DNA from: Amphibalanus amphitrite
Taxonomy: Eukaryota; Arthropoda; Thecostraca; Balanomorpha; Balanidae
Reading direction: 5' to 3'
NCBI RefSeq assembly: GCF_019059575.1
Contig: NW_024883056.1
Coordinates: 62,001-126,000 of the forward strand
DNA length: 64,000 nucleotides
Positions within the stretch are counted from its first letter, which is position 1. Each line of letters starts with the position of its first letter. The position numbers and the translations under genes are program-made. Positions 1 through 64,000 of the stretch are shown piece by piece. The notes under the pieces are model-generated. The model was not told the DNA's origin and made no database searches. It saw only the letters and a program-made list of their open reading frames with translations.

Positions 1-1313
1 TCGGGTAGATTCTGACCAGTCAAGTTAAGGACTTTCTCCGGGCCTACAGTTGAACGTAACGTGTTACCCTCTGTTTGTGTGTTGCTGACTGGTGTGGGTC
101 CGTTCAGAGCCGTGTCCGAGTTCGACAAAGCCTGCCTATGCCTAAGGTTAGAATCGCTAGGTGGGGTCATAGTACACTTTGAGTGCTGGGCGTCGGTACA
201 TACGCAATACCTGGCATCGAACCACATTTCATAGCCATCGCTCTCACTAAGTAGGCTTCTATCATAAGTACATAAACACCCGATATCTCGGGTACAAGAT
301 ACTGCATTGAACCAATCCTCCCCCCTCATAGTAGGTACCTCCCCAGCTAAGGTTGTCTCCGTGGATTCCTCAGCACTCGGTGATACGGTATTAGATGCTA
401 CAGGTGCGTCATTTACGTCGCATAGCGTAGGCAGTGATGCAGTTGACTGTACCTGGTTTCCATCTTGAGCGGAGTAGCTCGTGATGCGTCGGTTGTAGTC
501 CTCTAGGTCGTCCAGGTTGTCTGAAGGCTCATCTGTCGAACGGTTCCCAGGGGCGCTCGCTAGCTGGGTCACTTGGTCAGCTGCAACGGTCTCCTCTTGA
601 TCATTTCTCGTCTTCGTCTCCCTCTCGATCGTCTGCTTTGTTGCGTTGCTGGGGTTGATGTGATACTGCAGCGCTGCTCGTGGTAAGGTAAGATTGCTTC
701 CTACAGCTTGCAGCAACCCGTCCGTCTCTCGACTGTCGTGGTGTGCAGGTCGCTCTACGTGTTCCCCCAGTCGTGCTTCTTGTGTTTCTGGAAGTCTACG
801 GTCCCTGTGACTGGCTTCTCTACCGTCCGGCTGCAATAGATCTTGGAGTTTCTTCTGCAGGGTTCTGTTGTTTTGGTTTGTCGTCTCCAGATATATAATT
901 GCTGCTCTTTCTTCAATGGTGTCGGTAAGTGGGTGCTTTTCTAGCTGTCTCATACTAGCTAAACGTTTTTGTTCCCTTACCAGAAAGGCTTCAGTTCTAA
1001 ATGTGACACGAATGGCCTCGTTAAGAACTTTCTTCAAGAAGTTGTTGTGCATGGAATTAACTTGCCTGTTGTTTGGAAAGATGTCCGATAGTGTGCCAAT
1101 CTTGCGGGTGAGAAACTTCGGAAAGACGTTCTCTCTGCGACAGTTGATAAGGAATTTTGATTTCTCTCTAGTCCTTGCAAGCTTTTCAGCATTTGTTATT
1201 GTTTGGATCAACGTTTGTCGTCGGTTATAGGCTATAGCAGCAACTAACAGCAAACAGCAACTAACAGCAAAGCCCAAACGCGTGACAATGGTAAGATGAG
1301 CCCGGCACAAAAA
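1..1313 (-). CDS. Partial open frame with Penelope-like N-terminal region, runs off window
   Basis: Reading the minus strand from 1313 to 1, the frame whose codons end on positions divisible by three has no stop for 437 codons; the bounding stop is at 1314-1316. The first in-frame ATG is at 1052-1050, so the start may be upstream, spliced or lost. Near the beginning it encodes a basic helical stretch with KFLINCRRENVFPKFL, which resembles the region upstream of the reverse transcriptase in Penelope-like elements. It continues as a Glu/Arg-rich segment and then a Ser/Thr-rich linker. A segment with several cysteines (CLCTYDRS, then RYCVCTD) lies near the left edge. No reverse transcriptase motif is visible inside the window. 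It could be the inverted 5' part of a Penelope copy, or a host gene that took over such a region. Coding status is likely; identity is uncertain. Confidence 0.55.
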
Positions 1314-1886
1314 CTATCTAAAAGCCCTTGTGACATCACGTACGTCACTCTTCCCTTCATAGATGACAACCTCTCTAGAAAAATTGAATCCATCGTGAAA
1401 AAGTCAAAGCTGTCCATGCGTATAGCATGGCAAAGCGGCCCCACTCTCTCTCAGAAACTCACTAACTCAGCTCTAGAAAAGCCACCGTGTCCAGCAGGGA
1501 ACAAAAAATGTCACTGCTGTCTGGCTGGACTCAAAGGTAGATGCCACGTTAAAAACGTAGTCTATCAGATCGTCTGCAACCTCTGCAAGCAAAAAGCCAC
1601 GTACATAGGTGAAAGTAAAAGGAGTGTTAGGCTCCGTTTTAACGAGCTTCTACGTGACGCCAAAAACCACACAAGAAACACCCCTTTTGGAGAACACTTA
1701 ATGACTTGTCACTGTAGCGTAGAACCTAGCCACGATGCCCTCTCCATTTCAATTCTTCAAATCTGCAAAGACGTAGCGGAGCTGAAGATCGCCGAGTCCA
1801 TCGAAATTCGCAATCATCGCCCCACACTTAACACTATGTCATCATCTTGGACGCTCATCAAGCCAGTACCATACTCAGAGCTATAG
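1296..1886 (+). pseudogene. Penelope-like retroelement C-terminal fragment with GIY-YIG endonuclease
   Basis: The 196-residue frame ends in a GIY-YIG nuclease domain: a Cys/His cluster (CHCC, then CHVKN), the first-strand motif VVYQIVC around residue 90, then TYIGES around residue 103 with basic residues after it. This CCHH plus GIY-YIG module is typical of the C terminus of Penelope-like elements, where it nicks target DNA. The reverse transcriptase that should precede it is absent, so this is a 5'-truncated copy. The frame is open back to 1248, where an in-frame TAA stands. It lies head to head with the minus-strand frame at 1-1313; the junction at about 1240-1290 is a short imperfect tandem of CAACTAACAGCAAA. 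Confidence 0.75.
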
Positions 1887-2054
1887 ACGTCATTAGATCA
1901 CGACAGGCAGGACTTACATTTAGACTAGATCACATCATTTGACACCATCACTCACAAACCGTTTTCACAGTATTTCACCCTTCTATTATTTATTCTTTCT
2001 TTTATCCATTCATTCATCTTTCAATCATCACAATCATCGTTTACATATACACTG

Positions 2055-2060
2055 CACACA

Positions 2061-2097
<37 letters not shown>

Positions 2098-2183
2098 CCA
2101 CACACACACAAACACAGCTGCTCACAAACACAAACACCTACTCACACCTACATGCACACACACAGTCACTCACTCATACATAC
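2055..2183 (+). repeat. (CA)n microsatellite, interrupted
   Basis: An almost pure CA tract from 2055 to about 2113 continues as degenerate CA-rich sequence. It lies in the 3' region after the Penelope endonuclease frame. The Thr/His-rich frame across it is an artefact of the repeat. Confidence 0.9.
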
Positions 2184-2591
2184 GAACTAGCACAAGCCTA
2201 ACAGGGACCGCTGTCTAATGTCTGTTAGACTGATGTCGAATGTACTACTTAGCAATGTTATACGATCAATGTTATAGTGTGGTAGTATGTTGAATAGGTA
2301 TCATACTCATATGTACTGTGAACAAGACGCTGATTTGTGGAAGCTTGCGACGTAATATGTGTAAATGTTGGCAATATGTATAACAAGGTCTAGACCAAGC
2401 GTATCCCTATCATATCGAACTGTATTCATTTATGTTTCATGCAACGATTCATTTTCCTGCCAAGTAAATCTAGATCGACACCTATTTTGGAAGCGCATGC
2501 TAAATATCTGTGAGTGATTTTATTCAAAATAATGTATTTAGTCTCATGTGTGTCACGTACGTCTCTCTTGTTCCATTGTAACACTGTACCA

Positions 2592-2613
2592 CTGAGGAAG
2601 GGCCACGCCCGAA
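2592..2613 (+). ncRNA. Hammerhead-ribozyme-like core remnant at Penelope 3' end
   Basis: The segment reads CTGAGGA, an A, a GGGC-CAC-GCCC stem-loop, then GAA. This matches the order CUGANGA, stem II, GAA of hammerhead ribozyme cores, which are known in Penelope-like elements. It lies about 700 bp after the GIY-YIG frame, near the likely 3' end of that copy. One unpaired A precedes stem II and the GAA is followed by T rather than A, so activity is doubtful. Stems I and III were not confirmed. Confidence 0.35.
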
Positions 2614-2733
2614 TATATATTGGTCTTTAATTTTTTAATTCCTTCAGATATGAGCAAGAGGTTATTTTTCATACTCCTGATAATCTTATCAACAATGCTC
2701 AACTCAACGTTTCAATACCTGAAATCATATGAG

Positions 2734-2963
2734 CCGACATACGTCGAATCGCGATTCCGGCCAAACATGGTCTCGGAAAAGAGGTCACAGGTCAAAGGTC
2801 ATTTGGGTCAGGGTCATGAAATTTTGAGGGTGGGTGTAAAGTTGATTAATGCGAGGGTATCGAAAGTTTCGTCGCGATCGGCCGCTTTTTACGCGAGTTA
2901 TTCGCGAAAAACCTTAGGGGGGTTGCATCAACCCCCCCCCCCCCCTGTGCTGGCGAGGGTTAA
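2734..2963. mobile_element. Family A TTAA element, one end only
   Basis: About 230 bp match the left end of the complete family A element at 5587-6471, in opposite orientation. Shared features are the GCGATCGGCCGC and ACGCGAGTTATTCGCG segments, the GGTCA cluster, a C-run, and the terminal GGCGAGGGTTAA. Only this end is present; sequence before about 2734 is unrelated. Its TTAA (2960-2963) joins the P1 element, which appears to have been its target. Confidence 0.7.
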
Positions 2964-3370
2964 GTTTGTCCCTCACTGTAAACGTCTTTTTGAACATAGC
3001 ACGGGAATTGCTAGCTGAATTACTGAGAAAACTGGTTGGCGCACATTGATTTCACCAGATTTCACAGACGATCAATTTTCTCAAATTTGTTTACTATTTC
3101 GCAGACTCATAGCTCGCATTTGCCCATACCTACAGCTCCACAGTGATGGACGACTTCTCAGGAGTTATGTCTGAATTAAGTAATAAATTGCGCGGCGTTT
3201 AACATTAACGTTACATCGTCGGTGTTCAAAACTTATTTTGAAAATATTATTCATATCTCCAATACAATGTGCGCCAACCAGTTTTCTCAGTAATTCAGCT
3301 GGCAATTATCGTACTGTGTTCAAAAAGACGTTTACAGTGAGGGGCAAACTTATAAAAAAAACGAACTATA
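2964..3370. mobile_element. Element P1, long inverted ends
   Basis: The segment from 2964 (CACTGTAAACGTCTTTTTGA through GGTTGGCGCACATTG) returns inverted at about 3262-3370, ending CGAACTATA. The arms are about 110-120 bp. The same arms flank the 8 kb P2 copy at 29859-38110, and the interiors align. The outermost left bases of P1 were lost where the family A piece sits. No protein is recognised. The TATA-like outer ends would fit a TA target (Tc1/mariner-like), which is an inference. Confidence 0.6.
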
Positions 3371-3459
3371 ATATGCTATTGATTTAATGGACATTAGGTT
3401 TCTTTTCTTTAGTCAGAATGCGTCGAGAGAAATACCCACCAGCAGGACGTCGGGACGTG

Positions 3460-3628
3460 CTGACGGCCGATCACAGCGCATCTGCGCCGAGTGGGGCCGA
3501 TCACAGCGCCATCTGCGCCGAGCGGGGCCGGTCACAGCGGCCCCGCTCGGCGACCGGGGCCGGTGTGACCGCTACAGGTTGTACTGTGTGCTCACTACAG
3601 GTTGTACTGTGCTCACTACAGGTTGTAG
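3460..3628 (+). repeat. GC-rich short tandem repeats
   Basis: Three imperfect copies of a GCCGATCACAGCGC-type unit are followed by three copies of CTACAGGTTGTACTGTG-type sequence. Short open frames here follow from the repeats and are not taken as genes. Confidence 0.6.
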
Positions 3629-3844
3629 TATAGTCGACTACAGAATGATGTTCCACTTTTCGCAGGCAATTTTTTGCCTGGAGTGGTAGGCTGTGCCGCA
3701 TCACACGGTCTGAGTTCACAAATTATAGCTTTGTCCCAACGCTCAAAATCGACACGCTTAATTGCGTGATAAACGGCACAACTTAGCGCTCTGGTCAACT
3801 GATAGCTTCTGAGGAGTGGAACATCATTCTGTAGTCGACTATAC
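3628..3844. mobile_element. Small foldback element with 30-bp inverted repeats
   Basis: A 30-bp arm at 3628-3657 (starting GTATAGTCGACTACAGAATG) recurs as its exact reverse complement at 3815-3844, leaving a 157-bp interior with no coding potential. It looks like a tiny non-autonomous DNA element or a local foldback. No target duplication was recognised. Confidence 0.6.
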
Positions 3845-4052
3845 ACGAAACGAACCACATGGCACATACATATTCTGATAATTTAAGAATAACCAGTAAC
3901 CTCTTAAAATAAATCAGAAATTGGAGCCAAAAAGTTATATTTAAAATGATCGAATGTTTCGCTCCTGGAGTTTCATCAGCGATAATTACAGAAAAACTTA
4001 TACCTACGTTTTAAACGTGGAACAGCAAAGAAAACTGCACTGCAGAATAAAT

Positions 4053-4919
4053 AGTACCAGTAAAACGCCTTTTGGGCGAAGAACGAGCGAGCGAGATAGT
4101 GAGCCCTGCACGTGCGGAAAGGCGAGAGGGTACTTCCAACGGGCTTGTGCAAGGCACCCTTCTAACCGGTCGCTAGCGGTATACCAAATTTGAACGCAAT
4201 CGGCCCAGCCGTTCCTGAGATCTGGAAGCGGCATTCTGCACGTGCGCACGTGCAAACGGGGTCCAAAATGACTTTTGCACGGCACCCTACTAACCGGTCC
4301 CCAACCGTGTACCAAATTTGAGCGCAATCGGCCCAGCCGTTCTCGAGATCTGGAAACGCCCCCTGCACGTGCGCACGTGCAGTAGCACCCTAACCGCAAC
4401 ACATGGGAATGCATTGCCTGGTGGGTGCCTACCTGTATGCCAAGTTTCAGCGAAATCGCCCCAGTAATTACCGAGTTACTGAAATGGGAACAAATTTGGC
4501 ACCTCTTATTGTTGTATTTTGCACGTGCAGTGGGGGTCACTCACATAGATGAAGAGTATCCGACCTTTGGTAGAAGGGATGCAGCTACCCTATAAAAATG
4601 ACCGCAAGACAATCGCTCAAGCCGCTGCTGAGATATGGGCCTCTCAAAATCATTACTTTTGCAAAACTGCTTGAACACCCTTGACATTTCACGTGGCACG
4701 TGCCACGGCGGTCACTGAGATGTATCAAAAGTAGTCAATTACGGGGAAGAAGGGATGGGGCTACCCAGCAAAAAAGACCGCAGGCCATTCGGTCCAGCGG
4801 TTGCTGAGATATAAGCCTCTCAAAAGCGTTACAGGCCGGGCCGGGCCGGGCCGCTCATACTGAGATTTTACCGTTATATTGAAAAGACTTCGCTTCGCTC
4901 GCTGCGCTCGCTCGCTCGT
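4053..4919. mobile_element. Element C1, CACGTG-palindrome element
   Basis: This is one of three copies of a non-coding element (others at 13061-13739 and 50730-51172). It consists of imperfect units of about 130 bp, each containing a GAGATCTGGAA-type motif, an ACGGCTGGGCCGATTGCGCT-type motif (seen in either orientation) and palindromic CACGTG boxes. Examples are the 20-bp palindrome at 4363-4382 and another at 4692-4707. One border is AGTACCAGTAAAACGCC, and the other is rich in GCTCGCTCG. No protein is seen, and no transposon class could be assigned. Confidence 0.6.
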
Positions 4920-5284
4920 AATTATCCCGCGCCGTAGACAGTGTTTACAGTTGCTTCACGTGCAAAGAGAGAAAATTATCAGATGTCGTTTAACTGATTT
5001 GTTAAATTTCTAGTGACGATTAACAAACTGTTAAACGTCTAGTAGACATTTCTGCCATTTTACCGTCTCGTTATTTTCACCAGTCTGCGCAAGGAAACGC
5101 AATGAAACATCATTTCCCTTTTCTTTTTTAGTTCTATTTTGGACTTCATCTTCAATGTACCTGTCCATTTCAGACCGATCACATTGTTTGGACCGTTTTT
5201 CAAAGCTTCATCTGTCTCCGCTTCTCTTTGTCTCTGGCTCTGCTGAAATATGTCGTATTTTTTTATAAGATGTATTTTTTACCT

Positions 5285-7395
5285 TTAACCCGCGACCGCC
5301 TGGGGGGGTTCGGATCCGACCCCCTCCGTTTTTTCTTGAATAACTCATGAACCGCTCACGCTATCAACTTGAAACTTCACATATCTTCTCCCCCATTAAT
5401 TTGACGTTGTCTGTGTAATTTTTAAGAAAATTTTCCCAAAAAATTTTTGAGATATATCGATTTTAGTGATGTAACTTCATGGCGTTTTCAGTCAAAAAGT
5501 GGTAAATGTTTAAAAAATCGCCAAAAATCAAGGTTTAAAGCAAATTGCAAATTATGGAAAAGGATAGACGCAGCTCAACGAGTTCTTTAACCCTCGCCCG
5601 TATAGGGGGGGGTCGAACGGACCCCCCCCCCATGGTTTTTCGCAAATAACTCGCGTAAAAAAGCGGCCGATCGCGACGAAACTTTCAGTACCCTCGCGTT
5701 CATCAATTTTACACATACCCTGAAAATTTCATGACCCTGACCCAAATGACCTTTGACCTGTGACCTACTTTTCGAGACCATGTTTGGCCGGAATCGCGAT
5801 TCGGCGTATGTCGGCTAGCATTAGCCGCGCGTTTGCAGTCTTTTCGTGGTTTCAAGCGTTCAAACATGTGATATGATGTTGCCCCCATGCATTAGGGTGG
5901 GTGTCAAGGTCACCTGAAGGTCAGGTCAGGTCATTGACCTTTGATGACCTCGGTTCACTTTTTCGAGTTTTACATGATTCTAGACCAGTTTTTGGAGCTG
6001 AATTCGAATTTAGCAACCATATGAACATTTACGAAGTAGTTTTGGTGCCTTCGTAACATGTTACGAAGCTGTTAGAGGCGGTTGCCACCTACTACGAATA
6101 CCCTTACTGGTTGACCTGACCTGACCTGACCCGAACTGGCCTAAATGCATGAAAACATCATCTGTGATCAAAACTAACATGATATTCGTGATCAGCACCC
6201 CGAAAACCCCATAGCAGCCACACTTTACGACGTTCTAACAGGTCCCGATTTTCCCGACTTTTGGGTCATTGACCTGACCTGCAAGGTCAACCAATGACCT
6301 AGGACCTTAAAATTGGGTATCATCGGCTTCCTCTCGTCACGGGCAACACGCTCGTTTTTTCCGCGAACCTCTAGCTCGATCAGGGGCGAAACGGCAAGGG
6401 GGGGTCCAACGGACCCCCCCCCCCCCTTATACGTTCGCGGCTGGAAAAACACCAATACGGGCGAGGGTTAAAATGGCTATCTCGGATTTTCCATAAAATG
6501 CGTTTTTCACCCCTAAAAATTCAAACAACTATAAATTTTGGAAAACAGCTAATAAAATCCAAAATTTTGAAAATTTCCAAAAACCGAAATATATGTTGTA
6601 GAGCTCTATTCGAACATTAGAGGCCCCAAATTTCAACTTTCTATCTTGATTTTTGACCCCCAACTTGTAACAAATAGCTCCAACATACATAGGGCATGGT
6701 GATGTCATAAGCATTTTCGTGAATTAGAGGCACTTCTGAACATCGCATGTAAAAACAAATGGCACCACTAGATTTCTGGGACAAAGCTCGTCTAGAAAAG
6801 TGCATTTTTATGTCAAAAATAAAAAGTTGAAAAATTGACCTTTTTTCTTAGCCCTCGTTTAGTTATGTATGGTATAAACGAATTTTTATGCTTTCAATGC
6901 ACACTTATCACCAGCACAGTGACTTGGGATCACATATAACCATTACCATCGGATTCGGAGTGAAACATAAGCCATAAAACATGTGTCGCACGCCCATGTA
7001 GTAAAAAGTGAAAACCGTGACCTTTCGTGACCTGACCTGACCTTGACCCGTACTTAGTATGACCCCTATACGCACATGGTACCTTTACTAGGCCTTTGAG
7101 GTCATTTTTGGTGAGTTGGTGAGTTTCGAGCAGCAGCTATCGATTCCGCTGTCCGTAAGCCTAATCATGCAAAACCCCAGAATTTGACCTTTGACCTGAC
7201 CTTGACCCGAAAGTTGACCTCAATCTAAAAATCTTAAGAGTGCTTTGGGAAGGTCTTATAGAGACCTTTCGAATGCCGCCTCGCGGGGCTCGATACGACC
7301 ATTGGTTCTCGAGATAACATGGTCGGATCCACACCCCCCCCCCCCTCCCCCAGGCTGTCGTGGGTACGGAAATAGCCCAGGCGGTGCCGGATTAA
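5285..7395. mobile_element. Element B1, TTAA family B, with A1 nested inside
   Basis: TTAA at 5285-5288 and 7392-7395 bounds the element. The simple left end is CCCGCGACCGCCTGGG plus G-run. The compound right end reads, inward, CCCGGCACCGCCTGGG with a second GCCTGGGGG 27 bp further in. Just inside each end lies a GGTCGGATCCGACC-type palindrome with G/C runs. Without the 881-bp A1 insertion it is about 1.2 kb. The interior has AGGTCA clusters, the CATAAAACATGTGTCGCACG module (6973-6992) and no coding frame. The target TTAA is intact in D2, so integration duplicated TTAA as piggyBac transposases do. Confidence 0.8.
5587..6471. mobile_element. Element A1, TTAA family A, complete
   Basis: The body of 877 bp (5591-6467) is flanked by TTAA on both sides. 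The 13-bp inverted ends, CCCTCGCCCGTAT, are perfect. The left end is simple (TIR then G-run). The right end is compound: CGTAT recurs 26 bp inside the outer copy, followed by a G-run. The insertion site is seen empty in the second B copy, where GCCATTTTAAAGAACTCG (12957-12974) is continuous. There is no protein; the interior is rich in GGTCA repeats. Confidence 0.88.
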
Positions 7396-7470
7396 GCGCC
7401 CGAAAGATATCGGCGGTACGGGATAAAATTATTAAACCGCTCGTAGGTAGAAAAATCTTTTAAGCGACAT

Positions 7471-7895
7471 AGGCGCGGGAGCCGGGGGGGGGGGGGCAGT
7501 GGTGGGCAGCTTACCCCCCCCCCCCCAACTCTGGGTTGTTTTCTTTTTTGTTGAAAAAGCCAAGGGATGAAAAATAAGTGGCCTAAAACCGGTGAGAAAA
7601 CTAGATTGGGGGGGGGGGTACCCTAGGTTGATCTCTATTATGGTGTGCCCCCCAGTCTGAACGTAGTTCCCGCGCCCCTGGACGGCAATGTGCAGTCTCC
7701 CAACCATCACATTTGGATGATGAACGTTCGGACGCATTATACATCACCAACCCACATCATGACAAAATAAAATGAAAAAAGACGCGTGCATATCCTTCGT
7801 ATACCCCAAGACAAACCATGCCCCTTTTTCTTTTGCCATTCCCAAACAAGACCCTTTAGCTCTGCCGACGTGGGTGCTGCACCAGAAATCATATA
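7471..7895. other. G/C-run-rich stretch without gene
   Basis: Several homopolymer G and C runs of 9-14 bases (about 7486-7527 and 7609-7619) sit in otherwise ordinary sequence. They resemble inner parts of the TTAA elements, but no TTAA-bounded unit could be delimited. Confidence 0.4.
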
Positions 7896-9103
7896 TTAAC
7901 CCGCGACCTGGTGGGGGGGGCTATTTTTTGCCCCCCCCCTCCAGACTTTTCGAGATATCTCCAGAACCGCTGCGCTGATCGTCACCAACCTTTCAGTACC
8001 CTCCCGGACATCAATTTTACACATTGTGACCAAAAACTTTTCCAAAGGCTATGATAGGTTGACCGGAAATGACGTCAGAGTGACGTCATGTTCTGCCGTT
8101 TTCGACCCAAAAAAGGGTTTCGCGGGAAGAGCTGTCAGGCCTATAGCTTTGCAAATACAGAAAAATGATAAAGACATAAAAGCTGTACAATTGACAGGGC
8201 TACAAAACTGCTATCTCGGATTTTTGAAATTGTTGGATTTTGACCCCCAAAAATGAAAAAAATATTTTTTCGGATATAATAATCGAAAAATCCAAAACGT
8301 TTTTTTAATTTCGCAAAAACCAGAATATATGTGATAGTCCTTACCGCCTTCCATCCACATACCAAATTTGAGATTGATACATCTTTTTTTGGCGAAGTTA
8401 TAGCGAAAAAACTGTTCAAAATTGATGACGTCAAATTTTCAAACTCAATTTTTTGAAATTCTAGACCCCGTTGCGCAAAACAAAGACCACCATTAGACAC
8501 CCCGTGACGAGCTGCATCGAATCAATACCCATTTTATGCAAAACTATCAACTTTAAAAATTTGACCTTTTTTGGCCTGACCTTGACCTGACCTTGACCTG
8601 CACTTCACCAGAAAGTGACCTAAGCCGTACCTGATAGTCTTATAACCAACACCATTGAGTTGGAAATGAAAAATTGGCCATAAAACATGCATCACACAAC
8701 CTTAGTAAAGTTGGGCTCATGTGACCTGACCTGTGACCCTTGGTGACCTGACCTGTGACCTGACCTGGTATTGTCAGTGAACTCTAATAGCAACATATCT
8801 ACTAGGCAACTGACGCCCTATCGCTGATTCTCGATAAAATGCGTTTTCCTCGGTGTTTCAGCGCATTCCCTAGAAGACCCTTGAACGGTGAAACATTTCA
8901 TCTTTGACCTGACCTGTGACGTCATCGGTGACCCCGAGGTCAATGAAATTTGGTTTCCTTCGACAAATTTGACAGGCCTTTCGAACGCCGTTTGAATTTT
9001 GCGGATCCGTCCAGTAGTTTCGGAGATACGATGGGGGCAAAAAATAGCCCCCCCCCCCCCACCAGGTCGCGTTATAAACAGACCCCACCAGGGCGCGGGT
9101 TAA
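7896..9103. mobile_element. Element E1, TTAA family E, complete
   Basis: The 1200-bp body (7900-9099) lies between TTAA sites. TIRs are CCCGCGACCTGGTGGGG and CCCGCGCCCTGGTGGGG (16 of 17 match). The right end is compound: a second CGCGACCTGGTGGGG stands 26 bp inside. The interior carries CATAAAACATGCATCACACA (8679-8698), TGACGTCA sites at about 8070-8090 and AGGTCA tracts. No coding frame was found. It shares its right TTAA with F1. Confidence 0.82.
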
Positions 9104-10147
9104 CCCTCGCCGGACCTATTGGTTTTCTACATATTGGTACGACCCGGACCTATTGGTCCGACCCCCTCGCCGTTTCGCCCCTGGTGGAGCTAGCGCGTCG
9201 CGAAAAAAAAAAAACGAGCGTGTGCGCCGTTACGAGACGCAGAGATTGGTACCCGATTTTGGGGTCCTAGGTCAACCGGTGACAACTGAGTTCATGTCAA
9301 GTGCCCCAAGGTACGGTTCCGTTTTTGGTGCATAACTTCGCAAAAACGGCCGCAGAGCGCCGATTTCGGCAGCGTCGTGTTCGCCTTGCTCGAAGGCGCG
9401 TCGAATGATATACTTTTTGTTTGGGTCAGGTCAACTTGTGGTGTTGACCTCAGGTCAAGGTCAGGTCAGCACCCCCCGGTCACGGAGCTGGTCGAAAGAG
9501 GACATGTCGCATATCATTCGATTCGGCAGGTCTTCCTGAGTCTTCCTGGTGGCAATTTCCCAACTCGCTAGCTCAATTAAATCGGGAGTTATTGATGAAA
9601 AACACATATGACCTTGGTCCTTGATGACGTCATAAATGACGCCACGCAAGACCAACAATCATTGCAAAAGTGACGCATCTAACCTTGCAAGGAGTGCATC
9701 AAATCACGATTCTGTGTGCTTGAGATAGTTTGAGATCGTTCCCCGCGCCAGAGTAGCAGTTTTTATTTTTCCCCGTTGACGTATAATAGTGAGGTCACGA
9801 AAATGACCTGACCTCATATGACGTTAAGGAAAAATCCGAGATATACAAGTTGTGAGACTAGTAATGGATACTAGATCCTGCAAGTTTCATTTCCCTGTGA
9901 AAGCTCCTCTGGCAGTTAGGGCGTTGCGAAGTTGCGAGTGCAACATCTGAAGACCGTGCAGAGGTTCACTTATGACGTCACACAGGTCAGTGACCTGACC
10001 TGACCCGAACATGCGGTTGGTCTCAAAAGATCCGACTTGAATCAAAGGTCAGGTATGCCAAGTTTCAGCTCTCTATCGCCAGCTTGTTCGGAACAATCGC
10101 GAAAAAAATGGGGGGGGGCGGCACCCCCCTCGGCCGGCGAGGGTTAA
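9100..10147. mobile_element. Element F1, TTAA family F, complete
   Basis: The 1040-bp body (9104-10143) is flanked by TTAA. The outer ends share CCCTCGCCGG. The right end is simple (CCCTCGCCGGCCGAGGGGG); the left has the spacer form with CCTATTGGTTTTCTACATA. Inside are a CGAATGATATAC / ATATCATTCG pair (9402-9520) around a GGTCA cluster, and paired TGACGTCA-type sites. Related copies are at 35694-36729 (complete, inverted), 56151-57057, 23387-24065 and 15540-16250. Confidence 0.82.
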
Positions 10148-10183
10148 CATACGTAACGCATGGTTTTAGATGCATTAAATGGG

Positions 10184-10636
10184 ATTACCCCGCACCGTAG
10201 ACAGTGTTTACAATTGCTTCTCGTGCAAAGAGAGAAAATTATCAGATGTCGTTTAACTGATTTGTTAAATGTCTAGTTACGAAACTGTTAAACGTCTAGT
10301 AGACATTTCTGCCATTTTACCGTCTCGTTATTTTCACCAGTATGCGCAGGGAAACGCAATGAAGCAACGTTTTCCTTTTCTTTCTTAGTTCTATTTTGGA
10401 CTTCATCTTCAATGTACCTGTCAATTTCAGACCGATCACATTGTTTGGACCGGTTTTAAAGCTTCATCTGTCTTTGTTTCTCGTTATCTATGGCTGTGCC
10501 GAAATATGTCGTATTTTTATATAAAATGTATGTTTTACCTTTAAGCTCCCGAAAGATATCGGCACTACGGGATAAAATTATTAAACCGCCCGTAGGTAGA
10601 AAAAACTTTTAAACGTCTCGCATATCGGCTCGACGT
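10184..10636. mobile_element. Element D2, uninterrupted copy of D
   Basis: It matches D1 from ACCCCGCACCGTAGACAGTG onward. It lacks the B insertion, so it is the empty site for B1. It is itself bounded at 10637 by element H2. No gene is seen. Confidence 0.6.
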
Positions 10637-11976
10637 TTAACCCTCGCCCCGTTGGGAGGGGGGGGGGCAATTTGGCCCCCCTTTCCTGAATAGCAAGAAA
10701 ACGGCTGCCCGCAGCGCCGCCAAATTTTCAGTACCTTCCCGGGCATCAATTCGACACCTTCACACCAAATTTCAAGTCTTAGGTCACCTTAGGTCAGGAG
10801 TTATTGAGGTCAAACTGAGGTCATGTTCGATCAAAAATGAGCAAAAAACATGCAATCTTGAAACGCTCACCAAATCTACAGTTACCAAGCAATTGCAAAA
10901 TTCTTTATATGGTCTAGTAGAAAAAAAGCGGTACTACAAAACTGCTATCTCGGAATTTCAAAATTTTGGGTTTTTGACCCCCCAAAATTCAAAAAATTGA
11001 TTTTGTTAAAGAAAAACTAAAGAAAATCCAGAAAATTTTCCGAATTTCGAAAAAAAAAAACAGAACATATGTGATAGTCCCTGCGCTCTTCTATATACAT
11101 ACCAAATTTAAGATCGATATCTCGTTTTTGGCCAAGTTATAGCGAAAAAACTGTTCAAAAATGATAACGTCAAATTTTCAAACTCAATTTTTAGCGATTC
11201 TAGACCACGTAGGGCAAAACAAAGCCCACCATTGAACTCCCCGTGGCAAGCTGCATCGAACCAATACCTATTTTATGCAAAATATCAACTTTTAAATTTG
11301 ACCTAATTTGACCTGACCTTGACCTGACCTTGACCTGACCTTGACCAAAACGTGGCCTAGGCTGGCCCCAAAGGCTGCCTGACTCACATAATCGCGTTTG
11401 TCATGTAAAATGGACCATAAAACATGTATCACACGACACTTTCATATTGTGACCCCCCAGTGACCTGACCTCTGTAACATGACCTGGTATCAGTGACCTC
11501 AAATAGCAAAATAAGTGTTTGAAGAACATTTCCCCATCGATGATTTTCAATGAAATGCATTTTACTCGATTTTGCAACGCATTTCTTGAAATGCCTGTGA
11601 ACAGTGAAAATTTGAACTTTGACCTGACCTGTGACGTCATCGGTTTGACCTAGGTCAACAAAATTGGGTCACAAGGTAGTCCCCTGATAGGGCTATCCAA
11701 CACCGTTTGCCGCTTGTCGCTAGGTTGCGTGATCCTCGAGATCTTAGGAGGGGCAAATTGCCCCCCCCCCCCCAACAGTGAAACGAGTGCATTAAAACAC
11801 GAGTGCAATAATCAGGAGTGAAACGAGTGCATTAAAACACGAGTGCAATAATCACTCCACGAGTGCACTAAACCCATTAACACGCGCACCGACGGCGGGC
11901 GGTTAACCGCCCCCCCCCCCCCTGAGGTTTTTCGTGAATAGCGTTGCTCGGCAGAGCCCAACGGGGCGCGGGTTAA
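10637..11976. mobile_element. Element H2, TTAA family H, with internal insertion
   Basis: TTAA at 10637-10640 and 11973-11976. The simple left end is CCCTCGCCCCGTTGGG plus G-run; the right outer end is CCCGCGCCCCGTTGGG. The inner repeat expected at the compound end is displaced by a 165-bp insertion at about 11776-11940. The interior holds the CATAAAACATGTATCACACG module (11416-11435) and a run of tandem TGACCTTGACC at 11297-11345. It is an inverted copy of H1 (30185-31360). No coding frame. Confidence 0.8.
11776..11940. repeat. K/J fragment inserted in H2
   Basis: Two 40-bp direct repeats start AGTGAAACGAGTGCATTAAA and are followed by a TTAACACGCGCACCGACGG end and a C-run. The same pieces occur inverted at 14170-14360. 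H1 shows that this block interrupts H2. Confidence 0.55.
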
Positions 11977-12047
11977 CAGATTTGTACTACCTACTCTCGG
12001 TTCAATATATAATACTGCACTCGTGGGATGATAATTGCGCTTGTGTG

Positions 12048-13942
12048 TTAACCCGGCACCGCCTGGGCTATTTCCGTACCCACGACAGCCTGGGGGGGGG
12101 GGGGTCGGATCCGACCCCCCCCCTGTTATCTCGAGAACCAATGGTCGTATCGAGCCCCGCGAGGCGGCATTCGAAAGGTCTCTACGAGACCTTCCCAAAG
12201 CACTCTTAAGATTTTAAGATTGAGGTCAACTTTCGGGTCAAGGTCAGGTCAAAGGTCAAATTCAGGGGTTTTGCATGATTAGGCTTACGGACAGCGGAAT
12301 CGATAGCTGCTGCTCGAAACTCACCAAAAATGACTTCAAAGGCCTAGTGAAGGTACCATGTGCGTATAGGGGTCATACTAAGTACGGGTCAAGGTCAGGT
12401 CAGGTCACGAAAGGTCACGGTTTTCAATTTCTGCTACATGGGCGTGCGACACATGTTTTATGGCTTATTTTTCACGCCGAATCCGATGGTAATGGTTAAA
12501 TGTGACCCCAAGTCACTGTGCTGGTGATAAGTGTGCATTGAAAGCATAAAAAATCGTTTATACCATACATAACTAAACGAGGGCTAAGAAAAAGTCAATT
12601 TTTCAACTTTTTATTTTTGACATAAAAATGCACTTTTCTAGACGAGCTTTGTCCCAGGAATCTAGTGGTGCCATTTGTTTTCACATGCGATGTTCAGAAG
12701 TGTCTCTAATTCACGAAAATGCTTATGACGTCACCATGTCCTATGCATGTTGGAGCTATTTTTTACAATTTGGGGGTCAAAAATCAAGATAGAAAGTTGA
12801 AATTTGGGGCCTCTAATGTTCGAATAGAGCTCTACAACATATATTCCGGTTTTTGGAAATTTTCAAAATTTTGGATTTTATTAGCTGTTTTCCAAAAAAT
12901 ATAGTTTTTTGAATTTTTAGGGGTGAAAAACGCATTTTATGGAAAATCCGAGATAGCCATTTTAAAGAACTCGTTGAGCTGCATCTTTTCATGTCCTTAA
13001 TTTGCAATTTGCTTTAAACCCTGATTTTTGGCGATTTTTAAAACATTTACCACTTTTTTACGGAGCGAGCGAAGCGAGCGTAGTCTTTCCTTAGATTAAC
13101 GGAAATTTCTGAGTATGAGCGGCCGGCCGTGCGGACGCTTTTGCGAGGCTTATATCTCAGCAACCACTTGACCGATTTACACGCGGTAATTTTTGTAGGG
13201 TAGCTTCATTCCTTCTACCAAGTATTGGACTATTCCCGATGCATGTGGGTGACCCCTTATGCACGTGCCACGTGCAAAACGAAGAGGTGTCAGTTTTGTA
13301 ATTGTTGCAATATCTCGGTAACTACTTGGCCGATTGCGCTGAAAGTTGGCATGTAGGTAGGCACCCACTAGGCACTGCATATCCATGTGCCAGACTTGGG
13401 GTGCTGCTGCACATGCGCACGTGCAGGGGTCGTTTCCAGATCTCGAGAACGGCTGGACCGATGGCGCTCAAATTTGGTACGCGGTTAGGGACCAGTTATA
13501 GTAGGGTGCCGTGCACAAGTCAGTTGGGACTTATTTTGCACGTGCGCACGTGCAGGGTGCCGCTCCCAGATCTCGAGAACGGCTGGGCCGATTGTGCTCA
13601 AATTTGGCACATCGCTAGAAACCGGTCAGTAGGGTGCCGTGCACAAGTCAGTTGGAGGTACCCCCTCGAAATTTCGCACGTGCAAGACTCACCCCCTCGC
13701 TCGCTCCGTTAGTCGCCCCAAAAGGCGTTATACTGGTACTAAAAACGCCATGTAGTTACATCACTCAAATCGATATATCTAAAAAAAAAGTTGGAATTTT
13801 TTCATAAAAATTGCACAGGAGACGTCAAATTGATGGGGGAGAAGGTATGCCAAGTTTCAAGTAGATAGCGAAAGTGGTTCATGAGTTATTCAAGAAAAAC
13901 GGAGGGGGGGTCGGATCCGACCCCCAGGCGGTCGCGGGTTAA
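12048..13942. mobile_element. Element B2, TTAA family B, inverted, with C2 nested
   Basis: TTAA at 12048-12051 and 13939-13942. It is the reverse orientation of B1 and keeps both ends: compound on the left (CCCGGCACCGCCTGGG plus inner GCCTGGGGG) and simple on the right. It lacks the A insertion, giving the empty A1 site near 12960. It carries instead the 679-bp element C2. The CGTGCGACACATGTTTTATG module is at 12443-12462. No coding frame. Confidence 0.8.
13061..13739. mobile_element. Element C2, CACGTG-palindrome element, precise insertion in B2
   Basis: B1 continues through this point (CCACTTTTTGACTGAAAACG on the strand matching B2), so C2 can be delimited. It begins CGGAGCGAGCGAAGCGAGCG and ends AAAAGGCGTTATACTGGTAC. 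An inverted ACGGAGCGAGCGA / TCGCTCGCTCCGT pair lies at 13060 and about 13697. CACGTGCGCACGTGCA palindromes and AACGGCTGGGCCGATT units repeat inside. No protein. Confidence 0.65.
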
Positions 13943-14360
13943 TGCACGAAACAATCGTGCAATAATTGACCCACTCATGCACCAAACCCATTAATGTATC
14001 CAAATACATGTGTAAACACGCGCAGTGAAGTTGCCAAGAAGTGATTTGAGTTTGGTTTATTCGAAGTGACTGGTGACCTGACCTTGAAAGGTAGGAGGTT
14101 CGACCATGCACACAATGTGTAAAATTGATGAGGGAAAGAAGTCAAATTTCGCGGCGCTACGCGCCGCGGTTTTTACGCTATTCACGAAAGACCTCCGGGG
14201 GGGGCAGTTAACCGCCCCCCGTCGGTGCGCGGGTTAATGGGTTTAGTGCACTCATGGAGTGATTATTGCACTCGTGTTTTAATGCACTCGTTTCTCTCCT
14301 GATTATTGCACTCGTGTTTTAATGCACTCGTTTCACTCCACTCGTGCACTAAACCCATTC
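13943..14360. repeat. J/K fragments: GTGCA-rich repeats and a simple TTAA end
   Basis: Degenerate repeats of GCACTCGTTTCACTCC type flank a segment ending at TTAA 14234-14237 with CCCGCGCACCGACGGGG and a G/C hairpin, which is a simple TTAA-element end. A matching second end was not found. Confidence 0.5.
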
Positions 14361-15060
14361 ATGCATCCAAAGCCATGCGCTAATTGGGGCTCAGCGTTCG
14401 GACGGCTAGCATCAGTCATTTACCAACTAATTGATAGCTTTCATTAACTGTGGCCAGGTTTATAAATGTGGCTGTGTGTGCTACATCAGCAGCAGCCGCA
14501 CTGATGTCGGATAGCGTTACCGCCCATTATCAGATGGAGGTGAGTGCCAGGCACGGCGCTATATGCAGTAACACGACAGACCTATCGCCGACTCGTCTGC
14601 AGAGCACCGTAAATCACGGCATCCGACCGATAGGATCGTGAATAATCGCACGATGCATCTGGAATTGAAGGACATAGCGATATGATCGAATCTGATGACT
14701 TTGGGACGTACCAGGCACCGGACTCGTGGGAAACGGATGCCCACATCAACGGCAATACACATTTAAAATGCGGTCCACGGATTGTCACATTTATTATCGG
14801 GTTCTTGGGTGGTTTAATCAGTTATCTTGTGCCGATATTTACTGGTACCATGCGGAAGACAAAGGGTACGACCATTAGGCGTTCAGATTTTTACAAAGTT
14901 ACAACTTTGGTTCAGCTTTTACAGTTAACCCACACAGGTGCTCGGCGTCAACTGTGCCGGACCGGGGGTTTTCAAAAATAAAAATAAAAATCATAATATA
15001 GATAACGCCCCCGTCTTCTCGGCTCCTGGACCACGAATTGTCGCCTTAGAGCTCTTGTAA
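14361..15060. other. Unassigned stretch
   Basis: No repeat of this block was noticed elsewhere in the window. A 99-codon frame on the plus strand (14682-14981) has one hydrophobic segment (VTFIIGFLGGLISYLVPIF) but no recognisable family, splice context or signal. A TATA-like TTTATAAAT is at about 14460. I do not call a gene. Confidence 0.35.
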
Positions 15061-16846
15061 CAGCTGGGACATTCCACGATAGATCGTACCAGGCCCGTCA
15101 CCCTCATCTCTCATATTTTAATGAAAATCCATCCTAGGGGTAATCATAGGCCCCAAAGACGCCTGGCAAAATATCAGAGTTCTCAGATCAAAACTTTTTC
15201 AGTTATATTGCATTACATTTTTTTAACTTCGGTTTGTAACGGTGAGTTTGATGGCCTATAACTCAAGAACGGGTTAAGCTACCAACAAACAGTAAACAAC
15301 ACTAAGCTTGCGATGAATCAAAAATTAATATTACTATTTAAAAATTCCAAAGAAAAATTTTCATTGTTGAGCAAAACCCTTAATCTTTTTTCATTTGCCT
15401 CTAATGACCTTTGGGACCAAAATTTTTTTTCAATTTTTTATTGTTTCAAAATGAACTTCATGTCATTGCAAATTGACATGCAAAAAATTAGAAAAGTGTT
15501 CTTTCTATAAAATCCTCATTTTCCCGCAAACAAAGTGGGTTTCGGAGGGGTTGATACGACCCCAGCACGCCGTTTCGCTTCTAATAGAGCTAGAGCCTCG
15601 CGGAAAAAAACGAGCGTGTGTGCCGCAACAAGTCGCAGCGATTGGTACCCGATTTTAAGGTCTCAGGTTAACCGGTAGCGTCTGAGGGCAGGTCAAGTGA
15701 CTGAAGTTACGGGTTCGGTTTTTAGTAAATAACTTCGCAAAAAATGGCCGCAGAGCCGCGATTTTGGCATCATTGTGTTCGCTTAGCTCAGGTGCATCGA
15801 ATGGTATACTTTTTGCTAGGGTGAGGTCAACTTAAGCAGTTGACCTCGGATCAAGGTCAGGTCAGAGCCTCTCAGGTCACGAAGCTGGGCAAAGGGTATC
15901 ATATGACAATATGACATATCATTCGATTCGGAAGGTCTTCCCGAGTCCGTTGGTGGCTTTCCCGACTCTCTAGCTCCATTTGATCGGGAGTTATTGACGA
16001 AAAACTCGTACGACTTCTCCATTGACTTATGACAGTGATGTCACGTGACCGACCTGACCTCCCTTAAAAATTCCCAGATATACAAATTGTGAGACCTCTG
16101 GAGGACACCATGTACCTATGAGTCCTGTAACTTTCATCTCGGACAGCTATGGTCGTTGGCGTCCAAAACAATGTCAGAACCAAACAGCCTTTTTCACCCT
16201 CGTGCTTATAGGAAAGAGGGTTGGTCCGTTGGATGAACCCTCTTTTCACTTTTTATCAGATAACTCAGACTTCAATTGAAATTTCAGTAACCCGTGATGT
16301 CACTAGGCAGCTTTACCACGCCATTTGTAAGCTCCCCGGCCGAAATCACTATTCGAAACCGTTATCGTGACGTAAAATAAATACATTTATAGAAAGAACA
16401 CCTTCCTAATTTTTGGCATATTTGTTAACAATGAGCTAAATATTTTTCTAAAGAAATAAAAATTCAAAAAAATTTGGTCCATAAGTCCAAAAAAATACAA
16501 ATGAAAGAAAACTCGATATGTCATATATAAAAAATAGCGTATTTTTTGAAAGTTCAAAAATACCTATTAATCTCTGTTTCATTGCAAGTTCAATGTTATA
16601 TAATATTTGGCATTTGAATAATCCGTCTTAGAGCTACAGCCCGCCAAACTTAGCGCTGCAAAGCAAGATCCAAAAAATGTTATACACCATAACTCAAAAA
16701 ATACTTATCTGATAAGCCTGAAATTGTTACAGGTGAATTCAGAGCCCCTGATTACCCCTGAGACCAATTCTCGTCAAATTCCGAGAGATGCAGAGGGTGT
16801 CAAATTGGAAAAAAGTGGTACGATCTATCGTGGAATGCCCCAGCTG
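15061..16846. mobile_element. Element R with about 28-bp inverted ends
   Basis: The left end, CAGCTGGGACATTCCACGAT continuing into AGATCGTACC, reappears inverted at 16816-16846 with one mismatch. The AT-rich interior has no transposase and contains a diverged family F copy. No target duplication could be set, so the superfamily is unassigned. Confidence 0.6.
15540..16250. mobile_element. Diverged family F copy inside R
   Basis: It follows F1 in order: GCCGTTTCGCTTCTAATAGA, GATTGGTACCCGATTTTAAG, the TCGAATGGTATACTTTTTGC half, the ATATCATTCGATTCGG half and a TATACAAATTGTGAGAC segment. TTAA ends are decayed. No coding sequence. Confidence 0.6.
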
Positions 16847-16892
16847 GATGCATCCTGCTCTTTTCTACCATAATAGGACCATTGATTTCTCA

Positions 16893-17412
16893 TAAACCCG
16901 CGCCCTGGCGGAGTTTGCTCCCCTCCCCCCTCCAGACTTTTAAATAAATCTCCAGAGCCGCTGCGCCGATCGTCACCAAACTTTGAGTACCCTCCCGGGC
17001 ATCAATTTTACACATTGTGACCGAAAATTTCCAAAGGCTATGATAGGGTGGCCCATAGACCTCTGTACACAGAGGTCTATGGGTGGCCGCAAATGACGTC
17101 AGAGTGACGTCATGTTCTGCCGTTTTCGACTCCAAAAAAGGGTTTCGCGGGAAGAGTGTCAGGCCTACAGCTTCAAAGATACAGAAAAACGTTTAAGACA
17201 TAAAATGTGTAGAATTACCAGGGCTACCAATCTGCCATTTCGAAATTTTAATTTTTGAATTTTGACCCCAAATTGTTTTGCATATTGCACGATTTGTGCC
17301 TTGCGGGAATGATAATTTAACAGAAAATCGTCCATTACACAAATAATGGGACCGACACCAAATTTTCGCTGTACAATCGCTTGCACATCCCATAATATAT
17401 GACCAAATCCAT
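16893..17412. mobile_element. Family E copy, truncated
   Basis: The left end (ACCCGCGCCCTGGCGG, TTAA decayed to TAAA) and about 500 bp of family E interior are recognisable, including the double TGACGTCA block at about 17094-17112. It lacks the right end; the next repeat begins at about 17413. A 32-bp palindrome interrupts it. Confidence 0.6.
17052..17083. repeat. 32-bp perfect palindrome inserted in family E copy
   Basis: CCCATAGACCTCTGT, two bases, then the exact reverse complement. E1 lacks it at the aligned point (GATAGGTTGACCGGAAATG). GGTGG stands on both sides, possibly a target duplication. A half-site CATACAGAGGTCTATG occurs at about 29628. Confidence 0.7.
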
Positions 17413-18718
17413 GTATGTAGGGGAGAGTGGGGCAAAGCGGCCACCCTAACGCTTCTCACGATGCCAACGCTTGATTTTTAAACTTGGGAAGATTCTTTCT
17501 ATACCAATGTGATCCCTATTAACCCTATTCCTGGCGGGCTCCGCCGGGACAAGAAACTGGCGGGGGGGGGGGGGCCGATTCGGCCCCCCCTGAGATCTCG
17601 AGAACGAAGCAAGATAGCGACAAGCGGTAAACGACATCGGATACGCACGGCCAAGATCTACAATTTTTACTAAGGTCATTTTCAGGTCAGGTCAAAGATG
17701 ACGTCACAGGGGTCGAAAAAGTCAAAATGGCGGCACTAGATATGGAGAGAGTTTTTCTCGAATAACTTTCGAATTAGTCAAGATAGGAACAAACTAAGGG
17801 CATCATCGTGATCCTCTCGTCAATCCACATCGAATGATATATATGTTGACCTCGAAAGGTCAAGGTCAAAGGTTGACCTCAGGTCACGTGACCTCGAGGT
17901 CATCATGTATATCATTCGATGCGTCTTGACGAGCTGAACACAATGAGACCATCCACGCGTCTGTATCTTGTTCCTGTACGGAGTTATTGGCCAAAAACCT
18001 TTGGTGACCTTTGATGACGTCACATGACCTCACAGCTGCCCAACAGCAAAACAGACCTCAAGGTAGTGAAGGTTGATCGTATATGAAGTCATGTATGGTA
18101 TATGGGGCCATTCCGACCCGTTTTAGTGGTAAAAACAGGGAGTTGATTTTTCCCCCCATTGACTTATAATGGGGAGGTCGCGAAATTGACCTGACCTTAG
18201 GTCACCGATATCAAAATTCCGAGATATACAAATTGCACATACTGGTACCCTAACTAAACCCTGAAGAGAAGAAATTGATCGGTCAAAAACTCTAGCTCTG
18301 GCGTGATTGCAAACTTTTCTGAGGTAGGGTCACCAAACCGCCTCTGGTGACCTGACCTGAGGTCAGATCAACTCAAAATTTTCAGACATGTTGCGTAGAA
18401 GCCTTTTAGGAAAAGTCAGAAAATTTGAGCTTCCTAGCTCAACGCGTTTGGGAGATATAACCAAAAAACCTCAGGGGGGGGCTCCTGAGGCCCCCCCCCC
18501 GCCAGGAATAGGGTTAAGTTGCCTTTTATTTCAACTTCGTTTTATTTCCAAAGGCGTTCACATATAGGAGATATTGACAAAACTTTAAACCTATGCGTAT
18601 TGGCCACTTTGCCCCATACCCTGGGGCAAAGCGGCCACCGGCGTCTTCTCAAGTCTCGATATGAGAAACAAAATAATTGCCTCATGTACGACTATAAGGG
18701 TATTTGATGGTGACAAGG
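17413..18718. repeat. GGGGCAAAG repeat M1, interrupted by L1
   Basis: It starts GTAGGGGAGAGTGGGGCAAA and continues after L1 with TTTCCAAAGGCGTTCACATA and CACTTTGCCCCATACCC. A collinear, uninterrupted copy lies at 55270-55600. No gene is seen. Confidence 0.6.
17519..18517. mobile_element. Element L1, TTAA family L, complete
   Basis: The 991-bp body (17523-18513) lies between TTAA copies. TIRs of 16 bp, CCCTATTCCTGGCGGG, are perfect. The left end is compound, with CTGGCGGGG again 26 bp inside; the right end is simple. Inside are the palindrome GGCCGATTCGGCC in G/C runs, the CGAATGATAT / ATATCATTCG pair (17831-17918), TGACGTCA and AGGTCA sites. The empty site is at 55377-55390 in M2. No coding frame. 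Confidence 0.87.
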
Positions 18719-18719
18719 T

Positions 18720-19103
18720 TTAACCCTATTACTGGTGGGCTCTCTGGACTACGTTAACTGGTGGAGGGGGCCGATTCGGCCCCCCTTGATATCTTGCAAA
18801 CAAAATGTCCGATCTTAATGGGACGAACGCCATTCGATTGCTCTCATCGTGAGCTTTCAGATTGATTCTTTGAAATGATTCTTGAAATGCCTGTGAACGG
18901 TGAAAATCCGACCTTTGACCTGACCTGTGACGTCATCGGTTTGACCTAGGCCAATGAAAGTTGGTCACAAGGTAGTTCCCGGGTGGGGCTATCGAACGCC
19001 GTTTGAATCGGCCGGTAAATTTCCGAGATCTTAGGGGGGCCGAAACGACCCCCCCCCCTACGGGTGGCAGGGTCCGCCGATAGCCCTACGGGGCGCGGGT
19101 TAA
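18720..19103. mobile_element. Chimeric TTAA element S with two different compound ends
   Basis: The left end is family L-like (CCCTATTACTGGTGGG, inner ACTGGTGG at +26). The right end is family H-like (CCCGCGCCCCGTAGGG, inner CCCGTAGGG at +28). Both ends are compound, unlike every other element here. At 376 bp between TTAA sites it is the shortest. The interior matches family H (ACCTGTGACGTCATCGG). Confidence 0.65.
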
Positions 19104-19301
19104 GTGTAAACGTGCGATAAAGTGATTATGTGCAGGCATGTGTCAGTAGCCCACGTCTTCATTCTGGCTTTTCTTCGAAATTTGCCGTGAATGGGCAAAA
19201 AGCCAATATGTAATGCAGACCTCGTTCAAATACGAGGGTCAAGCCCATGGTCAAGCAGTAAACAGCAGCTCGGCGTGGTGGCTGAAGCGCGAGGCGCACT
19301 G

Positions 19302-19427
19302 GGCCCAAGTCGGCTGCGATTGCGCTGTGTGGTGCCGGCCAGGGGACGGTAACAGCGCTGCGATTGCGCTGTGTGGTGCCGGCCAGGGGACGGTAACAGG
19401 CTGCGATTGCCCTGTGTGGTGCCGGCC
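19302..19427 (+). repeat. 44-bp minisatellite, left block
   Basis: About three partial copies of a unit with ACAGCGCTGCGATTGC, CTGTGTGGTGCCGGCC and AGGGGACGGTA. The same unit resumes at 22044-22377 beyond the LINE. Confidence 0.85.
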
Positions 19428-21932
19428 TCTATTTCTCGTCCCAATCTGGTCTGAAGCTCAACTGGAATAAAACGTCATGTCTGTTGCTCAGTCCAGTAGC
19501 TCCACCACAATTTCCAAAAATAGTATAGCACACCAAATAAAGTTTGTAGATGAAATTAAAATATTAGGGATACGATTCACTCGGGACGTTACCAACATAA
19601 CCGATCAAAATCTCGCATTGAAAATAGCATCACTAGAAACCGAAATTAAACAATGGAAAAGACGCTACCTTACCCCAATAGGCAAGATTACGGTAATAAA
19701 ATCATTGCTGCTTGCAAAACTTGTACATATATTAATGGCTTTACCGAACCCGTCAAAATTATTTATCAAAAAAAAAAATAGAAAGCATGTTTTATGACTT
19801 TCTATGGAATGGTAAGCCAGATCGTGTTAAAAGAATTAAATTAATCCAGGGTTACAATTCAGATGGACTCCAGATGGTTGACGTTAACACATTCATACAT
19901 ACCTTGAAGATAGCATGGATTAAACGACTCACAAACGAATCTGCTTTTACAGCGATTTCAAGAAACGAACATATCGATCCTTACAAACTTCTAATGTATG
20001 GCACGGCAAAGCTAACAAATGTAAAAACTCGCATATACGAGTATAATGCATTCTGGCGTGATGTTATTGACGCATTAATTCAATTCAATAAAGCACTTGA
20101 CATGGAACCAAACAAGATACTTACAGAGCCAATTTGGTTTTCAGATTACACGAAATTCAGAACTTCCACAGTTTCGTCGTGGGAAAAACAAGGGCTTAGC
20201 TTTATCGGTGATCTTTTTAACTCAGATACAGGGAATCTTCTGACAAGGGAAGAAATAAAAACAAAATACCGTATCTCAATGTCATTCCTATGCTATGAAT
20301 CCTTAATTCGAAGTCTTCCCCACGAAGTAAGAACAGCAAACAATGTATTACTCCAAAGACCAAACATACCGTACAGGACACAAATAGTACTGAGTAAACC
20401 AAAAGTCAATAAGTTCATATACACATTATTAATAAAGGCCTTAGGGGATAAATATAAAGGTCGTTCTCCACGGTACATGTTTTGCGCGTTTTTAATGACG
20501 TTATAACGCTTTTTTGATGTTTTGCGAGTTTTTCATGATCCGGCGTTGATCTGTACCATTAAATTACACGGTGCCATCTCCACGGCGGAAGATATGTCAA
20601 AAATCGAAAAACGCGTGGCTTCATAAAATCAAAAAACTGCAAAACTCGTAAAACGCGTCAGGTTGTGTCATGCAAAACTCGTAAAACCTTTAAAAAACGC
20701 AAAACTCTCATTTGTAAAAACGCGCGATTTTATCCAAACATTTGGATCGAATGAAAGTTTTCCGGTTTTTGACAAGGCTGAAAAGGTACCTAATCCTTCT
20801 GCTATTAATACCATTTTACGGTGAAATGGATGCAATGGAAAGTGTGGAAAGCGATGAAACGCAATTTGATTACGCCAATGATCATGGCAAGTACTCAGAC
20901 AACCATACCAATAACTTCTGTTGCTATTCCAACGATGTGGATGTCAAATAATTACATAGTGAGTCTATGGATAACAGATATAACGATATCAGATCATTTC
21001 AGATAATTGATAATTAACTGATGTCATAGCGGTGATAACAATAGGGTAACGTGATGATACTCCTATATAACTATCTTTACAGCGAAAATCGAGGGGTTAA
21101 TAGAAGCCGTGCGCCAGATACCTGCCCTGTGGGACAAGAGGGCCACGGCATACAGCGCACGAAGGGCGGAGAAAGATGTTCTTTCTCTGAAATTGAAATT
21201 GTTCTGAAATTGTAATTGTTCTGAAAGACTGACAAACTAAAGCCGTAAAAAGCGAAAAACTCGCAAAACTCGCAAAAGCGTCTGTTAAAAAGCGAAAAAA
21301 GCGCAAAACTCTCGTTTGCTAAAACGCGTAAAAACCGAAAATGTTTACACGTGGAGACAGTACTTAAAGCATCGAGTGACAAATTAAAGCAAAAATGGAT
21401 CCACGACATTGGATGCTTCCAAGTAGGAAGTATGTGGCAAATAAAAACAGCTACAAAATCTGTGTATCATATCACATCATATCTTACATCATATCTTCAT
21501 TATCGAATAATCAACAGAATAATTAGCACGAATACTTTCTTACATAAAATAAAAATATCGAACACGGAATCCTGCACTTTTTGCAAGCAAGAACCAGAAA
21601 CAATAATACATTTGTTTTGGTACTGCTCAGTAACCCAAACATTCATGCAAAACACAGCAAGTTTTCTTAACACGAAATATAACTTAACCTTTCCAAATGA
21701 AGTTCAGTCATGGTTCTTTCTTCAAAATAAGGACTCATTACAAGTACTTATAATAACAATCACCAAAGCAGTAATATTTAAAGCACGTAATAACAGTGAG
21801 AAGCCGAGTGTAGAACATTTGGTAATAGCAATTAAAAACGAAATTCAGAAAGAGTACCTTGCAAGTCGCACTAATAATCAGATTGACAGGTTTGAGCAAA
21901 AATGGAAATCATTGAGGCACATTCTCCGTTAA
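19428..21932 (+). pseudogene. Non-LTR retrotransposon (LINE), 3' part of reverse transcriptase, broken
   Basis: The sequence begins directly after the minisatellite with SSQSGLKLNWNKTSCL, a late reverse transcriptase motif. It continues after a frame change at 19477-19797 (KILGIRFTRDV, then PIGKITVIKSLLLAKLVHIL), and after another shift at the A-run near 19770 in a frame to 20469 (FLWNGKPDRVKRIKL). The last part, 21352-21932, ends with a C-x2-C...H-x4-C knuckle (CTFCKQEPETIIHLFWYC). This thumb plus C-terminal knuckle resembles L1/Tx1-type LINEs. The 5' portion is missing, there are two frameshifts, and an 875-bp insertion splits it. It is non-functional. Confidence 0.75.
20473..21347. mobile_element. 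875-bp insertion in the LINE, AAACGC/GTTTTGCG-rich ends
   Basis: CACG stands on both sides (20469-20472, 21348-21351), and removing the insert rejoins the LINE frame. Both ends carry repeated GCAAAACTCG / AAAACGCG motifs, inverted at the left (GTTTTGCGCG). Terminal inversion is weak. No transposase was found; the short frames inside match no family. Confidence 0.55.
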
Positions 21933-22043
21933 AAGCGAATCTCTTTGTATTATGTGCTATAGCAGATGTACTCATGATAGCGAGAGCACACATACACAAG
22001 CACACAACTCCACCTACACAGTTACACGCATACCAACATAAAC

Positions 22044-22377
22044 AGGGGACGGTAACAGCGCTGCGCAGTGCGCTGTGTGGTGCCGGCCAGGGGACGGTAA
22101 CAGCGCTGCGATTGCCCTGTGTGGTGCCGGCCAGGGGACGGTAACAGCGCTGCGATTGCGCTGTGTGGTGCCGGCCATAGGACGGTAACAGCGCTGCGAT
22201 TGCCCTGTGTGGTGCCGGCCAGGGAACGGTAACAGCGCTGCGATTTCCCTGTGTGGTGCCGGCCATGGGACGGTAACAGCGCTGCGCAGTGGCCTGTGTG
22301 GTGCCGGCCAGGGGACGGTAACAGCGCTGCGATTGCCCTGTGTGGTGCCGGCCAGGGTACGGTAACAGCGCTGCGCA
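22044..22377 (+). repeat. 44-bp minisatellite, right block
   Basis: Seven to eight copies, period 44 by measurement between 22144 and 22188, with few substitutions (GATTGC/GCAGTG variants). There are no unique spacers, so it is not a CRISPR array. The 230-codon minus frame over it is a repeat artefact. Confidence 0.88.
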
Positions 22378-23386
22378 GTGCTGGGCTGGGCAGCCCAGCC
22401 CGGTTTTTCCTGCGACTCGGCGAGTCGGCTGGGCCGGCGCCACGGATGGCGGGCTCAGGCCGCCGCCGCGCCGCACACTGGTCGGAAACGCCCTCACGAG
22501 AGGCCACGGGCGATTCCGGAGTTTCGGATTATTTTTTATATAGATCGATTTGAAATTGATCAAATTATTATACTTAGGCCAAAAAAACTAATCCGGGTGA
22601 CCAAAAATAGCTGTAATCAGCCCCCGAAGATGGGGTATCCCAGAACTCGGAAACTGACGTGGAGCAAAAGGTTTCTTGAGCCAGATATTCAGAGTCTTAT
22701 TGCTGATAGACACCAAATTGAAATCCCACATATTATGCATCAAAATGTTCGTTATGAAGTTGCCGACTGGTCAGTGCAAAATTTTTGGTATACTTTTTCC
22801 CTAACTAAGATGTACTATAGCTTTTTTATGAAGGCTCTCCTAAAGTGATTCTGGAATATAACTGCAAAGTTTAGGTAAGGAAACAACAGGTAGTCCCATC
22901 TAGTTCCACTCTGATTTTTTGTGAGATGAAGTAGGATTTAAATTTACACCAGGGCAACATAAAAGCTAACTGCGCATATTTGCGCAAAATTTGCAGGAGC
23001 CGCTCTTCCTACCCAACTACCGCCCGCCCCGCCCCAGTTTCGGCTCGGCCGCCGCGCCCGGCTTACGCTGACCTGTGTGGCCTGCACGCATCCATGCGTA
23101 GTTGACTGGTCATTAAAAACAGGTGCGCTTGAGTTTATGAATTTTGTGAAAAGCGCGTTTTATGTATGCATTTATGTATGTATTGACATCAAAAGCCTTC
23201 CACATATTGCGTGGCGATTACGGCTTGCATTTAGAGAGCCTTGCTATTGACAACCATCACTCGGCCGAAGAAAGTGGAAATTGAAACCTTCGTGAATATA
23301 AGACGCTGCAAATATAGGACCCCTGTCACTGACGTCGGGTTACCTTGGGCCGTCTTTTTACATTAGATAGATCACAATTCCGGTAT
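22378..23386. other. GC-rich block then unassigned sequence
   Basis: 22378-22520 is GC-rich. Read on the minus strand it contains GGCCTCTCGTGAGGGCGTTT followed by CCGACCAGTGTGCG. This resembles the sequence just upstream of the signal-peptide exon (24203-24240). The rest shows no recognised gene or repeat. Confidence 0.35.
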
Positions 23387-24065
23387 TTAACCCTGGCCGG
23401 ACCGATTGGTTTTCTATATTGACCGGGGAGGGTTAGTACAACTCCCTCGCCGTTTCGCCTCTAATTGAGCTGGAGCCTCGCGGAAAAAATAAGCTTGTGT
23501 GCCGTTGTAAGACGCAAAAATTAGGTACTACCCGATTTTAAGGTCTTAGGTCAGCCAGTGACCTCTTAGGTCAGGTGAGTGCCACAAGGCACGGGCTCGG
23601 TTTTAGGATAATTACTTTGCCAAAAATGGTCGCACTGCCGCGATTTTGGCATCATCGTGTTTGTCTAGCTCAGGCGCGTTGAATGCTATAGGTACTTGGT
23701 GTTCGGGTGAAGTCAACTTAAGGTGTTAACCTCGGGTCAAGGTCAGGTCGGAGCCCCTCAGGTCACGAAAATGGTTGAAGGAGGTCATATTGCATATCAT
23801 TCGATTCGGTAGGTCTTCCTGAGTCCAATGGTGGCTTTCCCGACTCTCTAGCTCCATCTGATCAGGAGTTATTGACGAAAAACTTATATAGCCTTAGTGA
23901 CGTCATAAATGACGTCACGCAAAGTCAACAATGCTAAAGTCAAGCACTGGACCTTGCAAGGAGTGCATGAAACCATTCCCGGTGCCCGAATAGCAGCTCC
24001 CAATTTCCCTTGTTGACTTAAAGTGGTGCTAGATCCTGTATTATACTCAATTATGACGACATAAC
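23387..24065. mobile_element. Family F copy, left end only, diverged
   Basis: It starts TTAACCCTGGCCGGACCGAT with the TTTTCTATATTGACCGG spacer, then family F order through GGTACTACCCGATTTTAAGG, the ATATCATTCGATTCGG half and TGACGTCATAAATGACGTCA. It ends without a right TIR. Confidence 0.65.
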
Positions 24066-24256
24066 TTAACAGATTCACGTCATATATTTAGTGCTCGACA
24101 TCCAAATGATAGCTTACATATGACAGAGAAGGTATGCAAAGTTTTATGAAGTTTGCTTCACTAGTTGTTGAATAACAAGCAAAAAACTTTTGCGGAAAGG
24201 CCGCTGGCCTCTCGCTGGAGCGTTTTCGACCAGTGTGCGCCGCTCCGACCAGCACC

Positions 24257-24335
24257 ATGGGGCTGAGCTCCGCTCCGCACGCGGCGACCTGGGGTGCAGT
24301 GCTGGTGGTTATCGGACTGGCCGCCTGCGGACACG
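24257..24335 (+). CDS. Signal-peptide first exon of a secreted protein
   Basis: An ATG in a good context (AGCACCATGG) opens 26 codons ending in phase 1 at G|GTAAG (donor GT at 24336-24337). The peptide MGLSSAPHAATWGAVLVVIG continues with LAACGH. It has a short N-terminal part, a hydrophobic core and small residues before a cleavage site, so it is a likely secretory signal. Upstream, 24203-24240 (CCTCTCGCTGGAGCG, CGACCAGTGTGCG) could be the promoter/5'UTR. The next plus-strand coding exon I can support is at 29123, but its phase is 2. Either a middle exon of length 3n+1 is missing from this reading, or the two are unrelated. Confidence 0.5.
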
Positions 24336-25599
24336 GTAAGAAACCGTCTGCGACGAGCAAACCGGCATTGGGGACAGACAGGTCAGCAAACATATCGCAA
24401 TGGGGGGCATAGTCTGTTTCTATAATAGTAGGGGAGACCCGGGAGGTATGGGCCCCCTGGAGGTATGGGCCATCGCAGTTTTGAAGAAGTGTTGCGTATT
24501 TTTACACATTTGACCGCGTAAACTGGTAGCAGCGCATTCATTATGTGATGAATGCCATGAGGTTTTTTATGCTTTAATATATGGTCGTGTTGTACCTACA
24601 AAAATGCAAGCTTACTAGCAACTAGTTTCTGAATCAAATCGAAAGTATTTGCCATGAATGTAAATATGTACCTGCAAAGTATGTCAATAAATTTGTGTGA
24701 TGTTGACCAGAGAGGTTTATCATCTGGGCATTTATGTCGCTTCTTACATTAGGTGTTAAGCATAGTAATTACGGATGAACTTTGTGCCAATATCTTCAAT
24801 GCACAATGTATGTAGCATGTCTACAACCCTCACTGATCCTGCTACAGCTATAGGCATTTGGCACCAGCAAGACCAAGGTCATGAACTTCACAATTGCTCA
24901 ACCTTTTGTCATGTACCACCAGTCACTTTTTTACTTAAGGTGCACATAGCAGTGCACACAACAATGTGCAGAGGGCCTACACAAAAACAACATGATTAGT
25001 GTGCACTATGCACAGGATTGTACCCTGATTATTTGAATATTTTGATCACTCAACAGTCAACAGTCAGGAGATAATTATTAAATATCACATTTATTATACA
25101 TCATTTTGACACACATTTTGACAAGCAATCATGGTAGTATTCCAATAAGTTGGACAGTCATCTCCCTGGGCGTCATTTTTCCAGGAAGGTACCTCTGCAG
25201 GTGTTGTGGTAGGCTAGGTTGAATTGGGTCAAGTTAGGCGAAGTAAGGTCAGGTGGTTAGGACCCGGTCAGACCGTAAGGGCTGGTCAGGTTGATTTTAA
25301 TCTTTCATTCTAATTTGACATTGATATCTATTACCTATGTTTTTGCTCCAGCCTGAATTTCATTAGGTAATGAGTTAATTTTGCTTTGTTTTTATCTGTC
25401 TTGTTTTGTGTTTTTGTCCCTTATAATCTGCCCCATGGCCCATAGGCAAGGGTGGAGCTTTTCCAGGGAAGGTGGTGGAGCATGATTGGAGGCGCTCAAC
25501 CAGACGGCATAGGAGGGGACGGTTTCTGAACGCGCACTGATGCCTGATTCAAGCCACGCTGTCTTCATGCGTGGCGGCGCGCTACTTAAAAGTCCCTAA
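24336..25599. other. Probable intron sequence without recognised genes
   Basis: It contains a GTAGGGGAGACCCGGGAGG repeat start near 24429 followed by two GGAGGTATGGGCC copies, and a GGTCAGG-poor AT-rich stretch. No exon with splice signals and a cysteine pattern could be supported. Confidence 0.35.
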
Positions 25600-25830
25600 A
25601 AGAACGGGAAGTGATGCCAATAGAACCTTCAAGCATTCTGGGCTAACGCTTATGACTTGGAAAAAGTCGCGATCCCAATTCAATCGAAAACCTGTGGGCT
25701 CTTGTTTAGCAGGAGGTGTATGAAGAGCCACCCGCCATAAGCACTGCTCAACCGCAGGCACAGGTTTAGACGGCGTTGGTCCGCATCAAAGCCAGTGTGC
25801 TGAAGAATCCATTGGCTGAAATGCTCCATA
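25600..25830 (+). pseudogene. Tc1/mariner-type transposase remnant
   Basis: One frame reads RDPNSIENLWALV, matching the DLNPIENLW motif near the end of Tc1-type DDE transposases. The reading is then ended by a stop, and flanking frames show only scattered similarity. It is a decayed fragment, lacking the catalytic core. Confidence 0.45.
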
Positions 25831-26034
25831 ACATTAGCCACTGTGTGGGTTCTTCATTTCCTCTCTGACTGTCCTTTGAAACTACTCCAAACTCCAAAGA
25901 TATGCAGAAACCAACGAGGTGAGTAAACTGTTTTTTATGAAAGGTGGCTACAAGCTCAGTTAAAAAAGTACCAGATTGTTTTGTTTTTACAGCGGGAAGA
26001 AAGGTGTCCGGATAATTTCGTTGCACCCCCTGTG

Positions 26035-26432
26035 ATGTTCAAATGGTTGCTAAATTCGAAATCAGCTCCAAAAACTAGCCTAGAAACATGTAAAGCTCGA
26101 AAAAGTGAACCGAGGTCATCAAAGGTCATTGAGCTGACCTGACCTTCAGGTGACCTTGACACCCACCCTAATGCATGGGACCAGCATCATATCACATGTT
26201 TCAACGCTTGAAACCACGTGAAGACTGCAACCGCGCGGCTAATGCGAGCCGACATACGCCGAATCGCATTCGGGGCAAACATGGTCTCGAGAAATAGGTC
26301 ACAGGTCAAAGGTCATTTGGGTCAGGGTCATGAAATTTTCAGGGTAGGTGTAAAATTGATAAAATCGGGGGTATTGAAAGTTTCGTCGCGATCGGACGGT
26401 TTTTACGCGAGTTACTCACGAAAAAACGATAA
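26035..26432. mobile_element. Family A fragment, inverted
   Basis: It is collinear with A1 in reverse: CCAAAAACTAGCCTAGAAAC, the CATCAAAGGTCATTGA block, GCCGACATACGCCGAATCGC, CAGGTCAAAGGTCATTTGGG and ACGCGAGTTACTCACGAAAA. Both TTAA ends are absent. Confidence 0.65.
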
Positions 26433-26972
26433 AGCGCACCCAAAAAGGCAGAAATATGCGCATGCGATATCCTATACTGTGAAAAAAGGTGCACCATTTT
26501 TGAACGTCGCCGACAAATTGTAATTACTAAAATTACCCTGAGCTCAGGCAGATGTATGGTAGAAAATCCCCCAAGTGAAATACACTACGGCGGAAATAAA
26601 ATACCCTACGGCGGAGCTCGGTTGCAATTTGTAAATACGCATTCGGGGCCGAGTTCCTCTCTCGGACGCCTCAGTGGCAGCTATGTGCGGCCCCCGCCGA
26701 AGTTAGTTGGTAGCACTGCTGCTCCACGGCGTACATTTCCTACCAGCCCATAGGGTTTACATGTTAAATGGCCTGTTTTCGGCGAGCGATATCTCGGTCA
26801 ACCTTTGAAGGAATCAATGGTTCTTAGTCTCAAATGATAGATCGATGAATTTTCTTTCGACAATTCCTCTACCATTTTTCACGAAACCCAGCCGATCTTC
26901 TACGGCGTACAGGGTAAAGATTTCTCTGCACGCCAGCACCCGCGATCCGGCTCTCCGATCGTCGGCGCGCGG
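26433..26972. other. Unassigned stretch
   Basis: No gene was recognised. CTACGGCGGA occurs twice at about 26584-26617, and TCTACGGCGTACAGGGTAAAG is near 26900. It could belong to the unit carrying the tRNA-like sequence that follows. Confidence 0.3.
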
Positions 26973-27044
26973 TCCTCGGTAGCGCAGTCGGTAGCGTATC
27001 GGGCTACGGATCCGAGGGTCGTGAGTTCGAATCCTGGGAGCGCC
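26973..27044 (+). tRNA. tRNA-Arg(ACG)-like sequence, degenerate; tRNA pseudogene or SINE head
   Basis: An A box (TAGCGCAGTCGGTAGCG) and a near B box (AGTTCGAATCC) are correctly spaced. The anticodon arm folds as TCGGG-CTACGGA-TCCGA, with anticodon ACG at 27006-27008. The acceptor strands (TCCTCGG and GAGCGCC) and the T stem pair poorly, so it is unlikely to be a working tRNA. Such sequence is common at the head of tRNA-derived SINEs. Confidence 0.5.
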
Positions 27045-27318
27045 GCGTGATTTCGGCTAGAATTGAATGATGTAGATTCTTGAATGTTTGCATAATCAAT
27101 TATTAATAGCTAATTGAATGTATCTGCCCTCTAATCGGCCCCTAAAACCTGTTATTTAAGAAATTTAATAAATGAATGTCACGTGCGCGTCACGACTGCC
27201 GACCATAAGCGCTACCATATTCTAGTTAGAACTAAGTTTTTGCTGGTTCCGACCATATAGTAGGTTTTCTAGTAGTTGTACTAGAAATTCCTACCAAAGT
27301 TCGTCCTACCCTTCACTC

Positions 27319-28023
27319 AATATACCCTGGCTATGTGGACAGATCCTGAAGCACCGACAGGAAACCACACACTTGGGTGTTGAGCTGCGCCCCCAGCTAC
27401 ACGGTGCCGATCAGGTGACTGCCCGAATTCAGCGGAGCAGGGGTGCGTTCTTTGGCCTAACGCCGGCCGGCATGTTTAATCAGCACCTCTCCGCTGTTGA
27501 TAAGGCATTTCTATGGCGGATGATTGTCCCTCCTGTTCTGATTTATGGATGTGAGGTCTCTTTTTTAAGCTCTGGAGATATTGCTCGCCTCGAAGGCTGG
27601 CAAGCCTCGGCGGTCAAAAGCGCGCTACGCCTACCGCGCACTGCCCACCACTCCGCACTAATGGCGGCACTTCGCATCCAAAGTGTACAAGCTCTCGTTC
27701 GGCGGTCTATTTTTCGCGCTACTCAAAACGCTTTTCGTGGCCAGCACCGCCTCCGTTGTGTGCTGGTGAGTAGCCTGGCCCAATTGGCGACCAATGCGAG
27801 ATTCACGGAAACATCTGCTTCTATTGTGTGCCATCTAATGTCGCTATGTGGGGGAAACTTCATGAGGGTACTGGAGGCTGCCAGCGGTCATATACACGGA
27901 GACTGGGTGCACACGCCCAGGCCCGAGTGTGGCCTTGCGGACTCGCTCAGCTGGCTGATGGACAGCAACAGCGCCGAGTCATGGCAGCTAGTAAGGCTGC
28001 TTGTAACAATACATCCAAACTGA
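27319..28023 (+). pseudogene. Non-LTR retrotransposon (LINE) C-terminal fragment
   Basis: The frame reads HLGVELRPQ, then ARIQRSRGAFFGLTPAGMF, LWRMIVPPVLIYGCEVSFL and LEGWQASAVKSALRLPR. This order is seen after the catalytic palm in LINE reverse transcriptases. The YxDD palm is absent, so the copy is 5'-truncated. The frame ends at a normal stop, followed by about 170 bp of 3' sequence and a short (GAT)n tail at 28170-28190, as many LINEs have. The frame itself is unbroken, suggesting a fairly young fragment. Confidence 0.72.
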
Positions 28024-28169
28024 TTCTCCTAGTCCGCCTGATGTAAAAAGCTGCCCGTGCTTTGCAAACGTGACTTTGTTGTGCCGTGCTGTGTTTGTAT
28101 CTTCATGTGTCACGGTTATGTTATGAAGATATTTTCTCCTTGTTTTGTCCTCAAAGGATGTCAAATAAA

Positions 28170-28190
28170 TATGATGATGATGATGATGAT
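28170..28190 (+). repeat. (GAT)n tail of LINE copy
   Basis: A GATGATGAT run follows AAATAAAT, marking the 3' end of the LINE fragment. Confidence 0.65.
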
Positions 28191-28192
28191 AG

Positions 28193-28419
28193 TAGATTCA
28201 TCCTGAATCATGATGGTCGTCTTGCAAGTACGTCTCAAGGAGATTTTTCTCTTGCGAGGTTGGAGCTTGAACATTTCTGTCTGTGCTGTGATTCTCAAAA
28301 TCGAGGTAGATAGGTAACAGTAGGTTGATGCTTCTGTTGAGACTTTGCTTCCCGATCGCGCATTGCCAGCTTTGCTCAGCTGTTTTAACGTTTATTAGGC
28401 ACTTGTAGTCACCGTGTCA
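28193..28419. other. Unassigned stretch
   Basis: Short sequence between the LINE tail and the family L fragment. No gene or repeat is recognised. Confidence 0.3.
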
Positions 28420-28892
28420 GAGCTACAGTAGATGACGGAGTCCTTTGAAAGTTCCAGGATATAATGAGGTCATTGAGAGCTACAATTTTTGTTTACCTCG
28501 AAATTTTGATATCGATGACGTAAGGTCAGGTCAGTTTCTTGGCCTCCCCATTATACCTAAGTCAACAGGCAAAAAAAATAAACTACCTGATTTGTTTTCA
28601 CTAAAACGCGTCGCAATGGCCTAATATACCATACATGAATTTATGTACGATCAACTCTGACTACCTTGAGGCCTTTTTTGCTCTTGGGCAATTGGAAGGT
28701 TATGTGACGTCATCAAAGATCACCAAAGTTTTTTGTCTTCTCATAAATCCTTACAGAAACGCGATGCAGACGCACAGATGGTCTTATTGTGTTCAGCTCG
28801 TAAAGGCACATCGAATACCTAATATACATGATGACCTTGAGGTCACGTGAACAGAGGTCAACCTTTGACCTTGAAGTTTCGAGGTCAACATG
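28420..28892. mobile_element. Family L fragment, inverted
   Basis: It matches L1 in reverse: CTCGAAATTTTGATATCGAT, a decayed ATACCATACATGAATTTATG segment, GTGACGTCATCAAAGATCAC, CACAGATGGTCTTATTGTGT, then the GGTCA cluster up to about 28890, where a TAGGGGAAGCCGGGGG repeat starts. Ends are missing. Confidence 0.6.
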
Positions 28893-29122
28893 TAGGGGAA
28901 GCCGGGGGAAGCCCGGCATAGTAAGCTCTTTTTCATTTTTATGACATACCTTGCGTGATGTATAAAATGTTAATATCCTGCTAGCTAGATAAGTTAGCTA
29001 GATAAGTTAGGGATAAGCTAGACTGAAAAACAGTCACCTGTATTTCAGGATTGGTACAATCTACAAATGTCTCACATTAGCACAAGGTGGGTGTGTGCCT
29101 TCATGGTCAGTCACTGACGCAG

Positions 29123-29336
29123 CTGTGGCGGGTTGGCAGGCCAGTTCTCCTGTGGCGGACGGCTATGTTTTCCGCCCAGGGTGTGCCGGACAGTGAACTT
29201 CCAGCAGGTGTGCGCCACGGCGGCAGCCGGCGCCGACCTCTGCGGACGCACCATCTGCCTGCCCTTCCAGCGGTGCAAGACACGCGTGCTGCCCTGCATC
29301 GCCCCGCCCTGCCCCCTAGCGCGGGAGTGTGTCTGA
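29123..29336 (+). CDS. Terminal exon of a cysteine-rich secreted protein
   Basis: An acceptor CTGACGCAG precedes a frame of 70 codons ending TGA (29334-29336); an in-frame stop at 29115 forces the exon to begin after it, in phase 2. The peptide holds 11 cysteines. Two internal repeats follow a C-G-x-R-x-C-x-P-x-x-x-C-[RK]-T plan (CGGRLCFPPRVCRT and CGRTICLPFQRCKT). GC content is high relative to surrounding repeats. An AATAAA follows at 29482. With the signal-peptide exon at 24257 it would make a small secreted disulfide-rich protein, but phases do not fit directly. No known family was recognised. Confidence 0.55.
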
Positions 29337-29481
29337 GCATCCCACAGCGCGTCACTGCTCCGCATCCAATGCCTTGTTTCGGAACACCCATACTGCAAAC
29401 AATGGCATGAACGGCGCTCAATATTCTTGTTTAACGAGTGAAGTAGCTACCAGCTAGCTCCAAATTTTTGAACTGTGAGCT

Positions 29482-29487
29482 AATAAA
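29482..29487 (+). promoter_or_regulatory. Poly(A) signal AATAAA
   Basis: A canonical hexamer about 145 bp after the stop of the cysteine-rich exon, in otherwise AT-rich sequence. It plausibly ends that transcript. Confidence 0.5.
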
Positions 29488-29858
29488 GAGGACAGATGTG
29501 GAGAAAATATTCGTGTCTTTGTTTTTACCCATTTAGTTGACAACCGTGAATCAGCGCTAAAAAAAACTTTCATTTTGCTGGTTCCTATAACATTGCGTCA
29601 TAGGTTTCTGTATACATATGTAGACCATACAGAGGTCTATGTTTGTAGTGAGAAGACCTGGCACGTAATAAGACGAGGACTGTACCTATGATTCAATAGT
29701 TCATGAATCATGAATATAGTGATCACGGGTGTCTTCATCTGCACGGTATAAAGTTTTGCGGCCTATATGCTAATGAATGGTATGTACGATACTCGTATTC
29801 AAAGTCGTTCAATCGCAGATACGAGACTTGTTATGGACAAGCACGCATGCGACACGCC
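29488..29858. other. Unassigned stretch
   Basis: No gene. It contains a CATACAGAGGTCTATG half of the palindrome seen at 17052-17083. Confidence 0.3.
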
Positions 29859-30184
29859 TATAGTTCATTTTATTTAAATTCGACCGTCACTGTAAACGTC
29901 TCTTCGAACACAGCACGAGTACCTACTGCTAGCTGAATTACCTACTGATAAAACTGGTTGGCGCACATTTAATTTCACTGACCATCAACTTTATCAACAT
30001 CCAGGGCGTATTTTAACATGTTAACTGGGTCGGCAATTGCCGACCCAGTCACCGAGAATGCCGACCCAGTGACAGCCGTTTGCCGACCCAGTTGCCGCCC
30101 CCTCTAGGATGCAGCACGCACATGCAGGCTAGGTGCCGTCATTCATAGTGAGGCTGCTGCCCTCCGAAATGATAATGTCGCCTC

Positions 30185-31360
30185 TTAACCCGCGCCCCGT
30201 TGGGCTCTGCCGAGCAACGCGCCCGGTTGGGGGGGGCCATTTTGGCCCCCCCCTAAGATCTCGAGAACCACGCAACATAGCGACAAGCGGTAAACGGCGT
30301 TGGATAGCCCCAACGGGGAACTACCTTGTGACCCAATTTTATTGACCTAGGTCAAACCGATGACGTCACAGGTCAGGTCAAAGGTCCAATTTTCACCGTT
30401 TACAGGCACTTCAAGAAATGCGTTGTAAAATCGAGTAAAATGCATTTCATTGAAAATCATCGATGGGGAAATGTTCTTCAAACACATATTTTTCTATTTG
30501 AGGTCACTGATACCAGGTCAGGTCACAGAGGTCAGGTCACGGGGGGTCACAATATGAAAGTGTCGTGTGATACATGTTTTATGGTCCATTTTACATAACA
30601 AATGCGATTATATGGGTCAGGCAGCCTTTGAGGCCAGCTTAGATCACGTTTTGGTCAAGGTCAGGTCAAGGTCAGGTCAAGGTCAGGTCAAATTAGGTCA
30701 AATTTCAAAGTTAATATTTTTGCATAAAATGGGTATCGAATCGATGCAGCTCGTCACGGGGAATTCAATGGTGGTCTTTGTTTTGCCGTACGTGGTCTAG
30801 AATTGCTAAAAATTGAGTTCAAAAATTTGACGTCCTCATTTTTGAACAGTTTTTTCGCTATAACTTGGCCAAAAAACGAGATATCGATCTGAAATTTGGT
30901 ATGTATATAGAAGAGCGCTGGGACTATCACATATATTCCGGTTTTTTCGAAATTCGGAAAAATTTTGGATTTTTTCAAAGTTTTTCTAAAAAAATCAATT
31001 TTTTGAATTTTTTTTGGTCAAAAACCAAAAATTTTGAAAATCCGAGATAGCAGTTTTGTAGCGCCGCTTTTTGTCTACTAGACCATATAAAGAACTTTGA
31101 AATTGCTTGATAACTGTAGATTTGGTGAGCGTTTCAAGATTGCATGTTTTTTGCTCATTTTTGCTCGAACATGACCTCAGTTTGACCTCAATAACTCCTG
31201 ACCTAAGGTGACCTAAGACTTGAAATTTGGTGTGAAGGTGTCAAATTGATGCCCGGGAAGGTACTGAAAATTTGGCGGCGCTGCGCGCCGCCGTTTTCTT
31301 GCTATTCAGGAAAAACCACAGGGGGGGCCAAAATGGCCCCCCCAACGGGGCGAGGGTTAA
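30185..31360. mobile_element. Element H1, TTAA family H, complete
   Basis: The 1168-bp body (30189-31356) lies between TTAA sites. The left end is compound: CCCGCGCCCCGTTGGG with CGCGCCCGGTTGGGG 27 bp inside. The right end is simple: CCCTCGCCCCGTTGGG. The palindrome GGCCATTTTGGCC lies in G/C runs at one end and GGCCAAAATGGCC at the other. CGTGTGATACATGTTTTATG is at 30564-30583, with a TCAAGGTCAGG triple at 30657-30689. Inserted in the Q satellite. Confidence 0.85.
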
Positions 31361-33362
31361 AGTGAAGCAGCCGTTTATAGAAAGTGATGATCCCGCAACT
31401 CAATGTGATAGTGCCGCCCCTAAATCTGTTAGTAGCCCCACTCAATGTAATGGTGCCGCCCTTCTAAGCATCTGTGGAGCCCCTCAATGTGATGATACCG
31501 CCCCTCAAGAAGATGATGCCGCCCCTTTCAGTATCGGTGGCGCCCCTCAATGTGATGGTGCCGCCCTCAAAGTGCCGTTGGCGCCCCTGAATGTGATGGT
31601 GCTGCCCGCCAACGAGTCGGTGGCGCCCCTCAAAATGATGCTGCCGCCCCGTATAGTGTCAGTGACGCCCTTCGAAGTGTCGGAGGAACCCACCAATATA
31701 ATGGTGCCGCCCCTCAAGGTATCCACATAGCCCCTCATTGTGATGGAGCCGCCCCTCAAGCAGATGATGCCGCCCCTCAAGAAGATGATGCCGCCCCTGA
31801 ATGTGATGGTGCTGCCCGCCAACGAGTCGGTGGCGCCCCTCAAAATGATGCTGCCGCCCCTTAAAGTGTTGGCGCCGCCCCTTATAGTGTCAGTGACGCC
31901 CTTCGAAGTGTCGGAGGAACCCACCAATATAATGGTGCCGCCCCTCTAGGTATCCACATAGCCCCTTATTGTGATGGAGCCGCCCCTCAAGCAGATGATG
32001 CCGCCCCTCAAGAAGATGATGCCGCCCCTGAATGTGATGGTGCTGCCCGCCAACGAGTCGGTGGCGCCCCTCAAAATGATGCTGCCGCCCCTTAAAGTGT
32101 TGGCGCCGCCCCTTATAGTGTCAGTGACGCCCTTCAAAGTGTCGGAGGAACCCACCAATATAATGGTGCCGCCCCTCTAGGTATCCACATAGCCCCTCAT
32201 TGTGATGGAGCCGCCCCTCAAGCAGATGATGCCGCCACTCAAGAAGATGATGCCGCCCTGAATGTGATGGTGCTGCCCGCCAACGAGTCGGTGGCGCCCC
32301 TCAAAATGATGCTGCCGCCCCTTAAAGTGTTAGTGCCGCCCCTTATAGTGTCAGTGACGCTGTTCGAAGTATCAGAGGAGCGCACCAATATAATGGTGCC
32401 GCCCCTCTAGGTATCCACATAGCCCCTCATTGTGATGGAGCTGCCCCTCAAGCAGATGATGCCGCCCCTCAAGAAGATGATGCCGCCCCTTTCAGTATCG
32501 GTGGCGCCCCTCAATGTGATGGTGCCTCCCTCAAAGTGTCAGTGGCGCCCCTAAATGTGATGGTGTCTCCGTCGGTGGCGCCCCTCAAAATGATGCTGCC
32601 GCCTCTAAAAGTGCTGGTGCCGCCCCTTACAGTGTCAGTGGCGCCCTTCAAAATTTTGGAGGAACTCATCAATACAATGTTGCCGCCCTCCAACTTTCTG
32701 TAGCGCCCCTCCATATACATAATGGTGCCGCTTCTCAAACCATCCGTGGCGCCCCTCAAAGTGATGGTGCCGCCCCTTACAGTGTCGGTGGTACTGGTGT
32801 CTCCTCAAAGGTCAACTCTGTTGTCCCGAGCTGTCGTACAAAACTTGAGGCTCCGGCGGCACTGTGAGACACATAACATTCACATCATACACGTGCGCAT
32901 CTGGCGTCGTTGAACGACAAATATAAATTATAGCACAGCGCCCATCGCACAAAAGTCAATTGCACAACATAGATTCTATTCTGTTCTCGTGTTTCAGTGA
33001 AGGTGCCGCCTCTCAAAGAAATGCTGGTGTCCCTCGAAGTGTCGGAGGCGCTCCTCAATGTCATGTTGCCGCCCCTCAAACCATCCGTAACGCCCCTCCA
33101 CGTCATGGTGCCGCCCCCAATGTGCTCACGGCGCCCTTAAATGTGATAGTAACGCCGGTCAAAGTGCTCCTGGCAGTGTCGGTGGCGCCCCTTACCTATA
33201 GTGTCGGTGGCGCCCCGAACAGTATCGGTGGTGCCTCTCAAAGTGATGATGTCACCCTCAAACAAACGGTGGCGCCCTTCGAAGTATCGGAGTCCCTAAA
33301 TATCATACCTATTGCCGTCCATTAACGATCTGTAGCGCCCCTCCATATGATGGAGCCGCCCC
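31361..33362 (+). repeat. Q satellite: GCCGCCCCT-type units with a 231-bp higher-order repeat
   Basis: Basic units of about 21-33 bp share GCCGCCCCTCAA and GGTGGCGCCCCT. A 231-bp higher-order block is repeated (same phase at 31740 and 31971, then about 32200), and units decay outward. Long Pro/Met-rich frames on both strands are by-products of the period. The array resumes at 34280-34648 and 37770-37850 on the other sides of inserted elements. Confidence 0.85.
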
Positions 33363-34279
33363 TTAACCCTCGCCCGCACATGGGGGGGGGGGGGGGTGGT
33401 TGCCACCCCCACCCCCCCAGGTAGTCTTTCTGCTCTGCACTCGACATTTTAGAGCTAGAAGGCTGATTTTTCGTATAGCTGCTCCTCTATCCTTTCTTGA
33501 TGTTCACTGAAAATTTCAAGTTTCTGTGACTTTTGGTTTCGGAGATATGACCTTGTTTTTCAGGTCATGTCATGACCCAAATGGCCAATTCTGAACATCT
33601 TGCGTTTGCTATGGGCCTTGTGAGCTTTTGACACCTTGATTTCGGCCTTTTTTGCCAGTCTTACCTCCCACCTATCATGGAACATGTTGTTCGACGATGT
33701 ACAGGTGTCAAGGTCAGGGTCAAGGTCAACCTAGGTCATCTAAGATAATTACGTTTTAGGCAAGCTAAATTTACTTTTTGTGAAGTTTTTTGACTGCATT
33801 TCTGGTAAAAGCTTATCAGATCATGATTTCATGTAATATGGACACATAAACAATCGGTGTACACATCAGTATACACACAGCCACACACAGACATACAAAC
33901 ACATATAAATGACCTTGACCTAGCTTGACCTGAAATGACCTCAGCAACAAAAATCTGGTCGGGTAGTGTGACAGAGAGGTTCTAGCTGCCTTGGCACCAG
34001 AAAACGGCATCGTCATCGGAATATGCTAAGCAGCGCACTTGATATCCAACGGTGACCCAAAACAGCAACATTTTTTAGTTTGACCTGACCTGGAAGGTCA
34101 ACGACTGACCTGAGAAGGTAAAACTGGGTATCATTGGATTCGTCTCTTCCCAAAGAATCTTTTTGGTCTTTACCGCTAAGCTCTATCTCCAACAGGAACG
34201 AAATGGCGCGGGGGGTGGCAACCCCCCCCCCCCATGTGCGTTCTAGGATGGGAAAATGGCATGTGCGGGCGAGGGTTAA
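33363..34279. mobile_element. Element G, TTAA family G, complete, inside Q satellite
   Basis: The body is 909 bp (33367-34275). TIRs of 16 bp, CCCTCGCCCGCACATG, are perfect. The left end is simple. The right end is compound, with CGCACATGGGGG at +27. A GGTGGTTGCCACC-like hairpin sits in G/C runs. Satellite units continue on both sides. The interior has GGTCA sites and a CACACAGCC/GACATACAAACAC stretch; no coding frame. Confidence 0.87.
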
Positions 34280-34648
34280 TTAAATCCGCGGCGGTCCTTA
34301 AAGTTACAGTGCCGCCCCTTACAATGTAGGTGGCGTCCTCAAAATAAAAGTGATCAAAATAACCCCCCCCCCCGAGTAATGGTGGCGTCTCTTCTTTAAG
34401 TATCGGAGGCGCAATAAGTATCGGAGGCGCTCCTCATTGTCATTTTGCCCCACATCACTGCTCACATGGCGCCCTTCAATGTAATGGTGCCACCCCTCAA
34501 CGCTCAACGAGCTAATTGCGCTCCTCACAGTGTCGGTGATGCCCCTCAAAGTGGTTAAAGTGCCCTAAAAAAATTGGTGGCGCGCCTCAAAATGATGTTG
34601 TCGTCCCTTAGCATATCTGCAGCGCTCCCAAAATGATAGTGCCTTCCC
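34280..34648 (+). repeat. Q satellite, continuation after G
   Basis: Degenerate GTGGCGCCC / GTGCCGCCCCT units with ATCGGAGGCGC, interrupted by a C-run at 34366-34374. Confidence 0.7.
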
Positions 34649-35693
34649 TTAATCGGCGCCGGGCTGAGGTTGTTTGAACCCCCCCTCCCGACCCCTATAA
34701 CTTGGTTACTTGGGCCACGTAGCGACACGCGGTAAGCGGTATTCGAAAGAGTGTCAAAAACTACTTGGGTTAGTTGGTTAACCGTACTTTGGTTAGGTCA
34801 AGTCAAATGTCAAATATCAGGTGACCAGAGGTCATCAAAGGTGAAATGTGGGTGAAATGTTGTCTGTTTCAACATTTATTGACAAACTGGCGCATAACTC
34901 GGGGAAGAATAGAACTACAGCACCGCGAAAAAGCGCATTCAATAGCGTTCCTATAAAGTCCTCAGACTTGACCTAACATCAACGGCTTAACCTCCAGAGC
35001 ACAACTTGTTTAACCCGTGCCGGGCCGCGGAGGGTTGGAGGGGACAGTGGACCCCCTCCGCCCCTCTACTGAGCTGTTTTATCAGGTGACCAGAGGTCAT
35101 CAAAGGTGAAATGTGGGTGAAATGTTGTCTGTTTCAACATTTATTGACAAACTGGCGCATAACTCGGGGAAGAATAGAACTACAGCACCGCGAAAAAGCG
35201 CATTCAATAGCGTTCCTATAAAGTCCTCAGACTTGACCTAACATCAACGGCTTAACCTCCAGAGCACAACTTGTTTAACCCGTGCCGGGCCGCGGAGGGT
35301 TGGAGGGGACAGTGGACCCCCTCCGCCCCTCTACTGAGCTGTTTTAATGAGGAACCTTTCTACTGTAATAATTATTGACTCACGAAAGTTATGACATTGT
35401 TTTTTTCAGTACTGTGCTCCTCTCGTCGAGATGCGTCGAATGAACTATAATTTGAAATTCAAATGTCATTTGGGAAATTTGAGCTCAGGTCCAGGGCATG
35501 ACCTGACTGGTAAAGGTCATGTTGCATATCAGTCGATTTGTATCGTCAAACTGAAATCATCTAAGGTGTTTTCATCGCTCAGGCATGTCGCATGTCTCTA
35601 TCAGAAGTTATTGGAAAAAAACTGCTGGAGGCCTTCCATGACCTGACATGACCTCAAGGACATAACGAGGGGTCGTGGGTGGCAATTTTCCGA
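34649..35693. mobile_element. Element T, TTAA-type, rearranged by tandem duplication
   Basis: It begins TTAATCGGCGCCGGGC (decayed CCC) with a G/C hairpin. Inside is a second start, TTAACCCGTGCCGGGC, at 35010, which is duplicated with the 265-bp tandem. The rest follows N1/N2 (CGTCGAGATGCGTCGAATGA, GTTGCATATCAGTCGATT) until F2 interrupts it at TTAA 35694, and resumes after 36729. No coding frame. Confidence 0.55.
34816..35345 (+). repeat. 265-bp tandem duplication, two identical copies by eye
   Basis: 34816-35080 and 35081-35345 show no difference on reading. Each copy spans part of element T and its TTAACCCGTGCC end. It is either very recent or an assembly duplication. Confidence 0.9.
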
Positions 35694-36729
35694 TTAACCC
35701 TCGCCGGCCGAGGGGGGGCGGGTGCCGCCCCCCCCCCCCCATAGGGTTTTTCGCGATAGTTCCGAACGCGCTGGCGATAGAGAGCTGAAACTTGGGATAT
35801 CTGACCTTTGATTCAAGCCGGATCTTTTGACACCAACCGCATTTTTGGGTCAGGTCAGGTCACTGATCTATGACGTCATAAGTGAACCTCTGCACGGTCT
35901 TCAGATGTCGCAACTTCGCAACGCCCTCACTGCCGGAGGAGATGTCACAGGGAAATGAAACTTGCAGGATCTAGTATCCATTATGAGTCTCACAGCTTGT
36001 ATATCTCGGATTTTTCCTAAAGGTCATATGAGGTCAGGTCATTTTCGTGACCTCACCATTATAAGTCAATGGGGAAAAATGAAAACAGTGCTATTCTGGC
36101 GCCTGGAACGATCTCCAACTATCTCAAACACACAGAATCGTGATTTGATGCACTCCTAGCAAGGTTGGATGCGTCATTTTTGCAATGTTGACCTTGCGTG
36201 ACGTCATTTATGACGTCATCAAGGTCATATTAGTTTTTCGTCAATAACTCCCGATCAAATTGAGCTAGCGAGTCGGGAAAGCCACCAATGGACTCAGGAA
36301 GACCTGCCGAGTCGAATGATATGCGACATGACCTCTTTCGACCAACTTCGTAACCTGGGGGTGCTGACCTGACCTTGACCTGAGGTCAAAACCCTAAGTT
36401 GACCTGACCCGAACAAAAAGTATATCATTCGACGCGCCTGAGCAAGGCGAACACGATGCTGCCAAAATCGCGGCTCTGCGGCCGTTTTTGCGAAGTTATT
36501 CACCAAAAACTGAACCGTACTTTGAGGCACTTGACCTGACCTCAGAGGTCACCGGTTGACCTAGGACCTTAAACTCGGGTACCAATCTCTGCGTCTCGTA
36601 ACGGCGCACACGCTCGTTTTTCCGCGACGCGCTAGCTCCACCAGGGGCGAAACGGCGAGGGGGTTGTACCCTCCCCCCCCCCTTCGGCCGGCGCGTATGT
36701 AGAAAACCAATAGGTCCGGCGAGGGTTAA
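35694..36729. mobile_element. Element F2, TTAA family F, complete, inverted
   Basis: The 1028-bp body (35698-36725) lies between TTAA sites. The simple left end is CCCTCGCCGGCCGAGGGGG. The right end is compound: CCCTCGCCGGACCTATTGG, spacer, then CGCCGGCCG at about +28. The order of internal modules matches F1 in reverse. Flanks (CAATTTTCCG on one side, GTGTGTCAT on the other) match one continuous stretch of N2 near 44683. Confidence 0.85.
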
Positions 36730-36990
36730 GTGTGTCATTTTTAATTGTTTTGTGATGTTTAAATTCGTTAACTTTGACATTTGTCTACCTATAAAAAGAG
36801 GCACATGCCCTGATTTTCTCCCATTTCATTATACCTAATGGAAGGGTCGCAAAATTGTCCTTACCTTTGGTCAAAGACATCGCAATTTCGATGCTTACAT
36901 TTTATATGTACAGTTACACACTGTTTGTCTTATCAATCGCTGAAGTTATAAAGGGATCATTCAGTCGGTATATCTTTGGTGAGCATTTGC
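36730..36990. mobile_element. Element T, remainder after F2
   Basis: It matches N2 loosely (TTTTCTCCCATTTCATTATA with 44771 onward). No right end was identified. Confidence 0.4.
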
Positions 36991-36991
36991 C

Positions 36992-37025
36992 TGTTCCGTA
37001 GCTCAGTTAGTAGAGCACCGGACTC
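36992..37025 (+). tRNA. 5' half of a tRNA-like sequence
   Basis: GTTCCGTAGCTCAGTTAGTA then GAGCACCGGACT gives an acceptor strand, D arm with A box, and the 5' side of an anticodon stem. It stops there; no T arm follows. Probably a SINE head or tRNA fragment. Confidence 0.45.
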
Positions 37026-37769
37026 CCCGCACTGTCTTCGCTTGCGTTTTATCCGCCGGCCGAGCCGGAGAGAAAGTTACCGAGTGAAGGTCATTCAAAT
37101 TTCAAAAACTCAATGACAATGTCACTGGGGTCACGAAAATGTTTGAGTAGGTAGGTATAACATTCATTAACTTGGGGGGGGGGGGAATGAACGTATCGTT
37201 GCAATACGCTGTTCATTACGCGAGTAACTAATAAATAAAAATGTATGAGTTCATCCTTACTCCACTTGCTCTCCCTCTCCATAAAAAGAGTTAATTGTGT
37301 TGCATTTTATTTATACCTATGCAGAAAAATAGAGGCGTCAAAGGATATGGCCGAATATCAGCGACCCTTGCTGTGTAAGCAATTGGGTATGACAAGTGGG
37401 GGTAATGGCCCCGTCCAGCGCCCATAAAGTGGGCACCACTCGTGCGACCAGCCGACCACTGTTCTAGATAGAGCCATAAAACACCTTGAATGTTTTAAGC
37501 TTGACGATACGGATCGACTGGTATGCAACATGTTTTATTTCTGGTAAGGTCATGAACTTGACCTCACAAAAATTAAAAAAGTTAAAATTTTAAAATTATT
37601 TTTTTGTTAAGTCAAATTATAGTTCATTCATCGCATTATGATGAGAGAAATACTATATCCCGGAAAAATGAACGTAATACCGCTGAGCTTAGGTTGAATC
37701 TGAAATCATTACTTAGAAGGAGTTATAAAAGAACCGTCGAACATGTCTTTTTTGGTCATTAAATATCAG
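37026..37769. other. Unassigned stretch inside Q
   Basis: No gene. It includes a 13-G run at about 37175-37187 followed by a TTACGCGAGTAACT segment recalling TTAA-element interiors. Confidence 0.3.
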
Positions 37770-38110
37770 TAGGTATGCCGCCGCCCTCAGATGCCAAGTG
37801 CCGCCCCTATGAGTGCAAAATGCCGCCCCTAATTGTGATTGCCGACCCAGTGAAAATCCCTTATAATACGCCCTGTCAACATCCTTTCTTCCTGGATCCT
37901 ATTTCTCAGACTCTCATGTCGTATTTGCCCATTTTTACAACCCACAGAGATAGACAATTTGTGTTCAAAACATTTCTTTGTAAATATTATTCACATCTCC
38001 AATACAATGTGCGCTAACCAGTTTTCTCAGTAATTCAGGCAGTAATTCTCGTGCTATGTTCAAAAATATTTTTACAGTGAAGGTCGAACTTAAAAAAAAA
38101 ACGAACTATA

Positions 38111-38750
38111 ACAACTTTTTCTCGCCATGTACCAACTATATGAAATGTCGAGAGACTCCAATGGCCGTGATGGAATTCGTGCCAGAAGATCTTCGCAGTT
38201 CCGCCTTCCTTGAAGTTTATGGCGGCTAGCCTCAATTGATGTCTGGCACGAACACATCAACCGGATTTTCATGCTGCTTGACAGGTAAAAAGACTGCAGC
38301 TTTGCATGACAGGTACGATCCACATAACCCTTGTGAATTACCTATTGTCTCTGCATTGAATTTCAAATAGTTGTGATCTGATATGTGAGGGCTGCATATT
38401 GCACACTGTGGTTGGTACGCCTGCCTATAGTCTGGCATCACGGGGATCACTCGCGGGACTGCGCCAATTGCGGACGTTTTGAAGCCCGGGACTGGCACTC
38501 AACGATGAAGACTTCGAGACTGGCGCTCAAAGGCCGACAGTTTGAGACTACACTCAGGGACTAATACTTGAGGAACTAGCACTCGGTGATAAACACTGAC
38601 GGGGCTGCTACCTATGAGGCGACACTGTGCAGTCGGCTGGCGGAGTGCGCTGGCGGCGTTTGAGTGCCTACACCTCTGCCCCGACGCCAATCGGTGATCG
38701 CTGTCACCGGCGCTGTCGGTCCGTCGGGGACTGGTTCGGCCCGGTATCGT
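38111..38750. other. Unassigned stretch before GC-rich minisatellite
   Basis: Ordinary composition rising to GC-rich after 38630. Short frames lack family features. No promoter or splice pattern could be relied on. Confidence 0.3.
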
Positions 38751-39350
38751 GCCGCGGGGAGTGCCCTCCCGCCCGGCGCCGTGCCGCGGGGAGTGCCCTC
38801 CCGCCTGGCGTCGTGCCGCGGGGAGTGTCCTCCCGCCTGGCGCCGTGCCGCGGGGAGTGTCCTCCCGGCGGGCGCCGTGCCGCGGGAAGTGCCCTCCCGC
38901 CCGGCGCCGTGCCGCGGGGAGTGCCCTCCCGCCCGGCGCCGTGCCGCGGGGAGTGCCCTCCCGCCCGGCGCCGTGCCGCGGGGAGTGCCCTCCCGCCTGG
39001 CGCTGTGCCGCGGGGAGTGTCCTCCCGCCTGGCGCCGTGCCGCGGGGAGTGTCCTCCCGGCTGGCGCCGTGCCGCGGGGAGTGCCCTCCCGCCTGGCGCT
39101 GTGCCGCGGCGAGTGTCCTCCCGCCTGGCGCCGTGCCGCGGGGAGTGTCCTCCCGGCTGGCGCCGTGCCGCGGGGAGTGTCCTCCCGGCTGGCGCCGTGC
39201 CGCGGGGAGTGTCCTCCCGGCTGGCGCCGTGCCGCGGGGAGCGTCCTCCCGGCTGGCGCCGTGCCGCGGGGAGTGCCCTCCCGCCTGGCGCCGTGCCGCG
39301 GGCAGTTTCCTCCCGCCCGGCGCCGTGCCGCGGGGAGTGCCCTCCCGCTT
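38751..39350 (+). repeat. GC-rich 32-bp minisatellite, about 19 copies
   Basis: The unit is GTGCCGCGGGGAGTGCCCTC followed by CCGCCCGGCGCC, with C/T and G/T variants. As 32 is not a multiple of 3, three units code 32 residues and all three frames read through on both strands. The resulting Pro/Arg/Gly-rich frames of 250-380 codons are not evidence of a protein. Confidence 0.88.
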
Positions 39351-39730
39351 GCAGAGAGCAGGTCGGGCCGCGGGGAGTGCCCTCCCGGCTCCCGCCTGGA
39401 GAGCAGGTCGGGCCGCGGCAGCTGAAGGTCGCGGAGTCGCAGCCAGTGCTCGGCGCCCGCCGCCGCCTTGGGAGGCGCGCCGCGCGCGTTGATGAGGTGT
39501 GGGAACTGGTCTGGAGCGGTTTCCGTGTTTTACGGCCGAGGCGCCGCCTGGCCGCCGGTCATGGAGCGGGGGCTGTGAGCTGGGAGGAGCGGCGCCGCTG
39601 AAGGCCGACGCGGTGCAGCTGTGTTGGCTCACGGAGCGACCAGCCAATGGCTCGACCGGGAAGTACCGCCAGTTGGAGAGAAGCAGAGCCTCCGTCTGGC
39701 ACAGACACAGCCATTTGCTACTTACTTAGC
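39351..39730. other. GC-rich CpG-dense stretch
   Basis: GC-rich sequence continues after the minisatellite without repeats. It could be a promoter or 5'UTR of a gene on either strand, but no start, splice site or domain supports one. Confidence 0.3.
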
Positions 39731-40893
39731 TCACTATTGGGGGGAAGGGGGATTAACGCCCCATATTTTTTTTTCGCCGCGCTATAGCTAATAAGCGTTT
39801 TTGTATGTAAGTGAGTGCCCGTGACGAATTACTTGAAACTTATTATAGCAAAGTTTCAAAAACAGGGAGGGCACCGGGGCACTGTGCCCCCATTGATTTT
39901 GGCATTTTAACATTAGCCCTATGGGCGTTGAATGGAAAGAATGGGACCAAAAGTCGGCGTTGCCCCCCCCCCCCCCCGCCCCTAATTGAAGGTGTTCCGC
40001 CGCTTCTGTTTTTGTGGCGTCATAATGTTTGAGTTTTTGAGGCCTAAAATTGCAATGGTTAGCCGCTTAGAAATAATGTAAAATCACACAATAAACGTAG
40101 GTACCTGCACAGTTGCCATAATGGTCATCTGGCTACCAATACTAATAGGTGCCATATCAAATGGCTCTCTTTGATTCTTAATTATTGTTCTATATTTTCC
40201 AACGTTTGGAGCTGAATCTCGACAATTTCTGTGATTGCTTCACTTCTTGCAGAATCTGCGTGCTTGCGTGAGATGAGGCAGTTGTGGTGCACTTAGTGGT
40301 GCACCATGCGAATCTATGTGACGTAATTAACCATTATCATTTTTATTTTACATGCTTGATTGCAGATTATGTTACAAAATAAATGTTTGATAGTAAACAA
40401 TGGCAAAACTGCATGTGTATCGGCATAGCACTCGCTGGTATAGTTATGCCTACGTAAGCAAACGATAGTTTACGAACCTTCTGGAGAACCACAGAGACCG
40501 ATATCAAGGGAATCCCGCGAGCATGGAGATGCTGATGAAACTAGAGTGGCTCGTCCTTCCCCATACATACAGTCAGTTAGGGTCCCGGGGTGCGGTTCGG
40601 TCCGACCGTCGTACATACATACCTGTACTGTACCACACTCGTGCATACGGTTCAGTCGGAGTAGCGGTCCGGTCCCGGCGCGAGCGGAATGCGGCCGTGA
40701 GCGCTCGATACTTGCTGCAGAAACGGGCGTGCGGCATCGGAGCCGTAGACAATACCGAAACGGGGAGAACTTCTGACATTCTCCGCGGAGACATAAAGGT
40801 ATTCTTTTTACGGGACGAGAATGAATGAACAGTCACGAGAGGCTTCCTTTTGAAAAGAAAAGTACGAAATGGACTTGAAACGTAAGGTCTGAT
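39731..40893. other. Unassigned stretch
   Basis: Includes a 17-C run at 39963-39977. At 40600-40800 a GC-richer block contains GGTTCAGTCGGAGTAGCGG and a 101-codon frame. The frame has no family features, so no gene is called. Confidence 0.3.
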
Positions 40894-41760
40894 TTAACCC
40901 GCGCGCCCGGGTGGACCTGTCATGGGGGGGCCTTTTTGGCCATATAGGTACGTACCAGGTTATCTTGGGAAGTAAGCAAGCTAGAAGGACGAGGTAAAAA
41001 GCAATAGATAGCTCGCTATAAGATCTTTCAGTATCATGCGGGTTGTTTATCGATCAGGTCGTCGCTGAGGTCACTGAAGGTTTTTGGGGTAGGTTAGGTA
41101 CAGTATCGCGACTTTTTGTTCCCGAATTTAACAACTTCTCACAAAGCGGCGCAATAAGTCGAGGACCAATAGAGCTACAGCGCCGCGAAAGGCGCATGTG
41201 ATAGCTCTTTCAAAGGCCTTTCTGATTGTTGTGTTCAGATTTGACCCAAGGTCAACATTATAGAGTTCAGTGGTCAATTGTTTAGCCTCCAGAGGGCAAA
41301 AACTCACATTGGACGTTTTTGTTGAAAATGTTTTCATGTAATAACATTTTGCTGCAAGCTTTGCATTACGCTGGTTTTACCAGCGTTGCGTTTGTCTCGT
41401 CGAGACGCGTCGAATGAACTATAAGCTGACCTGAATAGGTCAACTTTAAATTTGACACCAGGTCAAGGTAAAAAAAAATGTCATGTTGCTGTCATTCGAT
41501 TCGTATTGTTTAGTTGAACACGTTCATGTTGTTTTCAGCGCTCTGGCATGTCTCTATCTAAAGTTATTGTTAAAAGCGCCTGGAGACATTTTATGACCTG
41601 AGATGAAACGGGCGTGCGGTATCAAATTACCACAGGTGAAATTTCCGGTTCATTTTCATTTGTGTCCCGATCTTTGAGGGCTTTTCCTAATTTGATGTAT
41701 CATAAGCTATACCAAGTTTCGCGGTGTCTTCCGATCTCAGAGAAACACTAACGCCCTCCT
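40894..41760. mobile_element. Element N1, TTAA-type, right end decayed
   Basis: TTAACCCGCGCGCCCGGGTG at the left with a GGCC hairpin. The interior parallels N2: GTAAGCAAGCTAGAAGGACG, AATAGAGCTACAGCGCCGCG, GTCGAGACGCGTCGAATGAA, TCATTCGATTCGTATTG. The right end is not clear. No coding frame. Confidence 0.55.
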
Positions 41761-42207
41761 TTCCGCTTCGCTGCACAAGGCATGCGTCACAAATTGATAT
41801 CCGATTTGATATCCGTTAGGCACAATACCTGAGCAGTAAGCGTGTTTCGGATTAGCTCGATAAGCTCGGCTATATTGAGCTCCTCGACCCAGCCGGACCT
41901 GCTGAGACGAGCGGCTCAGTTCCGGACGGCCCCGGCGGGGGAGGCAGGCACGTGGGAACCGGTCGGCACGTGCCGGGTCCGCTCCCAGTTCCCCACACCG
42001 ATCCAGCGCACCAATCCTCGGTCTGATCGGCTTCTGCTGGCGATGCCGGAGCCGTGACGCACACACACACACACACGCGCGCGCGTCAGGTCAGAGGCGG
42101 ACAGGTGGCTACGAGCAGCGGTCGGTGCGCGCGCGGCGGCCGTAAAACGGAGCGGCGCCGGCCGGGCGGCGCCAGTGTGGAGACGGCGCTGCGCTGGGCC
42201 GGTCGGG
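41761..42207. promoter_or_regulatory. Lysozyme upstream region, GC-rich
   Basis: Composition shifts to GC-rich from about 41870. A (CA)n/(CG)n tract lies at 42058-42086. CGCCAGTGTGGAG at about 42170, just before the start codon, resembles CGACCAGTGTGCG upstream of the secreted-protein exon at 24.2 kb. It may be an initiator-like element. This is an inference from two cases. Confidence 0.35.
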
Positions 42208-42732
42208 ATGCCGTCTGCGCTGCTGTGTGTGTGCGGCGTGGTGGTGCTGCTGGCCGCCGGCTGTCCGGCCCTCCGACTGCTGCCCGACCGGTACTGCCTG
42301 GCCTGTCTCTGCAACGCGGCGTCCAACTGTTCGCCGCGGATCGGCTGCCAGCAGCAGCGCGGCCACACCGTCTGCGGACCGTTCCTGCTCACCGCCGACG
42401 CGTGGCGGCGCGCGCGCAAAGCCGACCGCCAGTTCGCGCACCGGTTCCGCTACCTCAACTATCGGATGTGCGCGTCGGACCCGGAGTGCGCAGCCGAGGC
42501 GGTCAGCCATGCGCTGGCGCACTCCGCCTCCGACTGTGACCGCGACGGCCGCATCACCTGTAAGGACTTTGGCATTCTGAGCCGCGGCGGGCCGGCCGCC
42601 TGCCGGAACAGTACGCTGGCGCGACGGGCAGCCGACTCCGACTACTTCCGCGTCCTGGAGGGCTGCCTGCTCGACGTGACGGCAATGCTGGGCGAGCCGT
42701 CACCGCCGGCAGGCTGTGGGCTCAGCGCCTGA
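42208..42732 (+). CDS. Invertebrate-type (i-type) lysozyme-like protein, catalytic residues missing
   Basis: 174 residues without introns. The signal peptide is MPSALLCVCGVVVLLAAGCP. The mature part has the i-type/destabilase plan: CLACLCNAASNC (30-41), IGC (47), VCGPFLLTADAW (55-66), C88...C94, DCDRDGRITC (109-118), FGILSRGGPAAC (121-132) and LEGC (153). In active i-type lysozymes the glutamate sits in CxxESxC and the aspartate in the loop after the next cysteine. Here these positions are Ala38 and Gln50, so muramidase activity is unlikely. It could be a binding, inhibitory or isopeptidase-like secreted protein. Codons are strongly GC-rich, unlike the flanks. The upstream in-frame GTG is not needed; the ATG at 42208 directly precedes the signal peptide. 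Confidence 0.8.
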   Translation: MPSALLCVCGVVVLLAAGCPALRLLPDRYCLACLCNAASNCSPRIGCQQQRGHTVCGPFLLTADAWRRARKADRQFAHRFRYLNYRMCASDPECAAEAVSHALAHSASDCDRDGRITCKDFGILSRGGPAACRNSTLARRAADSDYFRVLEGCLLDVTAMLGEPSPPAGCGLSA

Positions 42733-42747
42733 CGGACAGACCGGCAC

Positions 42748-42982
42748 GTCCGAGCCCGCCGCTGGGACCGATCTCCGAGCCCGCCGCTGGGACCGATGTC
42801 CGATCCCGCGTCTGACGACCGATGTCCGAGCCCGCGTCTGACGACCGATGTCCGAGCCCGCGTCTGACGACCGATGTCCGAGCCCGCGTCTGACGACAGA
42901 TGTCCGAGCCCGCGTCAGACGACCGATGTCCGAGCCCGCCGCTGGGACCGATGTCTGAGCCCGCGGCTGGGACCGATGTCGC
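42748..42982 (+). repeat. 26-bp minisatellite just 3' of the lysozyme
   Basis: About nine copies of GATGTCCGAGCCCGCGTCTG with ACGACC, the outer copies with CGCTGGGACC instead. It starts about 15 bp after the stop codon, so it would lie in the 3'UTR if transcribed. Confidence 0.85.
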
Positions 42983-43974
42983 TAGCTCAGAGGCTGAAGG
43001 AAGACTTCTCGACGTCTCGGAAACAAATTCACTAGGGAACGGCTGAACGAACGCCTGTGACTGCCGAGAAACTCCGTGCGGTGAGCCGATTCCAATCAAG
43101 ATTCAGCCACAGTAGACAGCGTCGCTGAAAGAGGGGACTCTGATGTATAAAATGGGTGGCCATAGGATATCTCCTTTGGAGGTATGAAAACAACTCATTT
43201 TCATCTGTGTTGAGAATCCTTCAAAACCCTGTAAGTTCGGTAGTGAGCGCCGACCAAAGAGCTCTGTAAGCTTATTATGGCTCATGTTTGGGGTCTTGTC
43301 AGGAGGAGGTCAGGAGGAGGTCAGGCTGTGACGCGATAACCAGGTAATGGTCACAGCTGCTACAGTTCTGGGCTTTCGGTTCGCAGCTTGTCGCTGCTGG
43401 GAGTGTGTGTATGTGTCAAGTGACTTTGGATATCACGCGGGGTGCACATTGCACACGGTATGTGCAGCGCATAGTGTATGGAATCATGAATGTACTTTGT
43501 ACATGCTCACATGTGAGCACTGCTTGAGCTCCTGTTACATGAGACTTGGGCAATAGGAACAACATTTTGAACCAGCCTGCGGATGGAATCGCTGGAATGT
43601 ATATTGTATACGCTCGCTGATGTCGGATCTTCCCGGAAGATCATGAGATTGATCAATCTTTCAGCTCTCCCCACCCATGGCGGATATTCGTGATGCCGTA
43701 TTAGCTACTAGTGCCACTTTTGTTGTAAAATATACATTGAAATCAAACCATACACCCCACAGATTCTTTTTTTTTAGACTTTTGGTCAGGCGCGTAACCA
43801 CCACTGGGGACACTGGGGACCGGTCCCCAGTAGCTTTTGGGTTACTGGGGACCGTCCCCAGTAAACCCGACGACTTCCTCAATTTGCTTAAATAGCGAAT
43901 TATTGTCTCTAAATCGACGTGAAGAGTAATATGTAGTCAACGACTCAACGGAGGACAAAACTATGGATGTTTTG
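42983..43974. other. Unassigned stretch with adjacent palindromes
   Basis: No gene supported. Two neighbouring palindromes lie at 43812-43831 (ACTGGGGACCGGTCCCCAGT) and 43844-43862 (ACTGGGGACCGTCCCCAGT). Confidence 0.4.
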
Positions 43975-45160
43975 TTTAGCCAGCGCCCGGGTGGGCATCG
44001 CAGCCAACTTCGCCATGGTGGGGGGGGGGGGGGTTGCCACACCATATTATCTCGGAAAGTAAGCAAGCTAGAAAGACGCGGTAAAAAGCAACAGATAGCT
44101 CGCTACAGTCTCTTTCAGAATTACCTACGCCATTTTCGATCAGGTCATCGCTGAGGTCACTGGAGGTCACCAAATGTAAAATTTTCACGAACTTGTGTTC
44201 CAGATTTTGACAACTTTTCACAAATCGGCTCATAAGTCAGAAACCAATAGAGCTGCAGTGTTGCGGGAAAGCGCATTCGATAGCTTTTTCAAAGGCCTTT
44301 CTGAATAATTTTCTCAGATTTGACCTAGGGTCAACGGTTTAGCTTTCAGGCTGGCGTTTTTGCGGAAAAGGTTTTGGTATCATAACTTTGGGACTCCAAA
44401 CTTGTATGACGCTGATTTTACCGGCATCGCGTTTGTCTCGTCGAGACGCATCGAACGAATTATAAGTTGACCTGAAAAGGTCAACTTGAAACTTTGACTC
44501 CTTGTCCAGGTCACGGAAAAGGTCATGTTGCATGTCATTTGAGTGGTTTGTTGAGCTGAACACGTTCATGGTGTTATCAGCGCTCTAGCATGTTTCTATC
44601 TAAAGTTGTGGCAAAAAAAACTGTTGGAGATGTTTCATGCCCTGAGATGAGCTCAGGGGCATGTAGAAGGGGTCACAGGTGCAATTTTCCGGTGTGTCAT
44701 GTTTACCTGTGTCACGACTCACGGTGTTTGAATGTGTTCTCGGCCAAAAGAAGAGCATTTTAATTTTCTCCCAATGACTTATAATTGAGAGGCCGTAAAA
44801 TTGACCTGACATTAGGTCACCGATGTGAAAACTTTGAGATATACGAATTGTTCATACTGATTTATTTCCTCATGCAAAAGGTCGAGTTTCAAATTTCTGG
44901 GAATTAAACTGTAGGAATGATAGAGTCACAAAGTTTTTGAGAGGCATGGTTACTTTACTGACCTGGTGATCTGACCTTAGGTGACTTGGGGTCAAAATTT
45001 TCAAACACGATGCGAAATTGAGGTATCATATAAGCCATACCAAGTTTCGCAGCGGTGTGCGCCGAGGTTTTCCTTATCACGCGCAACAAATAACTGGCAG
45101 GTGTGGTCAAAAACGCCTCTCTCCTCTCTCCCCTCCCCCCCCCATTCGGGCGAAGGCTGA
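43975..45160. mobile_element. Element N2, TTAA-type, decayed ends
   Basis: The left end, TTTAGCCAGCGCCCGGGTGG, is a worn TTAACC...GCGCCCGGGTGG with a 12-G run. The interior is collinear with N1 and T. The right end is near CCCATTCGGGCGAAGGCTGA. TGACC/GGTCA sites and a TTGCATGTCATTTGAGTGG half-motif are present. No coding frame. Confidence 0.55.
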
Positions 45161-45190
45161 TCTGGAAAAAAAAAATATTCGTGGCCTTCC

Positions 45191-45610
45191 ATGTGGTCCC
45201 CAGTAACTTCAGACTCATGGTTACGGTCATGGTTACTTCATAACCTGGGTCCCCTACACGGCCAGATGGTCAACAAGGAATGCTTCGTGAAGGTTCTGAG
45301 GGAGTTGAGAAAGAGATTTCTCCGCAAGAGGTCGGAACTCTTCAACTGTTGCCAGGGGCTCCTGCACCAGGACAGCGCACACACCCACAAGTCCACCATT
45401 GAGACGAACTATCTGACACAGATGTGCGTCAAAACCGTCCGAAACCCTTCCCACAGTCCTGATTTGGCCCCCTGGCTTCTGGATGTTCCCCAGACTGACG
45501 GGAAGCTCAGGGGCCGTCTTTCGGAGGATGTAGAGGAGATGAGTGAGGCTGTGACAGAGACACTGGGCACCTTCACTTTGAAGGCCTATCAGCAGGCCTT
45601 CAGGCAGTGA
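45191..45610 (+). pseudogene. Mariner-family transposase C-terminal fragment
   Basis: The frame reads MVNKECFVKVLRELRKRFLR, LLHQDSAHTH, then SPDLAPWLLD and KGR-like LRGRLSEDVEEM. It matches the second half of mariner DDD transposases: the second catalytic Asp (HQDSAH) is kept. The CDFxLFP block after SPDLAP, which holds the third Asp, is altered. The N-terminal DNA-binding half and first Asp are absent. It is a dead fragment followed by about 80 bp of 3' sequence. Confidence 0.72.
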
Positions 45611-45689
45611 CAGGAGCGCTAAAGCAGGTGCTTTGGACTCGGGAGGTTCCATTTCGAGAGTCATAGAAGTTTCATGCTTCTCTGAAACA

Positions 45690-45870
45690 GACAACTGTCT
45701 CTATTGAAAAAGTCTCAAAACTTCTGGAGTGCACACGTACATCATTCAAATTTTCCAGATTTTCTGGCAATGTTTTGTCAAAATCACAAGTTCCTAGGCA
45801 GAATGGTTTTTTACACCAGAACAAACAAACAAAAATAGAAAAGCTCAATTTTTTGTGCTGTAGGAGATGG
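45690..45870. repeat. Repeat copy, inverted relative to 47370-47565
   Basis: ACATCATTCAAATTTTCCAG, AAGTTCCTAGGCAGAATGG and ACACCAGAACAAA occur here and, inverted, at 47370-47565. The two arms bracket about 1.5 kb. They may be the ends of a mariner-related or other element. Confidence 0.55.
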
Positions 45871-47369
45871 TACGTCACAGCCTGCCGTCGATCCTGTAGG
45901 TAAGAGTAAGTCCCTTTCGCGTGAGGAATCCAGAAACAAGCTCATTAATACATTTTTGAAACACTTTATAGGTAAGAGCACCGTGTACAACTGCCATCTG
46001 GAGCACAGCAGCAAGCTGAAACACAGCCACAAACATGGGCAACGAATAACACTGATTGATTTTCAGACGACGCGAGTTTCCATGCCCCGACGCCCGACGG
46101 CAACTTTGATGGCAAAATCCTCTAATCGGTTTTGTTCCGAAACACAGGAAGAGACGAAAGGATAGCTGATGGACAGTTTTAAAGTACCTCCTCAAACGTG
46201 CACAGCTTCTGGGTGTGCGCAATGTGGCAGTGTGTCACAAGTCCTTTGCACGGGGTCAGCGACAGCAGTTTGTGACGGAAGAATCAGTCATGGCAACGGC
46301 GGTGTCCTGAGACTGATGGTGATTGCTATTCCACTGTCTGTTTTGCATGGCGTTTTTGGTCTCTAATAGTTGCAGAAAACTATTAACGAATACGCTGCTG
46401 GGAGACTAAGCAAAAGACTAAGCAAAAGCCGAAGTCTTACCGAAGTCTTCGGCAGACTGTGACGTATAGGGGAAGTTGGGGCAATGCCGGAGTTGGGGCA
46501 AAGCCGAAATTCGAGATATTTCGAAAACCGTAAGACATGGATGCCACCTGTCAGTGATGCTCTGAAGCTTAAGTGACTACAATTATCGCATGTTTGTTAC
46601 GAGTCGTCATTCGGAATACTTCGACTGTGAGGGCGCCAAGAGCGTTTTCAAGGTACGTTTCCCTTGTACTACATGCGCCTTTGAAGCTGCATTTCTTACT
46701 CATTATGCTACCGTTTGTCTGGCCAATTCGGTCAAGTAATCTTTAGCATGTCTTTGCATAAGTGTGCTGCCTATTGGAAATTTATACTGCACGTTGAAAA
46801 GTTATGGGCCTGCAAATGAAAGTATGGCAGGCTGGGGTAATGCCGAAAACGTGCGATTACGCACGTGTTAAAAGCACGCTACGTGGACTTTACTGCTGTA
46901 GAATAGCAACGCGTATTTTTAGTCAAACAAATTACACTTTCAACCGACACAACGGCCTGTCATCTATAAGGAATGATTTATCTGGCATGTTCTTATTATA
47001 TCACACAATTATAACTTCCAGTGTGCACCGCGTCCTCAAGCTCTTAAAACGCGTGTCAGCTTTGATCAATTCTGGATAAAGTTTGAGATAAAATGGCAAA
47101 ACATCAATGTCGGCATTCCCCGTAGATCATTTCTCCCATTTTCGGCTTTCCCCGCAGTCCGGGGCAACGCCGAAAAAGTCACTTCTTTGATATTCTTAGT
47201 TTTTGCGCTTAACGGTATGCGAATTCATCAAATGCGCCTGGTATGTTTGAAAGGCAAAAGACTGGCCTCTCGAATGACGCCAACAAGAATAGCTTATGTT
47301 GTTTACCTTGCGTGCTACGGGCGTCAGAAAAAAAGTCTTCGGCGTTCCCCCAACTTCCCCTACCATCTC
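45871..47369. other. Segment between inverted arms, no firm gene
   Basis: A 53-codon minus-strand frame ending at 45875 would start MFVAVFQLAAVLQMAVVHGA, like a signal peptide, but nothing else supports it. A TATAGGGGAAGTTGGGGCAA repeat start lies at 46465 and an inverse CGGCATTCCCCGTAG / GGGGCAACGCCG segment at about 47112-47175. Confidence 0.35.
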
Positions 47370-47565
47370 TTATAGCAGCAAAATTGGGGCTTTTATATTT
47401 TGTTCTGGTGAAAAAGCCATTTTGCCTAGGAACTTGTAGTTCTCTCACATAAAATGTCAAAGCGTTGCCACAATATCTGAAAAAAATGAATGATGTAGGC
47501 CTTGTGGTTACGAAACGGGAGATGTTCAAAACCGTGACACTTTTTTAGACACCCTGTTGATACAA
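47370..47565. repeat. Repeat copy, inverted partner of 45690-45870
   Basis: Contains TTGTTCTGGTGAAAAAGCC-like, TTGCCTAGGAACTTGTAG and AATGAATGATGTAG, the reverse complements of the first arm with about 15-20% differences. Confidence 0.55.
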
Positions 47566-48029
47566 TGTACGAGCATTTGCGTTACGTATTTTTGCGATGC
47601 GTACTTTTGTCCGCAACCCATCCACGTCTCCCCTGCACGGACCAGAAACACTGAGCAGAACCAGGTCTGCCCTCAGCCTCGATTCCACCTCACAACTGTC
47701 GGTAAGACGCGAGAAGTTCAAAGCGATAAGCAGCTTTCGGAGAAGATAAGACACCGGGTTATTCCGTGACTGAATACCAGAGCACGGCAGAGGAGTGTGC
47801 GACTTGATCTGCCTGAATCCGAGGCGCGCTAAGAAACTAAACGGAACTGACCGTCAACACGCACATTCACCTATCTCTGACCCCACATACACGTCTGTTG
47901 CTCGTCTGATCGTACACTTTGATATTACCGCAATACATTGAAGGTACCTACATAGATAGTGTGTTTTCCCTGTGTTCTCTTTGTGCAAGAGCTTGACCAG
48001 CCTACACATTGCAGCATCTCACGGGAATG
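47566..48029. other. Unassigned stretch
   Basis: No gene or repeat recognised. Confidence 0.3.
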
Positions 48030-48307
48030 CTTTGTTTTAGAGATGTCAATCGGATACCAACTTTTTGGTATACCGATACCAAACCGATACCAACTTGGTA
48101 TTTGGTATTTCAATCCTAATGCATTTGGTATTTTGTTGGTATTGTGAATCGTCCCTCATGTAAAAGAGGCTGTGAATTTGGTAAAAAGTTTGTATTTTCC
48201 TGAGTTTACTAAGTTGGTTCGGTTTCGGTATTCTTCCATGGTTATTGTTTGTATTTGGTTTGGTATCGGTATCAAGATTTTCCGTAATTGACATCACTAC
48301 TTTGTTT
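48030..48307. mobile_element. hAT-type MITE with perfect 8-bp target duplication
   Basis: The 262-bp body (48038-48299) is flanked by CTTTGTTT on both sides. Inverted ends are TAGAGATGTCAAT and TAGTGATGTCAAT. The interior is built of GGTATC / GATACC / TTGGTAT motifs. It is too short for any protein, so mobilised in trans. Confidence 0.85.
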
Positions 48308-48712
48308 CACGCAGCTTTTTCCGTTGAAGAACTAAGACTCCAATTGCCTATCTCTTCAAAAGTGTAGCACTTACCACAAGGTGGGTCTATCCAAATGGTT
48401 GCAAGCTTATTCGGATGATAAGGCTTTTTGAAGCAGGATGCAGCATTATAGAAAGAGATATCAAGTGAAAACGGTTTGAAATTTTGTGATTTTTGTTTAG
48501 GTTGGTATATTTTGTAAAATAGCTCGTTGCTACTTCTTTGAACTTCATTCGTCATTATGATTCACACGTGCTGTATCAATGGATCGGAACAAAATGGGAC
48601 ATGGATAAATTAAGTAGCTTAGGCAAAGTAGCTTGTAGTTTTGACGTGTTCCTTCAAAGCACCGCCTACAAGCTTCACCTATCGCCTCGCCTCATAATGG
48701 TAAGATCACGGG
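48308..48712. other. Unassigned stretch
   Basis: No gene or repeat recognised. Confidence 0.3.
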
Positions 48713-49449
48713 TTAACCCGGCAGTTACTGGGGTATTTCGCCACCCACCGTTTGCTGGGGGGGGGGGGGCCTTAAACGCCCCCAGCCGATAACTCGAGAA
48801 CCAATATAGGCCCAGGGAAACGCATGAGAAGGCAAACGAAAGAACACGACGAGACGCTTCAGATGAGTACTTTAAAGTTGCATTTTGAGGTCACAGGTCG
48901 GGTCAAGGTCAGGTCAAACACCTGAAATCGGGCTTTCAGTAGCATGGACTTCAGGACTTCGCAATGGGCGGCTCTCGTCATAAACTCTGTCATAACGGCG
49001 CACAATCCATCATATAAGGCCTACAAGAGTGTCAGCTCCATGTAGGGGTCAGTCAAGCATAGGTCAGGGCCAAGGTCAGGTCAACCGGGTAGGCACATAT
49101 CCCCGAAAATCAAAACTGATATTCGCAGCCTGTGACACATGTTTTATGGGTAATTTGGGGCGTAGAACACGATGGCGACATTCATTTTATCATTTGTGTA
49201 CGTGTTTGCCTCAAAAAGTTCAATTTAAGAAATGCATGTGTCATGGTCGTGAAGAAGTCATAGAAATTGCCAGGATTCAGTTCAAGATTTTGGAAAATGC
49301 GGAACAATAATCAATAATCGAAGATAGTCATTAATTGTTCATGGTATTGGCAGTCTGATGGCGTTTACGGCATGTCTGTATGACTATTCTGTGATTTTAT
49401 ATGATTGGGGCGTTTAACGCCCCCCCCCCCCCAGCAACTCGTGGGTTAA
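48713..49449. mobile_element. Element U, TTAA family U, complete
   Basis: The 729-bp body (48717-49445) lies between TTAA sites. Compound left end: CCCGGCAGTTACTGGGG with GTTTGCTGGGG at +27. Simple right end: CCCACGAGTTGCTGGGG. The module TGTGACACATGTTTTATG is at 49131-49148, with AGGTCAAGGTCAGGTCA-type sites. No coding frame. Confidence 0.78.
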
Positions 49450-49720
49450 AAAATATCCGAGGCATAAAATATTATCGGTATACTGATGCCCTCATGCAAT
49501 AAACAGAGTCCAAACCTCCCGGAGGTAAGCTGCAGTAATGATAGGATCAACAAGTTTTAGAGGCATGGTCATTGGGCACTTAATTTGACTTGGTGATCTG
49601 AAATTAGGAGAACTGGGATCACAAATATTGCACACTAAGCGACTCGGAGCCAAGTTCGAGAACATCCCTTGTAAGTACCCCAAGCCGCATGCAGATGGGT
49701 ATGCTGGAAGAAAGACGTGA
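49450..49720. mobile_element. Family N fragment
   Basis: Matches N2 44855-45010: CATGCAATAAACAGAGTCC, GTAATGATAGGATCAACAAG, AGAGGCATGGTCATTGGG, TTGGTGATCTGAAATTAGG. Starts directly after the TTAA of U. Confidence 0.5.
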
Positions 49721-50729
49721 AGATTAATACCTCGAGCGTGGCAAAGGATGTTGTACCAGCCAGATATGGTCCATCGACCATCAGAACGCAATCATGTCAC
49801 GGCAGCAAGTTTACATTCAGTGGGAATCGCACATCCAACGCCGGCTGGATGGGTTGCCAGTGAGGTGACGTCAGAGCCGGATGGCCACGCTCGTTGGCCT
49901 GGCCTGACCTGCCCTGCTGAAATAGCAGCGGATAAGCAGAGCACTTTGGTGGCAAGAGTGCTGTTACGCTTCCAGAAATGTGCCCGGCTTTCCGGATGAT
50001 GTCAATTATTATAAAATAGCTTTAACAACAAGAAGTGTTAAACACCAAGCAATCGGGATGTTGCAAAAGCTTTGGGACACTGCAAACAGTTTCAGTCTTG
50101 CAGTAAGGAGGCAGGACATTGAGTTGGTCACGGACTTGCTGATCATATCAGTTAAAGGCTGTTTTCCCGCACACGGTGTATTGGATTAGGCACAATTACT
50201 GAAGCATGCTTAAACCTTAAACTATATTTTAAGCTTAAACCTTTAACCTTAGACCTTGAACTATGTTCTAGTAATGCTGCTTAAATTGCTGGACTAGAAT
50301 TGTTTACCCTAGAAAAGAATAGGAAACAAGACTGTAATAGACTATGTAGAATAGACTAGTCGAACAGATCGGTCTTAATTGATGGATATTTTATGCCTCA
50401 AGGTTTTTGCGTTTTAAACATTTTAATGGCGAAGCAAGTACATAATACAGTCTAAGCGCTGACGCTTGGTATTTACGGGACACTGGTTAATACGCCGTTG
50501 GAAGACTAAAACGCGCAATTTAAATGGCTCGCAGGAGAATTGCGAAAGACATTAAGAAGTAATACGAAATAATTGGAAACTCAACCTATGCACAAGGCTC
50601 TCTGACCGTATGGTAAGTACCCAGTATATGCTATGTAGGTATACTAAGAACTTCAAACTGCCTTAATCGTAAAGCTGGATCACTGGATGCAAAACATTTT
50701 GTTGTGTTTGTTCGTCGTACTTGGATTGC
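49721..50729. other. Unassigned stretch
   Basis: Low-complexity CTTAAAC/TTAACCTTAGACC sequence at 50210-50260. No supported gene. Confidence 0.3.
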
Positions 50730-51172
50730 GCTGGCTTCTTGGAACTACTGGGCCGATTGCGCTGAAAGGTGGCATGTAGGTAGGCAGTAGGCACCGATTA
50801 GGAATACACATCCATGTGCCACAATTGGGGTGCTGCTGCACGTGCGCACGTGCAGGGAACGATTCCAGATCTCGAGAACGGCTGGACCGATTGCGCTCAA
50901 ATTTGGTACGCGGTTAGGGACCGGTTAGTAGGGTGCCGTGCACACTGCACAAGTCAGTTGGGACCCATTTTGCACGTGCGCACGTGCAGGGTGCCGCTTC
51001 CAGATCTCAAGAACGGCTGGCCCAATTGTGCTCAAGTTTGGCACATCGCTAGAGACTGGTTAGTAGGATGCCGTGTACAAGTCCGTTGGAGGCACCCTCT
51101 CGCAATTTCTCACTTGCAAGGCCCACCCTCTCGCTTTTTCCGTAGTCGCCCCAAAAGGCGTTTTACTGGTAT
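50730..51172. mobile_element. Element C3, CACGTG-palindrome element, partial
   Basis: Collinear with C2, from GGCCGATTGCGCTGAAAGG to CCCCAAAAGGCGTTTTACTG. The 20-bp palindrome CTGCACGTGCGCACGTGCAG lies at 50836-50855. The GCTCGCTC-rich start is missing. Confidence 0.65.
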
Positions 51173-51654
51173 AATTTTAACAAAATCGTACGAGGTCCTT
51201 TTGTGATTTGTTGAAGCGCACCAGTTTTTTGTTTAAAGAACTGTTCCAATTATTCCTGAAAATATGCCTTTCGATTTCTGCTTTCTTTTTGCAAAATGAA
51301 AAATGCGAAACGCCAATGGTTTTTGAAATTAATTTAACTGGTAATACATTCAGAATTTTCATAACCTAGGATGATATTATTATGTTGATATTCGGCAAAA
51401 TCGTAAATTAACTTTGATTTGAAGTTTCGTAGAGAACCTCCGATTTCACGCGATTCAAATATAGTGATATTTGAGGTATCTGGTGGGTTTTGATGTAAAA
51501 GTAGTATAAAAAGTAGGTGAAATGCCAATTTCAACATTAAATTGCTCGTGACTCAGACCGAATATCGAAAATCTGACTTCAGTTTCGTAAATTGGAGTGC
51601 TGATTTTACCAAACATCAAATGTTGTATTTTAGCTGACAATTTACCTTTAATGC
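51173..51654. other. AT-rich unassigned stretch
   Basis: No gene or repeat recognised. Confidence 0.3.
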
Positions 51655-51867
51655 AAAATATCAACTTTGAAATTTGACCTAATTTGACCTGAACTTGACC
51701 TGACCCTCACCAGAACGTAACCTAAGCTGGCCCCAAAGGCTGCCTGACCCACATAATCGCATTTGTCATGTAAAATGGACCACCAAACATGTATCGCACG
51801 ACACTTTCATATTTTGACCCATAGTGACCTGACCTCTGTGACGGCCAAATTCAATCACCCAGAAGTG
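51655..51867. mobile_element. Family H internal fragment
   Basis: Matches H2 at 11279-11476 (GGCCCCAAAGGCTGCCTGAC, CATAATCGCATTTGTCATGT). No ends. V inserted at its right edge. Confidence 0.65.
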
Positions 51868-53064
51868 TTAACCCGCGCCCCGCTGGGCTATTCAGCCATA
51901 CGCGCCCTGCTGGGTGGGGGGGGGGGGGGGGCAGATTCTGCCCCCTGTCTAACTTCCGAACCAATGGTCGTAGAAAGACGGGGAAAACGGCAATCGAAAG
52001 CTCTCAACAAGGCGGATCTTAAGAGCCCAATTTTTTTTGCTTAAGTAGGTCAGAGGTCAGGTCAAGGTCAGGTCAAGGGTACAAGATGCAAGTTTCTACA
52101 GTATCGGCCTTGCACCGTAGTTGCCGAAGAATGGACTGAGACTGATGGCCCAAAACGTGTTCTTAGACTACCAAGACAATATTAGTTGCATACAATGTCA
52201 TTCAAAGGTCAAGGTCAAGGTCAGGTCAGGTCATGTCAGGTCACCAAAAACAAAATATAGAAAAGGGCATGTGCGACACATGTTTTATGGGTCATTTTAC
52301 TCATAGAATTCAATAGGCACACTCAATAAGTGATATGGACCACCTCTGGATGAATTTCAGGTCGAGGTCAGGTCAAGGTCAGGTCAAGTGAGGTCAAATT
52401 TTGAAGTTGGTTGTTAAGGCCTAAAAAGGTGTCTATCTGATGCAGTTTTTCACGGCGAATCGAATGGTGCTATTTTTGTTTCCGTGCGAGGTCTAGAACT
52501 TCCAAAAAAAATCATTTTTCAAAATTTTTGTGTGTCGTGACGTCATAAAATTTTGAATAACTTCCACATTTTTGAACCGATTCTTCTAAAAATTGGTATG
52601 TAGGTGCACATAGACCACTTCTTTGACATATATTCCGGTTTTTTCGATACACTCAAAATTTTGGATTTTATAAATATTTTCCCAAAAAAGTCAGTTTTTT
52701 AGAAAAAAAAATTGGGCCAAAATCCAAAATTTTCAAAAAACCGAGATAGCCATTTGATAGACAAAGTAGAATCACGTATAACCTTTTTTGTTACGTCTTG
52801 ATTCCTTTAAAAATGAAGATGTTAGCGGCGTTTGAAATTTTGCCATTTTTGAGGCGAAAATGGCGAACATGACGTCACTAAAACGTCAATTTCTTAAAAA
52901 AATTCCGACGGATTTCGCTCAAATTTTCAGGGAACGTCTCAAATTGATGTATGATAAGGTACTGAAAGTTTGACGTCGCTGGCGTAACGCGTTTAGAAGT
53001 TATTGGCGAAAAACGGGAGGGGGGCAGATTCTGCCCCCCCCCCCCCCAGCGGGGCGCGGGTTAA
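51868..53064. mobile_element. Element V, TTAA family V, complete
   Basis: The 1189-bp body (51872-53060) lies between TTAA sites. TIRs of 16 bp, CCCGCGCCCCGCTGGG, are perfect. The left end is compound, with CGCGCCCTGCTGGG at +27; the right end is simple. The palindrome GGCAGATTCTGCC occurs in G/C runs at both ends. Internal modules: GTGCGACACATGTTTTATGG (52271-52290), CATATATTCCGGTTTTTTCG (52628 onward), CCGAGATAGCCATTTGATAG. Dense GGTCA repeats. No coding frame. Confidence 0.87.
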
Positions 53065-53467
53065 CTGATCCCTATCAACTAACCGATTTGGTGCCGTCTC
53101 CCGGGGGTCAGTGGGGCGTGCTAAGCTTCAGCCTTTCATCGGCACTCTTCGATTATTGTGATGTTGGCTGCCAGCCACATGCCGCGAGAGCTGTACGTGC
53201 GGCGTAACATCCATGTGTGACGTGTGTGGTGGTGCTGCGTGCGGCAGGCGCGGTCCGGCCGGCGGCTGCGAGCGCTGGGTGCAGCGCGCGCGCTGCTGCT
53301 GCTGCTGGCGGCGGGCGTCTGCTGCCACCTGCTGCTGATGCCGGCCTGCCGACCCGACAACGAGCCGCGGTCAGACAGGGAGAGGGACAGGGAGGGAGGG
53401 AGAGGGAGATGCTAGAGGATGACGTCACACCTGACCATTGATAACCAAACCTTATCTGTGTCCAATC
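53065..53467. other. GC-rich island with possible exon
   Basis: A 66-codon frame after a stop at 53218 reads RSGRRLRALGAARALLLLLA then AGVCCHLLLMPACRPD. This is a basic stretch and a hydrophobic segment, like a type II membrane anchor. There is no ATG in frame and no clear splice acceptor, so no gene is called. A purine-rich GGGAGAGGGA tail follows. Confidence 0.3.
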
Positions 53468-53514
53468 TTACCAAACGCCGTGAATGCGCATTGCGCATTC
53501 ACGGCATTTGGTAA
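53468..53514. repeat. 47-bp near-perfect palindrome
   Basis: TTACCAAACGCCGTGAATGC, GCA, one base, then its reverse complement with one C/T difference. An extrudable hairpin, origin unknown. Confidence 0.85.
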
Positions 53515-53699
53515 CACTCATAATTATTCAACATTCATTGATTCATTCATTCATTCATTCAGGCAACATTCACAATTATCCACGCCATTAAGCTTAACAT
53601 ATTCGGCGAGATTAGCTGGACGTAAAGGAAAATAAAACATTTCATACTCGAGGGCAGCGCTTTTCGAGGAGCGCTGTGGCCCGAAGGTTTGGACTTTGA

Positions 53700-54222
53700 A
53701 TTGTGAAAAACGCCCGCCCGCCGGAAAACGCAAACACCGCAAAACGCGCAAAACGCACGCCCGAAACGCCAACGCAAACGTCGCAAAAAATAAACAAACG
53801 CCCGCCCGCCGCAAACCGCAAATAAAAAACGCAAAAACGCCGCAAAACAATAAAACCGCCCGCCAACCGCAAACAAATTTAACACCGCAAACGACGCAAA
53901 AAAAAAGAAGAAAACCGCCCGCATCGCCCGCCCGCCCGCCCGCCCGCCGCCAAAGACAAACACCGCAACAAACACAAAACGCCCGCCCGCCGCAAAACGT
54001 AAACACCGCAAAACGTGTAAAACGCACGCCCGAAAAGCCAACGCAAACGGCAAAAAATCACCCGACCGCCGCAAACCACACAGAAAAAAAACGCCGAAAC
54101 GCCGAAAAAAATAAAACCGCCCGCACCGCACCGACGCTAACTGCTAACCGAAAACGACTAAAAGTCGCCCGCCAGCCGCCAAACGCAAACACCGCAAATA
54201 AGCGCCCGGCCGCAGCAAGATA
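53700..54222. repeat. T-depleted CGCAAA/CGCCCGCC low-complexity region
   Basis: Over 500 bp the plus strand is nearly free of T and built of CGCAAA, AAAACGC and CGCCCGCC. A diverged duplication has a period of about 269 bp (53711 and 53980). Frames on both strands are long only because stop codons need T on this strand. Confidence 0.8.
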
Positions 54223-54280
54223 ATAATTTATCAGCGGCTGGCATACCGCTAGGCTGGTCATTTTCACAAATCAAAAAGAT

Positions 54281-54516
54281 ATCTGCAAAAATCTCCTAGA
54301 TGAAAGCGCCCGATTAAAAAACGGATGGCACGTGCGTGTTCCTCGCCCCCAACTTCCTTCAGGTCAATCGTCATTTGGGTCATCTAACGCATTGACGTAT
54401 CTGCAAAAATCTCCTAGATGAAAGCGCCCGAGTAAAAAACGGATGGCACGTGCGTGTTCCTCGCCCCCAACTTCCTTCAGGTCAATCGTCATTTGGGTCA
54501 TCTAACGCATTGACGA
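54281..54516 (+). repeat. 118-bp tandem duplication
   Basis: 54281-54398 and 54399-54516 differ at one base (GATTAAA/GAGTAAA). Confidence 0.9.
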
Positions 54517-55269
54517 CCGGCTGGGTGGAATGAACATTGCGCCAAGAAACGTAAGTATATTGTCAAAAAGAATCCCCAGAGTGGTGGATCCCAAAAGTTT
54601 GAAACTACCACTTTGGCCCACTGGACGACACCTTAAACAGTTGCCGACCGGATGACACCCATTGTTTGGTCACCCACGCCATAGTATGCATCATGGGTGC
54701 GCCGAAATGACCAAAAGTCCCAATTTCCGGTGTGCAGGGTCATTTTCAACGGCACGTGGCACGTGGTTCTGGACTTTTCCGGCCACTTTGCGACATACCC
54801 ATGGGTAGTGCACCGAATGGTGGTTGATCTGCATGTAAGAAAATGGGGGGTCGTTTGGATCGTTTTCGAGCAATCTGCCGTGGAACGCATTTTTTCATTT
54901 TCCCCATTGGCTTAACACGGGAATTTTTAAAGTCACGTGGCACGTGCACCAGATGGTCCGCGGAGGGGAGACCCATACCAGAACGTAGATCACCTGGCCC
55001 ACTAGAAATCCTGAAAAAATCAGAATATTTGGACCAGCCGTTTTCAAGAGCATCAAGTTGTACTGATCTCAGGCAGCTTTTGCCAAATTGTCAGGGAACT
55101 CAGATTTGTTTTTCAATAGAAAAACACAATTCTAAAGAATAGTGTTTTAACTATTGACAACAAACCTTCGGTTATTACAACCGGTAACTCAAGCGAGTGA
55201 TCCTAAATCCGGCATCATTGGTAAGATCGGTCCCAAGACAGGGTTGACACCTATTTTAGTCTAGGGTTG
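54517..55269. other. Unassigned stretch with CACGTGGCACGTG motifs
   Basis: Overlapping CACGTG boxes (GGCACGTGGCACGTGG near 54750; TCACGTGGCACGTGCACC near 54933) recall element C, but the rest does not align. No gene. Confidence 0.35.
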
Positions 55270-55605
55270 AGTGTGGGGAGACCGGGGCAATGTGGGCCGG
55301 GCCACCATAATGTTAGTGTTTTTATGCCGACGGTTCATTTTTCGAACTTGGAGAGATTTTTCCTTTGTCAACATGATCCCTATTAAATTGCCTGTCATTT
55401 AAACTTCATTCATTTCTAAAGGCGTCCACATAATGGGTAATATTGGCAAAACTTTACACCTATGCAGGCTGCTCACTTTGCCCCAACTCCCGGGGCAAAG
55501 TGGACACCGGCGACTTTTTTGTCCCGACTTGAGGAACAGGATAGTTGCCTCATGCACGGATTGAGTTGTTGATGGTACTAAGGCTTAAATGAGGATGGAT
55601 GTTGA
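55270..55605. repeat. GGGGCAA repeat M2, empty site of L1
   Basis: Collinear with M1 and uninterrupted at GATCCCTATTAAATTGCC (55376 onward), where M1 holds L1. Contains CACTTTGCCCCAACTCCC and GGGGCAAAGTGGACACC. Confidence 0.65.
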
Positions 55606-55619
55606 TTTGTCAAACGTGC

Positions 55620-56063
55620 TAGAGTAGTTCACCAGTGTGTTATATTCCGGTTTTTGAGTAAAATCAAAAACTTTTTGAAAAAATCAAAAAATATATTTTC
55701 TGTAATTGTAAAAACATATTTTTCGACATTTTCAAAGTTTCGAAAATTCGAGATAGTAGTTTGATTGCTACGATTTTTGCAGTCCACCGATGCAAAGAAA
55801 TTGGATCTAGCTTTAAAACTAAGCTCTTGAGGGCGTTTGCCGTAATTCAATATTTTGCATCAAAATCGGCCGAAATGACGTCACTCTGACGTCATTTCCG
55901 GTCAAAATATGGTAGCTAGAAAGTTGAAATTTTAACACAAGGTGTTAAATTGATGCCGCTGAAGGTACTGCAAGTTTTGTGTTGATCCAGCGAACGGTTT
56001 AGAAGATACGGCCGAAAAACGGGAGGGGGGGCTCTGTAGATCCCTCAGTCATGCGCGGGTTAA
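55620..56063. mobile_element. TTAA-type fragment W, right end only
   Basis: TATATTCCGGTTTTTGAG, CGAGATAGTAGTTTGATTGC and TGACGTCACTCTGACGTCA follow the order of families E and V. It ends CATGCGCGGGTTAA. The left part is missing. Confidence 0.55.
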
Positions 56064-56150
56064 ATTTGTAGGTAAAATAGATCTACTAAGTCTGGAAGCT
56101 AGGGGTGGGTGGCAAGCGCTTTTCCCCACCCTACACTACTTAACTTAAGA

Positions 56151-57057
56151 TTAACCCTCGCCGGACCTATTGGTTTTCTACATACGCCCCGGCCGAGGGG
56201 GGGGGGGGCGGGTACGACCCCCCCCCTCGCCGTTTCGCCCCTGGTGGAGCTAGCGCGTCGCGGAAAAAACGAGCGTGTGCGCCGTTACGAGACGCAGAGA
56301 TTGGTACCCGATTTTAAGGTCCTAGGTCAACCGGTGACCTCTGAGGTCAGGTCAAGTGCCTCAGGGTACGGTTCAGTTTTTGGTGAATAACTTCGCAAAA
56401 AAACGACCGCAGAGCGCCGATTTTGGCAGCATCGTGTTCGCCTCGCTCAGGCGCGTCGAATGATATACTTTTTGTCCGGGTCAGGTCAACTTGGGGTGTT
56501 GACCTCAGGTCAAGGTCAGGTCAGCACCCCCAGGTCACGAAGTTGGTCGAAAGAGGTCATGTCGCATATCATTCGATTCGGCAGGCCTTCCGGAGTCCAT
56601 TGGTGCCTTTCCCGACTCGCTAGCTCAATTTGATCAAGAGTTATTGACGAAAAACTAATTTGACCTTGATGACGTCATAAATGACGTCACGCAAGGTCAA
56701 CATTGCAAAAGTGACGCATCTAACCTTGCAAGGAGTGTATCAAATCACGATTCTGTGTGCTTGAGATAGTTGGAGATCGTTCCCGGCGCCAGAATAGCAG
56801 TTTGAATTTTTCCCCATTGACTTATAATGGTGAGGTCACGAAAATGACCTGACCTCATATGACCTTTAGGAAAAATCCGAGATATACAAGTTGTGGGACT
56901 CATAATGGATACTAGATCCTGCAAGTTTCATTTCCCTGTGACATCTCCTCTGGCAGTGAGGGCGTTGCGAAGTTGCGACATCTGAAGACCGTGCAGAGGT
57001 TCACTTATGACGTCATAGGTCAGTGACCTGACCTGACCCAAAAATGCGGTTGGTGTC
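56151..57057. mobile_element. Family F copy F3b, cut by the Ty3 element
   Basis: TTAA at 56151-56154 and the compound left end (CCCTCGCCGGACCTATTGG, then CGCCCCGGCCGAGG), with full family F order up to GCGGTTGGTGTC. There the Ty3 5' LTR begins. Its remainder is not found after the 3' LTR in this window. Confidence 0.75.
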
Positions 57058-57254
57058 TGTCACGCTCTGTGTAACCTATATTGGTGAAAGATCTCAAGCG
57101 GCATGTCACGTGATGTATAACTGTGTCGCGAGAGATTTAGACCAGAGAAAATCGGGAAGGAGAGGGATGTTGGTTTGGGGAGTTTTTGGAAGAAGAGTGT
57201 TAGGTGCTTGATAATTGCCGAGTATTGGTAAAAATATATAGAAAACCCGTGACA
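57058..57254 (+). repeat. 5' LTR
   Basis: Starts TGTCAC and ends GTGACA, a 6-bp terminal inversion, 197 bp long. The first 80 bp match the 3' copy at 63357, apart from a 4-bp GGTA difference. Confidence 0.7.
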
Positions 57255-57255
57255 C

Positions 57256-57273
57256 TGGGGGCTCAGCCGGGAT
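57256..57273 (+). promoter_or_regulatory. Primer-binding site
   Basis: TGGGGGCTCAGCCGGGAT, one base after the LTR, has the form of a tRNA 3'-end complement. It is close to the tRNA-Pro type site used by some retroelements, with two differences. Confidence 0.6.
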
Positions 57274-57350
57274 ATGAAAGATGAGTAATTTTGCTGGGTA
57301 AGTAACGTAACGCAACCAAACTGAACGATTAGCCGACAAAGATAATTAAT

Positions 57351-58601
57351 ATGGATCTTCCTAATTTCGAACGATTGCTGGAAGCAGGACAGAAGCTCGG
57401 CTTAGAAGGAGAGAAGTTACAGCAGTTCATTCAAAAGGCGGTAGAAAGAGAAGAGAGGATGCAGGAAAGGGAAGAAGCGAGACGAAGGACAGAGATGGAA
57501 GAAGCAAGACGGAGGGAAGAGATGGAGTGGGAACGCGAAAGAGAAGAGCGTGAAAGAGAAGAACGAGAGAGAATGAGAGCACACGAATTGGAGATGAAAA
57601 ACATCGAGCTGCAGGCTGCACATATAGCGGAAAATCAAAGGCAAGGGGGTGCAGCACCCGAAGTAGTGTCCGTTCCGAAACTACCGACATATGTGGACGG
57701 AAAAGACGACATCGATTGCTACCTACAGCGCTTCGAGCGATTCGCCAAGAGCTCATGTTGGCCAACAGAAAGCTGGGCCACACGGTTGAGCGCACTGCTG
57801 ACTGGAAGAGCGCTGGAAGTGTATTCCAGGATATCCGATGAGGACGCTGAGGACTACGGTGCCCTGAAACAAGCGCTGTTGACACGCTACGCTATGACCG
57901 AAAATGGATTCCGGGAGAAATTCCGCTCATCAAAGCCTGAGACGGGCGAATGCCCAAAACAGTTCATCTCGAGACTGACTGGATACCTTAACAGATGGAT
58001 AGAACTGTCAGACACAGCAAAGACTTTTGCTGGCATTCGAGACTTGATGATAAGAGAACAGTACTTGAACAGCTGTCCCCGTGACCTTGCCGTGCATCTC
58101 AGAGGGCGAACGCCGACGGATCTTCCCCAAGTGGTAGAAATATCGGACAAATATCTCGCTGCTCACGACCGGTCACTCGCATCTTCGCAGCCAAGGGGGG
58201 ACGAGTCTACCACTCAAGCAGGAAGTGCAGGACGTAGCGGCGGACCATACGGTACCGTGTATAATCGGCGGGACCAGAGCCGTATACGATGTTACAACTG
58301 CAACCGGCTGGGGCACCGCGCTGTAGAGTGCCGCCAGCGTGATTCTCAAATGGCTCAGCGGTACAATAATGGGACCGTCCCGAGAGGTACCAATGGACCG
58401 GGCAACACAGATTCCGATCGCAGGGGCTGGGTGCCAAGGGGAGCTGCAGCTGAAGCTCTGCCGTCAGAAACAGAGGACAATGAAGGCAATCGGGGCGACG
58501 GGGCGCTCGAAGGTGGTCCGCACGAGGCGGCCGCCGCCTTAACATCATCCCCACGGTCACCCACGCCGGTCATTGCCCGTGGAAATAAAGCCCGGTTCTG
58601 A
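57351..58601 (+). CDS. gag: Gag polyprotein of Ty3 element
   Basis: 416 residues from the ATG at 57351. Residues about 20-100 form a charged coiled coil (EREERMQEREEARRR type). About 110-285 is the capsid-like core, with VPKLPTYVDGKDDIDCYLQR and a helical C-terminal part (FRSSKPETGECPKQFISRLT) of the kind related to SCAN domains. A zinc knuckle, C314-x2-C317-x4-H322-x4-C327, binds RNA. The last four codons and stop come from the insertion beginning at 58589, so the original frame continued into pol. The protein would assemble particles packaging element RNA. Confidence 0.8.
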   Translation: MDLPNFERLLEAGQKLGLEGEKLQQFIQKAVEREERMQEREEARRRTEMEEARRREEMEWEREREEREREERERMRAHELEMKNIELQAAHIAENQRQGGAAPEVVSVPKLPTYVDGKDDIDCYLQRFERFAKSSCWPTESWATRLSALLTGRALEVYSRISDEDAEDYGALKQALLTRYAMTENGFREKFRSSKPETGECPKQFISRLTGYLNRWIELSDTAKTFAGIRDLMIREQYLNSCPRDLAVHLRGRTPTDLPQVVEISDKYLAAHDRSLASSQPRGDESTTQAGSAGRSGGPYGTVYNRRDQSRIRCYNCNRLGHRAVECRQRDSQMAQRYNNGTVPRGTNGPGNTDSDRRGWVPRGAAAEALPSETEDNEGNRGDGALEGGPHEAAAALTSSPRSPTPVIARGNKARF

Positions 58602-59865
58602 CTGCCGAAATCGATCGGAGCGGATGGTAAGCGTATGGTGATCGTATGGTGAGCGTGGCTGGCGGAAAAAGATGAAAATCTCTAGGCCCGATACGATCTG
58701 GTAACTGGTAGATCGTATCGTGCGGATCGTGCGTATCCAATGCGTATCGTGTGGGAGTCTGCGTCCGCCATTACTGCCGGCGGTGATAGATAAGAACGAA
58801 ATAAATACTTTTTACGCTTAAAGAGACGTTAAATGTAGTTTAAAACATCTCTCTAATTCAATAATTTAGTTTGAATAGTCGGGTCTGACTGTTCCGTGAA
58901 GTTAATCAACATTTCGGCTTGATTGGAGCAGCATGGCTTGGCATGGCGGTGGAAACCATTCTCGGCCGTGGAAGGTACGCGATTTTGAAAATGCGTGGAA
59001 AAATAGAAAATCATGTCAAATTGTCCTGGAAAGTAACCTACAACCTAAAAGTGAGTATTGTGAATGCTGTGCATCGGTTTTCTTGAAAATCGGTTCGTTG
59101 AAATTGACAGAAATTCATTGGTAAGATATCTATGTACCACCTCCTGCCACCTCCGGTGTCGCCGGTACCTAAATCGCCGGTCACCACGAGGCTTGCCGGC
59201 TCGGCAGAGCGCAGGCGCACAGATGACGTCATCTGGGGGAAGCGCGTTGATTGGCCGCCGTGAACGGGACGAGATCTATAAAGAGGGTAATTAACACTTT
59301 TCAGCCTTAAAAAGAGGTTAAATGTAGTTAAAACATTTCTTTAATTTAAGTATCAAATTAACATTATCGGGTGAGGCTTTTTCGTGCAATAAAATAACAG
59401 ATGTAATTGACGCATCTGAACGAAACAATGATTTTTCGTATGGTATCTTCAAAGTGGAAGTACCTACTTTGATTATAAGTATGTCAATCAAGCTTATTTA
59501 TTTAGAGTATGCTACTGTACTGATAAGATAAGTTATATCAAATATGTTAGCACAAACCTTCCACAAGACAGCAGCAAGAAAAGCAGCAGCACAGTGAGTT
59601 CTCCACACGATGTCAACTGTACGATACGATCAAGACAAAAGATAAACTCAATCCATCTTTCGACGGAACGCAATACGACGTACGATCTGCCGCTACCGAA
59701 CGACGCGCACAGTCACGTTTTTCCCGGTTCTCACTGCACACATACGATTACCATCGCGGCGATCGGGAAACGAGCGTGCCGATCCCCATCCCATCACCAT
59801 ACGATCACGATACGATCACCATACGATCCACCAAACGATCGAAAAACGGCAGTCAGAACCGGGCT
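58589..59865. mobile_element. 1277-bp DNA element inserted between gag and pol, TAA target duplication
   Basis: TAA flanks both sides (58586-58588 and 59866-59868). Inverted ends AGCCCGGTTCTGACTGCCG are perfect over 19 bp, with subterminal GATCGTATGGTGATCGTATGG-like repeats. A 3-bp TAA duplication fits PIF/Harbinger. Two diverged copies of a GTTAAATGTAGTTTAAAACA segment lie inside (58829 and 59318). A 63-codon frame (58933) is unassigned. No transposase. Confidence 0.72.
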
Positions 59866-59866
59866 T

Positions 59867-62800
59867 AAGGCGACAGAAGAAGACATACTTGAGTGTTTGA
59901 GCGATAATGAGCTCAAATTAGCCAATGGAAGGTCGATTCCCATCGTGAATGGCGCAAGTTTGAGTCGTCGAACGGACGCACGTACCAATATGCCCGTTGT
60001 GAAGGGTCAGGTTGGCGACGTCATGGTGAACACCCTGCGAGACACCGGGTGTAGTACCGTAGTGGTGAAACGGGAGTTCGTCAAGGACGAGGAGCTGACG
60101 GGAGAAACATCGCTTATGCTCCTGATTGACAACACCGTGCGCCGCGTACCAGTGGCTATGATATGCGTAAACACGCCATTCCTGATAGGAAAAGTTAAGG
60201 CTCTGTGCTTGCCCGACGCCGTATACGACCTCATCATCGGCCAAGTTCCTGGAGCTCGCGCTCCGAACGACCCGGATCCCGAGTGGCGCGCGACAGAGCC
60301 GGCAAGCCAGACGGGAGGCGCCGCGATCACCCGGGCTCAGTCACAAAAGGGACGCGGGGTGCTCAGACAAAGTGACCTCATCGGCGGTACCACTGTGACC
60401 CGAGACGAGCTCATTAAACTCCAACAAGAGGACGAAACTCTGAAGAAACTCACTGATGGGTGGGAGGCAAGGAAAAGAGAGGGAAAGATGGTGAGGTACG
60501 AAAAAAGTCGGGGCATTCTCTACCGTGTCTTCGATGATTCGGGGTGCAGCGCCAAGAAAAGTACCCGACAGGTAGTTTTACCAACAGGGTTACGCGAGCA
60601 CGTCATGAAAGTCGCCCATGAATCACTGCTAGCCGGCCACGTCGGCGCTAAGAAGACGGCTGAGAGAATTCTATCCAGCTTCTACTGGCCAGGTCTTGGA
60701 GCAGACGTGCGCCGATTCTGCCATTCGTGCGATGTGTGCCAGCGGACTGTACCAAAGGGATCAGTTGGTAAGGCGCCGTTGGGTAAGATGCCGCTGATCG
60801 ACCGCCCGTTTCAGAGAGTGGCCCTGGACCTGATCGGACCGATTCACCCGCCCAGCGAAGAGGGACATCGGTACATCCTGACCCTCGTTGACTACGCAAC
60901 TCGGTATCCAGAAGCAGTCCCTCTGAAGACCTGCACTGCTGAAGCTGTAGCTGAAGCTCTGATCGACTTGTATAGCAGGCTCGGTGTTCCCGATGAAATC
61001 CTCACCGATCTGGGACGACAGTTCGTATCCAACTGCATGGAAGAGGTCTCTGAGCTACTCAATATACGCCATTTAACAACCACACCATACCACCCCATGT
61101 GTAATGGCTTAGTGGAAAAGTTCAACGGCACGCTACAGATGATGCTGAAACGTCTCAGTAGCGAGCAGCCAAGACTGTGGCACCGCTACATCAATGCACT
61201 GCTGTTCGCGTACAGGGAGGTCCCACAAGAATCCACTGGGTTCTCGCCTTTCGAGCTGTTGTACGGCAGAACGGTGCGCGGACCGATGAGGATATTACGA
61301 GAGCTCTGGACCAGCGAAAGCGAGACGGCTGAGGTGAAGACGAGCTACCAGTATGTATTTGAGCTCCGTGAGCGGCTAGAGGATACGATGGCACTGGCGC
61401 AAAAGGAGTTGGGGAAGGCCCAGTCACGATACAAGTACAACTACGACCGCAAAGCGAGGAACAGAAAGCTGGAAGCCGGTGATAAAGTTCTAATTCTTCT
61501 CCCATCAACCAGCAACAAGCTTCTCATGCAATGGCAAGGTCCGTACAGCGTGCAGGAAAAAACAAATGAGTGTGACTACCGAATCATTGTCAATGGAAAG
61601 GTGAAAACCTACCACATCAACATGTTGAAACGCTACATGGACCGCACCGTCCAGGAGAACAGGTCAGACGTCAGTGCCAGTGTCAGCGGGGCACTCATGG
61701 AAGTGGTGGCAGTGGCTGTGATCGAGAGAAGCGAGGCAGCCCCAGAAGAAGCCATCGAGGATGACGACCTACTGGAATTTGTGGTTCCAGGAGGCAACGA
61801 ATCTTTGGCGGACGTACAAATCGGGGAGGGATTGTCAAGGAAGGAGCAACTGCAAGCGCAAGAGGTGATCAAAACCTACCATGCAGTGTTCTCAGACAAA
61901 CCCGGACGCACCAAACTCATTGAGCACAGGATCGAGGTGACGTCCCCACAGCCGATCCGATGCAAGCCCTACCCCTTGCCATATAGCATGAGGGAGTCCC
62001 TCCGCGAGGACATCAGGAACATGCTCGATATGGGAGTGATACGCCAGTCTCGGTCACCTTACGCGGCCCCCGTGGTACTGGTGAGGAAAAAGGATGGCAG
62101 TAACCGCGTGTGTGTCGACTATCGTAAGCTAAATCAAGTAACGATAGTAGACCCTGAGCCGATGATCAAGATCGAAGACGTGTTCCAGGACCTAGGCAAA
62201 GATCGATACTTCAGCAAGATCGATCTCAGCCGGGGGTACTGGCAGTTCCCTGTCAGGGAAGAAGACGTGCAGAAGACAGGATTCGTCACACCTGATGGAG
62301 AATATGAGTTTCTCCGCATGCCATTTGGAATGGTCAACTCGGGAGCAACACTAGTCAGGGGGGTCAGGAAGCTGTTGGAAGGTCTACCCAACATAACTGC
62401 GTACATCGATGACATACTGGTGCATACCAAGACCTGGGAGGAACACGTGTCCACTCTGAATGTCCTACTTCACCGCATGCAAGAAGCAGAACTGACGGCG
62501 AGACCGTCAAAGTGTGTCATAGGAATGGCGTGCGTGGAGTTCGTCGGACATCGTATCGGGCGGGGTGTCGTCACTGCCATTGAAGACAACGTCTCCAGGA
62601 TCCTGGAAGCGCCGAAGCCGAGGACTAAGACTGAGCTGAGGTCTTTCCTCGGGCTGGCCAACTTCTACCGCAACTACATCCCCGACTTCGCTGCAGTGGC
62701 GGTGCCATTAACAGACCTGACGCGGAAGGGGTCACCAAGGGTGCTGCAGTGGGGAGCGGCTCAGGACAAGGCCTTCGATGGTCTAAAGGGACTGCTAGCA

Positions 62801-63205
62801 TCGAGGCCGATCCTAAGACTGCCAGAAATGGACAAGCAGTTCGTCTTACGGACGGACGCCTCTGATAAGGGCATCGGCGCCGTTCTGCTACAGAGTCATG
62901 ACGGTGATCTCTTCCCGGTGTCTTACGCAAGTAAGAAGTTATTAGATCGTGAGAGGAAGTACTCTACGATGGAGCGAGAGTGTTTGGCGGTGGTCTGGGG
63001 CGTGAGGAAGTTCCAGTTATATTTGTACGGGAGGCCATTTGTCTTACAGACTGATCACCAGCCGTTGGTCTTCCTCAACAAGGCAAAACTGCTGAACGAT
63101 CGGATTATGCGGTGGGCCCTGTTCCTGCAGAGCTACCGCATGCATATCATGGCCATCAAGGGAGCGGACAACGTGGAGGCCGACTACATGAGTCGCGCCG
63201 TCTGA
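59867..63205 (+). CDS. pol: Pol polyprotein (PR-IN-RT-RH) of Ty3 element
   Basis: The open frame runs back to 59594, but its first 91 codons lie in the inserted DNA element. Numbered from 59594: protease DTGCS at 150; integrase zinc finger H342, H349, C376, C379; integrase core D412, D472, E508 (35 residues between the last two); reverse transcriptase with DGSNRVCVDYRKLNQ and YIDD at 937-940; RNase H starting TDASDKG at 1087, ending with ADNVEADYMSR. No stop or frameshift is seen. Integrase lies upstream of reverse transcriptase. The frame before the insertion is the same as gag, suggesting one original gag-pol frame. Confidence 0.85.
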   Translation, partial: KATEEDILECLSDNELKLANGRSIPIVNGASLSRRTDARTNMPVVKGQVGDVMVNTLRDTGCSTVVVKREFVKDEELTGETSLMLLIDNTVRRVPVAMICVNTPFLIGKVKALCLPDAVYDLIIGQVPGARAPNDPDPEWRATEPASQTGGAAITRAQSQKGRGVLRQSDLIGGTTVTRDELIKLQQEDETLKKLTDGWEARKREGKMVRYEKSRGILYRVFDDSGCSAKKSTRQVVLPTGLREHVMKVAHESLLAGHVGAKKTAERILSSFYWPGLGADVRRFCHSCDVCQRTVPKGSVGKAPLGKMPLIDRPFQRVALDLIGPIHPPSEEGHRYILTLVDYATRYPEAVPLKTCTAEAVAEALIDLYSRLGVPDEILTDLGRQFVSNCMEEVSELLNIRHLTTTPYHPMCNGLVEKFNGTLQMMLKRLSSEQPRLWHRYINALLFAYREVPQESTGFSPFELLYGRTVRGPMRILRELWTSESETAEVKTSYQYVFELRERLEDTMALAQKELGKAQSRYKYNYDRKARNRKLEAGDKVLILLPSTSNKLLMQWQGPYSVQEKTNECDYRIIVNGKVKTYHINMLKRYMDRTVQENRSDVSASVSGALMEVVAVAVIERSEAAPEEAIEDDDLLEFVVPGGNESLADVQIGEGLSRKEQLQAQEVIKTYHAVFSDKPGRTKLIEHRIEVTSPQPIRCKPYPLPYSMRESLREDIRNMLDMGVIRQSRSPYAAPVVLVRKKDGSNRVCVDYRKLNQVTIVDPEPMIKIEDVFQDLGKDRYFSKIDLSRGYWQFPVREEDVQKTGFVTPDGEYEFLRMPFGMVNSGATLVRGVRKLLEGLPNITAYIDDILVHTKTWEEHVSTLNVLLHRMQEAELTARPSKCVIGMACVEFVGHRIGRGVVTAIEDNVSRILEAPKPRTKTELRSFLGLANFYRNYIPDFAAVAVPLTDLTRKGSPRVLQWGAAQDKAFDGLKGLLASRPILRLPEMDKQFVLRTDASDKGIGAVLLQSHDGDLFPVSYASKKLLDRERKYSTMERECLAVVWGVRKFQLYLYGRPFVLQTDHQPLVFLNKAKLLNDRIMRWALFLQSYRMHIMAIKGADNVEADYMSRAV

Positions 63206-63341
63206 AGCATGGTCGAGTCGGGTAGATGAAGAAATGAAGAACGCACCGTCTTATCTCCGCGTTACGGGTCATGGCGGTGGTGGTTATGAGCATGTCGACA
63301 AAGATTGGTGATGATGGGTATAAAAAAACAAGTTTTTTTCT

Positions 63342-63353
63342 GGAAAGGGGGAG
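63342..63353 (+). promoter_or_regulatory. Polypurine tract
   Basis: GGAAAGGGGGAG directly precedes the 3' LTR (TGTCAC at 63357). It is the usual plus-strand priming site. Confidence 0.65.
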
Positions 63354-63356
63354 TGA

Positions 63357-63440
63357 TGTCACGCTCTGTGTAACCTATATTGGTGAAAGATCTCAAGCGG
63401 CATGTCACGTGATGTAGGTATAACTGTGTCGCGAGAGATT
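63357..63440 (+). repeat. 3' LTR, truncated
   Basis: Matches the first 80 bp of the 5' LTR with a GGTA insertion at about 63417, then breaks off at GAGAGATT. The remaining LTR (about 117 bp) is missing. Confidence 0.72.
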
Positions 63441-63449
63441 AAAGCTCAG

Positions 63450-63971
63450 GCTACACTATCAGCGTTTTTTCGGTTTCTGCGTGATTTCGGTTTCCGCGTT
63501 TTTACGGTTTCTGCGTTTTTTCGTTCCGGGCGGCCGCCGCGTGGACGGTGTTGTTTGTAGCATAGTGATGGATAAATGATAAATTTATGTAATTATTCAT
63601 GTTAAATATTATCGTGTTTTAACAAAATTATGATTAAATAATTGTTTTAAAGATTTTGCAACTAACAAGGAAAGATTTTCGATCATAATCATTTGTCAGT
63701 TTAATTACAATTATCATATTTGATGTAGAATGATGAGTTTTGAAACACATTTTGTCTTATTTAATCATGAATTACACCATTTTCATTATTTACATTTGAA
63801 ACTGTTCCATCGTCACAATATTATTAGCAACAATCACTTCTAATCATCCATCACTAAAACGAAATCCCGCAGAAACCGAAAAAAAGTTCACAGCTCTGAA
63901 CTTTTTTTCGGTTCCGACTCGTCGGTTTTTGCGGGTTTTCGTTCCACGGGACGCCAGACTGGCAGTGTAGC
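63450..63971. mobile_element. MITE with GCTACACT ends
   Basis: Left GCTACACTATCAG and right CAGTGTAGC are inverted. Both subterminal parts hold repeated GTTTCTGCG / CGGTTTTTGCGG motifs. A 17-bp hairpin (63874-63890 with 63897-63913) lies near the right end. AT-rich interior, no protein. Target duplication not seen. Confidence 0.6.
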
Positions 63972-64000
63972 TTGCGCAATGCATTCGCTATGAGGCGAAC

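Follow-up and report, generated by a model that had tools for sequence, protein, structure and literature searches.

The window analysed here is a 64,000-nucleotide stretch of contig C1559 of the 808 Mb genome of the barnacle Amphibalanus amphitrite. A sequence-only reading had described elements bounded by TTAA in this window, each pairing a simple end with a complex one, and such elements are present where it placed them. They are compared below with piggyBac, a jumping gene that is a common laboratory tool. In these elements, the simple, LE-like end consists of the TIR followed directly by a palindrome, and the complex, RE-like end of the TIR, a spacer, a second, partial TIR copy and a palindrome lying about 27 bp deeper.

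Family A is represented by two copies. One of them (5285..7395, plus strand, shift 27) has its simple end on the left and its complex end, with a damaged palindrome, on the right, and is interrupted by a non-autonomous piggyBac element of family B (5587..6471, plus strand, shift 26). The second copy (12048..13942, minus strand, shift 27) has its complex end on the left, shows the palindrome core CGGATCCG at both ends and is itself interrupted by an unrelated insert. This second copy carries the empty site matching the family B insertion, and comparison of the filled and empty sites revealed an exact TTAA target duplication for this single insertion.

Six further non-autonomous elements were identified in the window. 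The complex end of the element at 7896..9103 (plus strand, shift 26) equals that of the coding element L040, described below, over the first 18 bp only. The element at 17519..18517 (minus strand, TTAACCCTATTCCTGGCGGG, shift 26) has its complex end on the left and palindrome cores that differ between its ends. Also with a left-hand complex end, the element at 30185..31360 (minus strand, shift 27) shows the core CCATTTTGG at both ends, with palindromes centred at bp 24.5 and 52.5, the same positions as in moth piggyBac. The remaining three lie at 33363..34279 (plus strand, CGCACATG, family G of the sequence-only reading, shift 27), 48713..49449 (minus strand, family V, cores CGTTAAACG and CCTTAAACG, shift 27) and 51868..53064 (minus strand, cores CAGAATCTG and CAGATTCTG, shift 27). 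Families G and V had been assigned an offset of 27, which was correct for both; these are the families that could be checked by name, having been given with quoted sequence.

The CGCCGGCCGAGG family, with 8,065 end matches in the genome, has an intact member at 35694..36729 (plus strand, shift 28) and the complex-end part of a copy at 56151..57057 (minus strand, shift 28) that was apparently cut by an LTR retroelement. A third member, at 9100..10147 (minus strand), has a rearranged complex end and a best shift of 34-35, and is an exception to the spacing rule. So is the pair of simple and complex ends of the CGCCCCGTTGGG family at 10637..11976 (plus strand), where the complex end is also rearranged and the best shift is 42. 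Finally, two complex ends of different families face each other at 18720..19103 (no strand assigned), with shifts of 26 for the end at 18720 and 28 for the end at 19103; we label this structure a truncated or fused remnant.

In addition to the TIR copies, the ends carry a feature that the initial description lacked, a palindrome made up of a G-run, a family core and a C-run. This palindromic internal repeat is found at both ends, with six to nine of nine positions paired, and is centred at bp 23-34.5 in simple ends and at bp 52.5-64.5 in complex ends, the damaged 7395 and 9100 ends being omitted. Palindrome cores agreed between partner ends of the same family when 15 pairs were tested, with cores chosen by eye and one family supplying two of the pairs: the score was 115, the null mean 67, and 0 of 5000 shuffles scored as high. 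The cores matched poorly in three of these pairs (35694-36729, 17519-18517 and L023). CCC follows the TTAA in all 14 complex ends inspected, one per family, as in the piggyBac motif CC[C/T]; the family A copy ending at 7395 has TCC.

The proposed offset of 26-28 bp between simple and complex ends proved real. It was found in 13 of the 16 complex ends that were measured within the window, and in all 14 families tested; the first count covers measured ends, and other end-like sites, for example 40894 and 56063, fall outside it. Among window elements with both ends, the simple-to-complex shift was 26-28 bp in 10 of 11, the exception being 9100-10147. Five further complex ends were compared with a simple end of their own family: those at 56151, 19103 and 18720 agreed, and those at 11976 and 23387 (the latter degraded, best shift 25) broke the rule. 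The family test was restricted to 11 TIR bases, which leaves the G-run little weight, and covered nine window families and five from elsewhere in the genome. The best shift fell at 26-28 in every family, with a mean of 8.9 of 11 matches, compared with a mean of 6.2 of 11 when ends of different families were compared as a control (70 of 182 at 26-28). A weaker test, the self-match within a complex end, gave its sole best score at 26-28 in 12 of 14 ends, the ends at 11976 and 56151 only tying there. Significance in the self-match reached p<0.01 in seven of the 14 and p=0.036 in two; the five ends at 6471, 36729, 48713, 11976 and 56151 were not significant by this test alone. The 14 families differ in both tip repeat and inner copy with the spacing held within 2 bp, in agreement with the earlier statement that geometry is kept as letters change.

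The same offset was observed genome-wide in two families, where it was identical in all 100 matches listed for each (28 and 27). The patterns, which demand intact outer and inner motifs and permit gaps of 3-33 bases, matched 3,052 and 537 times in total, with no match to the reversed control. Among the pairs drawn from the 100 listed places of one family, 32 of 32 had one simple and one complex end. The end motif TTAACCCKCGMCC has 51,396 matches in the 808 Mb genome, against 57 for its reversed control.

The suggestion that a piggyBac-type transposase acts on these ends is supported by coding piggyBacs of the same end design in the same genome, and by the identical geometry of moth piggyBac. 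Four coding elements of this design were found, L031, L033, L034 (3.97 kb) and L040 (4.72 kb), with a shift of 27. Each has a PF13843 (DDE_Tnp_1_7) transposase with DDD motifs kept between its ends, and in all four the complex end lies 3' of the gene. The description of the group as 'protein-less' does not hold, as it has these coding members elsewhere in the genome; of the 116 places listed with a PF13843 match, none falls in the window. Among solved structures, the L033 protein matches moth piggyBac best (6x67, 2.2e-78, 267 bits), with piggyBat at 108 bits. A tree of 31 rows placed the moth enzyme together with L026, L031, L033, L034, L036 and L040 on one side (100/100) and 24 other barnacle piggyBacs on the opposite side; the moth enzyme sits on a long branch, and its placement was flagged as unsure. 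The moth CRD pattern was present in five of 32 barnacle proteins (L026, L033, L034, L036 and L040) and in none of the 26 outside the moth group; the open frame of L031 did not show it. Just two transposase lineages, L031/L033/L034 and L040, yielded complete ends. For L026 and L036 the stretches fetched contained no such ends, and if both are counted as lacking the end design, the tree needs two end-label changes.

None of the coding elements found has a TIR exactly matching that of a window family; L040 comes nearest. Subterminal DNA is common to L040 and window positions 17800-18030 (70% over 243 columns, 1.7e-23), and to L033 and positions 34163-34279 (74% over 121 columns, 1.6e-10). A 20-base end pattern of the L033 family matched 3,304 times in the genome (control 0), and this pattern bounds short copies: the 100 places listed yielded 45 pairs, 40 of them 929-958 bp long and one of 4,169 bp. 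The copies of about 950 bp, known by position only, would lack the gene, because they are too short for it. Taken together, we consider that the window elements very probably belong to the T. ni-type piggyBac group as non-autonomous, MITE-like members.

Several candidates were set aside during the search for coding elements. L029, a 5.6-kb end pair on C1, is a nested insertion without a transposase-sized frame, and L020, a candidate with family A ends, is another piggyBac (with TTAACCCATTAG ends) inserted in a family A copy. The V-family ends flanking L026 point outwards and are therefore neighbours rather than its own ends. The window-like ends at L035, L036, L039 and L041 are single, and placed so as not to bound the transposase frame.

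The end design is not new, as this layout is already described for T. ni piggyBac. The right end of the moth element, taken from PMC7846023, repeats AAAGATAATCAT at an offset of 27, and our test returned an offset of 27 and a shift of 27/28 for it. In their structural paper on the moth element, Chen et al. 2020 note a near-identity of RE bp 34-63 with LE bp 7-35, call the uneven ends 'puzzling' and enigmatic, and show that the arrangement is needed in cells; activity fell by about half when 5 bp were inserted or the inner copy was scrambled. The barnacle elements share with moth piggyBac (IFP2) the TTAA target, the CCC tips, a TIR with a palindromic internal repeat, and a partial TIR copy at offset 27 at one end only, that end being downstream of the gene. 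Three of the four coding elements also share the cysteine/histidine pattern of the CRD, and the moth enzyme is the nearest solved transposase. In contrast, the barnacle end letters differ past the TTAACCC tip (in some families the shared part extends by a T and several further bases), the palindrome is G-run/core/C-run instead of the moth TGCGTAAAATTGACGCA, and the letters of the moth 19-bp repeat are absent, geometry alone being shared. We treat palindrome letters as family-specific, and not as defining for the T. ni-type group. Furthermore, the window copies are non-coding, the coding barnacle copies measure 4.0-4.7 kb compared with 2.47 kb for the moth element, and the moth transposase is only ~30% identical to its barnacle counterpart.

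Related elements have been reported in other systems. The coral piggyBac-derived MITEs (CMITE, PMC2872659) are also non-coding TTAA elements, with several TIR families and related interiors, and one family shares TIRs with a coding piggyBac; the term 'asymmetric' is absent from that text, and the passages available give no account of an inner TIR copy. The piggyBat element of Myotis lucifugus, of the same superfamily, is described as having unlike ends, CRD dimers on palindromes and a transposase tetramer. It differs in having a right end without a palindrome and a CRD of another fold, and its similarity to L033 is much lower than that of moth piggyBac. Within A. amphitrite, other piggyBacs with TTAACCCATTAG-like ends (L009-L011, L013-L015, L017, L019-L022, L025 and L028) likewise have a PF13843 match and TTAACCC tips. 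However, an inner TIR copy at 26-28 was absent from either end in nine of nine tested, and no G-run palindromes occur in the 95 bp shown. These elements lie outside the moth-type clade where placed (L013 was omitted), and none has the moth CRD pattern. We found no description of the present barnacle set in the openly licensed literature; a published mining of A. amphitrite piggyBacs, in the part of it available, left MITEs out.

Our explanation, in which we have high confidence, assigns these elements to the T. ni-type group as MITE-like, non-autonomous members, presumably moved in trans and with an offset that protein assembly would set. The coding relatives would supply transposase in trans for cut-and-paste at TTAA. 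If the moth element is taken as a guide, a catalytic dimer may hold both tips, with CRD dimers on the palindromes, and a second, inner dimer could use the inner TIR copy and palindrome of the complex end; the offset would therefore be fixed by this assembly. The letters of TIR and palindrome are presumably selected by the transposase of each lineage separately, so that these sequences would drift together and the spacing would stay. The barnacle CRD would be expected to recognize the G-run palindromes, the sequence of which differs from the moth CRD site, in a two-dimer synapse probably resembling that proposed for the moth element.

Targeting of TTAA is not exclusive to piggyBac, as Kolobok and Sola3 also use it. 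This property alone does not single out piggyBac, and a different-looking TTAA-bounded repeat, starting with TTAAAGGGAC, surrounds the piggyBac in L014. It is nevertheless very improbable that the window elements belong to another TTAA-duplicating superfamily, such as Kolobok or Sola3, with a likeness to piggyBac limited to target and asymmetry: L031, L033, L034 and L040, which share the design, carry genes for PF13843 transposases that fall in the moth-type clade, and the ends begin with TTAACCC, fitting the piggyBac terminal motif given in the available text of PMC2872659. Fainter still is the chance that the G-run and low-complexity sequence merely create the appearance of an offset. G-runs of variable length do match loosely at several shifts, as might suit the five of 14 self-match tests that were not significant alone, but the 11 TIR bases by themselves still peak at 26-28 in 14 of 14 families, and the reversed controls of the offset patterns gave no matches.

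A constant offset could also have been inherited from one ancestor without having any function, the families differing by drift. Window families share subterminal DNA with coding elements and hence are related, and the offset is identical inside a family, as descent predicts. We nonetheless consider this explanation unlikely, since 14 families changed TIR and inner copy together, most of them also the palindrome core, with spacing kept within 2 bp, where unconstrained drift should have inserted or deleted bases as well. Moreover, spacing and polarity are the same in the moth element despite the low identity of the transposases, and disturbing the inner copy of that element had a measurable cost in activity (Chen et al. 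2020). An offset set by protein assembly is the reading that we prefer.

The barnacle families may represent a natural mutagenesis series of the piggyBac synapse, a proposition to which we give even weight for and against, in which at least 14 end families were rewritten jointly in tip repeat, inner copy and, for most of them, CRD palindrome, with the 26-28 bp displacement and the polarity of the coding elements fixed. If this is true, the asymmetric two-dimer assembly proposed for moth piggyBac would be the ancestral working state of the group, and CRD specificity would have moved to new targets repeatedly, in this genome to G-run palindromes, so that the barnacle would hold a series of piggyBac systems each specific for its own ends. 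Spacing kept across many families with changed letters constitutes independent evolutionary evidence for functional spacing. The 14 families offer a natural test of the proposed two-dimer synapse, and many end/transposase pairs for testing. The subject also bears on the large repeat load of the A. amphitrite genome, as illustrated by the count of the TTAACCCKCGMCC end motif.

The gene-less elements of the window, which comes from an 808 Mb assembly of the barnacle Amphibalanus amphitrite, carry TTAA at both tips, nearly always with CCC next to it, and each intact element has one simple and one complex end. The simple end runs from the terminal repeat (TIR) through a G-run and a family core to a C-run, and in the complex end a spacer and a second, partial TIR stand between the TIR and the G-run, followed by core and C-run. 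The sequence-only reading proposed that this inner copy lies at a constant 26–28 bp and follows its own family's letters, and both proposals were borne out. The best shift of simple end onto complex end was 26–28 bp in 10 of the 11 window elements having both ends, and in three of five further complex ends; the exceptions (9100–10147, 11976 and 23387) are all rearranged or degraded. Scored on 11 TIR bases alone, chosen to leave the G-run little weight, all 14 families peaked at 26–28. Mean matches at these bases were 8.9/11 within a family versus 6.2 between ends of different families and, therefore, the inner copy tracks the family's own sequence. Self-match inside single complex ends is a weaker test, 5/14 being non-significant taken alone. 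Many complex ends have a T-rich stretch in the spacer at bp 17–22 after TTAA, with T at bp 20, 21 and 22 in 11, 10 and 9 of the 14 families' complex ends.

Both ends of an element mostly carry similar palindrome cores, and from family to family the core is in most cases different. Over 15 pairs, with cores chosen by eye and the 48713 and L022 pairs belonging to one family, summed core similarity was 115 versus a null mean of 67, and 0/5000 shuffles reached 115. Own ends matched poorly in 35694–36729, 17519–18517 and L023. Evidence of insertion came from the 5587–6471 element, which sits inside one copy of end family A; the same site is unoccupied, with a single TTAA, in a second family A copy (12048–13942).

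Genome-wide, the ends of the family with CGCCGGCCGAGG at the simple and CGCCGGACCTA at the complex end were matched 8,065 times, versus 0 for the reversed control. The 100 places listed yielded 32 pairs, all of one simple and one complex end; 30 were 1,026–1,046 bp long, and the remaining two were 1,385 and 5,626 bp, the latter being a nested insertion. The inner-repeat offset, measured genome-wide in two families as the sequence-only reading had suggested, was 28 in 100/100 listed complex ends of this family and 27 in 100/100 of the 30185 family, using patterns that demand intact outer and inner motifs. A shared offset within one family is expected by descent, and it is the comparison between families that is informative. 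The TTAACCCKCGMCC motif had 51,396 matches in the genome versus 57 in the control.

The genome contains at least 116 PF13843 matches, and the surroundings of 32 were inspected. Four of these genome places (L031, L033, L034 and L040) lie within 3.97–4.72 kb elements that have the window end design with a shift of 27, the complex end being downstream of the gene in all four, the same polarity as in moth piggyBac (IFP2 of Trichoplusia ni). For none of the window families did a coding element with an identical TIR turn up. End pairs of other types surrounded 13/32 places, and the inner copy at 26–28 was absent from all nine of these tested; no matching end pair was found in the sequence examined around the remaining 15. 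At L014:3570–6714, a piggyBac with TTAACCCATTAG ends (3676–6327) is nested within a different TTAA end pair, TTAAAGGGACACTCCCACC / TTAAAGGGACCCTCCCACC; this outer pair might represent a different TTAA superfamily.

Moth piggyBac was the top solved-structure match of the L033 protein (2.2e-78). In a maximum-likelihood tree of 31 rows, omitting the fragments L013 and L016, a 100/100 branch separated the moth enzyme, L026, L031, L033, L034, L036 and L040 from 24 others; the program flags long branches, the moth row included. The moth-type pattern of the DNA-binding CRD was present in five of the six moth-side barnacle proteins (the L031 frame is without it) and in 0/26 outside that group. No ends were found in the stretches examined around L026 and L036, and the end-design label needs two changes on the tree if both are scored as lacking it. 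There is good support for assigning the coding elements to the T. ni-type piggyBac group.

Short copies accompany one coding family. The L033-family 20-base end pattern had 3,304 matches genome-wide (control, 0), and 100 listed places gave 45 pairs, 40 spanning 929–958 bp and five of 1,039, 1,187, 1,295, 2,712 and 4,169 bp; judged from positions and length, copies of ~950 bp have no room for such a gene. The L040 complex end had 284 matches, and three PF13843 matches among those listed (contigs C33, C257 and C431) score 205.3 bits, as L040 does. Subterminal DNA is common to window elements and L033 or L040 (for example 17800–18030, 34163–34279 and 56418–56518), some further matches being short or repetitive, and the complex ends of L040 and the 7896–9103 family are identical over their first 18 bp. 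In L033, three stretches ~188 bp apart close to the simple end (362–779) have the same matches in window elements near 9969, 35847 and 57002. From this shared end design and subterminal sequence it follows that the window elements belong to the same group.

Moth ends, taken from PMC7846023 and scored by the same script, gave an offset of 27 (12 bases matching); their simple end fitted onto the complex end at a shift of 27/28, and their palindromes were centred on 24.5 and 52.5. Chen et al. 2020 (PMC7351741) describe the right end as having a 17-bp insertion and duplication, with bp 34–63 nearly equal to left-end bp 7–35, and a 19-bp palindromic repeat as the CRD site; according to PMC10140906, the distance between this internal repeat and the TIR is 3 bp on the 5' side and 31 bp on the 3' side. 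The barnacle thus has the arrangement of the moth element in different letters. Chen et al. also report that with the native enzyme in cells the asymmetric end pair alone supports both excision and integration, that a 5-bp insertion or scrambled inner copy reduces activity by about half, and that a second, inner dimer is proposed to bind mainly via the right-end internal repeat. A two-dimer synapse may likewise operate in the barnacle, where the CRD would bind the G-run palindromes and gene-less elements would be mobilized in trans.

The remaining features of the window are of other kinds. An LTR retroelement (57058 to ~63440; 60-bp exact terminal direct repeat at 57058 and 63357) adjoins a cut CGCCGGCCGAGG family copy and has a gag-like frame with a zinc knuckle; in its 1203-codon frame, integrase precedes reverse transcriptase and RNase H, an unusual order for Ty3-like elements that is reminiscent of the Gmr1 type. 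An open frame matching Destabilase (PF05497), an invertebrate-type lysozyme, is probably a host gene or exon (42175–42732). Diverged GCCGCCCCTCAA-like units (periods 21, 42 and 231) form a long array at 31384–32790, a few hundred bases ahead of the 33363–34279 element, a GC-rich 32-bp tandem array of ~19 copies (38748–39348) is open in several frames, and ARAGORN calls a tRNA-Arg (acg) gene at 26971–27046.

We found no description of the gene-less barnacle set in the openly licensed papers covered. The A. amphitrite row in a table of PMC10813416, a paper that by its own account omits MITEs, gives 5 and 3, with lengths of 1,965–4,732 and 2,708–4,732 bp. We read these figures as the numbers of piggyBac types and of intact types, which may include L040 and similar coding forms. 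A survey cited in PMC8086355 places moth piggyBac among complex-ended elements with multiple internal repeats. The barnacle elements are new members of a kind already known, and their chief value is as comparative evidence for selection on lopsided spacing.
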